Shown here piece after piece: positions 1 to 64,000 of a stretch of DNA of 64,000 nucleotides (its first letter is position 1; the number at the start of each line of letters is the position of its first letter). The notes below the pieces were generated by a model. That model saw only the letters and a program-made list of their open reading frames with translations, had not been told where the DNA came from and ran no database searches. The translations under genes and the position numbers were made by a program. This DNA comes from Darksidea phi (taxonomy: Eukaryota; Ascomycota; Dothideomycetes; Pleosporales; Lentitheciaceae): assembly GCA_030770425.1 (NCBI GenBank), contig JASJFT010000017.1:124001-188000 (forward strand), in the 5' to 3' direction.

Positions 1-234
1 TGCGGTTATACTGGTTCCTGAGGTTGAGCAGGTCGCGCGAGAACGACACACCGCCGGCCTGCTTCCTCTTGACGAGGGTAGAGCTGTTGCCGCCTGTATA
101 CACCCATCAGCCCTGCGATTCGCGATGCCAATTCCCGAGGATCAAGTCCTATATCTCCTCGCTTTCTCTGCACTCCAATCCCGGGCACACTCACGAGTAA
201 TCTCCCAAATCAGGTCTGAAGAAAGGGTGGCCAT
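1..234 (-). CDS. RPL28: 60S ribosomal protein eL28, N-terminal part (cut by window edge)
   Basis: Structural protein of the large cytosolic ribosomal subunit. Exon 1 (234-195) starts with ATG and reads MATLSSDLIWEIT. A 101-bp GT-AG intron (194-94) follows, and exon 2 (93 to the edge) continues RGNSSTLVKRKQAGG, then VSFSRDLLNLRNQYNR. This is the start of the fungal eL28 family, where a short first exon and the SFSRD-LNL block are characteristic. The start is fixed by the conserved DLIWE(I/V)TR N-terminus. The C-terminal two thirds lie beyond base 1. The gene is divergent from the DUF2015-like gene at 670. Confidence 0.88.
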
Positions 235-669
235 TGCTGCGGTTCTGGGTCGTAGATGATTGCCGCCAACAATGTTGAAGTAGGTCGTGGTGTGGCAGTT
301 CAAATTCGCTTACATTACTGAATCAGTTTAGCGGGGGGACAGATCGCGCAACAAAGTAAGACCGACATGTGCACAGACCAAGACTGTGACGACGGCCTGC
401 GCCACAGTGCATTGAAACCACGGCAAGCCACGGGGATGGTGTCTCCTCAAATCCGCTGCATCCTGTTGCCTCTCCAATCACGTCTTGAGGCCGCATACCC
501 CGATGCTTTGTGATATTCTGTTGTACTAGCTATATTCCCTTCTGTCTTTAATCTTACCAAGCTTAGCCGTTCCTGCCGTATTCCGCGTGCCCGCTTCTCA
601 GCGCGTCCGACGATTCCGGGCTGTCACCTTTCACCTGCCGAACAACCCAATAACCCCCATAAAATAATA
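235..669. promoter_or_regulatory. Divergent intergenic region between eL28 and DUF2015-like gene
   Basis: 435 bp between two start codons pointing away from each other, so it must hold both promoters. I see pyrimidine-rich stretches upstream of base 670, typical of fungal 5' leaders, but no convincing TATA box and no further gene. Confidence 0.5.
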
Positions 670-1091
670 ATGGGCTACGTTCTCTACTCCCTTACCTTCT
701 TCGTTCTTGTCCTCGCCTCCGGTAAATTTCTACCCCATCCTTCACCTCTCCTTACTGATCATGCCTCGTAGCCGCATACTTTACCCGCCATCACTGGTTG
801 CACCGTCTCCCCATCCCCGAACCCATCTACACGCGCCTCCCTACCTCATTTCGCGATGACATAGAAGCCGGTTTCTCTTCTTCCGCCTTCGATCTGACCT
901 CAAACGTTGAGGCCGGCGATTCCCGACAAGGCCTCGATGATGCGGCTAAGCGGGAAGTGCAAACTATCATGAAGAGGCGCGGCGTAGGCTTCGATGAAGC
1001 GAGAAGACTGTATATGCAGGGGAGGTTTAAGAAGAACAATATTGGTGCCGATGGGATACCGAGGGACCCCAAGTTTGTAAGCTTTTCGTGA
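670..1091 (+). CDS. DUF2015-family small membrane-anchored protein
   Basis: Two-exon gene: 670-721 and 772-1091, with a 50-bp GT-AG intron splitting an Ala codon; 123 residues. The N-terminus (MGYVLYSLTFFVLVLAS) is one hydrophobic segment of about 17 residues, probably a membrane anchor. The rest is soluble, with blocks AYFTRHHW, YTRLP(T)SF and EAGFSSSAFDL, then an acidic/basic helix ending IPRDPKFVSFS. From memory this matches the fungus-specific family DUF2015, a family of unknown function. The first exon is needed for the start: the long frame opening at 798 lacks the anchor and the conserved AYFTRHHW block. Confidence 0.8.
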
Positions 1092-1688
1092 AGAGAGTTG
1101 AGAGGGTGGGGTCGGACCACACATCGATGGAAGCTACTCGACTATTTCTTTTGTTTGGTAGGGATCTCTTATTTTAAGAAGCGGGCGTTGTTGGCATGAA
1201 CTCGGTCATTGGAATCAGGACAGGAGGACACGGGGACGGGGCCGGTAGCCATTTTATGGCACGGAGCATCAGTTTGCTTTCATTGTAACAACTTTCCTTG
1301 TCGTTCTAAGCGTGTCATTTTTGGACATACGTCTTCGATCTCGATGTACCATCTCCTATCTATCAACGGTATTGTTCGCATTTATGCTCCAGATTCAAAC
1401 AGAATCCGCCTCTCATCTTCTATCGTAGCGGGCATGCTTTTTTGGGCACAGAGGACTGTATACCTTCTCGAAAGCGAAATGATCGAAAGCGTCTTCGCAA
1501 ACCAACCATCTGTGGAAGACCTAATCTGATAATTGCCTCCGCCTAGGCTATATAAGAATTAGTCTCTTTTAATGTCACGCGTCTAGTTAGTCAAGGCAAA
1601 AGGGTATGCTACATCGATACTGTTCATTCATTACTCAGTCCCACATGAACATTGAGGCACGGTAAAAAGGGCAAAGCAACCACACCCA
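1092..1688. other. Intergenic, no gene recognised
   Basis: Between the 3' ends of two convergent genes. A 106-codon plus frame (1209-1529) has no recognisable domain and is treated as chance. No repeat or RNA gene seen. Confidence 0.5.
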
Positions 1689-4025
1689 TCAGTTCACTCC
1701 CGCCAAATCCGGCAACTCGAAGTTCGCCTTCTGTACCTCCTTCACGAGGGCAAGGAACTCCCTCTTCTCAACCTCACTCGCAAACTCAATCTTGGCCCCC
1801 GTAACGACCTTCCTTCTATCCATAGTATCTCCTTTCTTACTGCCCCTTCGGCCACCGTTCCCACCTGCAAGTCCAGCACCCCCACTCTCCCCCTCCAATA
1901 CTGCACTGTCTTTCCTTAGAGCCCCTTTCTCTAACGGCACTCGCAGTCCTTTTATCTTGACCTCCTTTCCGCCTTCGTCTTTTACTCGAATAGGCGCGTT
2001 CGAAGAGTTCAGGTAGAAAGCGAGATAGCCTTGGCGGAACTGTGGTGAAAAGTGAATGAGGGCAATTACGGCGAGTGTGTCGTTGTCTTCCCAAATGCGG
2101 AGGTTTTCCATGCCGCACATTTGTTCCGCGTAGGAGAATGCACCAGAGAGACCTTCGTGGGTGCGGAGTGTTTGGGAGGTGCGGAAGGTGGCGAGGAGGG
2201 TGCGACCCATTAGTTCGTTTTGGAAAAGTGCTGCGGCTGTATCGTATTAGTCTCCTTTCTACGTGAGGCACACTTGTTCAAGGAGAGATAAACATACCAA
2301 GCCCATTCTCAAAAACGTAGTTGATCCAAGTCGTTTTAGCGGTCCTTAAAGTCTTTTGCCCAAAGTTTACGTCGTGGAACTTGAGTTCACACGGCACCGT
2401 AACGCTGACTTTCTCCGGAGAAAAATAACTCGAATACGGCACATACATCTCCCCATCTGCCATCTTAAGTTCCAACCTCAGGGTATTATCGTCGCTAAAT
2501 ACCCAAATAGATGTCATAACGCGGATATCGTGTGCAGCGTCGACCGCAGCCTCGCGCTTGCGAACAACAGCGATGCGACAGTCTGCGCACGCCTCCACCA
2601 TTTTGAGCTCGTGGCAGTCTTCGTCTGGCGAGACCTTTTGAGCATATTCAACGGCGGTGCCGCGGCTAGAATGTCTATCAGCTCACGTGCTTGGAGTATT
2701 TGAGTACGCAATGATTGTGGCTTACACGTCACATAGAATGGCTGCATTTCTGAACGCCGCATTTTCAAACCGTTCTTTTTGACTTGATGTGGTAGAACTA
2801 CGATGCAGGGTGCCGATTCCCAGTTGGGCAGACGGATGTAAACACAAATTCGACATATCCTGTTCCATACCGTGTTGCTCTAGGGGCGGTAAGTCCATGG
2901 CTGGCGGAGGTAACACATGCGATAAGACACTTGAGTCTGGTCTGGAAAGTGGTACTCGGCCGTCTGTGGTCCTTGAAAGGAGAGATGCTTGGTTTGAGCG
3001 CTGCGAGTGTTGACGGGTTAGGTAAGCGTATCGATGGGTGCTTGTAGTTGATTCTTCATCAGAAGAGGTGGAACTGATGGAATATCGCGAACCAGTACCC
3101 AAGCTGAACTCTGATATCCGTTTTCTCTCGGAGAGCGTAGGAGATGGAACGGCAGAACGAGGAGGTGAAGATGGTGCAAGCGTGGTGCCCATATCTGGTG
3201 ACGCTGGTGATCCTACGGATGTGGAAGCTGGAGAAAACAGCGGTCGTGGCTCCATAGAGCTTTCCCGTGCTGGGAAGAAGTCTTTGGCTGAAAATTTCTC
3301 GGGCGTAGCCTCAACCTGTGGAGAGGTGTCGATAGTGGGGGACCTGGGATGAAGCTGTGGAGATGGTTGGGGACCCTGGTTGGCGATCTCCTGGACGATG
3401 CGGTTGGCTTCATCTAGTTGCTGGCCGAGAGAGCTGGTCTTTTGCTGAAGGCTATCAACTTTATCGGTCATAGGAATTACCACGCTCTCTAGGCGCGACA
3501 TGGACTTGCTGCACCTATATTAGTGATGTGTTTAAAGCATGTGGCGACAACTCACCTCTGCAATGCCTGCTCGGTGAGTGAGATTGAGCTTGTATGCATC
3601 TTTAGTAGATTGCGCAGGTCCTGAATGTTGCCGCCCTCAGTCGTCCACATCATGGTCTGATATTGGGTGATGACAAGATCACTCCATGACCTCTCGACCG
3701 CAAAACCACCCTGCGTCCGGGTCCTTTTGACGATTTGGTATTGGTCCATTAGAGAATCCAAGTCCTGCACCGTTCGTTGACAGGAAGTCAAGATGGTAGT
3801 TAGGCCTTCCTGGATTTCCTTGTCGGCTTGCTCAAGCAGACCATCGTCGGATGCCCTGAACATGGTCTCGGCCAGAAGCTTGAGAGCCTTCGCCAGGCCG
3901 TTGACCTCAGATTCGACCTCATAGAATTCGGTGGGCGCATTCTTCCTGCCTGCTGTAAAGGCACGTCCAACCCTCCAAGCCGTCTGCGATAGCATAAGGA
4001 TGTCCCCAATGCTGGGGACCGACAT
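1689..4025 (-). CDS. Hypothetical protein with STAND-type fungal N-terminal-like domain, 722 aa
   Basis: Four exons: 4025-3556, 3508-2726, 2665-2298 and 2236-1689. All junctions are GT-AG and phases agree. The start MSVPSIGDILMLSQTAW is preferred over an upstream in-frame start at 4100 because it opens the helical domain seen at the N-terminus of many fungal signalling and STAND-like proteins. Residues 1-160 are helical, with a probable coiled coil continuing to about 200. Residues 200-420 are Ser/Pro-rich and disordered. The C-terminal part has a VEACADCRIAVVRKREA segment, then beta-rich sequence resembling an immunoglobulin/PH-like fold, which I cannot assign. No NACHT or NB-ARC motif is present, so this is not a full STAND protein. 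Function unknown. Confidence 0.72.
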
Positions 4026-4841
4026 GGTGGTTGCGGGTGGGGCACCAAAAGCTGGGGGCAGAAGCCGGAAGCGGACGGACGGCAATGCTACAGTGCACAC
4101 ATGGGAGAAACGCGGTAGATTATCTCACAGAGGCCGCAGACAGTGGCAGAGTGAGTGGGCAGCGAGGTGCGGTATAGTGAAGGCGGGAGAACGCGTGGGG
4201 GTACCGAGGAGGCAGCTGTAAATACAGCGTGCACCAGCGATGGGGTCTCGCGTGTCTCGATGCCGCAGGGCTGGTGCCCGTCGCTCCATTTCGACGATGC
4301 TCTGGCCGATGCTTGGGTTTGGAATTGGGGAGGCGGTGGAGCGGCCCCGGATGCTGGGGAGGAGCAAGATGGGACCAGCCACAGCCGCACGTGGATAAGC
4401 TAGTGATGGTCATTGGTGTTGGACCTCGGATTCGGGCGCGCTCGCATGCGCGACGGCAGCGTTTGATGAGATGGGCCCAGGCAAGATTTCACATGGATGC
4501 AAATAGAGCGGTCCCTGGCAGCAATAATCACGCATATGTAGCGCCATGGCGACGATTCCAACGAGTGCTTTGGTCTAGCCCGCAGAGGCGCATCATGCCA
4601 CGCGCGGCCTCCATTAAGCTCGTCTATCGATGTACATGTCTGCAGCTACCCCCAGATGTGGACTGCCCACAGCCGATGGAGCTTGCCCAGAAGAAAGAGG
4701 AGAGTCTCAGAGCTGTCGGAGGAGCATATCCCCACCCGCCCCGTTGTGCATGATCCCACAAAACCAATTGCGCCTGATTATGATGGTGTTGTACATGAAC
4801 CGTGTAGGCTCCCGGAGGATTCGATATGCCGAACAGTGTGG
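4026..4841. other. Intergenic, no gene recognised
   Basis: Upstream of the 722-residue gene and downstream of TOM7. GC-rich, with overlapping open frames on both strands (for example 4229-4753 plus) of low-complexity Arg/Pro/His composition and no domain. It probably holds a long 5' leader plus promoter. Confidence 0.45.
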
Positions 4842-5108
4842 TTACGCAAGAGGAGAGAAGAGGCTGCACTTGTCAGCTTCACCGGTCTTTGATGGCCGGG
4901 GCCGGGCTGCCGAAGCCTCACCGGATGAGAGAGGGCTTGGGCTGGCTCTGAGAGTAGCCGAGATAGAGGATCAGCGGGAGGTAGCCGTAGTGTATCGCGA
5001 CGCGGGAGACGTCAATGATGCGAGCGATGCGCTCCTAGCGAGTGTGAGTTTAGGGACAACCAGAACGCGCGCGATCCTCACCTTTGACTCCTCAGATAGC
5101 TGGAACAT
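4842..5108 (-). CDS. TOM7: Mitochondrial import receptor subunit Tom7
   Basis: Small tail-region subunit of the TOM complex in the mitochondrial outer membrane, where it modulates assembly of the translocase. Three short exons: 5108-5082, 5034-4922 and 4863-4842, with GT-AG introns of 47 and 58 bp; 53 residues. It opens [17 protein letters not shown] and then has the membrane segment [16 protein letters not shown], followed by [15 protein letters not shown] and a stop. The [16 protein letters not shown] and PKPSLIRL-SPLA blocks are the Tom7 signature. No exon is longer than 113 nt, so the gene does not show as an open frame. It is divergent from HSH49 and shares a 306-bp spacer with it. Confidence 0.93.
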
Positions 5109-5414
5109 GTTGACGGGTTGGACGGCGACGTTGAGGCGATGGGTCTGCAGAGACGAAAGCTGCTGGAGGATGAGCGGCCGTGATGGACAATGAGAGCCAA
5201 AATTTTGGTGACCAGGGCCAAGCTCGGACGCACGTGCCGCCGCGTATGCCAAGCTCCCACTAATGCCGAGAGCCGCAAGTTTTCGAGCTTCGACCGCGAC
5301 ATCAACTCTACGACCAACCGAAAGTATCAACGGCAACCGCCTACACGAAGTGCATCGCGGACACATTCTCAGCCATCTCGAGACTCACACCGACGCTTCG
5401 AGCGATCGTCCATC
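5109..5414. promoter_or_regulatory. Shared TOM7/HSH49 divergent promoter
   Basis: 306 bp between the two start codons. It contains no recognisable TATA box. Compact divergent arrangement implies a bidirectional promoter (inference). Confidence 0.5.
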
Positions 5415-6411
5415 ATGTCCGGTCCTAGCGCCCGTCACTGGCAAGCTCTCCGCTAAACACGCTCGAGGTAGAATGCTAATTGCGAATAGGGAGCAGAATA
5501 AAGAAGCCACCGTCTACGTTGGCAACATCCACGAAGATGTCTCCCAGCAGCTCCTCACCGAGCTCATGAACCACCACGGCCGTGTGCGAACTATCAACAT
5601 GCCCGTGGACCGTGTAAACGGCAAGCACCAAGGCTTCGGCTTCGTCGAGTTCGCAACCGAGCCCGACGCCGAATACGTCATCTCTATCCTCAACGGTACC
5701 CGTCTCTACAATACTGCTATCCGCATGAACAAGGCTTCCGCCGATAAGCAGAAGAACGTCGAGGTTGGCGCCGAGCTCTTTATCGGGAATCTGGATGCGA
5801 TGGTGGATGAGAAGGCGCTGTACGATACCTTCAGCCGTTTCGGACAGCTTGTCAGTGTCCCAAAGGTCGCTCGCGATGAATTCAACATTTCCAAGGGCTA
5901 TGGATTCGTTTCTTACGCCGACTTTGATGCCTCGGACAATGCCATCACCCACATGCACGGCCAGTTTATGATGAACAAGCAAATCTCGGTTCAGTATGCC
6001 TACAAGAAGGACGGTAAGGGCGAGCGCCACGGAGATGATGCAGAACGTCTGCTCGCGCGACAGGCCAAAGCCCACGGCGTAGCCCCAGTCATACAAGCCC
6101 TCCCGGCCCATCTTTTCCAGGCCGCTCCCGTTCCCGCTCAGGCACTCCCGATGGGACGAGGAGTTCCAGGCGCCCCCAACGGTCCGGCTGGCTATGGAGG
6201 AGGTATGCCTTCTCGTGGTCCTCCAGTGGTGCCTGCGTCTCTACCGCCACCACCTTCTGGCTTGCCAGCGCGACCCCCCAGCGGTGCCCCGGCAAATTTC
6301 TACCCACCACCTACTGGCTTTGGAGGTCCTGGAGGTCCACCGCCGCCTGGATTTCATCCGCCACCGCCCGGATTTAATCCACCACCACCAGGTTTTGCTG
6401 GCGGTCGATAA
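5415..6411 (+). CDS. HSH49: U2 snRNP splicing factor SF3b subunit 4 (two RRMs)
   Basis: SF3B4/Hsh49 is part of SF3b and binds pre-mRNA near the branch site. Exon 1 is 5415-5440 (MSGPSARHW) and exon 2 is 5490-6411; 315 residues. RRM1 (about 13-90) has RNP2 VYVGNI and RNP1 HQGFGFVEF. RRM2 (about 100-180) has RNP2 LFIGNL and RNP1 SKGYGFVSY. The C-terminal third is Pro/Gly-rich with repeated PPPGF units, as in the family. The first intron (5441-5489, 49 bp) starts GCAAGC, not GT, and ends AATAG. Using it gives the conserved W-E-Q-N-K-EATVYVGN junction, so a GC-AG intron is the best model. The open frame extending upstream to 5263 is not in frame with the true start. Confidence 0.92.
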
Positions 6412-6894
6412 AAACTAGGAACATAATCAAGACTTCATAGTTTGCATAGGAAAAGGCGTTCAGGAGTTAAAAGTAGATACCCCAATGAAAACATCATCTT
6501 CTTGAATTTGGCTCATTGCTCGTTCGTGGTGGGACCACAGTCGCGCTTAGCTTTTAGTCGTCTGTCTAACCCAGCACCTACCCTAAGCCGGAAAGCTTGG
6601 TTGAAGGGTAGGTATCTGGATGGCTTTCCCGTAGGCGCTATTCCTCTGTGGAAGGGTTGCTGCGCAATACTATCCTCGGCGGAAGGGCCGATATCTGCGG
6701 AGGGCTCCATCAAGTGTTGGTCCCTTACGGTATGCGGGGACTGCACGCCACGAAACCTTCGAAAACCGTCTATTCCGTGAAAATGGAGGAGTGATATAAA
6801 TGCATTCACAATCATTACATAGTTGCACTCGGCCGGTATGATAACCCAAGATAGAGAATCTCTCAAAAAAACCTCGCCGCCTTCAATTCCGCGC
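6412..6894. other. 3' intergenic between convergent genes
   Basis: Between the stops of HSH49 and the interrupted MFS gene. No gene, repeat or RNA recognised; the frames at 6442-6780 and 6513-6866 have no domain. Confidence 0.5.
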
Positions 6895-7664
6895 TTATAC
6901 TTTCTCGACTCTCTCCGTATCTAGATTATTTCCAACCATACTCTTTTTTCTCTGCTCCTTACTCTTCGCCCTCGTCTGATCCAAAGACTGCGCAAACTTG
7001 CTCTTGGCCCTAATCTCCGGTCCCTTCCAGTACACTATATATATTGGAATTGTGACTAAGAACGCAAGGCAAGCGAGGATAGTGGTAGGGTATTGGAGCG
7101 GACGACCCGGGATGTTCGTATACATGGGCGCGGAATAGAGGGCAGCAATACCGGCGAGGAAGTCGCGTGCGAGATCGTTGCCGCCGGTTGCCGAGGCGGC
7201 ATACGGGCCGTAGGCGGCGGTTTGATAGTCGATGGATGATTGATAGATGGCATAGTTTGCGATTGCAATGAGCGTGGAGAAGATCATAGGCGCGATCCAA
7301 GGGATGCCGTAGTCGGGGCCGAGGGAAGTCCATGCGAAGCCAAAAAGTCCGATTGTCTCGAGCGGAACGAGGAAGAGGAGCCACCAGAGGCGGACTTCAG
7401 GGGATAAATTTATGCCTTTTCGGCGCTTGCTTCGGAAGTGATGGATGGAGGGGAGGTATGAGAGGTAAGAGAGGATGTAGCCGATCAGAATCCTACGTAG
7501 TTTAGTCTGATGGAATAGCGAGGATAAGATGAGTGTCTCACGGTATGAAGGCCAGGCTGACGCCAATAGTACCGAAGCCCCACTGTTTGTAAACGGGTTG
7601 GAAGGATTCCAAGAAACTGAAGATGAGAGCGTCGCTAAAACCGCTCAGGAGGGAGAGCCACAGC
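6895..7664 (-). pseudogene. MFS transporter, 3' part, cut off by retrotransposon insertion
   Basis: Downstream half of a major facilitator superfamily (DHA1-like drug/H+ antiporter) gene whose 5' half lies at 14372-15279. It holds the rest of exon 2 (7664-7542, starting at the VLWLSLLSGF membrane segment), a GT-AG intron (7541-7493) and exon 3 (7492-6895). Transmembrane segments 7-12 are recognisable, and the end is a basic tail. Joining the halves through one copy of the 5-bp target site gives exons of 827, 156 and 598 nt. That is an uninterrupted 526-residue, 12-TM protein, so the gene was intact before the insertion. The reading frame is otherwise undamaged, which fits a recent event. Confidence 0.9.
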
Positions 7665-7669
7665 ACGAT
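7665..7669. repeat. Target-site duplication, left copy
   Basis: The 5-bp sequence ACGAT directly abuts the left end of the element and recurs at 14367-14371. Five bp is the usual duplication size for copia elements. Confidence 0.85.
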
Positions 7670-7816
7670 AGTTGATTTACTGAAGTTGAGTATGCATAGG
7701 TTCTATATTGAGTAACTAGTCCTGACTTTATACTAAAGGTGCGCGCGCACGGACCACAAGGGAATGCATGGGCCTTCCACATGTGGACAAGCACTGATTC
7801 ACCTGACAGGCCAACT
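7670..7816 (-). repeat. 3' LTR of copia element
   Basis: 147 bp, identical to 14220-14366. In element orientation it starts AGTTGGCCTG and ends AAATCAACT. It contains a purine/pyrimidine GCGCGCGC block. Confidence 0.93.
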
Positions 7817-7823
7817 CTCCCCC
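7817..7823 (-). other. Polypurine tract
   Basis: In element orientation GGGGGAG immediately precedes the 3' LTR, the usual plus-strand primer position. It lies just after the gag-pol stop at 7828. Confidence 0.7.
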
Positions 7824-7827
7824 TGAA

Positions 7828-10800
7828 TCAGTGTGCCGTTCCTGACATATTCAATCTCTTTACAAGATGTTCATGACCTTGTGGACTCAGGAATTTTGTC
7901 ATGATGTCTGCCACATTGTCCTGGGTTGCCACTCGATGTGTTGTGATGTCCTTTGTGTCGTTTACCTTCTCTCGAATGAAGTGATATCGCAAATCTAGAT
8001 GCTTAGTCTTGGCGTGGAACTCTGGGTTCTTCGTAAGGCGCAGGGCTGAGTTGTTGTCGATGGCGATAGGAACCCGATCAATGTGAAGTCCCTCAATTCC
8101 TAGTTCGTTTACAAAAGTCTTGAGCCAGACAGCTGTCTTCGCAGCTTCTGTAGCTGCTATGAACTCGGCATCAAGTGTTGACAGTGCCACTGTTTTCTGA
8201 CGTTGTGATTTCCATGCAACTGGACCTCTTGCCATGTAGAAGATATAGCCTCCTGTTGAGCGACCATCCTCCCCTCCATGATCACTGTCAGAGAAGCCAT
8301 GCAGATCCAGATTTCCTCGGGAGTATTGTATGCCTTGTGTAGGAGTGAATTTCAGGTAGGTCATTAGGCGAGAAGCTGCATCCATGTGTGTTTGATTTGG
8401 ATTGGATGAGTATCGTGCTAGATAGCCCGCACCAAAAGATATGTCTGGTCTAGTTCCATTTGCTGCGTAGTTGACAGATCCAACTTTGGATTGATAGTCT
8501 GTCCGAAAATCTGGATTGGCAGGAGTCGTGCCTTTAACCAGTGGTTTCTGGGGGTTGCCTGGTGATTTTGATGGTGTAGCGTTCTCAAGTTTGTATTTCT
8601 CCAACATCTGATTGATGTACTGAGATTGATCTAGAGTAATGGTGTGGTCGTCTTGTTTTACACTCATACCAAGATAGTACGAGCATAATCCTAGATCTGT
8701 CATGTCGAAGTCGTGTGCCAGATGTTGTTTGAACTGATCTATGTTCTCGACTTGAGGACCAGTGAGTATAATGTCGTCGACCCAAAGTCCAAGATATAGT
8801 CTCTGCTTGTCATGAACGAAGACACATGGGTCGCTTTTCATTATCCTCCATCCACTTTCAGCCAGTGTTGCCCTGAACTTATCGTACCAGGCTCGAGGTG
8901 CTTGTTTGAGTCCATATAGAGCCTTAACAAGCTCCAGCACTTTGCCTGTTGGTATATTAACTCCTTGAGGGCCTTTCATGAAGATTTTTTCGTTCAGTTC
9001 GCCGTTCAGAAAGGCTGTCTTGATATCCATCTGATGTACTTTCCACCCTTGTGCTGCTGCAATCGCAAATAGTACCCTATAGGAGTCTGATTTGACTGCT
9101 GGTGAGAACGTCTCTTCATAGTCAATCCCTTCTTTTTGTTGGAAGCCTCTGGCGACTAGTCGAGCTTTGAACCTGGTGATTTCTCCCCCTGGCCCTCGCT
9201 TAAGTTTGAATACCCATCGGGCAGTGAGGGCCTTTCGATCATCAGGTAGGGAGGATATTCGCCATACACCGTTTGTAATCATGCTTTCCAGCTCTTCTTT
9301 CATAGCGGATATCCACAGGGGTGCTTCAGCAGATGTGATAGCTTCCGCAAACGTTAATGGCTCCTTGGCATCCTGGGCATCTTCAATTGTTGAAATCCTT
9401 CCGTGAGCTCTCATCTGTACCAGCAGATTATCCAGATCTTGAGACATTTCCTTTGCCTGACGATGTTCGACTTCTGTCACCATTGCAACAGCATCTTTTG
9501 TGTTGGTCTTTCCTCCAAAGATGACTACATCGTCGTCGACTTGTAGGCGTTTCTTCATGATTGGGTTTTCTTCATCTTCGGAGTCGTCATCTGAGTTGTT
9601 CGGATCTTTCTCAGTACGCTTTTGCTTTCGGTTGTAACCAGGTGCACCAAGGTTTCTCTTGGCACTGCGAGCAAGACCTTCCCAGTGGCCAGTGATTCCT
9701 AAATCTGCTTCAGCATTGTCGTTGTATATCCATATTGTATGAGGTTGAAGGTGGTCTGTGCTTGTGCCGACCAGATATGTGTTGTCACTTTCTCGGTTCA
9801 CATATATCCCCAGGCGGAGGTTGAGATTCCTTTCTTGTCCCCACAGCCATAGTATGGCACCAGTTTGATCTGCACCGAATTCGTTTGAATTGTTTGAATT
9901 TGTATCAGCCATCAAATCTCGATATTGTTGTGAACGAGAGATTGTGCGGAGTTGATCGATGGTTGGAGGAGCAGTGTTGGTGTATGAAGGGCGTTGATTG
10001 TGGTAGCTGTTAATGAGAGCATATAGTGCACATTCGTTGTTTTCGGCAGAGGTGTGTAGGCGGAGGTAGCCATTTGCAAAAGTTCGATGAAACAGTTCGT
10101 CTGACAGACTGCCATTTGTCCGTCGCATTTCTTTGTGTTTTGTGGATTTGAGCCTTCCGTCCATATAGTTGTCGCGAAGGACTGGTTCCCCGTCCGCTAG
10201 TTTGAATAGGTCCGCTCTGAAGTGCTCAACTAGACCATGTTTATGGATCCATGAGCAACAGGGGAACCCACGTTTGATGCACGTGTAACATGGTTGTTGT
10301 CCATTGCATCGTAGTTTGTTGTTTATGCAGCTGCGGCATTCGTCTTCACTCTCTGACAGGTACTCATATGTTTTTGTGTCTCCCTTACGAAAATAGAGTC
10401 GTTTCACGATACCATCTTGTCCTTCATAGCAGCAGGTTCGTTTGAATTTGATGCAGAAGTTGCAGGGCTTGCCTCTATCACAATTTCTCTTTTCATTTCG
10501 GCAGTAGGTACACTTCGGGTCTGGAAAGAGTCCCTTCTTTTTGGTCGGAATCCGTTTTGGCCGTTTGCTCTCTTTTGTCAGAGGTTTCGGTTCGCTTGGT
10601 TTATCGATGTTCGCAGGAGGTATGAACACACCATCCTTTACGTAGCCTCCCTTGAGTTTTCCCCTTGCGATTTTCACGCCCTCCAGGTTCCAGGTGCAAC
10701 GGACAGGGAGTTTCCCTTTTGCGTTTCGCTGGGTGCAATGTTCGCATGATTCATTCATTGGCTGTTTCATGCATTTGTACCCTTGTCGGAAACAAATGCG

Positions 10801-13800
10801 ACATGGGTTGGACTGTTGTTCGAGGTATGGGAGAATCGTCTTGGTCTGATTGCGATCCTTGCGATGCACAAGTCGTTTTGTTTCTCGGGTCTGTGGTCGA
10901 CAGACAGATCCTGTTTTGAAGCAGCGAGTGCATTTGGTCGATGTCTCATGTTGTTCGCAGACTGTCTTGTATTTGAAACAGAAATCGCACTTGCTGTCAT
11001 CTGGATAATAGTTTCCTGATTTCCTCATGCATTTGATGGGTGGCAACGTGCTGTCGGAATCCCCATCATCATCGTCATCATTGTCTTCAGTCACCATTTG
11101 TGCTACTGGTTTTGCAAAGAATCTGGACACTGTTTCGTGTTCACCATCGTCTTCATCAGATACCTCGTCTGGGGCATCATCGTCTGATTCCATTTCGGGG
11201 TAGAAAAGTGGTGTATTTTCCAGACTTCTTTCCAAGTGTTGGTCTTCATTTTCCGTGGTGTCTTCCGGTCCAACTTCCAGATCTTGTGAGTCTGAGGAGA
11301 TTGCCGAGTCTTGGTTGGATTCAAAGTTTTGTGTGGGTTTAGGGTGATTTGAAGTGACGACTTCGTCAACATCATCGTCCGGATCTAGGAGATCATCGAA
11401 GTCTCTGGACGTGGGTCTTGGATCGCGTGCTTGCAAAGACGGGTCAATCTGTGGATCATCTAGTCCAGTCCCATCTTCGACTCGGGCATTGCCCACATTG
11501 AAAACACGATTCTGATCTGGTGAAAAGATTTTGCTGATAGCTTCACTCTCACATCCAACCCAGTAGCCTAGCCATCCTCTAGCATCATGGAGTTTATTTC
11601 CTTGTCTTTCATGAGGTATGGACACATAGGCTCGGCTCCCCCAGATCTTCTCATTAGTGAAATCTGGTTGGATGTTGTAGAGAGATTCCCATGGGGTTTT
11701 CTTTTCCTTCTTCCGAAGTGCTCTGGCCGGTGATCGGTTTTTTAACCATACTGCATGTTCGATTGCTTCTGGCCACAGATGCTCGGGAATGTTGGTTTCT
11801 CTGAGTAGCTCGTTTCCTTTCTCAGTGATTATGCGGGTAATTTGACCGTTGAGGTTGGGTTCTTGCATCATTGGTGCTGCTTTGTCGCGTATGACTCGGT
11901 TGGCTCGCTCTGCAACACCCGCTTGGTAGTGTTGATACGGTTTGGTTTCTTCCATGCCTATTCCTCGGGAAGTGATCCAGCCTCCAATTGATCCTCGTGT
12001 GAATTCTCCATCGAGGCGATACCACCTTATCGTGATATCATGTGCTCGTTCGATGTATTTATGAAGATCACGAAATGCTTGGAAGAGATCTTGTCCTTTG
12101 TTTAGGCGAATACTCCATGTGAAACGGGTTGCATCGTCTGTTATGAACAGGAATCTTGTTGTCCCGTCATATCCTGGAATCGGATATGGGCCCCATGTAT
12201 CCATGTGCATCATGTCACCAGGATTTTGACCATGACGCTTGGCGGGATCCCTTGGTATCTTGACTAGAGTTTTGGTCACAGCGCATACTGGACAGATGCC
12301 TTTAATCTGCTCTTTGATTTGTTCGTCCGTCAGATCAATTCCTTCACTGACTTTGATCAGGTTTCTCATGTTCTCCAGTCCAAGGTGTCCCAGACGTCGA
12401 TGCCACTGCCACACAGGATGGTTGAAGTCGGTCATTGCGATCATTGTATCTGTCTCTATGGTATCGACTGTCTCTTCGATATTCAGGAAGTAGAGTCCGT
12501 TCCTTTGGTGGAGGTTGATGATCGGCATGTCTGGTGGTAGGCTGATGCTCATTCCTTGTGAGTTCCATTTCCCTTCCAATTTGGTTGCTTTGGTGAATAG
12601 CGACATGGATATCAGATTGCATCTTGCCCTGGGGGCATAGAGTGCATCCTTCAGGGTAATGTTTGTCGTACCGTTGCTTGTTTTGATTGGAAGACAGATA
12701 ACTCCCATGCCTTTGATTCCAAGCATGTCATCATTGTTCGCTGTGTTTACTGCAGTCGAGAGTGGTTTTAGTTTCAAGAACCATTTTTGATCATTGACAA
12801 CATGTCGATTTGCAGCTGAGTCAAGACACCATTGATTTGATTTGTTCCATTCATTCCGTTGCTCACTCAGTAGAGAGGCATATGCTTTGTCTGAGCATTT
12901 GAAAGACGTGTCATTCCTTGACATTCCACCGACTGGTCCTGAAAGGACTGCATGCACCTCCCCAAGAGTTCCTCCATCACAGATGTCCCTATTCTCTCCC
13001 TCTAAGTGATCGAGTCTAGTTTGACTCTGCGTGAGATCAGCAGTTGTTGTGGAGGAAGTAGGATGGTTCATACCTGTGACAGAGTCTTCTGGGTTGGCTT
13101 CGGTCAGAGCTGCAAAGGGTTCTTGTTTCGGTTTGGTTTTGCCTTTGGTTTTTTCGCCATTTGCAAAGGGGTTCTTTTCAGGATGCTTGAACCAACATTC
13201 AGCTTCTCCTCCGGGATGGCGTTTTTTGCATGCTGGACACTGAGGGTTCTTGGCTGATTTGTTCTTGTCGGTATTGCCTTCAGTGTTGTTTTTGTCCTTG
13301 CTGGACTTGTCCTTGTTGTTTTTGTCGTCCTTGTTGTCTTTCTTCTGCTGTTTGCGCTGAGCAATGAGAGATTCTTGGATGAGAAGGCGCGAGATAAGTT
13401 GGTCGACAGTAATGGTGGTTCCAACGCCTGCATCGAAATGGACTTGTTCTACAAGGCGATTATATTGCGGTGATAGTCCGTTGAGCAACGTTGCCATGAT
13501 GAGTGAGTCCGAGACATGATCCTGAGCCTGTGCAAGATCTAATTGGATATTACGTATCGTGGATACAAAGTCCTGCACATTCTTGAAGTCTGTCAGTTTA
13601 GCTTCTCGGAGTTGAGCATGTAGTAGTCCCTGGGCCATAGTATTCTGCATCTGGAAATGTGTGCGCAGATGTGCCCACATATGGAACACGGAGTTGATGT
13701 CGATAATCATTGGTTGTATGGTCTCGTCCACGGAATCAATAAACATCTTTCTGCAGATTCGAATACGCTTTTGTTGATCCTCGTATTCCTTGGACTCGAA

Positions 13801-14172
13801 CTTGTAGATCTCGATGTCGCCCCGATATTCCTCGCGCATTTCCTTTTCTTTTTCGGCAACCTTGGTGTCGGATCCTAGGAGGCTTCGTGCGTCGCGAGAA
13901 AGTGGAGCAGGTCGCTGAGGAACCCGTGGTTTTGGAAGCTCGGCTTCTACGGGGGTATTGTTTGTGGTTCGGAAGAGAGACATAGTGCCGTCCACTTGTG
14001 CTTGTACACAGACGGCGCGTTTCCAGCGAATGTAGTTGTTCTGGCCTGTGAGTCTCTCACCACGAAAGGCATAGGCCGTATTGTTGTTGTTGTTGTTGTC
14101 CGACATAGCTGTGTGCCTGTTGGATGTTTTTTGTTGTTGGATGTTGATGATGCGCTTGAAGGGCGTATTCAA
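7828..14172 (-). CDS. Copia Gag-Pol polyprotein with Zn2Cys6 array and OTU-like domain, 2114 aa
   Basis: A single open frame with no frameshift between gag and pol. Visible parts: Gag, UBN2/copia-type (about 30-275), followed by a Lys/Asn-rich tract and a Cys/His knuckle (C312, C315, H319, C326). Aspartic protease D451-S-A. Integrase zinc site H591, H596, C627, C630 and core D658, D721, E755. Acidic linker (about 905-1045). Four motifs with GAL4-type spacing C-x2-C-x6-C-x5to8-C-x2-C-x6-C at about 1062-1091, 1124-1159 (last spacing 12), 1221-1247 and 1279-1305. A domain at about 1355-1510 resembles OTU cysteine proteases, with candidate nucleophile C1381 (NECALYAL) and histidine H1497 (GHWEGL). 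Reverse transcriptase (about 1635-1880) with D1716 and the W-V-D-D box at 1797-1800. RNase H with D1964, E2003, D2039. The start could be 14172 or Met23 (14106). Retroelement functions are assigned by family; the zinc clusters and OTU-like domain are my reading. Confidence 0.95.
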   Translation of the reverse strand: MNTPFKRIINIQQQKTSNRHTAMSDNNNNNNTAYAFRGERLTGQNNYIRWKRAVCVQAQVDGTMSLFRTTNNTPVEAELPKPRVPQRPAPLSRDARSLLGSDTKVAEKEKEMREEYRGDIEIYKFESKEYEDQQKRIRICRKMFIDSVDETIQPMIIDINSVFHMWAHLRTHFQMQNTMAQGLLHAQLREAKLTDFKNVQDFVSTIRNIQLDLAQAQDHVSDSLIMATLLNGLSPQYNRLVEQVHFDAGVGTTITVDQLISRLLIQESLIAQRKQQKKDNKDDKNNKDKSSKDKNNTEGNTDKNKSAKNPQCPACKKRHPGGEAECWFKHPEKNPFANGEKTKGKTKPKQEPFAALTEANPEDSVTGMNHPTSSTTTADLTQSQTRLDHLEGENRDICDGGTLGEVHAVLSGPVGGMSRNDTSFKCSDKAYASLLSEQRNEWNKSNQWCLDSAANRHVVNDQKWFLKLKPLSTAVNTANNDDMLGIKGMGVICLPIKTSNGTTNITLKDALYAPRARCNLISMSLFTKATKLEGKWNSQGMSISLPPDMPIINLHQRNGLYFLNIEETVDTIETDTMIAMTDFNHPVWQWHRRLGHLGLENMRNLIKVSEGIDLTDEQIKEQIKGICPVCAVTKTLVKIPRDPAKRHGQNPGDMMHMDTWGPYPIPGYDGTTRFLFITDDATRFTWSIRLNKGQDLFQAFRDLHKYIERAHDITIRWYRLDGEFTRGSIGGWITSRGIGMEETKPYQHYQAGVAERANRVIRDKAAPMMQEPNLNGQITRIITEKGNELLRETNIPEHLWPEAIEHAVWLKNRSPARALRKKEKKTPWESLYNIQPDFTNEKIWGSRAYVSIPHERQGNKLHDARGWLGYWVGCESEAISKIFSPDQNRVFNVGNARVEDGTGLDDPQIDPSLQARDPRPTSRDFDDLLDPDDDVDEVVTSNHPKPTQNFESNQDSAISSDSQDLEVGPEDTTENEDQHLERSLENTPLFYPEMESDDDAPDEVSDEDDGEHETVSRFFAKPVAQMVTEDNDDDDDGDSDSTLPPIKCMRKSGNYYPDDSKCDFCFKYKTVCEQHETSTKCTRCFKTGSVCRPQTRETKRLVHRKDRNQTKTILPYLEQQSNPCRICFRQGYKCMKQPMNESCEHCTQRNAKGKLPVRCTWNLEGVKIARGKLKGGYVKDGVFIPPANIDKPSEPKPLTKESKRPKRIPTKKKGLFPDPKCTYCRNEKRNCDRGKPCNFCIKFKRTCCYEGQDGIVKRLYFRKGDTKTYEYLSESEDECRSCINNKLRCNGQQPCYTCIKRGFPCCSWIHKHGLVEHFRADLFKLADGEPVLRDNYMDGRLKSTKHKEMRRTNGSLSDELFHRTFANGYLRLHTSAENNECALYALINSYHNQRPSYTNTAPPTIDQLRTISRSQQYRDLMADTNSNNSNEFGADQTGAILWLWGQERNLNLRLGIYVNRESDNTYLVGTSTDHLQPHTIWIYNDNAEADLGITGHWEGLARSAKRNLGAPGYNRKQKRTEKDPNNSDDDSEDEENPIMKKRLQVDDDVVIFGGKTNTKDAVAMVTEVEHRQAKEMSQDLDNLLVQMRAHGRISTIEDAQDAKEPLTFAEAITSAEAPLWISAMKEELESMITNGVWRISSLPDDRKALTARWVFKLKRGPGGEITRFKARLVARGFQQKEGIDYEETFSPAVKSDSYRVLFAIAAAQGWKVHQMDIKTAFLNGELNEKIFMKGPQGVNIPTGKVLELVKALYGLKQAPRAWYDKFRATLAESGWRIMKSDPCVFVHDKQRLYLGLWVDDIILTGPQVENIDQFKQHLAHDFDMTDLGLCSYYLGMSVKQDDHTITLDQSQYINQMLEKYKLENATPSKSPGNPQKPLVKGTTPANPDFRTDYQSKVGSVNYAANGTRPDISFGAGYLARYSSNPNQTHMDAASRLMTYLKFTPTQGIQYSRGNLDLHGFSDSDHGGEDGRSTGGYIFYMARGPVAWKSQRQKTVALSTLDAEFIAATEAAKTAVWLKTFVNELGIEGLHIDRVPIAIDNNSALRLTKNPEFHAKTKHLDLRYHFIREKVNDTKDITTHRVATQDNVADIMTKFLSPQGHEHLVKRLNMSGTAH

Positions 14173-14207
14173 GTTGTATATTTTTCCTTCAGCGTGAGAA
14201 CGCGTCC

Positions 14208-14219
14208 GGGCTCATAACC
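14208..14219 (-). other. Primer binding site complementary to anticodon region of initiator tRNA-Met
   Basis: In element orientation GGTTATGAGCCC starts directly after the 5' LTR. Its complement, GGGCTCATAACC, matches the anticodon stem-loop of initiator tRNA-Met (CAT in the middle), as in Ty5 and Drosophila copia, which prime from a tRNA half and not from the tRNA 3' end. Confidence 0.8.
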
Positions 14220-14366
14220 AGTTGATTTACTGAAGTTGAGTATGCATAGGTTCTATATTGAGTAACTAGTCCTGACTTTATACTAAAGGTGCGCGCGCAC
14301 GGACCACAAGGGAATGCATGGGCCTTCCACATGTGGACAAGCACTGATTCACCTGACAGGCCAACT
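14220..14366 (-). repeat. 5' LTR of copia element
   Basis: 147 bp, identical to 7670-7816. It carries the element's promoter by family analogy. The gag start follows about 48 bp after its inner end, leaving a very short internal leader. Confidence 0.93.
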
Positions 14367-14371
14367 ACGAT
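14367..14371. repeat. Target-site duplication, right copy
   Basis: ACGAT, identical to 7665-7669. It sits 33 to 29 bases into exon 2 of the interrupted MFS gene (in gene orientation ATCGT). Confidence 0.85.
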
Positions 14372-15279
14372 ACTCTCTGTGAAGAACATGTAGAAAGGTC
14401 TAAGTGAAATTAGGAGATGCCCTGTCGCTGGGGTTTGGGAGTGTGGACATACCTGGCAAAGACAGTGCCAATCTTCTTGAGAGACATCCGATGACCACGG
14501 ATCTCATTCGGTCCGTAACTGTTAGGGTCTTCGCCGGTCGTGCGTCTCCTCTTCGCCTCGCGGTCTAGCAAGATCGTCGCGCGCGTCTCAGGATTGCAAA
14601 GCAAGTGGACAGCCTGAACGAACACTCCAACGATCAACTGGATCCAGAAAATCCATGGAAGAGACAACTTCTCCTCAATGAAGCCTCCCGCAATAGCACC
14701 GACAACCGATCCGCCGACCGAGGAAAGGACCAAGAACGCAACTGCATATTCCTGTTCATCAGGTTCCCATAAATCCGCCAACACGCCTAGTGTGACCGAA
14801 CCGCCGGCCGTCGAAAGACCACCAAGCGTCCTGCAAACAGCATACGTCGCGAAATTCTTGGATAACGCACATGGTATCTGCCAAATATTCACCAAGAACA
14901 GGCTAAGCTGCTGGATCGGCCAGCGTCCATATTCTTCAGACCATGGCGCCCAAAGCTCGCAACCGAATCCATATGCCACCAGGAACAGCATCTGCGGTAT
15001 GCGTGCAACCTGCTTGCTAATGTGGAATTCTTCGCTGATGTGGGCGACCCCGTGGGAGTACATAGAGGCGTTCAGGTTCATGCTGATTTGGATGCAGAAG
15101 ACGACGATGAGAATCTGCCATTTTCGCCAGGTGGGGAAGGAGTAGCCCAGTTTGTCCCAAGCATCGGCGTCTTGAAGCTCAACCTTGTCGCCTTTGACGA
15201 CCCGATCGTTCTTCTCGTGGGTCATCTCTGCGCCCTCTCCAAAGTTGGGATCGCGTTCGGTCTCTGGGACATGCTCCAT
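14372..15279 (-). pseudogene. MFS transporter, 5' part, cut off by retrotransposon insertion
   Basis: Exon 1 (15279-14453) encodes an N-terminal tail and membrane segments 1-6 of a DHA1-type major facilitator (for example VVFCIQISMNLNASMY, then the YGFGCELWAPWSEEYGRW loop that matches the G-x-x-x-D-R-x-G-R loop of the family in altered form). The intron is 14452-14400 (GTATGT...CTTAG). Exon 2 begins at 14399 (PFYMFFTESIV) and runs 28 bases before the element's target site. As it stands, translation would run into the 5' LTR after residue SIV and stop within the element. The remainder of the gene is at 6895-7664. Confidence 0.9.
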
Positions 15280-16192
15280 CGTTGTGGAGTGGTACCGATG
15301 TCACTCGGTGAAGGGTAAAGGTAGAGTAGCAGCGGGGATAAGAGAATGAGGAGGTCCAGAAGCGCGCAGCGATGGAGTAGGAGAGCCTGAGGTATTTAAT
15401 TATCACAGTAACTTATTCGTGTCCTCCGTTCACACGGCAGACATCCTGCTGCCATGACGTCAAAAGGCAGGTGCCTTTGTCTCTCTGAGCTTTTCCCCAG
15501 CCAATCTCTTCCATGAGTGGCTTGCGCCAACAGCCAAGGCTGACATTTCGCACGTAAGGCCCCCAAGCATCTTTTGGGGTAGCTTGTTTGTGCTACAATA
15601 ATCGACAGCTGAGGGCGGGTGAAACGGGTCTCCGGGTCTCGCGCCTCGGCGGTGGTGGTAGATGCCAAGCCGAAGGATGAGGGTGTTGCGTCATAATCTT
15701 CGAGATGTGCATGTGCGGTATGAATCTGGGTTTTAGGCGCGCACGTCGCGTGCTGGTGTCTGCGAAACAGAGGATGATGTCATTTCCGTCCAATATCTCA
15801 CGAGGTGATCTTTGGTGTTGAGGTGAGAAGAGGGTTGACAGCCGCAGCAAGCCCATTTAGTGGGTATGCTAACTCTAATTGGCCACCAAGAATACTGCAC
15901 GTGCCTACATGTACCCTGTTGGGGAATCAGTCATTAACTACGGCTACCTTTCATACAGCAATGATTTATACTTTCTTTAGAAATTTACCAATTCCAAGCC
16001 TCGACAAACATTGTCCTCCCCAACCCCCGCAGCAACCGGCGCTGTAATTATTCGTAATCGGGGTTTCGCTTCTTAGACTCCTGCGGTACTCCTCCATCTT
16101 TCCGCATTCGTGTAAGAACCGCTCTCGATGACAGTAAAAAGCGCGGTCCACGCGAAAGATCGCTGTTCCGTGGGCCAAAGGAGCCCGGTGTA
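15280..16192. other. Intergenic, no gene recognised
   Basis: Upstream of the interrupted MFS gene and downstream of the patatin gene. Contains the MFS promoter. Short frames on both strands show no domain. Confidence 0.5.
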
Positions 16193-18021
16193 CTACCAGC
16201 TGGGTTGTACAGCATCTCGACACATATTGCCACTAAGTAAAACCGTAGTGATAGCATCTACGCAGGCGTAGAACATCTGCCCTATATCCGGTCTCCCTAG
16301 GTATGCTAGTGTCTTCTCCCTAACCTCCTCTTCATGGCACCACTCCTCTAGCGGCACGTTGCTCAGGTCCACATTGAAACGAAAGTACTTCAACCACCCT
16401 CTTTCCACAAGCGCCTGATGGTCAGCCTCGAACTTTTCCCCCCATAGACTCGCCTCAACCGTCCTATCGCTGACGCTTTTAATTATCTCCGGGATCTCAC
16501 GTTCTCTGTCGAATCCAGTTCCGGTACCTAGAGAGACAATGACCATCGTATCGTTTCCGTACCGGTAGAGTTTGCTGCATTCAAAGCGGATATCACGAAC
16601 TGGATTATTTTTCGCAGTACCGTGGTCCACCAGGCCAGGTGCTATCACGGGTCTCCAATTGATGCCATCACGGGGCAGCAAGTAGCGGGGCGCGACTGAG
16701 GTTGCCCGCATGGCTTCCCATATCGTCATGTTCGTATCGAGTTCCGGGCCAGTGATGCGGCGGGTCGAGAATGAGCGTATCAGAGCTGCCTTGTTCGTGC
16801 CGATGTCGACTTGAGTACATACCACGAAGCTGTGATAACTAGGTATTAGTGCATGGAAGGGTTGTACATGCGTCTTTCATTCACTTACACATCAGCAGAG
16901 TCATCTCGGGAGTCAAGAAGAAGTTCGTCCTGATTACCAACCTCCCGGGTGACGACGGTCTTGATCGCATTCTCGACTGCCAGTCCGTCAGGACTCTTCG
17001 GCAGAGCATGTGGGTCGAACGAAGTGAAGAAGTCTCGTTTATTCGAAAACACTTCTTTTGCAATGAGCTTGTACGCTTCTCTAGCTCTGTGTGCTTGCAT
17101 GCGCAGGCGACTGAGCATGATTGCGAGTATACCTCCCATGGAAGTTCCGCCAATCAAGTCGAATACTTGATATGGGTCTACCTGCGCTCCGATTTTGGTG
17201 CATACAGCATTTACCAAGGACTCGACAAGCAGCACTTGAGAGAGCCCGCGGATGCCATCACCGTCGAGAGAAAGCAGTACCTTGGTCTCCCGGCTCTTCG
17301 ACGGGACTATTGACGGGGCTGCTGTGAGCTGTGGACGAGGCTCGTGAGGCGTGCTCTCTGGTTGCTGTATCCCGTTGGAAAGACCTGGTGGGTTTATGGT
17401 GATGGGCTGAAGCGCTGGTTGTGCAGAAGCGGACACCACCGACGCGGATAGACTGGGGCTAGAAGTTGGTTGAAGTGGTTTCGGCCTATGAGGTGAAGCA
17501 TAAAGTGAAGCATAAGGCGCTAGCTGAGTGGGCGGAACGGACGGGACGAGCGGAGAGTGCGCCTGTGGCTCGGAAGGCGGTAGAGGATGTACCGAAGGTA
17601 GAGCAGGTGGCCGGTTCTGCGGAGCAGGAGGTTGACTGTCGAGAAACAAGCTTGGGGGCGAGTGAAGTGGCGATTCTGTTGCGTCTGCGGATGGCGCGGG
17701 TCCAGCGACGCCTAGTGCTCCCGGGGGCGGCATAGAGGGCCATTGGCGGTAACCAGGGACCGTATTGTGGCAAGTGAGTCGAGCAGCAGCATCTCCAGCT
17801 ACCCGTCTGACTTCCGGATCCTGCGCTTTGCTGTGAATGTGAGCTTCGACCGATGCATTACGCTAGAGAACGTACAATTTGACATAGCTGACGTCCCACG
17901 ACTCCCACTGGCCGTTCAGCAAGAACTGAATTGCAGTTGGATAAGCTGGGTCGTAGAAATAGTGCGTGCCCTCAACAGGCGAGTATCGGACCAGGCCAAA
18001 GTCGACGGGCGTCCATGACAT
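16193..18021 (-). CDS. Patatin-like phospholipase
   Basis: Three exons: 18021-17876, 17830-16889 and 16829-16193, with GT-AG introns of 45 and 59 bp; 574 residues. The start MSWTPVDFGLVRYSP is chosen because the spliced frame runs on into the long Pro/Ser-rich linker (residues about 75-225). The catalytic domain (about 228-560) has the oxyanion-loop motif DGDGIRG (238-244), the nucleophile elbow GTSMGG (277-282, Ser279) and a later DHG where patatins carry the catalytic Asp (usually DGG/DGA). Family role: acyl hydrolase on phospholipids or lipid esters, cytosolic or membrane-associated. Substrate cannot be told. The G-to-H change next to the Asp is within what fungal members tolerate, but is a small oddity. 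Confidence 0.85.
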
Positions 18022-20033
18022 TGCTAATGCGTTGCGACGGGAGGAGCGAGGACTGGCGATCGGATTGCCGGGCGTGAGATAGGCGATAAACCTTTTGTCC
18101 CCGGCCTCGTGCTAATTAGGATTGATTGACTTGGACTGCAGTCCAATGAGTTGTTCGCGTTCTGGCGCGGCCTGCAAGGTTCGCGCAGGCGCCACCTCGT
18201 TACTTCGGCTCTTTTGGGCGGGGATTTGACATCACTGCACTTGTTGTGCGACAAGGCGGATGACGCTGCGTGGATGAAGCGTCAACGAGAGGGCTGCGAG
18301 ACGTAGCCCGGATTTAGCCACCAGATCCCTGCAGCAAACGACGCCGGAGCGGCCCTCTTTCGCCTCGTACAGGGGATGCTTTCCAGCCCCAGCACTCGAG
18401 AACAGGTAGTGTTGGTGGGAACAGACGGGATCCTCGCTTTGTTGTTATACGTCTTGGGTGGGGAGGGTAGCGAACCCAAGGCACTTCTCCACCACACCAA
18501 GGCGCTGGATAGACGAAGCGACGTTGAGCCCCGCCCACCACTGCTCGCGGCCCGAGCCGCTTATCCCGCCAGCCGAGCATTGGAGTACCGTCTTGCGGAC
18601 AAGATGTTGCGGACAAGACGTCTACCTATACAGGCAGCTCAAGATGTTGGCCATGCGTCATCAAACGAATGGCTCCGAAGCCCCAGCACACCGATGTAGC
18701 CTCGCAGTGCTACAATATGGACGCGGCAACATGTATGTAATGTCCCACGGGGGCCTGGAGAAGAGCAACGCGTGCGGTGTCCGAGCCAATCATCAGTGTT
18801 GCAGGTGCACGCAGACGCTCTCCGGAGGCCAGTAAAGCGCCCCGTTGTACGCTTTGATTCGCTCGTTGCCGCCGTGAAGGGCTGGAGAGCATACGGGTGC
18901 CTTGTGAGCGGACCATTGTGCGGCTCTAGCATCCAGAGGGCGGTCCGATGCGCTCACCGAAACGTCGATGCAGCCGTTTCCAAAGTCCTGATTCGCCGCT
19001 TTCCGATCGACTTGGACTTGCATTGCAAAGCACTTTTGTTCATGGCATTCCGCATTGCACAGCACTTTGTTCATGGCATTCAAGTCCTGCGGGGCTCTTC
19101 ACTGGGTCCGTTGGAACGTTGCCGACTCAGATACTAGCAGTGCTGGGTTAGACGGCCTCGCAAACAATGAGAGTATAAAAAAGTCCCCACTCTACCGTTC
19201 GACGGAAGGGGTAATCACTCTCTGTATCTCAGAGAATCCATGTATTGTGCATTGCAGGTGTAACCAGAGAACGGTGCAGCGAATCAGAACCGGTGACATG
19301 CATGTCTCGTTCCCTTGTGGAAGCCCACACCGTCCAAGTCAGTAATCGCATCTGCTTCATCTAATTACCTATGCTTGGCTCTGCTGTCGTGCTCAGGGGA
19401 ACACTAGTACCGCTTAACCACAAGCCGGAACGCAAGAATCTGTCCAATGTCATTCGCTGCGGCAGCGCCGAAAAGACAGCCCCGTCGGCCAATCAGCGCT
19501 CCTCGCACAAAAAACACGACGCCCACACCCAGCGAACTGGCAGCGACAGCCACCTTGCACCACTCGCAACAGAAGAGCGGCGAAAAGAAGACCGTTTGCG
19601 CAAATACGCTGCGGCGACTGCACTGCAGCTCCGCCGAAATTGTGCATTCTTTATCCAGCCAGGCATCATCTCGCATCAGTTGTTTTTAGCGAATCGCCGC
19701 CCAAGAAGAGACAAGTCCGTCCGCTGTGCAGGTGCCCTTCCCTCACCACACCCCAACAAACCCGTCCAGCGGCCTCACCTCTCCATCAAATATCTCCCCC
19801 CAACCCATCAAACAATTCACGCCGCCCCGATATATGAACATCGGCCGCACGCGCATTCGTTTGCCGCCAAAATCGGCACGATACTGGTCGCAATACCGAC
19901 GCTGCGCAGGCTGCGCGGGCCTTCGCGCTGAGGTCGCCGCTGCCCAACCCTCGCCACCCTCACTGCGCCTGCACTCAGCTCTGTCCGGCGCCAAGCAATT
20001 CTCCTTGAGCGGTAAACACCACGCCTGCACACC
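18022..20033. other. 2-kb divergent intergenic region between patatin gene and EPL1
   Basis: No gene recognised on either strand despite many overlapping short frames. An imperfect tandem duplication of about 30 bp lies at 19021-19050 and 19053-19081 (CATTGC...GTTCATGGCATTC). The pyrimidine-rich stretch before 20034 is probably the EPL1 leader. Confidence 0.45.
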
Positions 20034-21967
20034 ATGACACAGCGTGTAACGGGCCAGCGCTTTCGCCAGCGCAAGCTATCCACCAAGCAGAGCCTGCCCG
20101 TGCTGCGCGAGCATGAGATTGAGCAGCTCGCCGATGATGACGCGACGCGCCACATTCCCAAGGTCGAGACGGGCGTGGAAAAAGGAGAGGAAATTGTCAG
20201 TTCTGCCGCCCCTTTACGCTAAGCCTCTTTCGGCACCTTAGCAACCCTTCGCATTTTGGTCCAACTGCGCACTACATCTTATGAATACTGCTCTTCATGA
20301 GTTGCGCAGTCTTCGCCTCACCTTCTCGCTGTCGTGGCATGCTGACAGCGCAATAGGAGCACCATCTACAGGCCGTAATATCTGCCGCCCAAGCAGCAGC
20401 CCAGGGTGGCGGCGGCGGCAAGATCGCGCAGCTTTACATTCCCACTCCTGATGCTGTCGCAAGCAAGCTGCAATATGAAGACCTCTACCCAAGGCACTTC
20501 ACGCAGCCTGCTACCTACATTCGCTTTTCCTCCACTGTAGAGGACACCTCAGGGTGCCCATATTGCATGACCAGCGAAGATGCCGCTTGGCTCAAGCAGT
20601 ATAACCACAAGAAAAGCAAGAGCGTCCAGTGTTCAGAGGACGAGTTCGAACAGGTAATGAACTTCTTCGAAGAGACCACACATACGAAGCAGCCCTATGC
20701 CGCAGTAGACAGCACGCCGGTCCTCGCGTACGAGGATCTTGAATCCGAGTTCGATGATACGATTAGCGATGCCGCACGAAGGTTCGCTAAAGACATCTAC
20801 GACCACTGGAAGCAAGAGCGGTTGCGCAAAGGCAATCGTCCACTAATGTCAGCGCTCAAGTTTGAGATGAACCTCGACACCGACGAGGCTGATCCGTACG
20901 TTTGTTTCCGCCGCCGTGAGGTACGGCAGGTCAGAAAGACCCGTGGGCGTGATGCACAGGTAACGGAGAAGCTGAAGAAGCTAAGAAAGGAGATGGAGGA
21001 GGCTCGCTTCCTCATGGCACAGGTCAAGCGTCGTGAATTGCTGATTCGCGAACAACTCGCCATAGATAAGCTGATCTTTGAGCAACGGGGTGCGGTCAAG
21101 GAGATTAAGAGGAAACTTAGCATCAAGACCGACGACGAAGACCTCCTCATCAACCAAAAGGTTTGTATTCTGAATGTCCGCTGGAGAACTTCACTAACAC
21201 GGGTGCAGCCTGCTCCTAAGCCGAAGGTGCATCGGATCGATACCCAGGCCGCGCCGAGGGGCATTCCTGGTATGGGTTCTAAACCCAATGTCACTCGTCC
21301 TGACGGTCGTCTTGTCGATTCCGACCTGGTGTACTTGGATGACCAACTTGCCAAGAAAACGGAGATGATTGACGGATTCATTGAGGAAAATCTTATGAAG
21401 CATCAGAAGTGGAACGTCGGCTGGGTCGATGCGACATGGCGTCCCATTACACCACCATTAGAACAACCGTCGGCGAAGTCAGACTTCCGGCGCGTCTTTA
21501 CAGACTCGCAGCTACCGACTCCACCTGCATCCGTGGCATCGGAAGAGGCTGGTGATGCCATGGCCGTTGGTAAGCCGAATACGCAGCTTGAGCCGCGCAG
21601 AAGCGCTCGTATACGGTTTGCTACGCCTCCGGACGATGTCCCGTACAAGGATCAGTCCCGGTTCCGGCGTCGTACGGGCCGTGGTGGCCGCGTCATGATT
21701 GATCGGCGCGGTGTGAAGCGGCAGAAACTCGAACCGGATGACGACCGTGTGGCCGATAGGTGGAAGTTCTCCGGCGACAGTAGCGAAGATGAGCAGGTCT
21801 ATCCCGTAGACTGGACCGACAACTTGCATATCCGATATCGCATCATGATCGAGCGACAGGGTGAAAAGCAACACGCCCAACAAGCGGCGGCTGTGAATCG
21901 ACGAGCGATCGAGAACCACAACCGATCAGCGTCTGGTCATTTGATGCCTCCGTCCAGCGCAGGATGA
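20034..21967 (+). CDS. EPL1: Enhancer of polycomb-like protein, NuA4 histone acetyltransferase subunit
   Basis: Epl1 anchors the catalytic piccolo module (Esa1, Yng2) of NuA4 in the nucleus. Three exons: 20034-20195, 20357-21160 and 21209-21967; 574 residues. The N-terminal block FRQRKLSTKQSLPVLREHEI, the ETGVEKGEEIEHHLQA block and YIPTPDA...YIRFSSTVEDTSGCPYC are the EPcA domain signature (about 5-200). A central coiled coil (KLKKLRKEMEEARFLMAQVKRRE) and a basic, disordered C-terminus follow. The first donor is GTCAGT. The second intron (48 bp, GTTTGT...GTGCAG) is a multiple of three with no stop, so retaining it would add 16 residues. Confidence 0.94.
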
Positions 21968-22399
21968 CTCGACTGAGCTGGTGCTGTAGTGCAGTTTTCC
22001 ATTTTCACTTTCTCGACGACGAGAAGTTTCAGGAGCCAACGAAGTTATACCCATTTGTGTTTTAGTGCGTGCTAGCGACATCTGACGAGGGCGAGATGGA
22101 TGATTTCCAAGAATCAGCGATCCAGTCATTGGCAGCTATGAGGTCGCTGTTAACTGTTACGTACACTACGCCGGCGACGGAACATAGCCTGGATAGAAAG
22201 CATTAGCAGCTGTTGAGCCTTTTTGGATATGTATGTTAGAAAGAGAGCTACCCTTTCAGGGCAGAGCAAATTATGAAAAACAGTTGAAAACTTACCTAGT
22301 CTATGTTCTCGTACTTGAGAGATGTTGTCGCTTTTGCTTCCATGGCGCATCTCCGTCAAAATATCACCGTTGAATAATTTTGGCTCCACTCAAGGATCC
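21968..22399. other. 3' intergenic between convergent EPL1 and RKM4-like genes
   Basis: No gene, repeat or RNA recognised in about 430 bp. Confidence 0.5.
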
Positions 22400-23988
22400 T
22401 CATCTTGCTCTCTGCCTCTTCCCTGTGCCAGACTCGATCTCTTCCGCTTGCCTCTTCGACGTACCATTGGTGTGAGCCGCCTCTTGTGCTAGCAGACCCA
22501 GTGCCCTCTCCGCCTCCTGCAAGATCTTCTTCTCTCCAATGCGAACACGTTTGGCCATAGCATATCGCCGCTCTTTCAATGTGCCGTCTCCGGTCAAAGG
22601 GACTTTGTTAGCCATATCCATATCCTCCTCCAAGGTGGTAGTATATTGCTGGATCCTCGCTTGCACCAAACGATGCAAGAAGTGTGTGCCTTTGGCGGTC
22701 ATCCTGTGAGCCTTTGGCAGTTTTTCCTTGCGTTTCAAACGCTCGTATTCGACTTCGGAGAGCAACAGGGTTTCAACCAGGACAACGAGCTGAGGAGAGA
22801 GACTCTCATGTATGTCGAATGGAGTGCTAGTGCTGATATCGTAGCCGGTATCGATGATGACCTGATCTTCGAGGTATTCTAGCCTGCTTTCGGAAAATAT
22901 GCCGGTTTTAGAGGCAAGTTCGGCGACAAGACCGTGGGGTATTTCGACTACGTCGTACTGCGCGTAGTTGTCCGTGATGTATCCATATCGGCGAAGGAGA
23001 TCAGATCTTGGGAGCGGACCGTAGTCGTTGAAAATCTCGTCCCCAGCTTTGATCGGTTTGAGCGCTTTCATTGACAGGTGCTCTTCTTCGTAGAATAGGC
23101 GAGCCTGGCAGTTGTTAGTATCATAAATGAGGACTGGGAAGCGCAATTTCGAACATTATTCCTATCAGCGTCCGCATTAAGCATGTCTGCCATGGGTACC
23201 ATGCCCTTCGGGAGCGCCTCGTCCTCATCTTCCGACGCATATCCCTCCTCATCCACGTCTTTCTCCGGATTCGTAGGCTCTACATCAAAAGCGTACGCCA
23301 TGATGAGGGAGCCCATTTTGTGCATCATTAGGATGTTGTGTGGTTTGGCCATGTCTTCCGCCCGCTCTTTCGCCCGCTCGTCACCAGAAAAGAAGATCTC
23401 CGCAAATTCCGTGATGACCGGCAGAAGGATTTTTGTAAACGTCTCATCCGCCTCTCTCCTGCCAATCTTCTGCACAACGGCGCTAGCCTGTAGCTCTGCG
23501 AGCTCATCGTCCTCCCAGAACATGAGAGTATTGAATTCTGAGGGTAGTACGTTAAAGTACGGAGCCCAGTTTGAAGCATCCTGGTTCAAGTATTCGTAGA
23601 GCATGATGAGAATGAGCGAGAGCCATGGTCCGAGGTGCTCGAAGGTGGCTTTTGGTATCTCCTTAGCGAGGATTGAGTTTTCGACGGAGAGGATGGCGGA
23701 GCGCGGGATGCGGAAGAGAAGTTCGTCTTCGTCGATGTCTTGTACGGCAACTAAAGCTTATCAGTCAAGGTGTGGGTAGACTCGAGGACGCACAAAGAGT
23801 CTTAGAAGAAAGGCAGCATCTAGGAGCAATAAGTGCCGCCACCAAGTAAGGTACAAGTATTGCTTACCAACGCCACGGCCAGCTTCAACGTTGCGCAAAT
23901 CTTTCAGCTCAATTTTACTGCAAATTTCGGCGCCTGAGCTTCTCAGCCAGGCCAAGAAGGTCGCGCTGGCCTCGTCAAATGGGTCCAT
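22400..23988 (-). CDS. RKM4: SET-domain lysine methyltransferase, RKM4/SETD6-like
   Basis: Three exons: 23988-23868, 23750-23155 and 23104-22400; 473 residues. The start MDPFDEASATFLAWLR is preferred over an upstream in-frame start at 24060. The split SET domain runs from about 20 to 290: E(A)GRGVVAVQDIDEDELLFRIPRS opens it, MADMLNADADRNNARLFYEE holds the N-x-x-x core and NDYGPLPRSDLLRRYGY closes it. A Rubisco-methyltransferase substrate-binding-like region follows, then a basic tail. Yeast Rkm4 methylates ribosomal protein L42 (eL42). Substrate here is by family only. Intron 2 has a weak donor (GTTCGA) but a perfect ACTAAC branch site and a CAG acceptor. Confidence 0.88.
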
Positions 23989-24500
23989 GTGAGTGGGAGT
24001 GAGGAGAAAGTGTTTGGGTTCGGATGGCTGGAAATATGGTCGTGGATCTTTAGCGGTCAATGAGGCGAGCCGAAGCGCTGTGATTGGTCAATTTGTAAAG
24101 CCAACGCACATTGATGCCGACGCATACGGTCATGGGAAGGAGAGATACGATTCTACTTGCAAGAGCAAAGCCAGTATTCCTCGTTCCTTAATGAGTCTGT
24201 TACACTCGTGATCTTGGTATCAGTCATTGCACCCTCCCCGTTTTACAATGCTGAGAAGTGCGTTCAGGGTCCATCCCAGACCGGAATCTGTCACGAGATA
24301 CGCGCTGCCTGCAGCGTGAAAAGGATATCGAACTGAAAGACAGCACCCGTCTTTTTGCCGTTCTGATCAATCTCATGTCCATCTCTCGTCATCAGCCCTA
24401 TTGCACATCCTCCAAAAGTTTATCGATAAGTTCGACTTGGCACTCCCACTTCGTCACCCCTCCAAACACCCTCTTCAAACACCACGCTCCAATCGCCACA
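23989..24500. promoter_or_regulatory. Divergent promoter region RKM4-like/KAE1
   Basis: 512 bp between divergent start codons. Both genes act on translation-related modification (ribosomal protein methylation, tRNA t6A), which makes shared regulation plausible but unproven. Confidence 0.45.
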
Positions 24501-25618
24501 ATGATAGCAATCGGCCTCGAAGGTAGCGCAAATAAAATAGGCGTAGGCCTAATCTCGCACCCCTCCCCTACCAAATCTCCCATAATCCTTGCGAACCTGC
24601 GGCACACCTACGTTTCCCCACCCGGCGAAGGCTTCCTACCAAAGGACACAGCGGTACATCACCGAGCATGGGTCGTACGACTTATAAAACAAGCTGTGCG
24701 GCAGGCAGGCGTGAGAGTTGAAGACATAGACTGTATATGTTATACCAAGGGGCCGGGGATGGGTGCGCCCTTGCAAAGCGTTGCGCTCGCGGCGAGGACG
24801 ATAAGCTTGCTTTGGGGAAAGCCGCTTGTGGGGGTAAATCATTGTGTGGGGCGTGAGCATATACATTTCAACTTTTGAGGAAGGGTATTGGAGCTGATAG
24901 CGGGCTAGATATCGAAATGGGCCGCTCCATAACCGGTGCAGACAACCCCGTCGTGCTCTACGTCTCTGGCGGCAACACCCAAGTCATCGCCTACTCCGCA
25001 AATCGCTACCGTATCTTCGGTGAAACCCTCGACATCGCAATCGGGAACTGCATAGACCGCTTCGCACGCACGCTCATGATACCCAACGATCCCTTCCCGG
25101 GCTATAACGTTGAGCAGTACGCGAAGAGAGGAGGCAAAGTACTTGTAGACTTGCCGTATGCGGTGAAGGGCATGGACGCGAGTTTCTCTGGCATTCTTGC
25201 TGCTGCCGATCTTCTTGCCAAACAGATCGACCCATCCTTACCGGAAGAGAGGAGACTAAGGTCAGAAGAAGGTGAATTAATCACAAAGGAAGACCTCTGC
25301 TTTTCATTGCAAGAAACTATCTTCGCCATGCTTGTTGAAATAACCGAGCGCGCCATGGCGCACGTGGGAAGCACACAAGTCCTGGTCGTTGGCGGTGTCG
25401 GTTCAAATGAGCGCTTGCAACAGATGATGGGCATCATGGCAAGGGATAGAGGGGGTACCGTGTTTGCGACCGACGAGCGGTTTTGTATCGATAATGGAAT
25501 TATGATTGCGCATGCGGGGTTGTTAGAGTGGCAAACGGGCGTCACGACCAAGCTGGGGGACAGTACGTGCACGCAAAGGTTCCGGACGGATGAAGTGTTT
25601 GTGGGGTGGCGAGATTAG
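24501..25618 (+). CDS. KAE1: KEOPS/EKC tRNA N6-threonylcarbamoyladenosine transferase Kae1
   Basis: Transfers the threonylcarbamoyl group to A37 of ANN-decoding tRNAs, in the EKC/KEOPS complex (cytosol/nucleus). Exons 24501-24852 and 24909-25618; 353 residues, the usual length. ASKHA fold with the N-terminal loop GLEGSANK, the metal site H114-x3-H118 in VNHCVGHIEMGR, the phosphate loop [18 protein letters not shown] and the C-terminal [10 protein letters not shown] and [12 protein letters not shown] motifs. The start at MIAIGLEGS fits the family exactly; frames extending upstream to 24258 are leader. The 56-bp intron (GTGAGC...GCTAG) falls inside the codon of the second metal-binding histidine. 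Confidence 0.95.
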
Positions 25619-26524
25619 GTGGGACGGAGCTTACTGTGCGATGCACAGATGGTAGACGTGAAACCGACAAAAGATACCCAACAGCCCTGCAAAATCTTCT
25701 CCCTCAACAGACCCCATAATATCACCGATCTCAGTCGTGCTCATTTAAGCCCACACCATCCTAAGCTTTTCCTAGATCATGTTAACCCCTATATGCAAGC
25801 CTGCGAACAGCACGCAACAAAAGCGACAGTACCATTTATTAATCGGCTCGTTCCAGGGTCGAGGTAAGGCAGACCTAAACCTAAAAAACCTGTTCCTGAT
25901 CCTAAGTTGGTATCACGTCCCGGAACACATCCACGTGAACAGTGCATGCCCGGGGTGTCACGCTCGCACCACTGCACAATTGCGGAACCATCGGAACGCT
26001 GCCTCGGAAATGAGTTGGTAAACAATAACACAGAGACGAGGACAAGTTTTGTTGACTGAACAAATCAGTTCGATTGTTGATTGATTGTTTGGTTTTCTTT
26101 AGCGACTGTGACGTATCCGCAAAGCTCGTCATTATCGGATACTGCCCCAGGCGGCGCGACTTCACCCTCATTCTCTTCTGCGCCTCTTGTGTTCTCTTCT
26201 CGTAGCGATTCGTGCGTGGTAATCGCCAACATGCTCCGACATATCCCCCAGCCTTCATGTGCGCCACTTCTCTAGTCCACACACTACCCAAAGCCAACAG
26301 CAACACGGATTAAATAGAGTAACAGGACGAACGCCCGAGCTTCCAGAAGATCAGACACCGCCCCGTCTCCCATCTATGTATTCGAAAAGATATAGAAAAA
26401 CGGGTCTTGAGAAGCGAAAATGCTAGCGAACGTGACTAAGTACGCCGGAACATGCAACAAAAACAGTGGTATTACAAAAAAATGTGCTCATTAAACAAGA
26501 ACAGAAACGCCATCAAAGAGCAAG
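25619..26524. other. 3' intergenic between KAE1 and GT32 gene
   Basis: About 900 bp downstream of two convergent genes. AT-rich towards 26,100-26,500. No gene or RNA recognised. Confidence 0.45.
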
Positions 26525-27677
26525 CTACACCTGATGTCGGTTTGTCAGCTCCAGGTGCTCTTTGCTGCTTATCCGGCGATAGAATGGCACCCTTGAGTAC
26601 GCCAATCGAGATTTTGCGTTGTTCGCTTGACGGTGCAAGATGAAGGTCGTATAGATACACCAGAGAAGCGCAAAGCCCACAGCGAAGCCGATGACTGTGA
26701 CAAGGACCCAGTGGTGTCCAAGCCAGAAGATAAGCTTAACGTCGTTGCGGTGCCAGCTGTTGCCCAGATGATGGGTGAAGAAGCTCCACGGGTGATTGTT
26801 GTACTCGTCTGGGAAGAGAATGCGCAGACGGTCCATGCCTTGCGGGTTGGTGCCAGCGTAGTGTCGCCAGATCAAGCTGAGGTACAGAGGGCCGGTCGAT
26901 GCCATGACGGTAATGTACGGGAGCACCCATCGGCGATTGTAGTCAGGCAGAGAGTCAATCGCCTTCAGAAAGAAGGGGTGACGCGGAATAGAACCCATGG
27001 CATCGTTAGAAATACCGGTGGGAACGGTGCGGCGCACCCAGGCCGGGTAAGCCAGAAGCGGGTCGAGACTGCGATTGCATCCCTACTACAGCGTCAGCAG
27101 AGCCGAACCAAAGAGCACGAGTGCCACATACATCGTCCAAATCAATATAGATTCCTCCGAAGTGGTGGAGCACAAAGTATCTTATCGCATCGGCGCGTTG
27201 GATCGGGTATCGGTAGGCGTCGAACGTCTCGAGGAACCATGGGTATCTGGCGGCTATTAGCCCTATCGCCACACACAATGATGTGTCACACATACTCTGC
27301 AGCAATGAATTCGCGGGATTTCTTATCGGTCCAGAGCTGTCAAGCCATCAGTCTTGGTTCCCTGCGGCGCCAGATAGCCGTGCGATGACCCTACGCACCT
27401 TGTACTCATAGTCGGGGTGCAGATCCAGACAGCTCTGCTGCGGCCCCTTCCAGTGGCCGGGAATGCTCTCGTTTACATAGGTCTGGTGTATGATCTTGGG
27501 AATCAGCTGCGGCCGTTCGCTGATGGCGCCCGAGTTCGGGGCAGGGAGTTCGGCGCGCGATATCGCATCTTCGCGGCCGTCGACGATGAGCAGGCTGAGG
27601 AGGGTCCAGACACTGTGTACGGCGAAGCCTAGGACGACTATGGTGGTGACGAGGAATATGAGCACGCCTCTCCGCAT
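26525..27677 (-). CDS. SUR1: GT32 mannosyltransferase, inositolphosphoceramide mannosyltransferase-like
   Basis: Four exons: 27677-27399, 27336-27296, 27246-27132 and 27082-26525; 330 residues. The second exon is only 41 bp. The N-terminal membrane anchor (VLIFLVTTIVVLGFAVH) is followed by PKIIHQTYVNESIP, then SREFIAAEYPWFLETFDAY, the sugar-binding RADAIRYFVLHHFGG and the DXD motif YIDLDDGC. A second membrane segment lies near the C-terminus (LVTVIGFAVGFALLWCI). This is the layout of the SUR1/CSG1-CSH1 family, which adds mannose to inositolphosphoceramide in the Golgi. Which paralogue it corresponds to cannot be told. The start at MRRGVLIFL is chosen because it directly precedes the anchor. 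Confidence 0.86.
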
Positions 27678-29286
27678 GGTGGCTACTCTGCGACCTCCTT
27701 TTCCGTAACGGTTCGGGAACGAAGTGCTGGGTGGAAACCGGAATGTCGCCGTGACAGAGATAGCGATGTAGAAATAAAGCGCGGGGGAATTCACACGAGC
27801 ATGGAGAATTAGTCGGTTCTTTTCAGAATTGGCGGGCTTGTGGGAAAGAAGAGAAGAAGAGGCGTAAGTGAAAAGACGCGGTCGAGTTGGCTGTGCACTG
27901 GGCGCACGGGCTGAGCAAACCGAGAGCGGAAATTGGTATGGCTAAGGCCTCGCTTGTCGCATGAACCCCTGCCGTCCCGAGTCTGGGATCTGGGGGTCTT
28001 CTTCCTTCTCCGCGACTCAGGCCCAGCCGTCACACAAACGTTCGGCGCTGCCCAGTGGATCCATTCTCTCACGCTGACTGTATCTGTATCTCGCAGCGCC
28101 TACTTTCGCAATCTCTCTGCGCATCGGGGACGCGACAGGCTCGCAAGCACCTCTATTCCTGGCCTGGGTTGCGAGCTGGGGGCTGTGCTCGGCCGCGGCG
28201 AATGACGACGTTTTGCAGGCCGCATGTGCAGCCGCTTCTCCGAGCCCTCCGCCGACCAGGGCATTGTAGGGTAGTCTAGTTGGCACGATGATGCCGCCGT
28301 GGATATGGCTATCTGCTATCACTGCAGGGTGACTGATATCTCGTCACGCCCGGCGGGAGCGAACTTGCGCCTCTCAGTTCAGTCAACATAAACCATTCCT
28401 CTTTGCATATCTGGATATCTGGAATGCCGTTGCCGATACGGCGGCTATCCCCTCGGACCCATCGTCAAAGCCTCGAACCGTGTCTAAGAGCCGGTTACCG
28501 ACAACTAAGCTTGGGTGATACACATGTAAAGAGATGGAACGCGAGACCTGAAACCTCAGATCCAACCTTGTATCCCGCGCGAAGATCGGAACAAAGCCTT
28601 TCCTCGGGCTTGAAGCCTCGAGTACGAATCACGCCTCCGCACAGGTAGCTTCCTCTTCTGATATCATACCATTTCACCGGTGGCTGGTGTAGTACGGTTA
28701 CCATTTGGGTCGCGCCTCCTCTAAGCCTGCCTAATGCCGGCCCAGAACATGTCGCACATCTGTTGCTTTTCCTCCCAGCCATCACTCACACCCGCTTGCT
28801 CAGTCGACGGTTCTAAATGATTTGCTGAGCGGTGCTCCCAGCGACCTGGATCTTGGTCTTGGGCCGCTCTTGTTTCCGCATGGCGCCTCATGATGGGCCT
28901 CAGTACCTTTTACAATGACGGTGGTCAATTGCAAGCTCCAATCAAAGCTCCTTCCAACCGCTCCAAACTATGAAGCACGCCTATGGCGACCTAAGTCCAA
29001 CATGCTCTCTCTCGGTTAGCTCTCGACGTGGTCTTCTGAGGTGTTATCTTGTCCCGCTCTACTGCATGGTATGTGAGCGGGAGCATGTTTATGGGCATTC
29101 AAAGCGGTTGCTTCATCGACTTCCACGGCATCTGCGGTTGCACGAAAGTACCCTCGTAACTCCCTAGCAGTCGTTGGAGTTGCCCCTGATACACCAGTTG
29201 TCTACGGTGAGTCCGCAGCACCGTGACAATCTGTTTGGTGTTCTACGTTGGTAGTAAAGTAACCATGTATGTGGTCCTGCCACTGA
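27678..29286. other. Intergenic, no gene recognised
   Basis: 1.6 kb upstream of the GT32 gene. It holds that gene's promoter and possibly the lost 5' part of the decayed membrane-protein gene that follows. No conserved frame could be assembled. Confidence 0.4.
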
Positions 29287-29964
29287 GACATTCCTAGCGT
29301 AAAATATTTGCCGAGCGGGTTGGCTAGGTACATCTTCCTAGTTGAAAAGGCCCATGCACTGCGAGCTCCTTACATGAGACGGTCTCGTGACTGGATCTAG
29401 CTCACTGGCATGCTCGCCATCACTTGTGACTTCGGCAGCATCGCCATATGTGGCTTCGTCTGGCCGATTATCGACATATCGCAGATTGACGGACGCTGCC
29501 GCATCGGCTTACCATACAAGGTTACCGTCCCTCTTTTGTCACTCGACATCATCATCAATATACTCCTAACGGGTATTTTTATCTTATCTTCTTCGGCCGC
29601 TATCCCACTTGGGGGGGTATGCCCAATGATGCAGTACCCGCGGACATGTTCGCTAAAGGAAATGCGTCGTATCCTGAGGAGCTCGGCGCAGTCCGATTGT
29701 ATCGACTTCTCTCCGATGAACCGGTTCTTCTTCAGATCGATCGAGACGCTTTGGAAGTCGCTCATCGGGTCAGTGCCGGTGATGTTACCGAGGGTTGGGA
29801 AACTTGGTGCCTTATTGCCACTACGAGGTAGGCAGTTGGGAGGGTTGTGTTTGACGATATGCACCTTTGATAGTAAGTTTCTATTAAGCACAGTCCTACC
29901 TCATCGTCTGAGCGTAACACTGACGAAGGCCACAGTAACCTGGGCTGTTTGTGCAATCCACTAG
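29287..29964 (+). pseudogene. Decayed multi-pass membrane-protein gene (fungal hypothetical family)
   Basis: One frame can be followed from 29287 through YIFLVEKAHALRAPYMRR, an in-frame TAG at 29398-29400, then a long open stretch from 29410. That stretch has several hydrophobic segments (SIAICGFVWPII; VPLLSLDIIINILLTGIFIL; LWKSLIGSVPVMLPRVG). A GT-AG intron (29873-29935) joins CTICTFD to ITWAVCAIH and a stop. The order resembles a common fungal 7-TM-like hypothetical family, in which a Trp is expected at about the TAG position. TGG to TAG is a single transition. Upstream exons are not recognisable and further stops precede 29287, so I treat it as a pseudogene. The long minus-strand frame over the same DNA is a shadow. 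Confidence 0.55.
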
Positions 29965-30248
29965 CTCATGATACGATCGATCGAGGTTGACGAGGGAGCC
30001 TTAGTACTGTGGGTTGCACAGCTCGAATCTGCCAGCAATGTCTCCAATGGACCCTCGCAATCATCAGTTTGAGACGTTGACACTTGTTCTGGACGAAGTG
30101 TCCGTGCACCCTATCCAAGACGTTATCAGACACGACCCGGCTAGGCGCAATGGATGACGGTGTTCGCTGATTCGAAGAGATACTATCGGACCTGCCCCAG
30201 CTCTGATGCGCTCCACAACGAGCGCCACTCACCCACCGCCAGCACACG

Positions 30249-30816
30249 TCAGAATTCCGACTCTTCTTCCATGATGGCTTGTGAGGAGAGACCGCGCCTC
30301 CGTGGACCGGCCAGCCTCACCACAGTCGGGCCCGAAGCGCTTTCCGTCGAAGTCTCTTGCTTTTCGCGCCGTGCTGCCCGGTACTCTCTAATCGTCCTGC
30401 CTTTGGCGCGGGCATTGGACTCAGCGGTACCGTCGATGTTGAGTGCGGAGGTGAGGATCTTGAATACCAAGAAGACTGCTGCTCCGGCGATGCACCCTAT
30501 GAGACCGGCGATGCCGAGCCATATGTAGATAGTCTGTTGTGTCAGCCGAATGCCCTGTTATTTTGAATGTGGTCCTTTTTGGACTTTGAAATGAAAGTGA
30601 AACTGGGAGTACCTCGAGTCGGTCGAAGATGTTGAGCCTGAAGGGGAACAGGACGATGGCGAGGATGGCATGGACGAGGCACGTGACCGGGAGAAAGATG
30701 AATTGCAGTGCTGTCCAGAAGGGCGATAGGATGGTCTGGACGGCGTGGATGGCGGTGCTCGTAGGCCACCACAGGCAGGAGAGCACCGTGGAGAGGACGG
30801 AGCGGGTGTCCGGCAT
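30249..30816 (-). CDS. Small protein with two or more membrane segments, function unknown
   Basis: Exons 30816-30613 and 30533-30249 with a 79-bp GT-AG intron at phase 0; 162 residues. The N-terminal half is hydrophobic (VLSTVLSCLWW; FWTALQFIFLPVTCLVHAILAIVLFPF), and exon 2 opens with another membrane helix (TIYIWLGIAGLIGCIAGAAVFLVFKIL). The C-terminus is charged and basic (TIREYRAARREKQ, RLAGPRRRGL) and ends MEEESEF. The acceptor is chosen so the third helix is continuous. I do not recognise the family. Divergent from the SNF1 beta gene, 267 bp apart. Confidence 0.7.
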
Positions 30817-31083
30817 TGGAGGGACGAGGTAGGTGCTGGAGTGTTGGTGTTGGTGCTGGTGGGGGCAAGAGGGGCGTCGCACTGCTCCCCGCGACGCGCC
30901 CGGATGGCCCGTGCACAGGCAGCGGCCCTTGCAGAGCCTGAGCATGGCGTCTGGGGTGGCTGCATGCGCGCCGGTGCCGCATCCGAGAGGTGCTGTGAAG
31001 GTAGATAGGCTCGAGAGAGAAACAGAATGCGAACGAGTCGCACCCCGTCCTGAGCCCTCCACGCACGCGCCGCCCTCGAGTCC

Positions 31084-32877
31084 ATGGGCAACCAACACTC
31101 CCGCTCGTCAACCCCCACGAGCCACGCAGGCCCGCAGTCGCCCGGCGTGACCTGGGCGTCACATGCTCAGGCCCTTCACCCAGGCCATGACAGCTCACGC
31201 CTCCACGTCCACGGCCACGCGCCCAATCCGCGCCGGCGAGAGTCGATACAGGCCCTGAGCACCGTCAAGGCGAGCGCGGCCCCGCCAGCATCGACCCTCG
31301 AGAGCGCCGCCGCCCCGACGCCGTCTGGCCGCCCGCACAGTCGCGGCCGCGCGCAGACGGTCACGAGCTCCACCGCCGCCGTCGCCCACACGCTGCGCGC
31401 CGCCCAGGACACGCTCAAGCCCGCCGCCGACGACAGGCAGGACAGGCACCGCACGCAGGACAGGCACCACGGGCACCACGGGCACCACGGGCACGCCAGC
31501 CACGACAGCATGGGCAACGAGCAGAGCCGCCCCAAGGCCAGCACCCGCCCGCTCTCGCCGCCCAAAGCGAAGCACACGCCCGCCGTCCCCTCGCCGCAGA
31601 CGCGTCCCGTCGACGTGCCCCAGGGCCCCCAGGCCCCGCGCGACGAGACGCACACCCGCACCGCCGCCGCCGCCTCCATTGAGCCCGCCGACGCCTCGCA
31701 CAGCGACTTCATCGTGCCCTCGTCCCACTACAACCGCCCGCCGCGTCTGCCCCTCCCCATCGAGCAGGAGATCATCACCCCCGGCTCCCCCATCATCTCG
31801 CCTGCCGACGTCGCCAGTCCCATCGGCCATGGCGAGGTCGACAGCGCCCTCCCGCGCCGCTCGTCCATGCTGAGCACCACCACCGCCGACGACGACGACT
31901 TCGGCGATGAGTTCAAGACCCCCCAGGGCCAGCCCACCGTGCCCACGCTGATCGAGTGGGAAGGGCCCGGCGAGCGCGTCTACGTGACGGGCACATTTGC
32001 GGGGTGGAACCGGAAATACAAGCTGCATCGAAAGTGAGTGTGCTATTCCCTTCTTCTCCCAGGCAGAGCATGCTGCATGGCTGCCTGCATCCATTCATCT
32101 CGCGGGCTACATTGCACACCGGCAGTACTGACATGTCTTTCTCTGTAGCGGTCCGAGCAAGAAGAAAGATGTCCTCTCCGCCTACGTGCACATCACCCCC
32201 GGCACCCACCACCTCATGTTCTTCGTCGACAACGACATGCGGACATCCGACAAGCTGCCGACGGCGGTTGACTACACCAACATCCTTGTCAACTACCTGG
32301 AAGTGTCGTACGACGACGTTCCCAAGACGGAAGCCGACGCTCCTGTCGAACGGAAGCCGGAGCCCGTTCCCGTGCAAGATCGGCCTGCTCCAGTGGGTAT
32401 CTATCCGCCGGAGATCCTGCCACCAACCCCCGAACTTAAAGCCGTAACGAAGCCTGTTCCAGAGCCCAAGCCAAAAGTGCCGCCACCCTCCCCCAAAAAA
32501 TACCATCAGAACATTCCGCGTTATCTGCTGGACCTCGATGCGCCTGAAGAGTCGCGGCACTTCGCACGCGCCAATGCTGTTGCGGCCAATCTGCCTACCC
32601 CGCCAACTCTCCCCATGTTCCTCAGCAAGAGCATCTTGAACGGGGTAACGCCAATGAAGGACGACAGCAGTGTGTTGATTCTGCCGAATCACACCGTGTT
32701 GAATCACTTGGCGACCAGCAGCATCAAAGACAACATTCTTGCAACCAGTGCGACCACCAGATACAAGCAAAAGGCGAGTCGAAATCGCATTTACACGTGG
32801 ACAAATGACTGACAACCATACAGTTTCTAACGACAATCATGTACAAGCCTAAACATGAGGATGACCGGGAGTACTAG
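31084..32877 (+). CDS. GAL83: SNF1/AMPK protein kinase beta subunit
   Basis: Scaffold and targeting subunit of the SNF1 kinase, linking the catalytic and gamma subunits in glucose signalling. Exons 31084-32033, 32149-32773 and 32824-32877; 542 residues. It opens MGNQHS, an N-myristoylation context. A long, Ala/Pro/Ser/His-rich disordered region includes three repeats of GHH. The glycogen-binding domain (about 288-370) has EWEGPGERVYVTGTFAGWN and ends near NYLEVSYDD. The C-terminal ASC domain contains YHQNIPRYLLDLD and ends TRYKQKFLTTIMYKP, the conserved beta C-terminus. That end requires the last intron (32774-32823), which starts GCGAGT, not GT, and ends ATACAG. Reading through it would replace the conserved terminus with an unrelated tail. 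Confidence 0.93.
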
Positions 32878-33449
32878 GTCTCCCACCCTTTTCGCACACG
32901 AATGGTGTCTCGCTTCCGCTTTGTGATTTCGCGTATGGGCGGATGGACGATGAACGATTGGATGATCATGACAGGTGGATATTCCATAGACCGACACGTT
33001 TCTCTAATCACGCAGCATAGCCTCTGGTCCCGCCTTAGTTAACTCCCTGTTTTCTGAAATAGTCAGAATGGGCATCATTGTGGGGCGGTTCGCATAGAGT
33101 TTAATCTCTTTTGTCGGTTTTGGTTCGGTATTTGGTTCGGTAAGATCGCATGGAGAAAGAGGAGACGGATGTCGAGATGGTACGGTCGACCCGTGGGTAG
33201 CGAGCCAGGCGTTGGTAGGTAAAATTTATGAGGCCTTGACTTTTACCTGTTTCTTCAACTCTAACGCCGATGAGTGCGCATGAACTCTTTACGGTGTGTA
33301 TGTTGATGGATTTTAAGCCTGAAAACATTAGGTGTCCCGCGCAGCTCCGCTAGAAGGGCTTTTGAGCAGGGTATACAATCGCATTGTTTACTTAGTTCAT
33401 GTATTCGGCGCCGAGAATTCAAAGCTAGGGGTGATGGAACGGGTATACC
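32878..33449. other. Intergenic, no gene recognised
   Basis: Between the SNF1 beta stop and the next plus-strand gene. No domain, repeat or RNA seen. Confidence 0.45.
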
Positions 33450-34544
33450 ATGTCACAATATCCTATTCATCCGTTTGCCAAACCGTCATTAGAAAGAAAA
33501 GGCAATACCACGAGGGAGGTGAGAGCCATGGATCACCTCGAAGCGCCGAGCCACGCCTTATCCCCAACCCCACCCGCCATGTTTATCATGCGGGAGATAA
33601 CGGCCTCGCCGACAGCAATCCCCTTTTCTGCCTTCCTTCCTCGTCCCGTCGGATACTCGTACGTCGAGAACAGTAAGAACCCCACATTGCTGTTTTCATT
33701 TGTAACTGTTTCGTCGTCGACGGCAGGGACCGAGCGACGACATGGTGTATTACGAGCGGTTTTCGCTCCCTAGAAACGACACGGCGTTGGTTGCTTCTCT
33801 TCAAGACATGATCGAAGACTTGAAAAATGATGTTCCGCGGTTAGAGAGGAGGCTGGTCAATGTAAGGGTGTTTATGAAGAGGATTATCGGGGAGGGGCAG
33901 TATGTCGACCTTTTCTCCGGGACGCGATGGTGGAGACTGCATAGTGACAGTTGCGATAGGAGTAACGGCTAAAACCCTAAGCGCAAAGACAGAGGGCAAC
34001 AGGAAATAGAATAGAACGATTATCCATGCATGCACCACGCAGCCGTAGGCTTTGGCGGGATTGGGTGGATCGCATGGAGGAGGAGGATGGGGAGCATGTG
34101 TTGGTAGGCAGAACAATGGAGGGATGGAATGGGATCCCTCCGGGGGTGGATCTATCATCGTACACTTATCCCGACGATGCAAACGCAAACGGCGTGTCAT
34201 CCTTCTCCAACTCGTTCGATGATACAACGGGCTCAACATCGGAATCGCGAGAACCGCTCATGTCTGGCGCGAACGGTGCTTCTGCCTCCTCATCGCGGTC
34301 ACGCATGGCGAACGGCATGCATAATGAAGTGGATACGGCGTCATTACAAAAGAAGAAAAACTCGGGCAATACGGAATTTATGAGTGGGGCGAATAGCGAT
34401 GGGAGCAGAGCGGATACAGGCGACGCTGGGAGGAAATCTAGAAGGTCGAAGTTAAGGAGAAGCCTTAGCAACGTCATAAATAGGCGCCATCCAAACAAGG
34501 AACGTAGGGAGACGAGGAAGGTGAGCGGAACTCCGATCCGCTAA
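33450..34544 (+). CDS. Hypothetical protein, 266 aa, coiled-coil centre and basic tail
   Basis: Four-exon model: 33450-33518, 33616-33672, 33727-33899 and 34043-34544. All introns are GT-AG (GTGAGA, GTAAGA and GTATGT donors) and the phases agree. The central part (VYYERFSLPRND, then ALVASLQDMIEDLKNDVPRLERRLVNV) is amphipathic and probably coiled coil. LWRDWVDRMEEEDGEHVL follows, then a Ser/Gly/Asn-rich disordered stretch, and a basic end (RKSRRSKLRRSLSNVINRR) that could be a nuclear signal. I do not recognise it. The central exons look protein-like; exon 1 and the acceptor choice at 34043 (versus 34049) are less certain. Confidence 0.55.
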
Positions 34545-35088
34545 TCCTCGAAGCGGTCAGAAATCTTTGGTGTCTGAATGTTGGAGGTTTTGCGTTTTAC
34601 GCTCTAGATGTTCAGTGGTTATCTAGAGTGTAGGAAACTTCTCTGTCCCGTTACTTTTGTCGATTCTATGAGAGTATGTATCCCTGTCGCCATGATGATA
34701 CTCATTTACAGCATATCCTCTGTGAGACTATCGCTTCAATCCACCTAGATTACACACAGCAGACGTTCCCTCTCAAACGTGATAATTTAATTTGTTCCAA
34801 AATCAATCTCGTCGAAATGTATCTACCCTCATTAACTTGATAAGCATTTCCAACCTTAGTCACCTTTAAGAAGTTGCTTCTCCAACCAGCCAGGAGAGCG
34901 GCTTTAGGATCGGTAAGGTTAAATTATCTAAAGTTCATAACCAATAGGCCCGCTTAAGTACTGCTTACACACATCAAAAAGCAATTTGTTGAAGTAAGGA
35001 GAGGTTTAAATTTTGGACGAGAGGAGTGTTAACCATAGCTCGACGTAAAAAGTACTAGTTTTCAGTAAAGCAAAAATGCAAAAAGAAA
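34545..35088. other. AT-rich intergenic, no gene recognised
   Basis: Start of a gene-poor, AT-rich tract that continues to about 38.3 kb, apart from a tRNA gene and a pseudogene. Nothing else seen here. Confidence 0.45.
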
Positions 35089-35244
35089 TGGACTTGCTGG
35101 GAATCGAACCTAAGCCTAGTTAGTACTGGTAATTTCGTTACCCAGCCGAAAGAGTTGGCTTACCCAGGACCTTTCCCATCGTATTGCAGGTGGCACAGCA
35201 CGCTTCAATGCTAAGGGAAAATTATACCACTAAACCACAAGCCC
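35089..35244 (-). tRNA. tRNA-Ala(AGC): tRNA-Ala (AGC) gene with two intervening sequences
   Basis: Minus strand, position 1 at 35244. Acceptor GGGCTTG pairs with CAAGTCC and includes the G3:U70 pair that identifies tRNA-Ala; discriminator A at 35089. The A box TGGTTTAGTGG is intact. Anticodon arm TTCCC-TTAGCAT-GGGAA carries AGC. A 30-nt intron (35208-35179) sits after position 37, the normal eukaryotic site. A second insertion of 54 nt (35163-35110) lies in the T-arm. Removing both gives a 72-nt tRNA with T-arm CTGGG-TTCGATT-CCCAG. A T-rich Pol III-type terminator follows. The second insertion begins GTAAGC and ends TTAG with TACTAAC near its end. Either a functional gene with two introns or a damaged copy; the exact restoration of the T-arm favours the first. 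Confidence 0.85.
35110..35163 (-). other. Spliceosomal-type intervening sequence in tRNA-Ala T-arm
   Basis: 54 nt, donor GTAAGC, branch-like TACTAAC 9 nt before the 3' end, acceptor TTAG. Its first and last parts (TAAGCC and GGCTTA) can pair, and GGTAA-CGAAA-TTACC forms an inner hairpin. Size and signals match the protein-gene introns of this window. Confidence 0.7.
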
Positions 35245-36578
35245 CGTATTGACAATTGGTAGTTTCGTTGGGACTAAAAATTTATATTGAATGATTTCCC
35301 GTACGAATTGGGTGAAATTTGATAGGTTCGTACAAGATGGCGTACTAGCAGGTTAGCACCGAACGCTAAATAGCCTAAGAAATATGTGCAAGCTAAAACG
35401 CGATAAAATTCTCAAGCGAACATTGATATCTAGCGTGCCTGGGGGGCGGGTAGAGGGTTTCGGGTACAACGCGATAGCCTTGGCGCAATGCACGCATGAC
35501 GACATAAATGCTGCGATATCTATGGCAGATTCCGAGCTAATTCGGGGGTTTGGGGTTGTGGCAAGGGCGAAATTGACTCCGCTGTCCTGTACATGATCAG
35601 CCAAAGTTTGGGATCGCATCTAAACATCCCTCAAATAGCCTGGAGACTGTGCGCATTAGAACTACGAAAGGAGCTAATCAAATTCAGTGTCGGACGGGTG
35701 CATCTAATGAACACCGCACCGAGATGACTACGTGAGCTCGACATTCAGCCGAGCGGTGGCCGATGTCATGTGGGATTACTTCGCTATCGAAAGCAAAGAA
35801 TTCCTAATTGTGGGATAGAGAAAAGATTTGTTTCAAGCTATCTATCAGCGTAACAATTGCTTCCCTACTGGTCCCCTGAAACTGACCACTTCCCAACCTA
35901 TCTCCCTCGATATCTTCCATGACCAAGTCCGACAATAGAGGCTCCAGGGATATTGGAGGCTTCATCTAACAGGATGAGGCTTCCAGAGTCCCCGTGCAAG
36001 AACTGCGGAACCCCCTCCACGCCTAAGAGGGCGTGACAGAAAACCTTAACTTCCCACCTTTTTCTCACCTTTATCTGCTGGTTCGTTGGCGTCTTTGGCG
36101 AGGGGAAAGGACGCCCATGGCGATCTTGGATGCGGATTACTGAGTCTATGGCGCTAACAGTACCTCTCGTCCAGCCTGATGTCCTTGCTCATTTCGTGGC
36201 CTTGTAGTTCTGAGGCGCAAAAATTGTGCAGTTTTGGGTGATCTCATTTTGGTTGCGGATATAGTGGGCAGTTGAGGGTACATCTCGGAGGCGATAAGGA
36301 ATAGATTTTGACTGATCTACCTGAATCAAACAGCAGACAAGTACCCAGACATTGCATTCGTTTACCCCAAGTGGTGGGTTCTTGGAAGTTTGAAATCCAG
36401 AAGCTGCGTAGATACCGCCAACTTAACAATTAAGTCTTCTGCTATTTTAAGCCGTTACTCTGAGGACTGTTCCTTAAGGAATGCATACTTTGTACGATCT
36501 TTTGCCATTTTGCAGCTGGGATCGTCCTCGGTGAGGCATGCGAGCTTCTGAGAGGGGTCTCCGTGCTTCTTCCTTTCT
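35245..36578. other. AT-rich intergenic, no gene recognised
   Basis: No coding frame with a domain; frames at 35353-35619 and 35384-35596 overlap on opposite strands without features. Possibly more decayed sequence like the adjoining pseudogene. Confidence 0.4.
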
Positions 36579-37262
36579 TCATATAATTGCTGTTATGCTT
36601 TGAACTGTAACCTCGTGGTCACGATCAGAAGGGCTGACCATGGTCCCATATGGCTGCCCTAAACCGGAATGAAATGGCCCAGACATAGAGCCTTGGGCTG
36701 TGAAAGCATCGACAAAGATATTTCGGTTGCCGAGACCTAGTTCATGAACTGAAGAAACCCTCTGGAGCTTGATCCTACCGCCCAAAGTTCCAGTGTTGGT
36801 AGCTCCAGATGCTGCGAATGAAAAGCCCATCTTGATAGTGTTTTCGTAGGGGCTGTTCATGATAGCGCCATTAGCTTCAGTACGAGTCAGAAGATTTACG
36901 ACTTTAAGCTAAAGAAGCACGATGCCGACCTCTGGATTTTTGGCTTGCAGTAGTTGGTAGAAGGCAGGGAGTTGTATCCACCAGGCATCGTTTTTGGCAT
37001 CCTATGCGCTTATAATAACTGTTAGTTGCATACCGCGCGATGGGGATTCCCGGTAGAAGACATCGATTCCCACCCAGTTGTGGTTCTCGATTGTAGCAAG
37101 AAAGTCATGAAGGACATTGTTCCAGCCCTCAACGAGATCGCGATCAGTTGATAAGACAGGCGAGGTTCGAAGCCTCCTATAGAATAGTCGCTAACCGATC
37201 AGTTCAATGGTCCAACAGATTCTCGACTGAACCAAACTTAAGCGGATCTCCTTGACTGCCAT
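36579..37262 (-). pseudogene. Decayed gene with three in-frame TAG stops, family unknown
   Basis: A single minus-strand frame can be read from ATG at 37262 to the stop at 36579, interrupted only by TAG at 37193-37191, 37004-37002 and 36911-36909. Between the stops the sequence is clearly protein-like, for example GWNNVLHDFLATIENHNWVG, then MQLTVIISA(stop)DAKNDAWW and PEVGIVLL. A Gly/Ser/Thr-rich C-terminus follows. All three interruptions are TAG, as expected from C-to-T or G-to-A changes of CAG or TGG codons, the change made by repeat-induced point mutation. I do not know the family. It lies in the gene-poor AT-rich tract. Confidence 0.55.
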
Positions 37263-38412
37263 GACCCATTGATCTTTGGCAACTATACTCGTAGGTAGAG
37301 ATGAGCACAAGAGTAAGGTAGCGATCATCAGCATCTACTCCGTGATTTGTACGGTACGCGAAGAGTAGACCACATTGGCGAATCTGATATCTTGATACTA
37401 CGTCCTGGTATTCCTTTTGTGATGGTCGAAGTTAGGAACATATGTGTCCGTGTCTGGGTCTGGGCGTCTTCTCAGTTCGACTGGGAGGATGAGTTTTCCC
37501 ATCTTCATTGGAGCGGGCTGAAGGATACCTTGAGGCCAGGACAGTGGTTAAGGTGTGACGTCGTTCTGCAGAGTGGCGTTAAGACAGCGCCTGGGGCTTT
37601 AGCGAGCGAGGCTCGGCTCGTGGTAACCCGAAACTACAAAACACCCGATCCGTACATCATTAGCATCAAAGGCGCATCCCATCGTGCCTACTGCCCCGTT
37701 GCCCCTTTGCCCCTTGGGGTATCCTTGTGCTGTTAATCTGGCGGTGAAGCCGTTGCCTTCGTCTAGCTGCCTACCTGCTGAATTACCTTTGGATGCTAAC
37801 GCCGTGTACACCATGCATAACCAACGATGAAAGCTCATTCAAGTACTAATAGCTCTACCAGGCTTGACTTTATCACCATGCTACGCCGCCCGCACGCTTT
37901 TGCAGATAACTCGACTCCCGACAGATACGGACGCCGGAAGCCGTGTGAAATTCCTCGAGCGACTTCGGCACTTTTCTCCTGCCAATCATATCGCTTCACG
38001 ATCGATACACGCATTTCGAGACGCGCCCGGGAAACGCTCCAGAAGGGCGAGTGGTTGCTTCTGGAGCCGAGTGACTGCTTTGGGAGCCTTTTGGCTTTGG
38101 AGCTTTCCAGGACAAGACCGAACACGTACCCGTCACGGCCATACTTCTATCATTGATGTCTCTAGCTAGCGAAGGCGCGATACGTGACCCAGCTCCCGCC
38201 GCAACGAACAGTCGCCTGCCCCGTCGTTTACCCGGTTCGGGTGCGGTGCAGCATCTCTAGCGGCGCTTCCCTTGGCAACAGCTTGTGCGCTGATGTTGCT
38301 CTGCGGGTTGTCTTTGGTCTTGCCACCCGCACATCGCTCACATCGCTCACATCGTCCAAACTGTCACGCTACGATTTGTTCAGATACACTTTATTCCGAT
38401 CCTCATGCGTGC
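37263..38412. other. Intergenic upstream of Zn2Cys6 gene
   Basis: Holds the promoter and leader of the Zn2Cys6 gene. A short 9-bp tandem (CACATCGCT repeated) lies near 38331-38352. The 129-codon plus frame at 37347-37736 has no recognisable domain. Confidence 0.4.
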
Positions 38413-41080
38413 ATGTCTTATCAAGCTCCACAGCCCCCCGAATCGGACCGTCCGCCCAGGGTGCCCATTCCGCGCCTTGAGAGACGCGCAGGCACCGAAG
38501 CAGCGCCCAGTCCACCCCGATCCGGCAACATACACCGGGTCTCACGCGCATGTGTGGCGTGCCGAAGGCGCAAAGTGAGATGTGATGGAGGACGGCCGCA
38601 ATGCCAGAACTGTCTAGACAAGGACAAGCCCTGTGTCTACATGCAAAGTCGCAGACACCGTCTCAAAACGTCCGCCACCTCTTGCTCGTCCACCAGAAAT
38701 CTAACAACTGCTAAACGAAGCAGGGCTACAGAGCAGAATCAGGAAATAATCAGTTTCCTAGAAGATCTCAAACACTCGGTCACAGAGAATGTGAAACAGC
38801 AGATAGACAACTTGTTGGACCGAGTACGCCAAGGCTCTGGTACTGTAGTTACTGCGCATGCCATCTTCTAACTAGTCGCAGGTTACCGGCGACGTTTCCG
38901 ATGCCGTTTCGTCGTTGGCACTGCACCGATCCCCCGAATCTGACGACCTGCAAGGGGAAGACAATGTGTCCGCTGAAGTTGGCTCCAACGGCGATTTAGA
39001 TAGTGTGGACGAAGACAGTCGAGCGACTGGATTCATTGGAAAGAGCTCCGAGCTTCAATGGCTGCGGCGTTTACAAGTCCAGGTGGATCGTCAGGAAGAC
39101 GCGTCGACTGAAGTCGAAGGCCCCTATGGACCTCCCGGCGACAAACCCGACGCTGCATTCCAGCGCATGGAGGCCTCGAAAAGGCGTCAGGAGCAAAACC
39201 CTGGTGCACGCGTCAAAGCCAGTACGTCGTCCTTCTACTTGGATAATGGTGACATAGATATCAATTACACCGTCGATCCGTACGCGCTGCCGCCGCTGTC
39301 GACTGCTCAGAAGCTCTTCAACAGCTACATGGACACCGTTCAGGATTCGTTCCCATTACTCCCGAGAGTGTCTTTCACGGAGAATTTTCACGCGTATTAC
39401 GCATCCGTGACGCAGGGCACACCTTTTGCAGTACCCAACATGTGGCTTGCAATCTTGAATCTCGTATTCGCTATCGGAGCGAAGTATTCGCATTTAGCAG
39501 AAGCAGATTGGCGAGCGGACGATGGCGATCATCTTGTCTACCAATCGCGTGCCCACATCTTGGGACTGTACGGAAGTTCTCTGGTCTTTAATCCAGACCT
39601 CATGTTGATCCAGGTCACTGCACTTTATGCCTTTTACTTGATGACTATGGGGCGCGTGAACAGGTAACTTGAGTCCCACAGGTTTGTTCCCACTTGCTGA
39701 TGCCGCTCTGTGCAGGGCCTGGGTCGTCGTCGGTACCGCACTTCGTTGTGCTCTGGCTCTTGGACTACACATTCGAAACGAAGACCGAACCGCTACCATA
39801 GCCTGGAAAGAAACCTTGCTGCATATATGGTGGGGTCTATACTCTCTGGAAGGGCTTCTTGGCACAATGGTCGGGAGACCAAGCTTTATCATGGAAGATT
39901 TTTGCTCAGCGCCATTACCACTACCGTTGGCGACGGAGCACTTGTTTGACGAGACATTGGTGTATCAGTTCCATGAGCGATACAGAGCTACCAGTCTTTC
40001 CCAAAGCTCTTCTGGGCCAAGCTCAACAACGTCAGAGCCTTCGAATGCCGGCTCATACTTGAAAAGCAGGGTACAGATCGGCATGATCACGCAAAGAGCT
40101 ATCAATGACCTGTATTCTGCCAAAGTAATCATCAAGTCCTGGAAGCATGTGCAACAGACAATGTCTGCATTGTGCGATCAACTCGAAGCTTGGTTGGCTT
40201 CCCTTCCATCCGGCCTCAATTTCACTAAGTCGGATGCTGGTACCAGTTTCCGACGTGAACGTCTAATCCTCGAAATGCATTATATTGGGACAAAGATTCT
40301 TATTACTCGTCCTTGCCTGTGTAGACTCGACAGCCGCATTGCGAACCAAACCAAAGCTTCGGACAACTTCAACAGACAGACGGCTCAGACTTGCGTCAAC
40401 GCTGCAAAGACTATGGCGGACCTGCATCACGCCGATGCATGCTACCTATATCAGACTGGACCGTGGTGGTCCTTAGTCCACAATCTCATGCAAGCTCTCA
40501 TAGTTCTGCTACTTGAGATGTCCTATGGTACGGTCCACTTCTCTCAAAACGGGGAAGAAATCTTGCCCTCCGCGAAGACGCTTATCCGTTCTTTGAGAAC
40601 AATGAAAAAGAACAACCAGATTGCGGAGCGTGCTTATACTACGGCTTTCGGAATACTGCGAAGGCTGGCTCCACGTATCAATGCAGATATATCCGATCTT
40701 CTGGGAGAGGACGTTGCTAGCTCCGGGGTGACAACGAGGCCTAATACTGAGGATGGTTTTACGACCGGCGAGTATGTCCAAAGATTCTCGTTCCCAGCTG
40801 GTGAAGATAACCAGCAACTTAGGGGACAAGAAATGTTTGTTGGGGGGGGGGGGTTCTATGACTTCCAATCAGACCACACGTCAATGTTCGCATTTCCGTC
40901 AGGAGCAACCCAACAAGGTTGATCGCTCCTAGTGTTTATTGGCTGACGCGATCTAGCCCTCTATTCGGCAGTTCCTTTACGACTGCCTACGACGAGCACA
41001 ATCCCGTTACCCGCAGTGGCGCCTTTTCAAGCACAGATGTAGCCATGCCGGATATTCTACCTGAGGGCCCTTCGTCCTAG
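38413..41080 (+). CDS. Zn2Cys6 fungal transcription factor
   Basis: Exons 38413-38823, 38882-39663 and 39716-40897, and probably 40957-41080. The GAL4-type DNA-binding domain is near residue 46: CVACRRRKVRCDGGRPQCQN and then CLDKDKPC, spacing C-x2-C-x6-C-x6-C-x2-C-x6-C. A linker with a short coiled coil follows. The fungal transcription-factor homology domain runs from about 250 to 600 (NMWLAILNLVFAIGAKYSH; RAWVVVGTALRCALALGLH; ETLLHIWWGLYSLEGLLGT). An additional in-frame 54-bp intron at 38670-38723 is possible. The end is uncertain: without the last intron (donor GTCAGG at 40898) the frame stops at 40922; with it, an acidic Ser-rich tail ends at 41080. A G homopolymer (about 40844-40855) is a sequencing risk. 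Targets cannot be inferred. Confidence 0.82.
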
Positions 41081-42160
41081 GACTGGTCTTCATACTCCTC
41101 ATTAATAGTAGGAAAGGTGATAATAAGTGAAACTTGCACAAAATGGTTGGTTGGTTTAACCTAGTTTTAGCTGAAAATTATTCGCCTTATATGGCCCTAG
41201 CTCCAGATTAGCACATACACAGTAGTGTTTTATGTCCCGAAGTTCTGTTCTTGTACAACTTGCTACCACATCAATTAAGCGGAGGTATGTATTCTCTAGT
41301 AGACATGCCGAACTGCTACCGCAATAGAATCGGGGGAGGTGTAAAGTAAGTAGCAACACCATGCAAGCCTAGGCAGCTTTGATTGGGGACCTGAATTAAA
41401 AGGTTGGGTTGCCAGCCTGGAACTAACGGGTGGTTGCGTTTCTCTTCCAAGCTTTGCCGGCCATGCAATTTTGCGTACGGGACTAGGTGTGGATCATATA
41501 GGCAGGTGCTATCTCTTTAACACCCTTTTTGCTAGCATAGAGAGATATACTATGTTTACAACATTTAAAAAGTGGGGGGGGGGAATGGAACAATTGGATA
41601 GGCGGGGACGAAGCATTGAGGCCAGAAACGAGCTTCAAAAGATTGAATATCCCAATCTGTCACATGTGGGTGGTCGTAAATTCATGCTCTGAAGGTAGAA
41701 CCATTACATTGCGCTGGTATGTGAGGAGAACTCGTGTTTGATGTCGTTTGGCAGTTCGGCGACAAGAGTAATTATTCGCCAGAAGACAAGTTAGATCGCA
41801 TTTACGAGTTGTTCTTTCTCTCGCCTTTATTTAGCGGCGTTATTCCTACTATGTTGATAGACTCCGTCTGAAGACTTTTAGTAAACGTGGTGGGGGCAAA
41901 GCTGTGTGTCATTTACGTACGGCTAATTGTCCGCCCCGTATAAGCTTCCTCTAGAAAGTGCGAGGGACATTACTTGGCAGTTGTACGATTTAGATCTAAT
42001 CTCGGCCTATGCGTACGTATGTCCTACTCCACTCTGATCGATGCACGACTTCGTCACATTCAACGCTGGCATTCTACTACAAGCACATGCACTATACTTG
42101 TATTGAATCTCGTAAAGTTGCCACTCGGTTTTTTTCCGATGAACGGTCTGAAAGAACTTT
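41081..42160. other. AT-rich intergenic, no gene recognised
   Basis: Between the Zn2Cys6 factor and the CAP59-like gene. Contains a G-run at about 41574-41582. No RNA or coding feature seen. Confidence 0.45.
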
Positions 42161-43636
42161 TCATACATGCGCCCACCCGTTGTCGCGGAGGACCTGCATT
42201 TCGTTGATAAGGCAGAGCACACCTTTCTCCTCATTTATCGTGTCTTCGTTTCTCCATCTCTGTATCCTTCGACGTACAACCCACTCTTTCCAAAAATCAG
42301 TCGTGGTCCATCGGAGTATTCGATTTTCCCATAGCCTCTGCAGCATTCGCAAGGACGACAGTGCCGCGCCGCTTGAGTGGACCGCATCGTACGCTTCCTT
42401 GCTATAGCCCACGAGTACGCTTGGATTCACGAAAATACCATGCTCAGAGAGTGGGCTATCAGTATGAATCAAACAGCATTCTGAGCCCTCAAGGTGATGT
42501 GCTGCTAACGTATCTGCGATACCACGGAATTGTAAAGGAGATGGTCCAGTAAAAAGATTGGCCGGCATCGCAACTATTGGGTCTTAGTCTGGGGACCGCT
42601 CTACAGCATCGAAGCTTACCTATTCCGTTCCAACAGCTCTTTACTGGGACTGGCCGATTCGACTTCATCGCCCGCCGCGACTCACGCGACCTGAAATAGG
42701 GCCACGTACGCGTCAGAGGTCCATGGCCTTCTGAGTCTCTCAAAGCAAAAGTGTCATAGACCCACGGCGGCTTGGAAAAGTCCATCGAGCAAGCTGCTCC
42801 GTATTGCCCTTCATTGGTGCTTAACAGCCGAAGAATATCGCCCGTCTAGTCCCAGAGGTGTTCAGCAAGCAAGTACTGCCTAAATGGAAAGGATGCGGTG
42901 ACTTACCGAAAACGCAACGTCGTTCAGGAAAAGCACCTTGTCAAAGAGTATTCCTTGTTCGGCAAGATGTTGGAGCGGCTTCAGACTCAAGTTACGGAGA
43001 TGTGCTAAATATGGTATACGTCGGAACTCCCTACGTCCTTGCGGAGTTATGATCCAACCTGTAGTTGAGTCTGCAGTCGATGCTGATAATTCATCCGAGT
43101 GTGTCCTCTCTGAGAGTGTAACATTGCGCTGTACACCGAGTCGGTCTAAACTCGCGTCAAGCTCCATCAGAGCAACCTTCGTGTTGTCCCAACTACCTAT
43201 TAGGATATCAGTACGTAGAATCTCATACTGTCTCGAACGCGTATTGCAAATGGACGCGCTAGATGACGTACTCACCGCTCTCGTACACACTAACAAAGAC
43301 GCTGTCAGGTCCCAAATGTTCGACCAAGGCTACTACAGCCTCATTCCATGCCGACCGAAGGATTGCCTCATTGTTCCAGTGTATACTTGCGATGAATATG
43401 CGTCCCAATCCCTCCGAAGCAATGTCGTACGTTTTCGGACGCTGTTTGACCTGCACAAGGAACACGTCTATGCTGTTCAATAGTACGGAGGTGATGATGA
43501 CGAAGACAAGATACCGGCGAGCGAAGACACGACGGAGACGCATGCGGACGTATCGTAGTCCTTGTGAGAACGGTGTGCGTAAATGCACCATGATCGAACT
43601 AAGACTTTCGAGCAAGGTCCCGAAAAGGCGGGCCAT
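42161..43636 (-). CDS. CAP59/CMT1-type glycosyltransferase (alpha-1,3-mannosyltransferase family)
   Basis: Four exons: 43636-43276, 43196-42907, 42845-42620 and 42573-42161; 429 residues. One N-terminal membrane anchor (YLVFVIITSVLLNSIDVFLV) suggests a Golgi type II protein. Then RIFIASIHWNNEAILRSAWN, SVYESGSWDNTKVALMELD, ILFDKVLFLNDVAF and the NEGQYGAACSMDFSKPPWVY block, which hold the D-containing sites of the cryptococcal CAP59/CMT1 mannosyltransferase family. CWNGI(V)AMPANLF and HTDSPLSEHGIFVNPSVLVGY follow. In Cryptococcus such enzymes act on capsule-related glycans; the role in an ascomycete is unknown. The start is the first ATG; a frame extending to 43666 uses no ATG. Confidence 0.85.
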
Positions 43637-46100
43637 TTGGTTACCCTCGAAGCTTGATAGGTACAAAGCTGTACCGATGAGCCGCTAATAGTAGGGCACG
43701 CGCGTTAATTGTCGTTAAAATGAGCTGGATGGGCCGAACTTCGGTGAAGGCTGTGGGTTAGTAAGTAAAACATAACGGAGTCCTGCCTGTGAAATATTTA
43801 TTGTGGGAGTTCATTTCGCCTACATTCCTTTGTCCCACCCGAGTCGGCGTTGTAGCGGCAGCGCGCTCCTTTTGTCAATTGAAGAGGACAGATGTGCGCA
43901 GCCTCAGTTACACAACAGGGAGCTGCCGCATTGTTGAAGCCAGGGGGACACAGACTCTATCGAGGCGCATAAGGTGCTCGATGTACAAGGTACCACAGGT
44001 AGCTAGTAGTTACTCGAGCTGATACTGGTGAATAATTGTACCTATTTTGTCAGCATAAAGCGACTTGCTGGAGCATATCGCACTTAAACCTTGTGGTCTT
44101 AGCATCTGTCCAGATCCTGGGCTCTGGGTACGGCACGGGTTCCTATTGGTGCTCGTAGGTTATCGATTCCCGAGTAATGGGTGCGTGGTAACATATCACG
44201 ATCGACCTGTATATGATTTCAATTGGGAACAAAGTCGATTATGCCTCACTTTCATCTTCTGACACCACTCTTTTCCTCAATATTAAGCTTTTCCCCTAAT
44301 GCACCTCTTTTGGCTACTGTCTCCTTTTTCTTCTTCGTGGTAATCCTATACAACTGGCTCTGCAACTCCTTACAATCGCTCCTTATCAACTCCTCCCCCT
44401 CCAACCCGGTCTTACGCTTCGCCGCTTCCGTCAATACCAATGCAGTACGAAGCTACGCCATCACCAATGCTGAACTATGTTATCGTTCGACTGTTGTATC
44501 ACGGATATCGCGCTAAGACTGGTATAGGGAGAACATGTAGCGTTGAAAGTAGTATATAAAAGCAGAGTGCCCAGATTTGCTTATTGCGCTCCATAAATAG
44601 TTTCTTGAGCAGCGCCCATGCCGGGGTTATACTTGGGCGGCCTAGACCACCACCCTCAAACGTTTGGAAAGGGGCGGAATGCCGTTCGATGAGCCGAAGA
44701 ACCGCGGTCGAAAAGACAATGTAGGATACGAACCAGGCACAAAGCTGCGCACCACGTCCGACAATGATGCCCCATGCTATGTCAATGCCTTCGACGTGAG
44801 CAAAGGTGAAGCGTCCAAAGACGTGCCCAGAACAAACAACGCCTCAGCTCCTACCACGGTGGAGCTTTGAGGTGTATCGAACCCCACGTCGCATTTTTGG
44901 ATTTGGCTGCGAAGGCATAGTAAAAGAGAGTACATTCCCCTTGCCTGTGTAACCTCCAGGCACGGAGAATGGGGTAATCTCGAAAAGCGAAAAGCGAGGT
45001 GCAAACCTGCGAACATCTGCTTTTTCGCCAAGTGCAACTTTTTGAAAGCTGGCAAAGCGCGATGTTGCCAAAAGCGCGAGGCTGAATGATTTGCGGATGA
45101 AGTCCCTAGCCTTATGAGTGCTGTAAATCCCTCTTCTTTTCGCCATCGTAAGCTCTCTGTTGGGTTTTACTGTAAGCTGTTGGTACGGCGGCAGCATTAC
45201 TCGTGAGCCAATCTGTGCCCCCGCCCCTCCCCACTTTTTTATTATTATTATTATTATGGCGGTTGTCGTATAAATGTTTCTGTGTGAGATTTATAGTGAT
45301 ACAAATATGGGATGAGATCCTGGAACAACTATAAAGAGAGGTGTAATTCGCCTCTAGGAAGCATCCATTAGGGACCAAAGTCGGACGTTGGACAACGTCA
45401 TAAATGGATTAACCCTGAAACAAGGAAAGGTAGACATTTGGGAGTAGTACTCTGAGCATTTCAAAGCACCTTCCTCACGCTTTTGCATTCTCAACAATGT
45501 ACCAGGTGGATCATTCGTGTCAGTACGCCTTGCAAGAGCACACTTGTTCTACGTCCTTGATGTTTTGCGCCCCATAAGTAGCTTTACATTTGTGACTAGA
45601 ACCAGTACTTGGTTAGGGTGATCCATCGGAAGCAAAACGAGGCAATAGGTTTATGCTCATAAGCAAGGTGAAGGTTAGGTACTATTGCGAGGACTTCTGA
45701 TGCGAGAGAAAATAATGCTATAGATACCGACTGGTCGAAGCTTACGGCGTTCCTGGACGACTTGCCTGTATTTTCAAAATGATGATTTGTATTGGCATCC
45801 TTCGCACCTCCGCCACTACAAAGCGACGATCTTCAACATTTTGTGGAAGTAAGGACCACAACGTCATGCTAGACGCAAGCGGACATGGATTGAGAGCTAA
45901 CGTATAAACGACATGGAGACTGGAACTGCCAGGTATAACTACTGGTACCCGGAAGGTGTTGAGCCTTTGTCGATGGCGTGGAGTGCGCAGGGCGGGAGCG
46001 GTCAGCCCAGGATAGTATCCTATGCATTGCAAACATAGGGTAGACGAGGACAATTAGTAGGTCCTTACTTCTATTGCATAACGTGGTATCATCTTCAAAC
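43637..46100. other. 2.5-kb intergenic region, no gene recognised
   Basis: Contains an (ATT)n microsatellite at about 45241-45257 and several unrelated short frames. TATATAA and TATATAAAAG-like boxes near 44553-44562 hint at a promoter, but no product could be assembled downstream. Confidence 0.4.
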
Positions 46101-49100
46101 CTACAATGCCCATTCCTCCTTGTTATCTGTCGCCGATATAAATGGCTCGTCGATGAGCTTGACAGCCATCTCACTGCAAAGTACACTGCCTTCATTAGTA
46201 ACGCTCTCGCACGCATCCACAAAGTCATCGCGTGGACTCACCAAGAAGAGCCAACGAGCGCATCCAATTCCCTAATAGCCTTTTCTCTCTTAGCTCCTAC
46301 ACTTGTTCCCTTGCTAACCTCCATCTGCAACTCGGCAATCCTCTTTCCACGCGCAATACCGGCGAGCTCTACCACTTTCTTAGCAAGACAATCGGAATGG
46401 AATGCGTGCTGGCAGGGGAACACGAAGAACTGTCTCGCTAGCAGTGGCAATCCACAGATATAACATCTTTCCCCAGGTTCTACGATAGCGTATCGTTGCT
46501 CCAAGGCCTTAATGTCTGTCTTAATATGTGCGGCTGTTTCCTCGCTGTTGTCCATTTCGTGCTTGAGCTCGTCAATTTTGCGAGAGTAGTCCTCTAGCGC
46601 GGTACATATCTCTTCTTTGAAGTCATCAATCACCACGAAATCAGGAAAGAAAGGAATCAAATCTTCAATTCGTAGCAAATCGACCCGACGGAGGAATTCG
46701 ATGGCGGTTTTGATACCCGAGGATTGCGATATGACTTTTTTTGCGATGGCTAACCAAAGTTTTTTGCGGAGCGCTGGCTCAGTGTTTGAGCGGTCAGCAA
46801 CGGTGCTGGCAAGATCGATGTTGTCGTATTTTAGGGCGAGATCGACGGCTTGGACATATTGGTGCATAGAGCTGTAGATGTGGACGCATGACTTTACTCG
46901 CTTGTGCTGGATACATAAACGCAAGGCAAAGTCAGCATCATAGTTTTGCTCATGTGCGAAAGATTGCCCTTCAAGATAAGCAAGCAAAGCCGACTCGTCA
47001 CTCGTAGGATGTGAAGCGTATATGGATATGAGAGTGTTGTGAATTGCAGCATCGGTAGATTGGTGTTGGTTGATCTCGAATAGAAAGTATCGGACAGCTT
47101 GATTCTGGCTCAACGGGGCTTTCGTGATGTTGTTGTAGTTCAGGAAGGCGGGTATAAGCTTCTGAGCATCCAGGTTTGTCTGTCGCATCATGATCTCGAC
47201 GAGGTCCACAGGTACATGTGCCATCAAAACGCTACTGTACTTGTAGAAGATCTCAGGATCGGTCTGCTTCTTTAGCACATCCAGAGTCTCCTGCCACCGT
47301 TCTCTCTGCACCCAGTAGGCGAGTACATAGTTGTAGTCGTTGACCACAGTAGCGAAGTACAGTAGTTCTTCCTCTCTCCCATGGCTACTGATGATCTCAT
47401 AGACCGTTTTGCGGTCGAGGTCAGACTTGTACTTCGTGACGAAATCCTGGTATTCCTTTCGGATGACCGAAAGCTGATCCTGGGTTTCGGCAGTGTTCAT
47501 GCTCTCCGAGAGCTCCGCTTTTGTGGTGATTGTGTCGTCCAACGTATTGAGCTTAGCCATATACAACTCTACAAGCCACGTGGCTACCATGACTCGTTGC
47601 ATGGTAAAGGATTTCTTGAGCGTTGAAAGCTTTGTGAAGAGATACTTTCGCAGAGCATCCTGCTCACCCCTGTCAATGAAAGTGAGAGCTACCTGCTCGA
47701 AGGGTTTTGTGCTTCGGCCGTACACGGCAGCGGCTTCCAAATGCTGGCCTTTACCGACCAGATAGTCCCCAGAAGCGGTTGCTACGGCATCTTTCTGGGA
47801 CGCGGTTTTAGCGTACTGGGATGCAGAATCGAATTGCTGAGCTTTCAGCATGATTTTCCAAACGTCTCTACTTTCGTCCGTGACGACGATTTCGAATATC
47901 TCTTGATTGGTAAATAGCCAATATGTGTTCTTCTTGATGTCTGCCACAAGACCGACTGCGCTCTGTCCAGGCTCTAGCACCACTTGGTCAAGCACAACAG
48001 TGTCGTCCAATCGGTTGATGGCCACTATCCTCCCCTCCACTAATTGTAAAATGTGCCATTGGCTGAGTATCATTGAACTGACTGGCTCTTGTGACCGCCT
48101 AGTACGCCCACTAGCAGTCTGTGATTGAGGGATCTGCGATCTGGGTAGCATCTTGGAGTCGCCCAAAACCTTGCTGCCTATTTCAGAAGTATCCGATGAC
48201 AGATAGAGTTTCCCGTGAAGCACACCTTGCGATGTCAGCCATCCGAAGGTCTTCTCGACACTCGTGTGGTCGAGGCTGTTTGCTTCTTGGGTCTCAGGCG
48301 ACACGGCAAGCAACGAAGGAGCGGTAGGGGCGACATTAGAAACCTCATGTACCGTAGCAGATTCGCTTTCGAACAACTTCGAGAAGATGGACCCGCTTCC
48401 CTCGTGGCTATTCCGCCCAACCTTCCCTGCAAAGTGTAGGAACGTAGACGGGGTCGCAACAATGACCCGTCGCAGGTCAGCCCTTCCAGGCACAATATCC
48501 GTCCACAGTCCCGTGACAGGTCCGTCGCTCGTTTTGTATACACTCTTGAGATAGCGCTCCTCTCGCCGATAGAACTCGGACGAAGGCTCAATGTACACTT
48601 CGTAGACGTTGCCATCCGACGCCCCAATCAAAATCTCCCTTGTCGAAGCTGTGGGCTGCGACGGATTCCATGCTATGCTCTCGACCGGTACACCTTTGAG
48701 TCGGGACAAGGCCTTGGGAGCTCGCGACTGGGTGTGAAGGTAGAAGTTCTCGGCGAGGGTCGTGGTTATGACGAGGTGTGAGGCGGAGGGGTCGAGGAAG
48801 AGGCGCTTGATGACGCCGATTTCTGACGGCCGCTTGGGGAGGTCAATGTCTTTGAATAGTAAGCTACGGAACGCTCCCAAAGCTGGCACTCAACCGCTAC
48901 ACACCGTCTATGTCTGCGGGACTGTCCAAATCTATCCGTAGAATGCGCCCAGTCGAAAGAGCAAGTACCAAGACATTGTTTGCGACTGCGGCGGCGACAA
49001 AGTCGGATGCGACAGAGAACTGCAGCGACACTCGTTCGATATTGAACATGGGAAGCGAGCCGTTGCTGTCCTGGAGGTTGCTCGTGCCGGGCGCCGCGTA

Positions 49101-49124
49101 CCCGGTCGACATGTCGTACGCCAT
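46101..49124 (-). CDS. VPS18: Vacuolar sorting protein Vps18 (HOPS/CORVET core, RING finger)
   Basis: Shared core subunit of the HOPS and CORVET tethering complexes at vacuole and endosome membranes. Exons 49124-48905, 48849-46242 and 46185-46101; 970 residues. Exon 1 joins DIDSPADID to DIDLPKRPSEIGVIKRLFLD, the start of the Pep3/Vps18 beta-propeller. Clathrin-heavy-chain-like alpha-solenoid repeats occupy the middle (for example YDADFALRLCIQHKRVKSCV). The C-terminal RING has CYICGLPLLARQFFVFPCQH and AFHSDCL, and its last Cys pair comes from exon 3 (SSCVLCSEMAVKLIDEPFI). Stopping at 46238, as the open frame suggests, would lose that pair. The last donor is GTGAGT and the acceptor GGCAG. Confidence 0.93.
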
Positions 49125-49568
49125 GATGGAGGTTGCGATGTGGACGACTACGCTCGAGCGTGTTCCATTATGCAGGTGCAGCTCCAGCCGCTTTCACACG
49201 ATTCTTTGAAGGCAAGGCGCACATGCGATAGGGTGATGCTCAGTTGCGGAGTAGCAGCGACGCCTGAGCTTCAAGCTCCAGTCGGAGATTGGGCGGAGAT
49301 GCTTCGGCTTTTTTAAGATAGGCTTTAGTTGACCCAACTGAACGCATTGGTGTCCTACAAATGATATCTTGTTGCGTGGATTTAGCACATTAACCTGAGC
49401 GTAAGTGGTAGCACTGGTTGCAATGTCACGAGCTTGTCAGCGAGGGGGGCAAATCATGTAATATGAGACAACAGGCGAGCTCGCCGTCCCTATGTTTTCC
49501 CCCATAAAACTACACAACAGCCTTTCTATTCGACCGTGTAATGCACTCCTGGTATCATTGCACTATTT
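49125..49568. other. Intergenic between VPS18 promoter and GARS 3' end
   Basis: About 440 bp. Presumed VPS18 promoter; no gene recognised. Confidence 0.45.
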
Positions 49569-50949
49569 CTACTTCTTCAGCGCCCGACCCGCAATATCCT
49601 TCCTATACTGCATGCCATCGAAATGAATACATTCCACTCCCTTATACGCCTTCGCCACCGCTTCCTCCAATGTCGCAGCGACGGCTGTAGACGCGATAAC
49701 GCGACCCCCAGATGTCTTGAGCGTGTTGTCGGAAAAGGAGGTGCCGGCGTGGAAGAGTACGACATCTACCTTTGTTAACACAATGCTTACTCCACCCGCA
49801 TGGACGATGCGAGGGGACGGAAGGGGTAGTAAAGGGAGATGGAAAGAGGTTACCTTCAGGCACTGAATCTAGTGTCATTGTGGTTCCTTTGGCGTAAGAA
49901 CCTGGGTATCCGCCAGCCGCTACTACTACAGTGGCAGCAGATTTATCTGACACTTTGACGTTGACGTTTTCTAGTCTTCCCTCCGCACAAGCAATCATAA
50001 CCTCCGCAAGATCGCTCTCCATCAGCGCCAACAAACTCTGCGTCTCAGGATCCCCAAACCGCACATTATACTCCAACACCTTCGCACCATTTTTCGTCAT
50101 CATGAGTCCCGTGAACAAAACGCCCTTAAACGCGAATCCATCCTTTCTCATTCCGTCAATAGTCGGCTGTAGTATATCCTTGTGTACTTTCTCGATAACG
50201 TCCGGCGGTGCAATGCGAGTAGGCGCATATGTACCCATGCCACCGGTATTCGGTCCCGTGTCGCCATCGCCTATTCGCTTGTGGTCTTGTGCTGGAGGAA
50301 GACTCTGGATGGTAGTTCCATCGCTGAATGACAATATGGACAACTCATTGCCCTCCAAGAACTCCTCAACAACAACCTCATTCCCTGCAGCCCCAAATTC
50401 CTTATCCAGCATGATCCCCTTCAGCGCGTTTTTTGCTTCCTCTTTTGTTTGTGGTATGATAACACCCTTGCCTGCCGCCAGGCCAGACGCTTTGATAACC
50501 ACGTCGTGCGATATTGAGTCGAGATAACGCTTCGCTTGGTCGTAGTCTGAGAAGTTCTCGTACGCCGCGGTGGGAATGCTATGTCTCCTCATGAAATCCT
50601 TCGAAAAGGTTTTACTGCCCTCCATTCGTGCTGCTGCTTCACTGGGTCCAAAACAGCGAATGCTATCTCCGCCATTCTTCTGGAAGTAATCCACGATCCC
50701 CGCCACAAGCGGTGCTTCCGGTCCCGGTACCACCAAGTTCACCCTCTTCTCTTCCGCAAACTTGACAAGTGCTGCGAAGTCGTCTTGTTTGATATTGTCG
50801 ATATTTGTGACCTTGTCGAGGTTGGCCGTGCCGCCGTTACCGGGGACGACGTAGATATGTTCGATGAGGGGCGACTGGAGCAGTTTCCAAGCAATGGCGT
50901 GTTCGCGGCCGCCATTGCCGACAAGGATGACGCGGATGTTTGATGCCAT
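49569..50949 (-). CDS. Phosphoribosylamine--glycine ligase (GAR synthetase), monofunctional
   Basis: Second step of de novo purine synthesis: ATP-dependent ligation of glycine to phosphoribosylamine. Exons 50949-49854 and 49765-49569; 430 residues. Start MASNIRVILVGNGGREHAIAW carries the GNGGREHA signature. VVPGPEAPLVAGIVDYF, the ATP-grasp core (VIKASGLAAGKGVIIP), the family signature RFGDPETQ and the C-terminal FHAGTSF...SGGRVIASTAV...YRKDIAGRALKK are all present. The protein ends right after the GARS domain. Yeast Ade5,7 and the fungal enzymes I know of carry a fused AIR synthetase domain, which is absent here. It could be an additional single-domain paralogue. The splice acceptor at 49765 is needed for the PEDVVLFHAG junction. 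Confidence 0.9.
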
Positions 50950-51190
50950 TTTGAGGTGTAGGCGGGCAGTTGGGTCTGATGGGCCTGTTGAGAATTTTTG
51001 GTAGGGCTGAGGTGCCCCACTGTGGGGTACAAGGGTCCGCCAAGAATGAGGTCATGGGATTGGATGTTCGACAGAGTTTCACCAAGATACGGAAAAAAGC
51101 GTGGATGTGAGATAGTGTGAACTTACAGAAGAACGGGTATCTTTCATTACCGTCTATTCAAGCATGCCTTATCCGGATGTGATCTACCCT
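50950..51190. promoter_or_regulatory. GARS promoter and 3' flank of 5-phosphatase gene
   Basis: 241 bp between the stop of the upstream minus gene (51191) and the GARS start. No distinct element recognised. Confidence 0.35.
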
Positions 51191-54100
51191 CTAACCGAGT
51201 CCCTCCTCCCCACTAAGAAACAGCTCGACGAGCCTCGTCATCCTCTCTTTGGTCAGTACCTTGTCCTTATCCTTAATCCTGTCGAGGTTCGGAGCCCGAA
51301 TCATCACCTCAGCTAACACCGCTGCATAGTTCCGTTGGACTAGCTGTCGGATAGCCACCTCAGGCACTTTGCTCAACGTTTTTCTTCGTACGGAGGCCTT
51401 TGGTGACGCAGGTAAGTCGACGCTCGAGCGTGGTGTTGCAGGGTTAGGCTTTGAAGCTTGAGTGATTTGGTTTGCTACATTCTGCAGCATGGAAACAATG
51501 AGAAGGAAGGATGCGTTGTGGTTTGGGGCGCTCGACATAATCTCAATGGCCCACATCTTTTCGTCATCCGCCGCAAGTTGCTGCTTTGCCTTTTCTCGCG
51601 TTGCGAAGCCTTCCTCAAGTTTCTCCCACAGGCTCCCCGTGATGATGCCATCTTGCAGGCTCCGCAGAAATACGAGAAAGACATCGGTAAGAACCTCTAG
51701 TCTTTGTTTTGGAGGTGTACCGGCGGGGAATGCTTGGTCAAACGGGGTGTCGCAATCAAGAGCTTCGTATACGTCCGCTGCCGCTTCTTTAATGGCCCCG
51801 CCGTTGACGAAAGGCCATGCCGCGTTATGTTGCCAAGGGGCCTTCTCTTTATCTCCGTCGTGGCCCGTCATATCCCAATCCGCGAGCGTACGTTCGGCGA
51901 GGTCTTCTATGGCCTCCGTCAGCCGAAATATTTCGCGCGGTACCGAGAATCTCACCCCTTCGCCGCTGACTGGCTCCTGGTGCTGAAGCTTGCGAATGCC
52001 GCCTTCTGGAATCCTAACGAGTTTGTCAATGGTTCGAGAGAGCGAAGACTGCTGCCAATGCGCGCGAATGGGTAAGAAGTGATCGCGACCCCCCTGCACT
52101 CGAAGAACGAGTATCTCGTCCAAAGATGACGTGCCTTCATTGAGTCGTTGAACCAACTGTAGGCTGTCGATTTTAAGTTTGAGCTCTGCGCTGAGTACAT
52201 CCGCAGGTTCTAGGGTGAATTGTTGATGTAGATTGTCTGTAGATGTTTTTGGGAACGCGTCCGGTTCCCGGTCGAATGAAACGCTCAACCAGGGTGGGAA
52301 AGGTCCTTCAGCTTGATTTCTATCGATTGCCCGGTTCGTGAAGCCAAAGCTCGCACGTACCCTACCCGTGTTTGCGATGGTGATACTGCGCCGCTTCGAC
52401 TTTGCAAACTGAACATCCCCAAAATCGACACCATCGTAGCTACTGTCGGTGGTATTCGAATTTTCCGGCGACGAGGTACCGGTGGAGCGATCAACCACAA
52501 GTGTAACGGAAGGTCTTCCTTCATTCTCTTGGCGGTCGAGCTCCCTGGCCACTTCTTGATGTATGGCAGTTTTCAGTTCAGCAATGACAGCATCATATTT
52601 GAGAGCGAAGACAGCCTCCAGTGGCTTGTGATCCGAAGACAGTACCCGCATATGAGTCGTATAGTATTCTAGAAGGATCTCATCAGCAAAGCCTTCCTTG
52701 GTGACCACGGTTTCAGGCTCCGGGTCTTCGCATTCATCGTATGCATCGTAAGTATCGTTGTCGCCATCAGTCTCTGGGTTGTAATCGAACAGCACGTCTT
52801 CGTCGTCGCCGGCATGGTCCAGTCCCTTGGCTTTCATCTCTTCGTCCCTCTCCCTAGCTGCCTCCTGGTCCTTGTATTTGGCGTCGTATCGCTGCTTGTC
52901 CGCTCTTGTCCGATATAGTACTCGATCGCACCAACCGGGACAACGGCGCTTTTCGCTAGAATCAAAGACGCCGACTTTACCCACATCATATTTGTATGAT
53001 GGAAGAAAGCGTATTGGACCCTCCTTCCAGCCATCATGGAATGCTTTACCAGCCTTTTGCTGTTGAATGAGTTCATCGTGCGGAAGAAGCGAATGAATTG
53101 TGGTTTGAAGTGAAGCTGGGTCTAGTTCTTGTGGTACTAAGGTAGCATCTTCCGATGCACTATTGTTAGATTGGCCTGAAGATGTGGATGGATACGCGGA
53201 GTCGGCGGTTGAGGCGTCGTAGTTAGGATCTTCGGCAGTATCCGGATCGAGGCATTTCGTGTGTATTGTGAGAAGACGCCTCACGTCGTCTCCTGGCATA
53301 CCTTCAAGACGGTAGTTGAGATCGCCAAACCAAAAAGCAAAGTCCTCTTCTCCTATGCTCTCTCCCTGACCTTGAGTCAAGCCCATCGCATCCGCAATAG
53401 GGCTGAAGCGGGTCCGGCTCGCGATCTGGCCGGCATCCCAATTGCGCCTTTCCAACGCAGCTTTGTCGGCACCGGCAGCCAAGTGCGAGTTGATGAAGAC
53501 GAGCCTTGTCGTCTCACCCAGCACAATGCGCGCCGTCACAGCGCCCTTGTTGCCCATGTACCCCATCAAGCCCGTCCCCACACTGGTAGTGCTAACTGCT
53601 TTGACATGCGGGTGTACATTCGGAGAGACATAGACGAGTAATAGCAGGCCGATCAATTGCTGCTCGGCTACAAGCTGGTAACCTTTGGGCAATGCTGCTT
53701 CCACTGCAGCCTTCCACTTGTTGGCAACAGACGGGTCGGTGTACGGTCGCAGCGCTTCAGTGGCGGAACTGACATCAACAACCTCCTGTAGTCCCAGCAC
53801 ATATATGCCCACTTCATCGCCGGCGGGTGTCGCCCCCTTGTCGTGATACGGCACCGTGGGCGCTACTGACGTTCGTCTAGCCTCTTGTGCTGAGATGCTC
53901 TCTCTGCCATCGTCCGCCTTCACATCCGCATCTGTGATACCTAGTCCGGCAAGAGAAGCTTCGATGCCTTTCCCACCCACGAGCCAAGCTCCCACGTCTT
54001 GCTCGGTGCCTTTCTGCGCGGCGACATTCCAGGATCCTACTTTAATGCGCACGTCTCGCGGCCGTGTAAATTCAGCTCTACGTTCATACAAAATCTGTGA

Positions 54101-54205
54101 CAGAGTTTGGTGCGAAGAGATGGCCGTCTGGCTGATGTTTGCTTCCGGGAAGGCGCCTGGGATGTTTGCCTCGAGTCGCTCCGTGGAGCCCGCGTCCGAG
54201 GGCAT
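51191..54205 (-). CDS. OCRL/INPP5B-like inositol polyphosphate 5-phosphatase (5-phosphatase, ASH, RhoGAP-like)
   Basis: Single-exon gene, 1004 residues. The catalytic 5-phosphatase domain (about 50-540) has KVGSWNVAAQ (55-64), GLQEVVDV, MGNKGAV (217-223), FINSHLAAG, the signature FWFGDLNYRLEG (291-302), PGWCDRVLYR (423-432) and SDHKPLEAVF (524-533). An ASH-like beta domain (about 595-720) and a RhoGAP-like helical domain (about 745-1004) follow, the order seen in OCRL and INPP5B. Family role: removes the 5-phosphate from PI(4,5)P2 at Golgi and endosome membranes. No arginine finger of an active RhoGAP is obvious, as in OCRL. Acidic insertions (about 470-500) interrupt the catalytic domain. 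Head-to-head with DCP1. Confidence 0.9.
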   Translation of the reverse strand: MPSDAGSTERLEANIPGAFPEANISQTAISSHQTLSQILYERRAEFTRPRDVRIKVGSWNVAAQKGTEQDVGAWLVGGKGIEASLAGLGITDADVKADDGRESISAQEARRTSVAPTVPYHDKGATPAGDEVGIYVLGLQEVVDVSSATEALRPYTDPSVANKWKAAVEAALPKGYQLVAEQQLIGLLLLVYVSPNVHPHVKAVSTTSVGTGLMGYMGNKGAVTARIVLGETTRLVFINSHLAAGADKAALERRNWDAGQIASRTRFSPIADAMGLTQGQGESIGEEDFAFWFGDLNYRLEGMPGDDVRRLLTIHTKCLDPDTAEDPNYDASTADSAYPSTSSGQSNNSASEDATLVPQELDPASLQTTIHSLLPHDELIQQQKAGKAFHDGWKEGPIRFLPSYKYDVGKVGVFDSSEKRRCPGWCDRVLYRTRADKQRYDAKYKDQEAARERDEEMKAKGLDHAGDDEDVLFDYNPETDGDNDTYDAYDECEDPEPETVVTKEGFADEILLEYYTTHMRVLSSDHKPLEAVFALKYDAVIAELKTAIHQEVARELDRQENEGRPSVTLVVDRSTGTSSPENSNTTDSSYDGVDFGDVQFAKSKRRSITIANTGRVRASFGFTNRAIDRNQAEGPFPPWLSVSFDREPDAFPKTSTDNLHQQFTLEPADVLSAELKLKIDSLQLVQRLNEGTSSLDEILVLRVQGGRDHFLPIRAHWQQSSLSRTIDKLVRIPEGGIRKLQHQEPVSGEGVRFSVPREIFRLTEAIEDLAERTLADWDMTGHDGDKEKAPWQHNAAWPFVNGGAIKEAAADVYEALDCDTPFDQAFPAGTPPKQRLEVLTDVFLVFLRSLQDGIITGSLWEKLEEGFATREKAKQQLAADDEKMWAIEIMSSAPNHNASFLLIVSMLQNVANQITQASKPNPATPRSSVDLPASPKASVRRKTLSKVPEVAIRQLVQRNYAAVLAEVMIRAPNLDRIKDKDKVLTKERMTRLVELFLSGEEGLG

Positions 54206-54532
54206 GACGGGAGAGGGGCAATGGTGTTTTGCTAGAATGTGTTTGAGAAAGCGACTGTCATGCCATCGCGCTGAAGGACGAGGGGCGTGAGCTGGATATA
54301 ACCAGTCATCATTCTGGCTATGTTAACGCGCTCCATGACGTGCAAATGCCGGCCAGGCCTTGAATGACGAGCGGTGGCGGTGCGTATCACGTGAAGGCGT
54401 GGCTCAAGCTCGGGATCGATAACCTGGAGCTCCCAAGCTCTTTGCACCAAGCCTTGCCGCACCACCGACCCAGCGTCGTGATCGAATTCCACACAGTCAG
54501 TCCACTGTACCTTCAGCAAGTCTTTCGCCAGG
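54206..54532. promoter_or_regulatory. Divergent promoter, 5-phosphatase/DCP1
   Basis: 327 bp between divergent start codons; no distinct motif recognised. Confidence 0.45.
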
Positions 54533-55234
54533 ATGGCCCCGAACAAAGGCAAAGCCCGCACGGCGCAGCCCGAGAACGACACAAGCGCCCCACCACAATT
54601 GCGCTCCAACGAGGAGCTCAACCTGTCCGTTATTCGTCGCCACTATCCCGAGGTAGCTGGCATCCATTATGTCGCACCCTACGCGGTACTATACGCCTAC
54701 ATGCTCGAAACATCGCAATGGGAGAAAATCGGCATGGAAGGCAGCCTTTTCGTCTGCGAGCTTGTCCCCTCCCCCATCGGCGCCGAGCGTTTTGCCGTTG
54801 TTCTCTTAAACCGACGCGGCCTTGAGAATTTTTTTATGGAGATTACCAGCCCGGAAGATATCGATTTTGGCGAATTTATCATGATGCAAAGCGACCAAGT
54901 GTACGGCCTCTGGATCTTCTCAGAACCGCTCAGCAGCACGGCCAACGTACCAGCGGAGATCCAGGAAAAATTGGAAGAGCTGGCTGCGCGAGCCAAGTCA
55001 AGTAGGGAGGCGAAAGAGCGTGGTATTGAGAGTGGGATGACGGAAGCTGAGCAGGTAGAATCCGTTCCCATGGGACGCCAAGTGTCCCTTAGAGAGCTGT
55101 TCGGACAACGACCAACGGAAGCTGCGGCAATGGTCCATACTCACAACAACTCGCACCCGCCTCAACCAGCACAGACGGACGTCCTCAACCAACTTTTCAT
55201 GAAAGCAAAACAAGACTACAATGGCTTCGGCTGA
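54533..55234 (+). CDS. DCP1: mRNA-decapping enzyme subunit Dcp1
   Basis: Activator of the Dcp2 decapping enzyme in cytoplasmic mRNA decay. Single exon, 233 residues. The EVH1-like domain covers about 25-140: NLSVIRRHYPEVAGIHYVAP, WEKIGMEGSLFVCE, RFAVVLLNRRGLENFF and a helix-rich end (VYGLWIFSEP...VPAEIQEKLEELA). These are the Dcp1 family blocks. The C-terminal 90 residues are polar and include RQVSLRELFGQ and a final LNQLFMKAKQDYNGFG, likely partner-binding linear motifs. The ATG at 54533 is the first in frame. Confidence 0.9.
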   Translation: MAPNKGKARTAQPENDTSAPPQLRSNEELNLSVIRRHYPEVAGIHYVAPYAVLYAYMLETSQWEKIGMEGSLFVCELVPSPIGAERFAVVLLNRRGLENFFMEITSPEDIDFGEFIMMQSDQVYGLWIFSEPLSSTANVPAEIQEKLEELAARAKSSREAKERGIESGMTEAEQVESVPMGRQVSLRELFGQRPTEAAAMVHTHNNSHPPQPAQTDVLNQLFMKAKQDYNGFG

Positions 55235-56381
55235 CGGTACTGCTCTAGATGTCCCAATATGTGCAGGAAATCACGACGTTTGGCGCTAGCGAAGAGGCAG
55301 TTCCGGATACGGCCAGCGAAGTGAAGGCATCGTTGCATGGCCTTACCAAGAGCACGTGGGTTCAGGAGGTGGAGACTTGTGCCCCTTATACGAAAGTCCA
55401 CCGCAAGCATGGTAAATGCGGCAGGAAGAATCACCAACCCGCCGAGGAAGGTGCCAGCCACGATTTAGACGGATTGGACTGGGCAGAGGCCCCGGATCTA
55501 TGACGGGTTAGGCTCCAGGGGTTCTCTAGATTGGTTCAGCTTGTATGGAACTGAGTGATCCTTTAAATCTTACGAGAGTCCCCGTACTCGGTAACACGCT
55601 CAAGGCCTACTAATACTCCTAAAAGACTGGACTACCCTTTGACTGTGCCTTCAAACTAAATTTGAACCGGAAAGCGTCGGAGTCAGTTTAGTGCGGGGGT
55701 AGGCACTTCAATTTTTATGACAGTTTCGTCCCTGATGAACAGTGGCCCGCTTGACCGGTGTGACCACAGCCAACTCTGATGGGTGGGAGGGCCGGCGACC
55801 CTCCTGATGAGTTCTACGGGAGCACAGATGGTCGAATCTTCAGTTCCCGCATGGTTTCCTAGCGATTGATGGTCCGCCTGCGACAGATACCGTTGGTTGA
55901 GAAAGAATATGCGAGACGCTGATCTCGATGTATAGTGACACGAGCGCCCTTTGATCAAGTTTACGGAGGCAGAAATACAGGAAATATCAATTCTACGATA
56001 GCTTTACCTTCGACATGTAGTGATGCACTTGACAGACATGTTTGCAATCGAGTATAGCGGACCAGAGTGCGATGGTCCTCTGAATTATCCTACATGGAAA
56101 ATTGTACGATTTGCTGGAGGTTTGTGGATGGCGACGTTTTATTTCTCCCACGATGCGAAGTTTTTCTGTTCTCGCTAACGGCAGACAATGTGTGATAGAC
56201 GCTTCGGTCGTGTTGGGTTAGAATGAGAGCACTCCGGATACGTTTCGAAAAAGAGATGTCCTTGAACTCTGAACTTTGAATATCCGTGACAGTGTCTCTA
56301 ACGACTATGTGATATACATGATGTACAATGCTTCCACACCCTAACAACCTTTGCCACAACTTCCCAACCGCATCACTCCGA
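55235..56381. other. Intergenic between DCP1 and mS33 3' ends
   Basis: About 1.1 kb, no domain-bearing frame, RNA or repeat recognised. Confidence 0.45.
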
Positions 56382-56806
56382 TCACCTCTTCTTGTTGAAC
56401 TTCTTCGATTCTGTGCAACTATCAGTATCGCCTTTTCAGTCTCCTCCAGACATTCAAATAGATTCTCACCAGCAGCAGTCCTCTTCTTCTTCGGTGCCCC
56501 CTTCCCTCTTGACTTGGCAACATTCAAATGCTCCAGCCAATCTTCTTCCTCCTCGTCTATGACCTCAAATTCCGGGTAGAGTCTGCGCAGCTGTGATATG
56601 GTACCTATGCGCGGTGGATAGTAGGAAGCGACCGAGGGGCCTTTAAGGCGTTGGTGGAGAATGCGGCTGCCGACTCGGATGCGCTCCGGATTGTAGGTTG
56701 TGTTGAACACGCGGCATTGGACCTAACAAAGTTAGAGAGCGGTGATGGAGAATCAGAGATGGCGCACCCTCATGAGGTCTAATACTCGTGCGCGTGGGAC
56801 TGCCAT
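56382..56806 (-). CDS. RSM27: Mitochondrial small-subunit ribosomal protein mS33 (Rsm27/MRPS33)
   Basis: Component of the mitochondrial ribosome small subunit. Exons 56806-56768, 56722-56470 and 56410-56382; 106 residues. Exon 1 MAVPRARVLDLMR joins VQCRVFNTTYNPERIRVGSR. ILHQRLKGPSVASYYPPR, ISQLRRLYPEFEVIDEEEEDW and a basic end AAESKKFNKKR follow. The N-P-x-R-x-R-x-G-x-x-x-L-x-x-x-L-x-G-P block is the family hallmark. The long frame running on past the second exon, to 56090, is intron read-through and is not used. Confidence 0.92.
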
Positions 56807-56982
56807 TGTGAGCACAATGAGTATGGAATCTGAGGAGCCGCGGAGGTGCATTAGGTCTGCATGGCTTGGCGCTCCAATCCAAATTAGGAATAGAAGCCTT
56901 GGTCAGAGTCACTTTTTGTAACTTCACATCCACAACCATTACTGCTCTGCATCAGCACCGCCAAAAGCCATATTTCTACGCC

Positions 56983-58452
56983 ATGTATCAGAGTAGTCAG
57001 AAACGTGGCGGAACATCCAGTCACTACGAGAATGACCGCATCAAGAGGCAGCGCCCCAATAACCCCCAAAGCTCCAACTTTACCTCACAGAGTCGCGGTG
57101 AAAATCACCAGAATGGCCACGGCCTACGACCACAACAGGGCCCTCAAAAGTTTAGAAACAAGGACAATCCAGTCTTGGACCATATCGACAGGCTGCCAGC
57201 ACCCAACAAATGCGAGCCTTGCAAGCTGGCTGCTGCGGAGATGCAGACGGGCATGATCGCGCTGCTGGACAAGCTTGAGGCTGACGAGCTGACACCAGAG
57301 GGCGACAGAGAGGTACTGCATCACGCACGCGAGCTTCGGCGACTGCTATCAGCTCGGGCTAGCAACACGCAGTTCTCCCAGGCGAAGAAAGCGCTAGACG
57401 AAAAACGACCGCCGAAGGATAAATACGTGTCCGTGCCCGCATATATCGAGCAGAAACTGAAGCAAGTAAAGGATCTCCCAAAGCTTCCACACATCACAGA
57501 ACCATATCTGCAGGAGGCTGTCTTCACGCACATCTCATCCCACGGCCTGAATCGCATCAAGGGCGTGGACGATACCGACAGAATATCGTACGAGCGCTTG
57601 GAGTTCCTGGGTGATGCATACATCGAGCTCATCTCATCTCGTCTCATTTACAGTCGCTTGCCGCACGTTGACGTACCTCAACAATCATACTTCCGAGAGC
57701 AGCTCGTTAAGAACGAAACGCTGGGCCAGTTCTCTAACGCATACGGACTACCCGACCGTCTCAAGCACGGCGGACACATCGGCGATTCAAAAGCCTGGAC
57801 GAAAGTTATCGCCGACGTATTCGAAGCCTACGTCGCCGCAGTCATCCTCTCAGACCCCGAAAATGGGTTTCAGATTGCCGAGAAGTGGCTCACCGAGCTT
57901 TGGGCACCGCAGTTCATTGATTTCAAGGAGAAAGTCATCGAAAACCCGCAAGCGAAAGATGAGCTTTCGCGCTTGGTTGCTTGCAAAGGTGTCGTGCTCC
58001 ACTATCGCGAGGAGCGGGGTATGGTGCACGAGAACGGCGTTCAGAAATACTTTATTGGGGTGTACCTGACTGGGTGGGGTTACGAGAATGAGTGGCTCGG
58101 CAGTGGAGAGGGTCGGAACAAGGGGCAGGCTGGCGTGTATGCGGCTATGGATGCGATACAGCGGAATAATATGGTGCTAAAGACGGCTACTCGGAAGAAG
58201 CAGGAGCTAGCTCAGCGGAGAAAAGAAGAAGAGGAGCGGAAAGAGACGGAAGAGGAGGTAGACGATGCGATTGACAAAATCAGGGAGTCCAAGGCCACAG
58301 ATGAAGGCACTAGTGATGGCTCGAAGCCGCATGAGGCTCAATCGACCAGCAGCTCTTGGCTTGAGAAAGAAAGAAAGAAGAAAGAGAAAAGAGAGAGACG
58401 AGAAAAGAAAGAGAGGAAACCTAAGGAGGCATCGAACAGTGCCAGCTGTTGA
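56983..58452 (+). CDS. Ribonuclease III (Rnt1/Pac1-like double-stranded RNA endonuclease)
   Basis: Nuclear RNase III enzymes process pre-rRNA, snRNAs and snoRNAs. Single exon, 489 residues from ATG 56983; an in-frame ATG-less extension reaches 56866, only 60 bp from the mS33 start. RNase III domain (about 165-315) with the signature ERLEFLGDAYIEL (204-216) and the second acidic pair in VFEAYVAAVI (D278, E281 region). A double-stranded RNA-binding domain follows (about 325-415: DELSRLVACKGVVLHYREER...YFIGVYLTGWGYENE...GRNKGQAGVYAAMDAI). The C-terminal 75 residues are Lys/Glu/Arg-rich coiled coil ending KERKPKEASNSASC. A mitochondrial-ribosome mL44-type assignment is less likely because the catalytic motif is intact. 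Confidence 0.88.
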   Translation: MYQSSQKRGGTSSHYENDRIKRQRPNNPQSSNFTSQSRGENHQNGHGLRPQQGPQKFRNKDNPVLDHIDRLPAPNKCEPCKLAAAEMQTGMIALLDKLEADELTPEGDREVLHHARELRRLLSARASNTQFSQAKKALDEKRPPKDKYVSVPAYIEQKLKQVKDLPKLPHITEPYLQEAVFTHISSHGLNRIKGVDDTDRISYERLEFLGDAYIELISSRLIYSRLPHVDVPQQSYFREQLVKNETLGQFSNAYGLPDRLKHGGHIGDSKAWTKVIADVFEAYVAAVILSDPENGFQIAEKWLTELWAPQFIDFKEKVIENPQAKDELSRLVACKGVVLHYREERGMVHENGVQKYFIGVYLTGWGYENEWLGSGEGRNKGQAGVYAAMDAIQRNNMVLKTATRKKQELAQRRKEEEERKETEEEVDDAIDKIRESKATDEGTSDGSKPHEAQSTSSSWLEKERKKKEKRERREKKERKPKEASNSASC

Positions 58453-59349
58453 GTTGAAAGGCCTTTTCCCACAGTATCGTTCGTGGAACAATAATCTCGT
58501 ACACACGATAAATATGGTGCACGTACGAGCATTACTTATACTATACATCCATCAAACTCGCAGAGAGCTTTCGCCCTTAAAGGGAGGAATATCGCATATA
58601 AACGGCACCATTCTTGGTAGGTAGCAAAAAGCATGCAATGACCGTTGCTCATCTTAATCCGTGAGTATGATATACATTAGACGTGCACCGCTTCAATATC
58701 GGCTTGGAGATCGTGCCAGACGTATAGGTAAATATAGGAACTTGTGAGCTTAGTTTCCTGTGTTTGATATCCATGTTTAAGCCGATTAAATGCACATGGC
58801 GAGGATCATTGGTCAATCACTCGCTAGAAAGTTTCAGCTACAAGACGAAGACACCTCCGTTCTACTCGCTAAAAACGGAGTCTAGGCTTAGATGAAGCGT
58901 AGACATAACGATCGCATTCCTCCAACCGACGTCCACTATCGGACGGTCCACAACACATTCTACAGAGTATCGCCTCTCCAGGTGCAACACGCTCAGCACC
59001 AGTACGTCTCACCGTGCAACTTGTTTGGAATCGTTGCATGACGAGTGTGTTTCTTCCTCCGTCATACTTATGGATATCGCTGGTATCTCTAAGGGCGACC
59101 CGAATTTATCCACTCTATCAAGATACCAGCAGAAGCTACAGTCACGTTAGCCGCTTACTCTCTCTCGTAACAGAGAGGATGTTGAGCCTAAATATAGAAG
59201 TATGGTTGTGCTTACCTGGCAGAATGCCTCTCCTGGGCGCGCACATACCGCGGCTGACTCAATGTTTGAAATAAGTCCTCGAGTGCGTCTATCTTGTAAT
59301 GATTCGGTGACCTCTAGTTATCCTTGAATCCTGATATTATCCAGAGCAC
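58453..59349. other. Intergenic, no gene recognised
   Basis: Start of a gene-poor tract that reaches the right edge. Nothing recognisable on either strand. Confidence 0.45.
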
Positions 59350-59399
59350 CTAGTCGACAGATGGGAATATTGAACGGAACGCAGTCTGCGTTGTCGTAC

Positions 59400-60810
59400 G
59401 CATCAGAGACCTGCTTGATGTTCGTGCTGAGGAAGTCAATCTAATCGGCGCCCAGGCCCTTGGACCCTGGCATTTCGTTGCCCTCTTCCGTCTTCTCGCT
59501 ACTCTGTCCCCTGCGCGGTCCAACGCCGAACCCCTGTTCTTCCAAGTGGTCGACGCTAGCTTCGATGATGCGGTGGAGATCAAGACCGCGACCCAAAGCT
59601 TGGGCCCATCCTGGTTGGTTCTGGGTGATTGGGAAGGTATAGAAGCTCCGGGTACCAGACATTGGTTCATCGTATATGCTGTACATTGGAATGAGCATTG
59701 GGTAGATGCAGAGAAAACGAAAAAAGAAAAGAATTTATACTTACGACTGGAAGTAGTATCCATAGCCTTTGTCCCAGTGTTTCAAGCGGAAATCGTTGTT
59801 ACCAGCGATTATTTCATGTTCGTTGAACTGATCCAAAATCATTGGATAAGATTGGAGCCACATTCTCTCCGTATGCCAACTAAACTGCAATGCTAGACTG
59901 AATAGTACTCGTTCCAAGACCTCGGCTCTATCGTTTGCGTTAATGATATTTGCGTTCGATAGCGGAAGCATGTCGGTGTCGGCCCAGATGCCGCCCTCGA
60001 ACAGCGCCCCCATATCAGCCCACTAGAGTTCCCATGGATCGTATAATCGTCAAAGATCTGCTTGGTCATCTTCCAACTTTCAGAATTGTCTCCACGGGCG
60101 AAGAGAGGTATTGCAGGTATTCGTAGTTATTATCCGCATTCCGAGCTTCCCCCGTTTCCGCATAACTCTTGATGCGCCAGTGGTCGCCATGGATATATCG
60201 GGTTGCATACATATTTACGCCGCCCCAAACAGCCGCCGTGGTTGCCGCCGATGCGGCTGCTGCTGCAGCTCCCAAGAATACCAAGCACTACCAAAGGACC
60301 GCGCAGCAGAGTTATGCCAATCATAATAGGAAACAGATAACTGCATATGATCATCTGAAACACAGTGGGCTGGACTGGGAGATTTTGGCAGGCATGAACC
60401 ATTTGACCCGCAACTCCTTGTTCGCTGTCCAATGGAGCTTTCCATTTACGAACATGCGATTGATGATGCTCAAGCTTGATATGAAGTTCCTCATTGAGGT
60501 CGCGATCTGGGCAATGGCCGCAGAACCAGGTTCCGATGCTCTGTCCACGAGATCAGAGCGAGTGATAGGCGGGCACCCTTCGATGGGGCACAGGAACTCG
60601 TCTTGCACGAGATCTATGAAGATTCCGGGAAAGGTGTCACGCATTCCCTCGTGTCTCCAAACGTCCTTGCTCCAGACGCTGAAGAACTTGAATGCTTCGG
60701 TAGCGCCCCATCAGGCCTGGTCATACACATTTCCATTCCTGGTTTTGCGCCGAGCTGCTAAATGTTCTTCGAGAGAACGTTTTCGTCTGTCTGCCCGGGG
60801 CCAATGAAAA
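59400..60810 (-). pseudogene. Decayed glycosyltransferase-like gene remnant(s)
   Basis: Fragments of protein-like sequence in changing minus-strand frames. 60644-60351 has FIDLVQDEFLCPIEGCPPIT and HWTANKELRVKWFMP; 60284-60066 has a hydrophobic start and RYIHGDHWRIKSYAETGE. From about 60060 MTKQIFDDYTIHGN is followed, in another frame, by LFEGGIWADTDMLPLS, which looks like the sugar-binding DXD region of GT32/DXD glycosyltransferases. A C-terminal piece follows to about 59440. Frames shift between the pieces and splice sites that would repair all of them are not evident. It may be one broken gene or two overlapping remnants. Confidence 0.4.
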
Positions 60811-63355
60811 ATAACCGAGCGCAATGAGGGTGGTGAAGCCATTGCTAATAGTCGCCTTAGAGGTAGTTGAAAGTAGGCGCTGTGCATGGAGGACCGACAT
60901 GATTGAGACGGTTGCTGCTGAAGACAACTCCACAAGAGCATCGAGGACGTTTGGCTAAGAAGGCTTGACAGCCGGATTGAAGCTAGAGTTCCGCTTAAAA
61001 TTAAGCGTAATCGCACCCAGTTCCCATATTGAGAGACCAGGTAGGCAATGGTCTCGAAGCGACGTATTGTAACTCAGTCACAGAGGCGGTGTACCGTGTG
61101 CTTCTGGATCGTCAGAAGAGACTAAGAAAGAATAGAATTTAGATCTTCAAGGTATGTGGTTAGGTTCGATGTGATTCTGGTTGTCTAGTGACTTCAATCC
61201 TGCTATATCCTCTGACCGCGGGGACCCACGCTGGTGGGTTTCAATGGCTTGTATAGTGGTAGGGTGAGTGGGTGCAACGACAGGTCTGCGGCAATGGCAC
61301 GAGTCCTTGATAAGAGACGGAGTAAATCGCATCGATTTGGAGGGTATTGCATGTCTCGGCTCATCCTAGCCCGTGTTTGATGTTTTCTCCCTTGAGAGGG
61401 GAGTGATTAGTAGACCCCATACTAGGAGCCTATTCGGAAGAATTTGGATACTTACCGAGATATTCTTATTCTTTATCAGTAGATCCCGTTTAGCTTTAAT
61501 CTATTACTTGCCAGCACGTTCTTGCCATTGGGTATACCGCTGGCTAGATATCAATATCAAAATTTCCATTGGTGCATGGTGACTAAGGGGCTCATGATGA
61601 TGAGGATAGTGGACAGGGTCCATGCGCTTCAGCATGAGATTAGATGTTACTCTCGCCCTAATAATGGCGTCCAACACATGGCAGACCAGGAATGAAGGCT
61701 TCCCGGTCACGGTGGCCCTCGCCACCGTGACGGTGTATGGACTGGCCAAAGTCTGTGTATAATTCTTATCCTAAGCTTCCCTGAGCTAATCGTGTATGTG
61801 CAACGCACGAGGGTACAAGTTGTGTGCTCACCGTGTTGCATGTTCAAATCGGGCAAGTCCAAGGCCCAGCCAACGTGAATGTCATCGCAGCTCACGTCGA
61901 TGTTAAATGAAGCGGCTATAGTTTTAAGGTAAAGTAGGTAGATGGAAGATAGTGAGCAGATACATGGTGGTAGAAGAAAGCTCTGCGTTAACAGTGATCG
62001 TGTTAGAATACTGCACTTTCGGTTAGCCTGTTCAGAGCGTCGGCCTCATCTCCTCATGATGTTACAACGCACATCATCGCGAATCCGTTATAGTATCCAA
62101 GTGTGTTTCTTGATTCTATCAAAACGCTTGTCACTATCTGCTCATGTTAGTTCACTAAGTTTATGGAATCCGCTGACGTTCTTTTAGTGTAGATTAAAAG
62201 GCAAACCGTGGTGCACCTTACCTAGGGACCTAGCGCACGATTGCGAAAAACCATTGAACTACAAACTGGGTACCCATCTAGCTTTACTATCTGCCCTTTC
62301 CCCTAACATCTATCGAACCCCCGTTGTTGGTCATGTCAGATCGCTTTGCCCAACCTCGACTTGCGACAGCAGTTACAGTTCTAAGCACTAAGAGAAGATA
62401 GTGAGGTCCGGCCTATAATTGCTGATCCCATTCATTCCGCATTTTCAGTGAACGGAATAAGCGAATAGCAGCTTCTTCAAGCTCGTGTCACCCAAGATAC
62501 TCGGAATGTCACCGCATTTATTTCAGCCTTTATCTATCTGATAATGCCCCTCCTGCTAGCCGTACCTAACCAATATTTACCCATACCCCCAGTATATCAC
62601 ACGTCTGCTGTGCGTATCCCTGTATTAAAATCGCCTCCGCGGTCAGCATGTGAACGAAGTGGTAGTGATATACAATGAATAAGCTTGATTGTATGTCTGC
62701 TATGAGTGCGTGGTGTCGTTTATCCTAGGGAGAGTTCGAGATGATCTCGCCGAGTGTAGTAAGGGTGTTGCGCAAATACTAGCCGCATCACGAGGAAACG
62801 TTTGGTCGCGTCGGTAGGCTATCGTGTTGTACACCGTCTCCTTCATATTCTATGCTCAAGTTGCTGATACCTAACGATTGGGGCAAGCAGTTGGATTTTG
62901 CAATTTCATCGCATGTCGGAACCGAGTAATTAAAGAAATTAAAAGAGAACTTTAATAGAGTACTGGACTCATTAAGCTCATTCACTGGGAGAAGTGCAAC
63001 GTGAACCTCAGCTGTTTGCAACCTCTGTTAGATGGATAAATTTTCCTATAGAGTGGAGGACGGTATTATGTAGCAACAAATAGGCTTTTGACCACTCATG
63101 TGAGCCATACTTCCTCAGTTTATTCTATTGGCTTCAAAATATATTTATGTGCAGCCGATTGGAACAACTAACGACTCGGTTCGCCACCTTCCCTAATTAC
63201 CCCTCAAATGGTTCTGCCCCACTCCGCCCTACCCCTCAAGCTTACGTTTTAGATTACCTTTCAAACTACCATGCAAAGCCAGTTTCTCCCGGCTGGAAAA
63301 ACTAAATATGATTGATCTATGTGTTAAAAATCTTATAAATGTGAAAAACATACCA
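60811..63355. other. AT-rich intergenic, no gene recognised
   Basis: 2.5 kb without a credible gene. AT content rises towards the tRNA-Gly gene. No repeat of note. Confidence 0.45.
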
Positions 63356-63488
63356 GCATCGATAGTTTAGGGGTAGAATTGAAGCTTCCCATATTTCGAT
63401 ATCTGCTTCAGGCACGGGTTCGAGTAAGTGACACGAGTAGGACTTCAATTGGAATTAGCCTAATACTTCGAAGGTCCCGTTCGATGCA
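63356..63488 (+). tRNA. tRNA-Gly(CCC): tRNA-Gly (CCC) gene with two intervening sequences
   Basis: Acceptor GCATCGA (63356-63362) pairs with TCGATGC (63481-63487); discriminator A. The A box TAGTTTAGGGG is intact. Anticodon arm GAAGC-TTCCCAT-GCTTC, anticodon CCC, with a 12-nt intron after position 37 (63392-63403). T-stem ACGGG/CCCGT is intact, but the T-loop is interrupted after TTCGA by 50 nt (63424-63473). Removing both gives a 71-nt tRNA with loop TTCGAGT and a consensus B box GGTTCGAGTCC. In the genomic sequence that B box is split. The insertion begins GTAAGT, has CCTAAT about 10 nt before its end and ends GAAG. A TTTTT terminator lies at 63505-63509. Confidence 0.85.
63424..63473 (+). 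other. Spliceosomal-type intervening sequence in tRNA-Gly T-loop
   Basis: 50 nt, perfect donor GTAAGT, branch-like CCTAAT, acceptor AAG. A GGACTTC...GAAGGTCC hairpin spans its 3' end. It has no sequence similarity to the tRNA-Ala insertion beyond the splice-like signals. Confidence 0.7.
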
Positions 63489-63862
63489 GAAGTGCACATT
63501 CAACTTTTTGCCTTTCTCCCAAAATACGCAGGTAGGAGAAAAGGCTCCATTTTTGCCGGCAATTGCGCATAGCCGGTAAGTCTTGAGGCAAGGCGTGTGC
63601 GAATCTCTTGCTACGATTATTAATGATCTGGGACTGGAATTAATCGAGAGGAATTCTTTATATATTGATCCGAAGCTATTATTGTGTGTAGAGTGTGGGT
63701 ATGTCACCTCTACTGTGTACAAACTCTTACTGTGTTTTGTTCTGACCTTATAGTGGGGACCCCTACTATACAAATCCAGATAAACATTAATCCAACGATG
63801 CTTCACGGAAGTTGAGTTTATTATCTTGTATCTATTTGCATGCGCCGGTAATAGAGCGCGCC
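63489..63862. other. Intergenic between tRNA-Gly and right-edge gene
   Basis: Contains the Pol III-type T-run after the tRNA and the 3' flank of the minus-strand gene. Nothing else recognised. Confidence 0.4.
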
Positions 63863-64000
63863 CTACAAATTTTCTTTGAGCGTCAAGCCCGAGTACACCA
63901 TCTCAAAGACCTGAACGTCAACAGTCTCCCCACGTCTCTTCTTCAGTAGCACCTCCTTCTGCATCACCGTCGGCAACGATGCAACCGGTAAACCCCTCAA
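63863..64000 (-). CDS. C-terminal end of an unidentified gene (cut by window edge)
   Basis: A minus-strand frame is open from the right edge to a TAG at 63865-63863, 45 residues: it includes LPTVMQKEVLLKKRRGETVD and ends QVFEMVYSGLTLKENL. Composition is protein-like and the frame uses every codon to the edge, but I do not recognise the product and cannot exclude an intron. Confidence 0.45.
   Translation of the reverse strand: MRGLPVASLPTVMQKEVLLKKRRGETVDVQVFEMVYSGLTLKENL

Follow-up and report, generated by a model that had tools for sequence, protein, structure and literature searches.

Introns of nuclear tRNA genes are usually treated as one class, situated at position 37/38 and served by a dedicated endonuclease, and we know of no action of the mRNA splicing machinery on tRNA. 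Schizosaccharomyces pombe and some basidiomycete yeasts have an mRNA-type intron in an RNA polymerase III gene, that of U6 snRNA. The closest precedent for the genes presented here is the nuclear rDNA of ascomycetes, both lichen-forming and others, which carries spliceosomal introns (Bhattacharya et al. 2000, as cited in the accessible part of PMC8527467). According to the same text, lichen spliceosomal introns put into yeast rDNA were removed from the polymerase I rRNA, a precedent for the spliceosome acting on a transcript not made by polymerase II. The tRNA introns of archaea, of Cyanidioschyzon merolae and of the Guillardia theta nucleomorph are described, in the accessible part of PMC3978253, as including many without a defined motif. 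The open-licence literature (including the accessible parts of PMC8450103, PMC6652019, PMC4090602, PMC11782384, PMC3978253, PMC8527467 and PMC4033280) yielded no report of spliceosomal introns in nuclear tRNA genes; as this scope takes in few subscription papers, one may still be in print.

We studied a 64,000-nucleotide stretch of DNA (the window) from the 51 Mb assembly of the ascomycete Darksidea phi, together with loci retrieved by pattern searches of this one assembly. As in ascomycete rDNA, inserts of spliceosomal type occupied ectopic positions in structural RNA genes outside the polymerase II system, but the rDNA hosts are polymerase I rRNA genes whereas the hosts here are polymerase III tRNA genes, with the insert in or near the internal promoter. 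The likeness to U6 of S. pombe and the basidiomycete yeasts lies in the polymerase III gene; U6, however, itself works in the spliceosome, whereas here tRNA genes are affected and the one U6 gene found in the genome was uninterrupted. Non-canonical positions, and sometimes several introns per gene, are shared with archaea, C. merolae and the G. theta nucleomorph, whose introns are ascribed to a bulge-helix-bulge endonuclease; the present ones instead have spliceosomal signals and the length of mRNA introns.

Two interrupted tRNA genes in the window

The initial annotation had described two tRNA genes in the window, each with a canonical intron and a GT-AG insert of 54 or 50 nt in the T-arm, and we confirmed the coordinates of both:

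35089..35244, minus strand: tRNA-Ala(AGC) gene, whole and unspliced; mature form of 72 nt with a G3:U70 pair
35179..35208, minus strand: canonical 37/38 intron of tRNA-Ala(AGC), 30 nt, ends not GT-AG
35110..35163, minus strand: ectopic spliceosomal-type intron of tRNA-Ala(AGC), 54 nt, in the T-arm at positions 52/53
35119..35123, minus strand: putative branch-site motif CTAAC, part of TACTAAC; the branch A is at 35120, and 10 nt of intron lie beyond it
35080..35084, minus strand: T5 run, RNA polymerase III-type terminator, 4 nt beyond the end of the Ala(AGC) gene
63356..63488, plus strand: tRNA-Gly(CCC) gene, whole and unspliced; mature form of 71 nt
63392..63403, plus strand: canonical 37/38 intron of tRNA-Gly(CCC), 12 nt
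63424..63473, plus strand: ectopic spliceosomal-type intron of tRNA-Gly(CCC), 50 nt, in the T-loop at positions 58/59
63460..63464, plus strand: putative branch-site motif CTAAT; the branch A is at 63463, and 10 nt of intron lie beyond it
63505..63509, plus strand: T5 run, RNA polymerase III-type terminator, 16 nt beyond the end of the Gly(CCC) gene

Removal of the inserts rebuilt the T-arm exactly, as had been claimed, and all acceptor, anticodon and T-stem pairs of both tRNAs were then standard; the mature tRNA-Ala(AGC) was letter-identical to an uninterrupted paralogue elsewhere in the genome (L047). The Ala(AGC) insert reads GTAAGC...CTAAC...TTAG from 5' to 3', with the 3' site TAG, and that of Gly(CCC) reads GTAAGT...CTAAT...GAAG, with the 3' site AAG. 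The two gave no mutual BLAST match at E<=0.01 and lie at different sites (52/53 versus 58/59).

For comparison we took putative mRNA introns of the window, namely the first 11 of 23, selected in part on splice signals of their own; three of the 11, among them the following two, were supported by a Pfam domain that continues over the exon junction:

24853..24908, plus strand: putative mRNA intron of a Kae1/TsaD gene, 56 nt, GTGAGC...CTGAT...TAG; the TsaD domain spans the join
16839..16888, minus strand: putative mRNA intron of a patatin-like gene, 50 nt, GTAAGT...CTAAT...TAG; the domain spans the join

These 11 introns measured 47-79 nt, similar to the 47-66 nt of the ectopic inserts in the genome-wide core set of 20 genes (see below). 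Since the inserts resemble mRNA introns, making these tRNAs would need the mRNA splicing machinery. Group I and group II introns were rejected as candidates, with no Rfam match to their conserved catalytic cores at the gathering cut-off in the window or in 18 interrupted loci and with insert lengths (47-66 nt) that are too short.

Interrupted tRNA genes across the genome

At least 20 clean nuclear tRNA genes of the assembly carried one ectopic insert, and two more were doubtful, versus at least about 41 without an insert, a count obtained by reading the retrieved loci and including genes with odd T-arms (L025, L043 and L111). Among the nuclear tRNA genes read, about one in three was interrupted, and the mature length of interrupted genes was only 71-74 nt. 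The observation made from the window was correct and larger than stated. Within this one assembly, the data support a genome-wide phenomenon of GT-AG ectopic introns over a pair of pseudogenes. The doubtful pair, Arg-like L089 and Met-like L104, presented mispaired stems or a shortened T-loop and was kept outside the core of 20. Mitochondrial-looking matches on contigs C304, C417, C382 and C119 were left out of the counts, as were the tRNA-like repeats L031, L034, L036 and L058, and also L066 and L103/L108.

The D-arm patterns gave 116, 39, 14, 30 and 21 matches versus 95, 47, 10, 43 and 17 in the respective reversed controls, and about 100 of the 116 matches of the first were looked at, tRNA-like places being picked by eye; the pattern for Gly(GCC), with one mismatch allowed, gave 11 matches versus 1. 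Two splice-aimed patterns alone were not enriched over reversed controls (98 versus 190; 44 versus 66). The main gene finder demanded GT-AG ends, and two further searches were run to lessen this bias. When the insert, at the length taken from the GT-AG annotation, was shifted along each core gene, the GT-AG placement was among the structure-optimal offsets in 20/20. A structure-only search without splice-site demand, in which some loci had originally been retrieved by splice-aimed patterns, gave 33 complete tRNAs from 62 D-arm anchors; 17 of them had an insert, with GT-AG ends in 15. One exception was Trp, where the script picked an insert of 52 nt, not 51; the other was elongator Met, with a best parse of a 10-nt canonical intron plus a 70-nt insert, and this gene is less sure on structure alone. 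The results of both searches on this wider set (20/20 and 15/17) exclude chance GT-AG ends.

The patterns relied on an intact D-arm, so genes interrupted there would have been missed and the absence of introns from the D-stem and D-loop is uninformative; no Phe, Tyr, Leu(CAA), Leu(TAG) or Glu(TTC) gene was found with them. Zero matches came from a concatenated DNA query that combined Phe, Val, Lys, Leu, Met, Glu and Arg; as the genome does have genes for Val, Lys, Met and Glu, this type of search is insensitive. A search for rDNA in which to look for introns of this kind recovered SSU pieces, on a contig that consists of N over positions 1 to 5000.

Anatomy and splice signals of the ectopic inserts

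All 20 core inserts started with GT, had G at position 5 and ended with AG. Their extended 5' splice sites were close to GTRAGT (GTAAGT in nine, GTGAGT in four, GTAAGC in three, and GTACGT, GTAGGT, GTATGT and GTATGA in one each), and the 3' sites were TAG in nine, CAG in eight and AAG in three. A YTRAY branch motif was present near the 3' end of every one (CTAAY in 14/20), with 9-13 nt of intron following the nearest branch A; shuffled interiors averaged 4.9 inserts with YTRAY and 1.6 with CTAAY, and 20 with YTRAY was reached in 0/2000 shuffles. The junctions fell at eight tRNA positions (25/26, 28/29, 45/46, 52/53, 53/54, 54/55, 58/59 and 60/61, script numbering), none of them at 37/38, the position expected of eukaryotic tRNA endonuclease introns. 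Canonical introns co-occurred in 15/20 core genes, which hold two introns of two kinds: the canonical ones have one fixed position, measure 9-30 nt and had GT-AG ends in none of 17 cases (core and doubtful, 22 genes), whereas the ectopic ones carry spliceosomal signals at several positions.

The inserts are very probably spliceosomal introns of the U2 type, with GT-AG ends and a branch site, lying in polymerase III tRNA genes and removed by the spliceosome. Transcription would start from the internal A and B boxes and proceed as far as the T-run; the canonical 37/38 intron, if present, would be taken out by the tRNA splicing endonuclease and ligase, and U1, U6 and the factors that act at the branch site would recognise the ectopic intron, which the spliceosome would release as a lariat. 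Its removal would restore the T-arm, variable loop, anticodon stem or D-arm junction, predicting a functional product.

Removal by the tRNA splicing endonuclease at bulge-helix-bulge-like sites, with joining by tRNA ligase as for archaeal or red-algal ectopic introns, would agree with the non-canonical and multiple introns reported for archaeal, C. merolae and G. theta nucleomorph tRNAs (accessible part of PMC3978253). It leaves unexplained the order GT...YTRAY...AG in 20/20 inserts and their mRNA-intron length range, and the yeast enzyme is described, in the accessible part of PMC4033280, as cutting only at 37/38; we regard it as very unlikely. A simple count of inner-helix pairs gave 0-3 of the expected 4 for the 20 ectopic introns and 1-3 for 14 canonical ones; all four pairs occurred in 0/20 and likewise 0/14, so the count does not separate the two kinds.

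Each of the 22 genes was followed by a run of at least four T that began no more than 25 nt downstream, in keeping with putative polymerase III transcription. TTTT occurred in one of 20 inserts versus 3.8 expected, and in the 11 mRNA introns the figures were 1 and 1.9; T-run depletion was rejected as a distinguishing sign, as the mRNA introns show it too. A perfect B-box-like match was present in 12/20 unspliced genes and a single-mismatch match in eight, some off the normal place; for initiator Met and Gln(CTG) the match lay within the ectopic intron itself. Preservation of the B box as an explanation of the insertion sites found no support, retention being no better than with random placement (P about 0.47; 11 T-arm events).

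BLAST among the 22 inserts (E<=0.01) matched no pair except that of elongator Met (82% over 34 nt); one Gly(CCC) intron (that of Gly(CCC)-2) and the His intron had an exact 12-mer in common. Introner-like DNA elements that spread recently with their splice signals, splicing being real and a mobile element the common cause, would fit this 12-mer and the many insertion sites, which include two in Ala(AGC) copies with identical exons, but among the 22 inserts the 12-mer and the Met pair are all that matches, and such elements are a very unlikely source. Letter-identical Ala exons occur free of any ectopic intron, interrupted at 52/53 or interrupted at 58/59. Spliceosomal introns were probably gained repeatedly, at different sites.

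Exon conservation and isotypes

Spliced exons were letter-identical to an uninterrupted paralogue in five of eight comparisons (Ala twice, Glu twice and initiator Met); the other three differed, Ile at 2/74 positions, His at 16/71 and Gln(CTG) by unequal length. Non-standard pairs across the 20 core genes amounted to one in the acceptor, three in the anticodon stem and one in the T-stem. Decaying tRNA copies with short DNA inserts that are never removed, i.e., pseudogenes, would be compatible with the decayed stems or loops of the doubtful pair (2/22 genes) and with the uninterrupted copies of six interrupted anticodons, but the exon identity and near-complete pairing of the core speak against them, decay predicts no splice signals, and the one-mismatch genome-wide D-arm search found no uninterrupted Gly(GCC) copy. 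Pseudogenes are thus a highly improbable explanation.

An essential isotype present only in interrupted form had been named by the initial annotation as the decisive check, and Gly(GCC) provided it: all three genes found by that search were interrupted at 60/61. This is a tRNA that the cell should need, and every copy found carries the insert. The three genes have identical exons and introns without mutual BLAST match at E<=0.01, suggesting an old intron whose sequences diverged while the exons stayed identical. In an inventory less complete than that for Gly(GCC), Gly(CCC) (2/2) and Pro(TGG) (2/2) were also found interrupted only, as were the single genes of Pro(CGG), Gln(TTG), Trp(CCA), Lys(TTT) and elongator Met with a normal T-arm. 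The genome-wide reach that had been proposed held in that many isotypes are interrupted, but not as a universal rule: Ala(AGC), Glu(CTC), Gln(CTG), initiator Met, His(GTG) and Ile(AAT) have uninterrupted copies too, so interruption is common without being universal and some interrupted copies could be dispensable.

It is likely, judging from the gene sequences, that the nuclear tRNA repertoire is broadly invaded by spliceosomal introns and that the decoding of some codons, GGY through Gly(GCC) and perhaps UGG through Trp, is strictly spliceosome-dependent through polymerase III transcripts. If so, nuclear tRNA introns would include an additional class, and the supply of tRNA would be tied to the capacity for splicing pre-mRNA; handling short polymerase III transcripts that fold fast would be routine for the spliceosome and probably essential, and the Ala genes would offer a natural setting in which to follow how non-coding genes gain introns.

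Detection by standard tools

With bacterial settings, ARAGORN reported zero tRNAs in the window; it also named none of 18 uninterrupted loci correctly and is therefore no fair yardstick. Rfam detected only the Ala gene in the window, at 31 bits versus a cut-off of 29. At its cut-off the Rfam tRNA model recovered 4/18 interrupted versus 12/18 uninterrupted loci; as most interrupted loci are missed, such genomes can appear to lack tRNAs.

Two interrupted tRNA genes in the window

The window covers positions 124001-188000 of contig C79 in an assembly of 51.35 Mb and 477 contigs. A fungal-specific transcription factor domain in one of its genes marks the DNA as fungal, and the style of the genes would suit a filamentous ascomycete. 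Reading the sequence revealed two tRNA genes:

35244-35089, minus strand: tRNA-Ala(AGC) gene; G3:U70 pair; canonical intron of 30 nt; 54-nt insert separating positions 52 and 53
63356-63488, plus strand: tRNA-Gly(CCC) gene; canonical intron of 12 nt; 50-nt insert separating positions 58 and 59

This bore out the initial annotation, which had described two genes on opposite strands, each with a canonical intron and a GT-AG insert in the T-arm. Both inserts start with GTAAG(C/T), contain a CTAAY branch motif with 10 nt of intron following its A, and end in AG. ARAGORN (bacterial settings) detected no tRNA in the window, and the single Rfam tRNA match there was the Ala gene (31 bits against a cut-off of 29); the Gly(CCC) gene was missed by Rfam even in a lenient run.

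Interrupted tRNA genes across the genome

An Rfam tRNA family search of the assembly, in which 63 of 1735 candidates were scored, gave at least 59 matches at E<=10. Pattern searches used five D-arm patterns, one 1-mismatch D-arm pattern for Gly(GCC), Pro and Ala, and two patterns for interrupted T-arms. Pattern matches were mostly due to chance: one D-arm pattern gave 116 against 95 in the reversed control, tRNA-like places being taken from among the matches listed, and the splice-aimed T-arm patterns gave fewer than their reversed controls (98 versus 190 and 44 versus 66). The tRNA-like matches were fetched as loci (L-numbers) and parsed by eye and with our own cloverleaf finder, which required GT-AG for interrupted genes.

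Among the window genes and the loci fetched by pattern or Rfam, 22 nuclear tRNA genes had a GT-AG insert outside 37/38. Two were set aside, Arg-like L089 (poor D-arm and acceptor) and Met-like L104 (shortened T-loop); L108, similar to L104, was not tabulated. As had been proposed from the window genes, the phenomenon extends across this assembly, with 20 core interrupted genes versus about 41 nuclear tRNA genes lacking such an insert among the loci parsed. The core inserts occupied eight positions, and 15 of the 20 genes also had a canonical intron.

Core interrupted tRNA genes and insert positions
Ala(AGC): window gene, 52/53; L035, 58/59
Gly(CCC): window gene and L076, 58/59
Gly(GCC): L061, L062 and L100, all 60/61
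Pro(CGG): L063, 58/59
Pro(TGG): L064, 58/59; L102, 53/54
His: L068, 53/54
Gln(TTG): L059, 53/54
Gln(CTG): L081, 54/55
Glu(CTC): L083 and L084, 52/53
Initiator Met: L032, 54/55
Trp: L060, 45/46 (script's numbering), variable loop
Elongator Met: L107, 45/46 (script's numbering), variable loop
Lys(TTT): L033, 28/29, anticodon stem
Ile(AAT): L110, 25/26

Shortened T-loops were seen in the elongator-Met-like L103, L104 and L108 and in Thr L025, with GTTAATC, GTTTC or GTTAC instead of GTTCGANTC. Their T-stems were paired, with compensated differences between copies (GCCAG/CTGGC, ATGAG/CTCAT), and all four lacked the B-box core; they may be decaying genes or an odd tRNA type. The variable-loop introns of L104 and L107 were recognisably homologous (82% over 34 nt), and therefore the insertion is older than a gene duplication. 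L066 presented an Arg-like gene with a long G+C-rich anticodon-loop insert and no T33. The tRNA-like sequence GGAGGGATGGTCGAGTGG..., or a similar one, was repeated with similar flanks in L031, L036 and L058, and is perhaps a tRNA-derived repeat.

Exon integrity

The 20 core mature forms had one non-standard pair in the acceptor stems, three in the anticodon stems and one in the T-stems, with at most one D-stem mispair per gene. Spliced exons were letter-identical to an uninterrupted paralogue in five of eight comparisons: the Ala window gene and Ala L035, each with L047; initiator Met L032 with L008; and Glu L083 and L084, each with L101. Ile differed at 2 of 74 positions, His at 16 of 71 (a different His gene), and Gln(CTG) had a paralogue of unequal length. 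In the identical cases the insert boundaries are thus fixed independently of splice signals, up to sliding across repeated bases. Near-complete stem pairing and the five identical comparisons led us to reject decayed copies as an explanation for the core genes. That two independent pseudogenes were unlikely, as first argued for the window, agrees with the pairing kept by the core genes and with the identity of both Ala copies to uninterrupted L047.

Splice signals

Since the finder itself required GT-AG, two further checks were run. When an insert of the annotated length was slid along each gene and tRNA structure alone was scored, GT-AG was among the 1-10 best offsets in all 20 core genes. 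A splice-blind search started from D-arm anchors in the two window genes and in those fetched loci that were shorter than 2000 bases. It allowed any 35-100 nt insert after the anticodon arm and required the acceptor and T-stems to be fully paired; by its design it could not reach Lys, Ile and L076. Its 62 anchors yielded 33 complete tRNAs, of which 17 had an insert and 16 had none. GT-AG lay at a structure-equivalent boundary in 15 of the 17. The exceptions were Trp, for which an insert of 52 nt instead of 51 was selected, and elongator Met, which was parsed differently, as a 70-nt insert plus a canonical intron of 10 nt.

YTRAY was present near the 3' end of every core insert (shuffle mean 4.9 of 20) and CTAAY in 14 (shuffle mean 1.6); all 20 had G at position 5. 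Core inserts measured 47-66 nt; the 11 putative mRNA introns of the window, chosen partly by their signals, measured 47-79 nt and had similar signals. Domain continuity backs those in the Kae1/TsaD, patatin-like and transcription factor genes. Of the 17 canonical introns that the 22 interrupted tRNA genes also carry, none had GT-AG ends. The two longest core inserts, in L068 (His, 66 nt) and L076 (Gly(CCC), 63 nt), shared an exact 12-mer and possibly came from a common source.

Gly(GCC), an essential isotype

The 1-mismatch D-arm search found 11 places in the assembly, corresponding to three Gly(GCC), four Ala and four Pro genes. All three Gly(GCC) genes were interrupted at 60/61. Their exons were identical, and BLAST at E<=0.01 gave no match between their introns. 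An essential isotype present in interrupted form only was thus found, within a search that a copy with a divergent D-arm would escape. Because Gly(GCC) is expected to read GGC and GGU by established decoding rules, glycine decoding would depend on insert removal, barring an uninterrupted copy whose D-arm has diverged or which is missing from the assembly. Selection on a spliced product would predict the pattern seen here, identical exons with diverged introns.

Probable transcription and removal

A run of at least four T started within 25 nt downstream of all 22 genes; T5 occurred in no core insert and TTTT in one of 20. These terminator runs and the scarcity of T-runs are compatible with polymerase III, the window mRNA introns being likewise poor in T-runs. 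In all 20 unspliced core genes a B-box-like match was present, perfect or with a single mismatch, and random T-arm placement did equally well, so a promoter constraint on insert placement was unsupported. Separately, the initiator-Met insert interrupts the B box yet carries a perfect B box inside.

PMC4033280 describes the endonuclease that cuts yeast tRNA as limited to 37/38, so the spliceosome would be the natural candidate for removing the ectopic inserts. In yeast, spliceosomal introns of lichens are spliced out of polymerase I rRNA (PMC8527467).

Searches of an open-licence library, which excludes most subscription papers, turned up no description of nuclear tRNA genes carrying spliceosomal introns. 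U6 genes with spliceosomal introns are among the nearest precedents, as are the spliceosomal introns of ascomycete rDNA (PMC8527467). A further near precedent comes from archaea, a red alga and a nucleomorph, whose ectopic tRNA introns are of the endonuclease type (PMC3978253). The intron class is known; the host genes are new and surprising.

Other sequences

The nuclear SSU rRNA gene in L126 (about 5650-6190, minus strand, partly N) carried an insert several hundred bases long following GGGCAAGTCTGGTG, at a position known to host group I introns. Two further features were seen in the window:

42339-42423, minus strand: weak CPEB3 (HDV-like) ribozyme match, scoring 18.3 bits where the cut-off is 35, likely due to chance
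7828-14211, minus strand: 2127-aa open reading frame whose translation, read by eye, reads like a copia-type retrotransposon polyprotein
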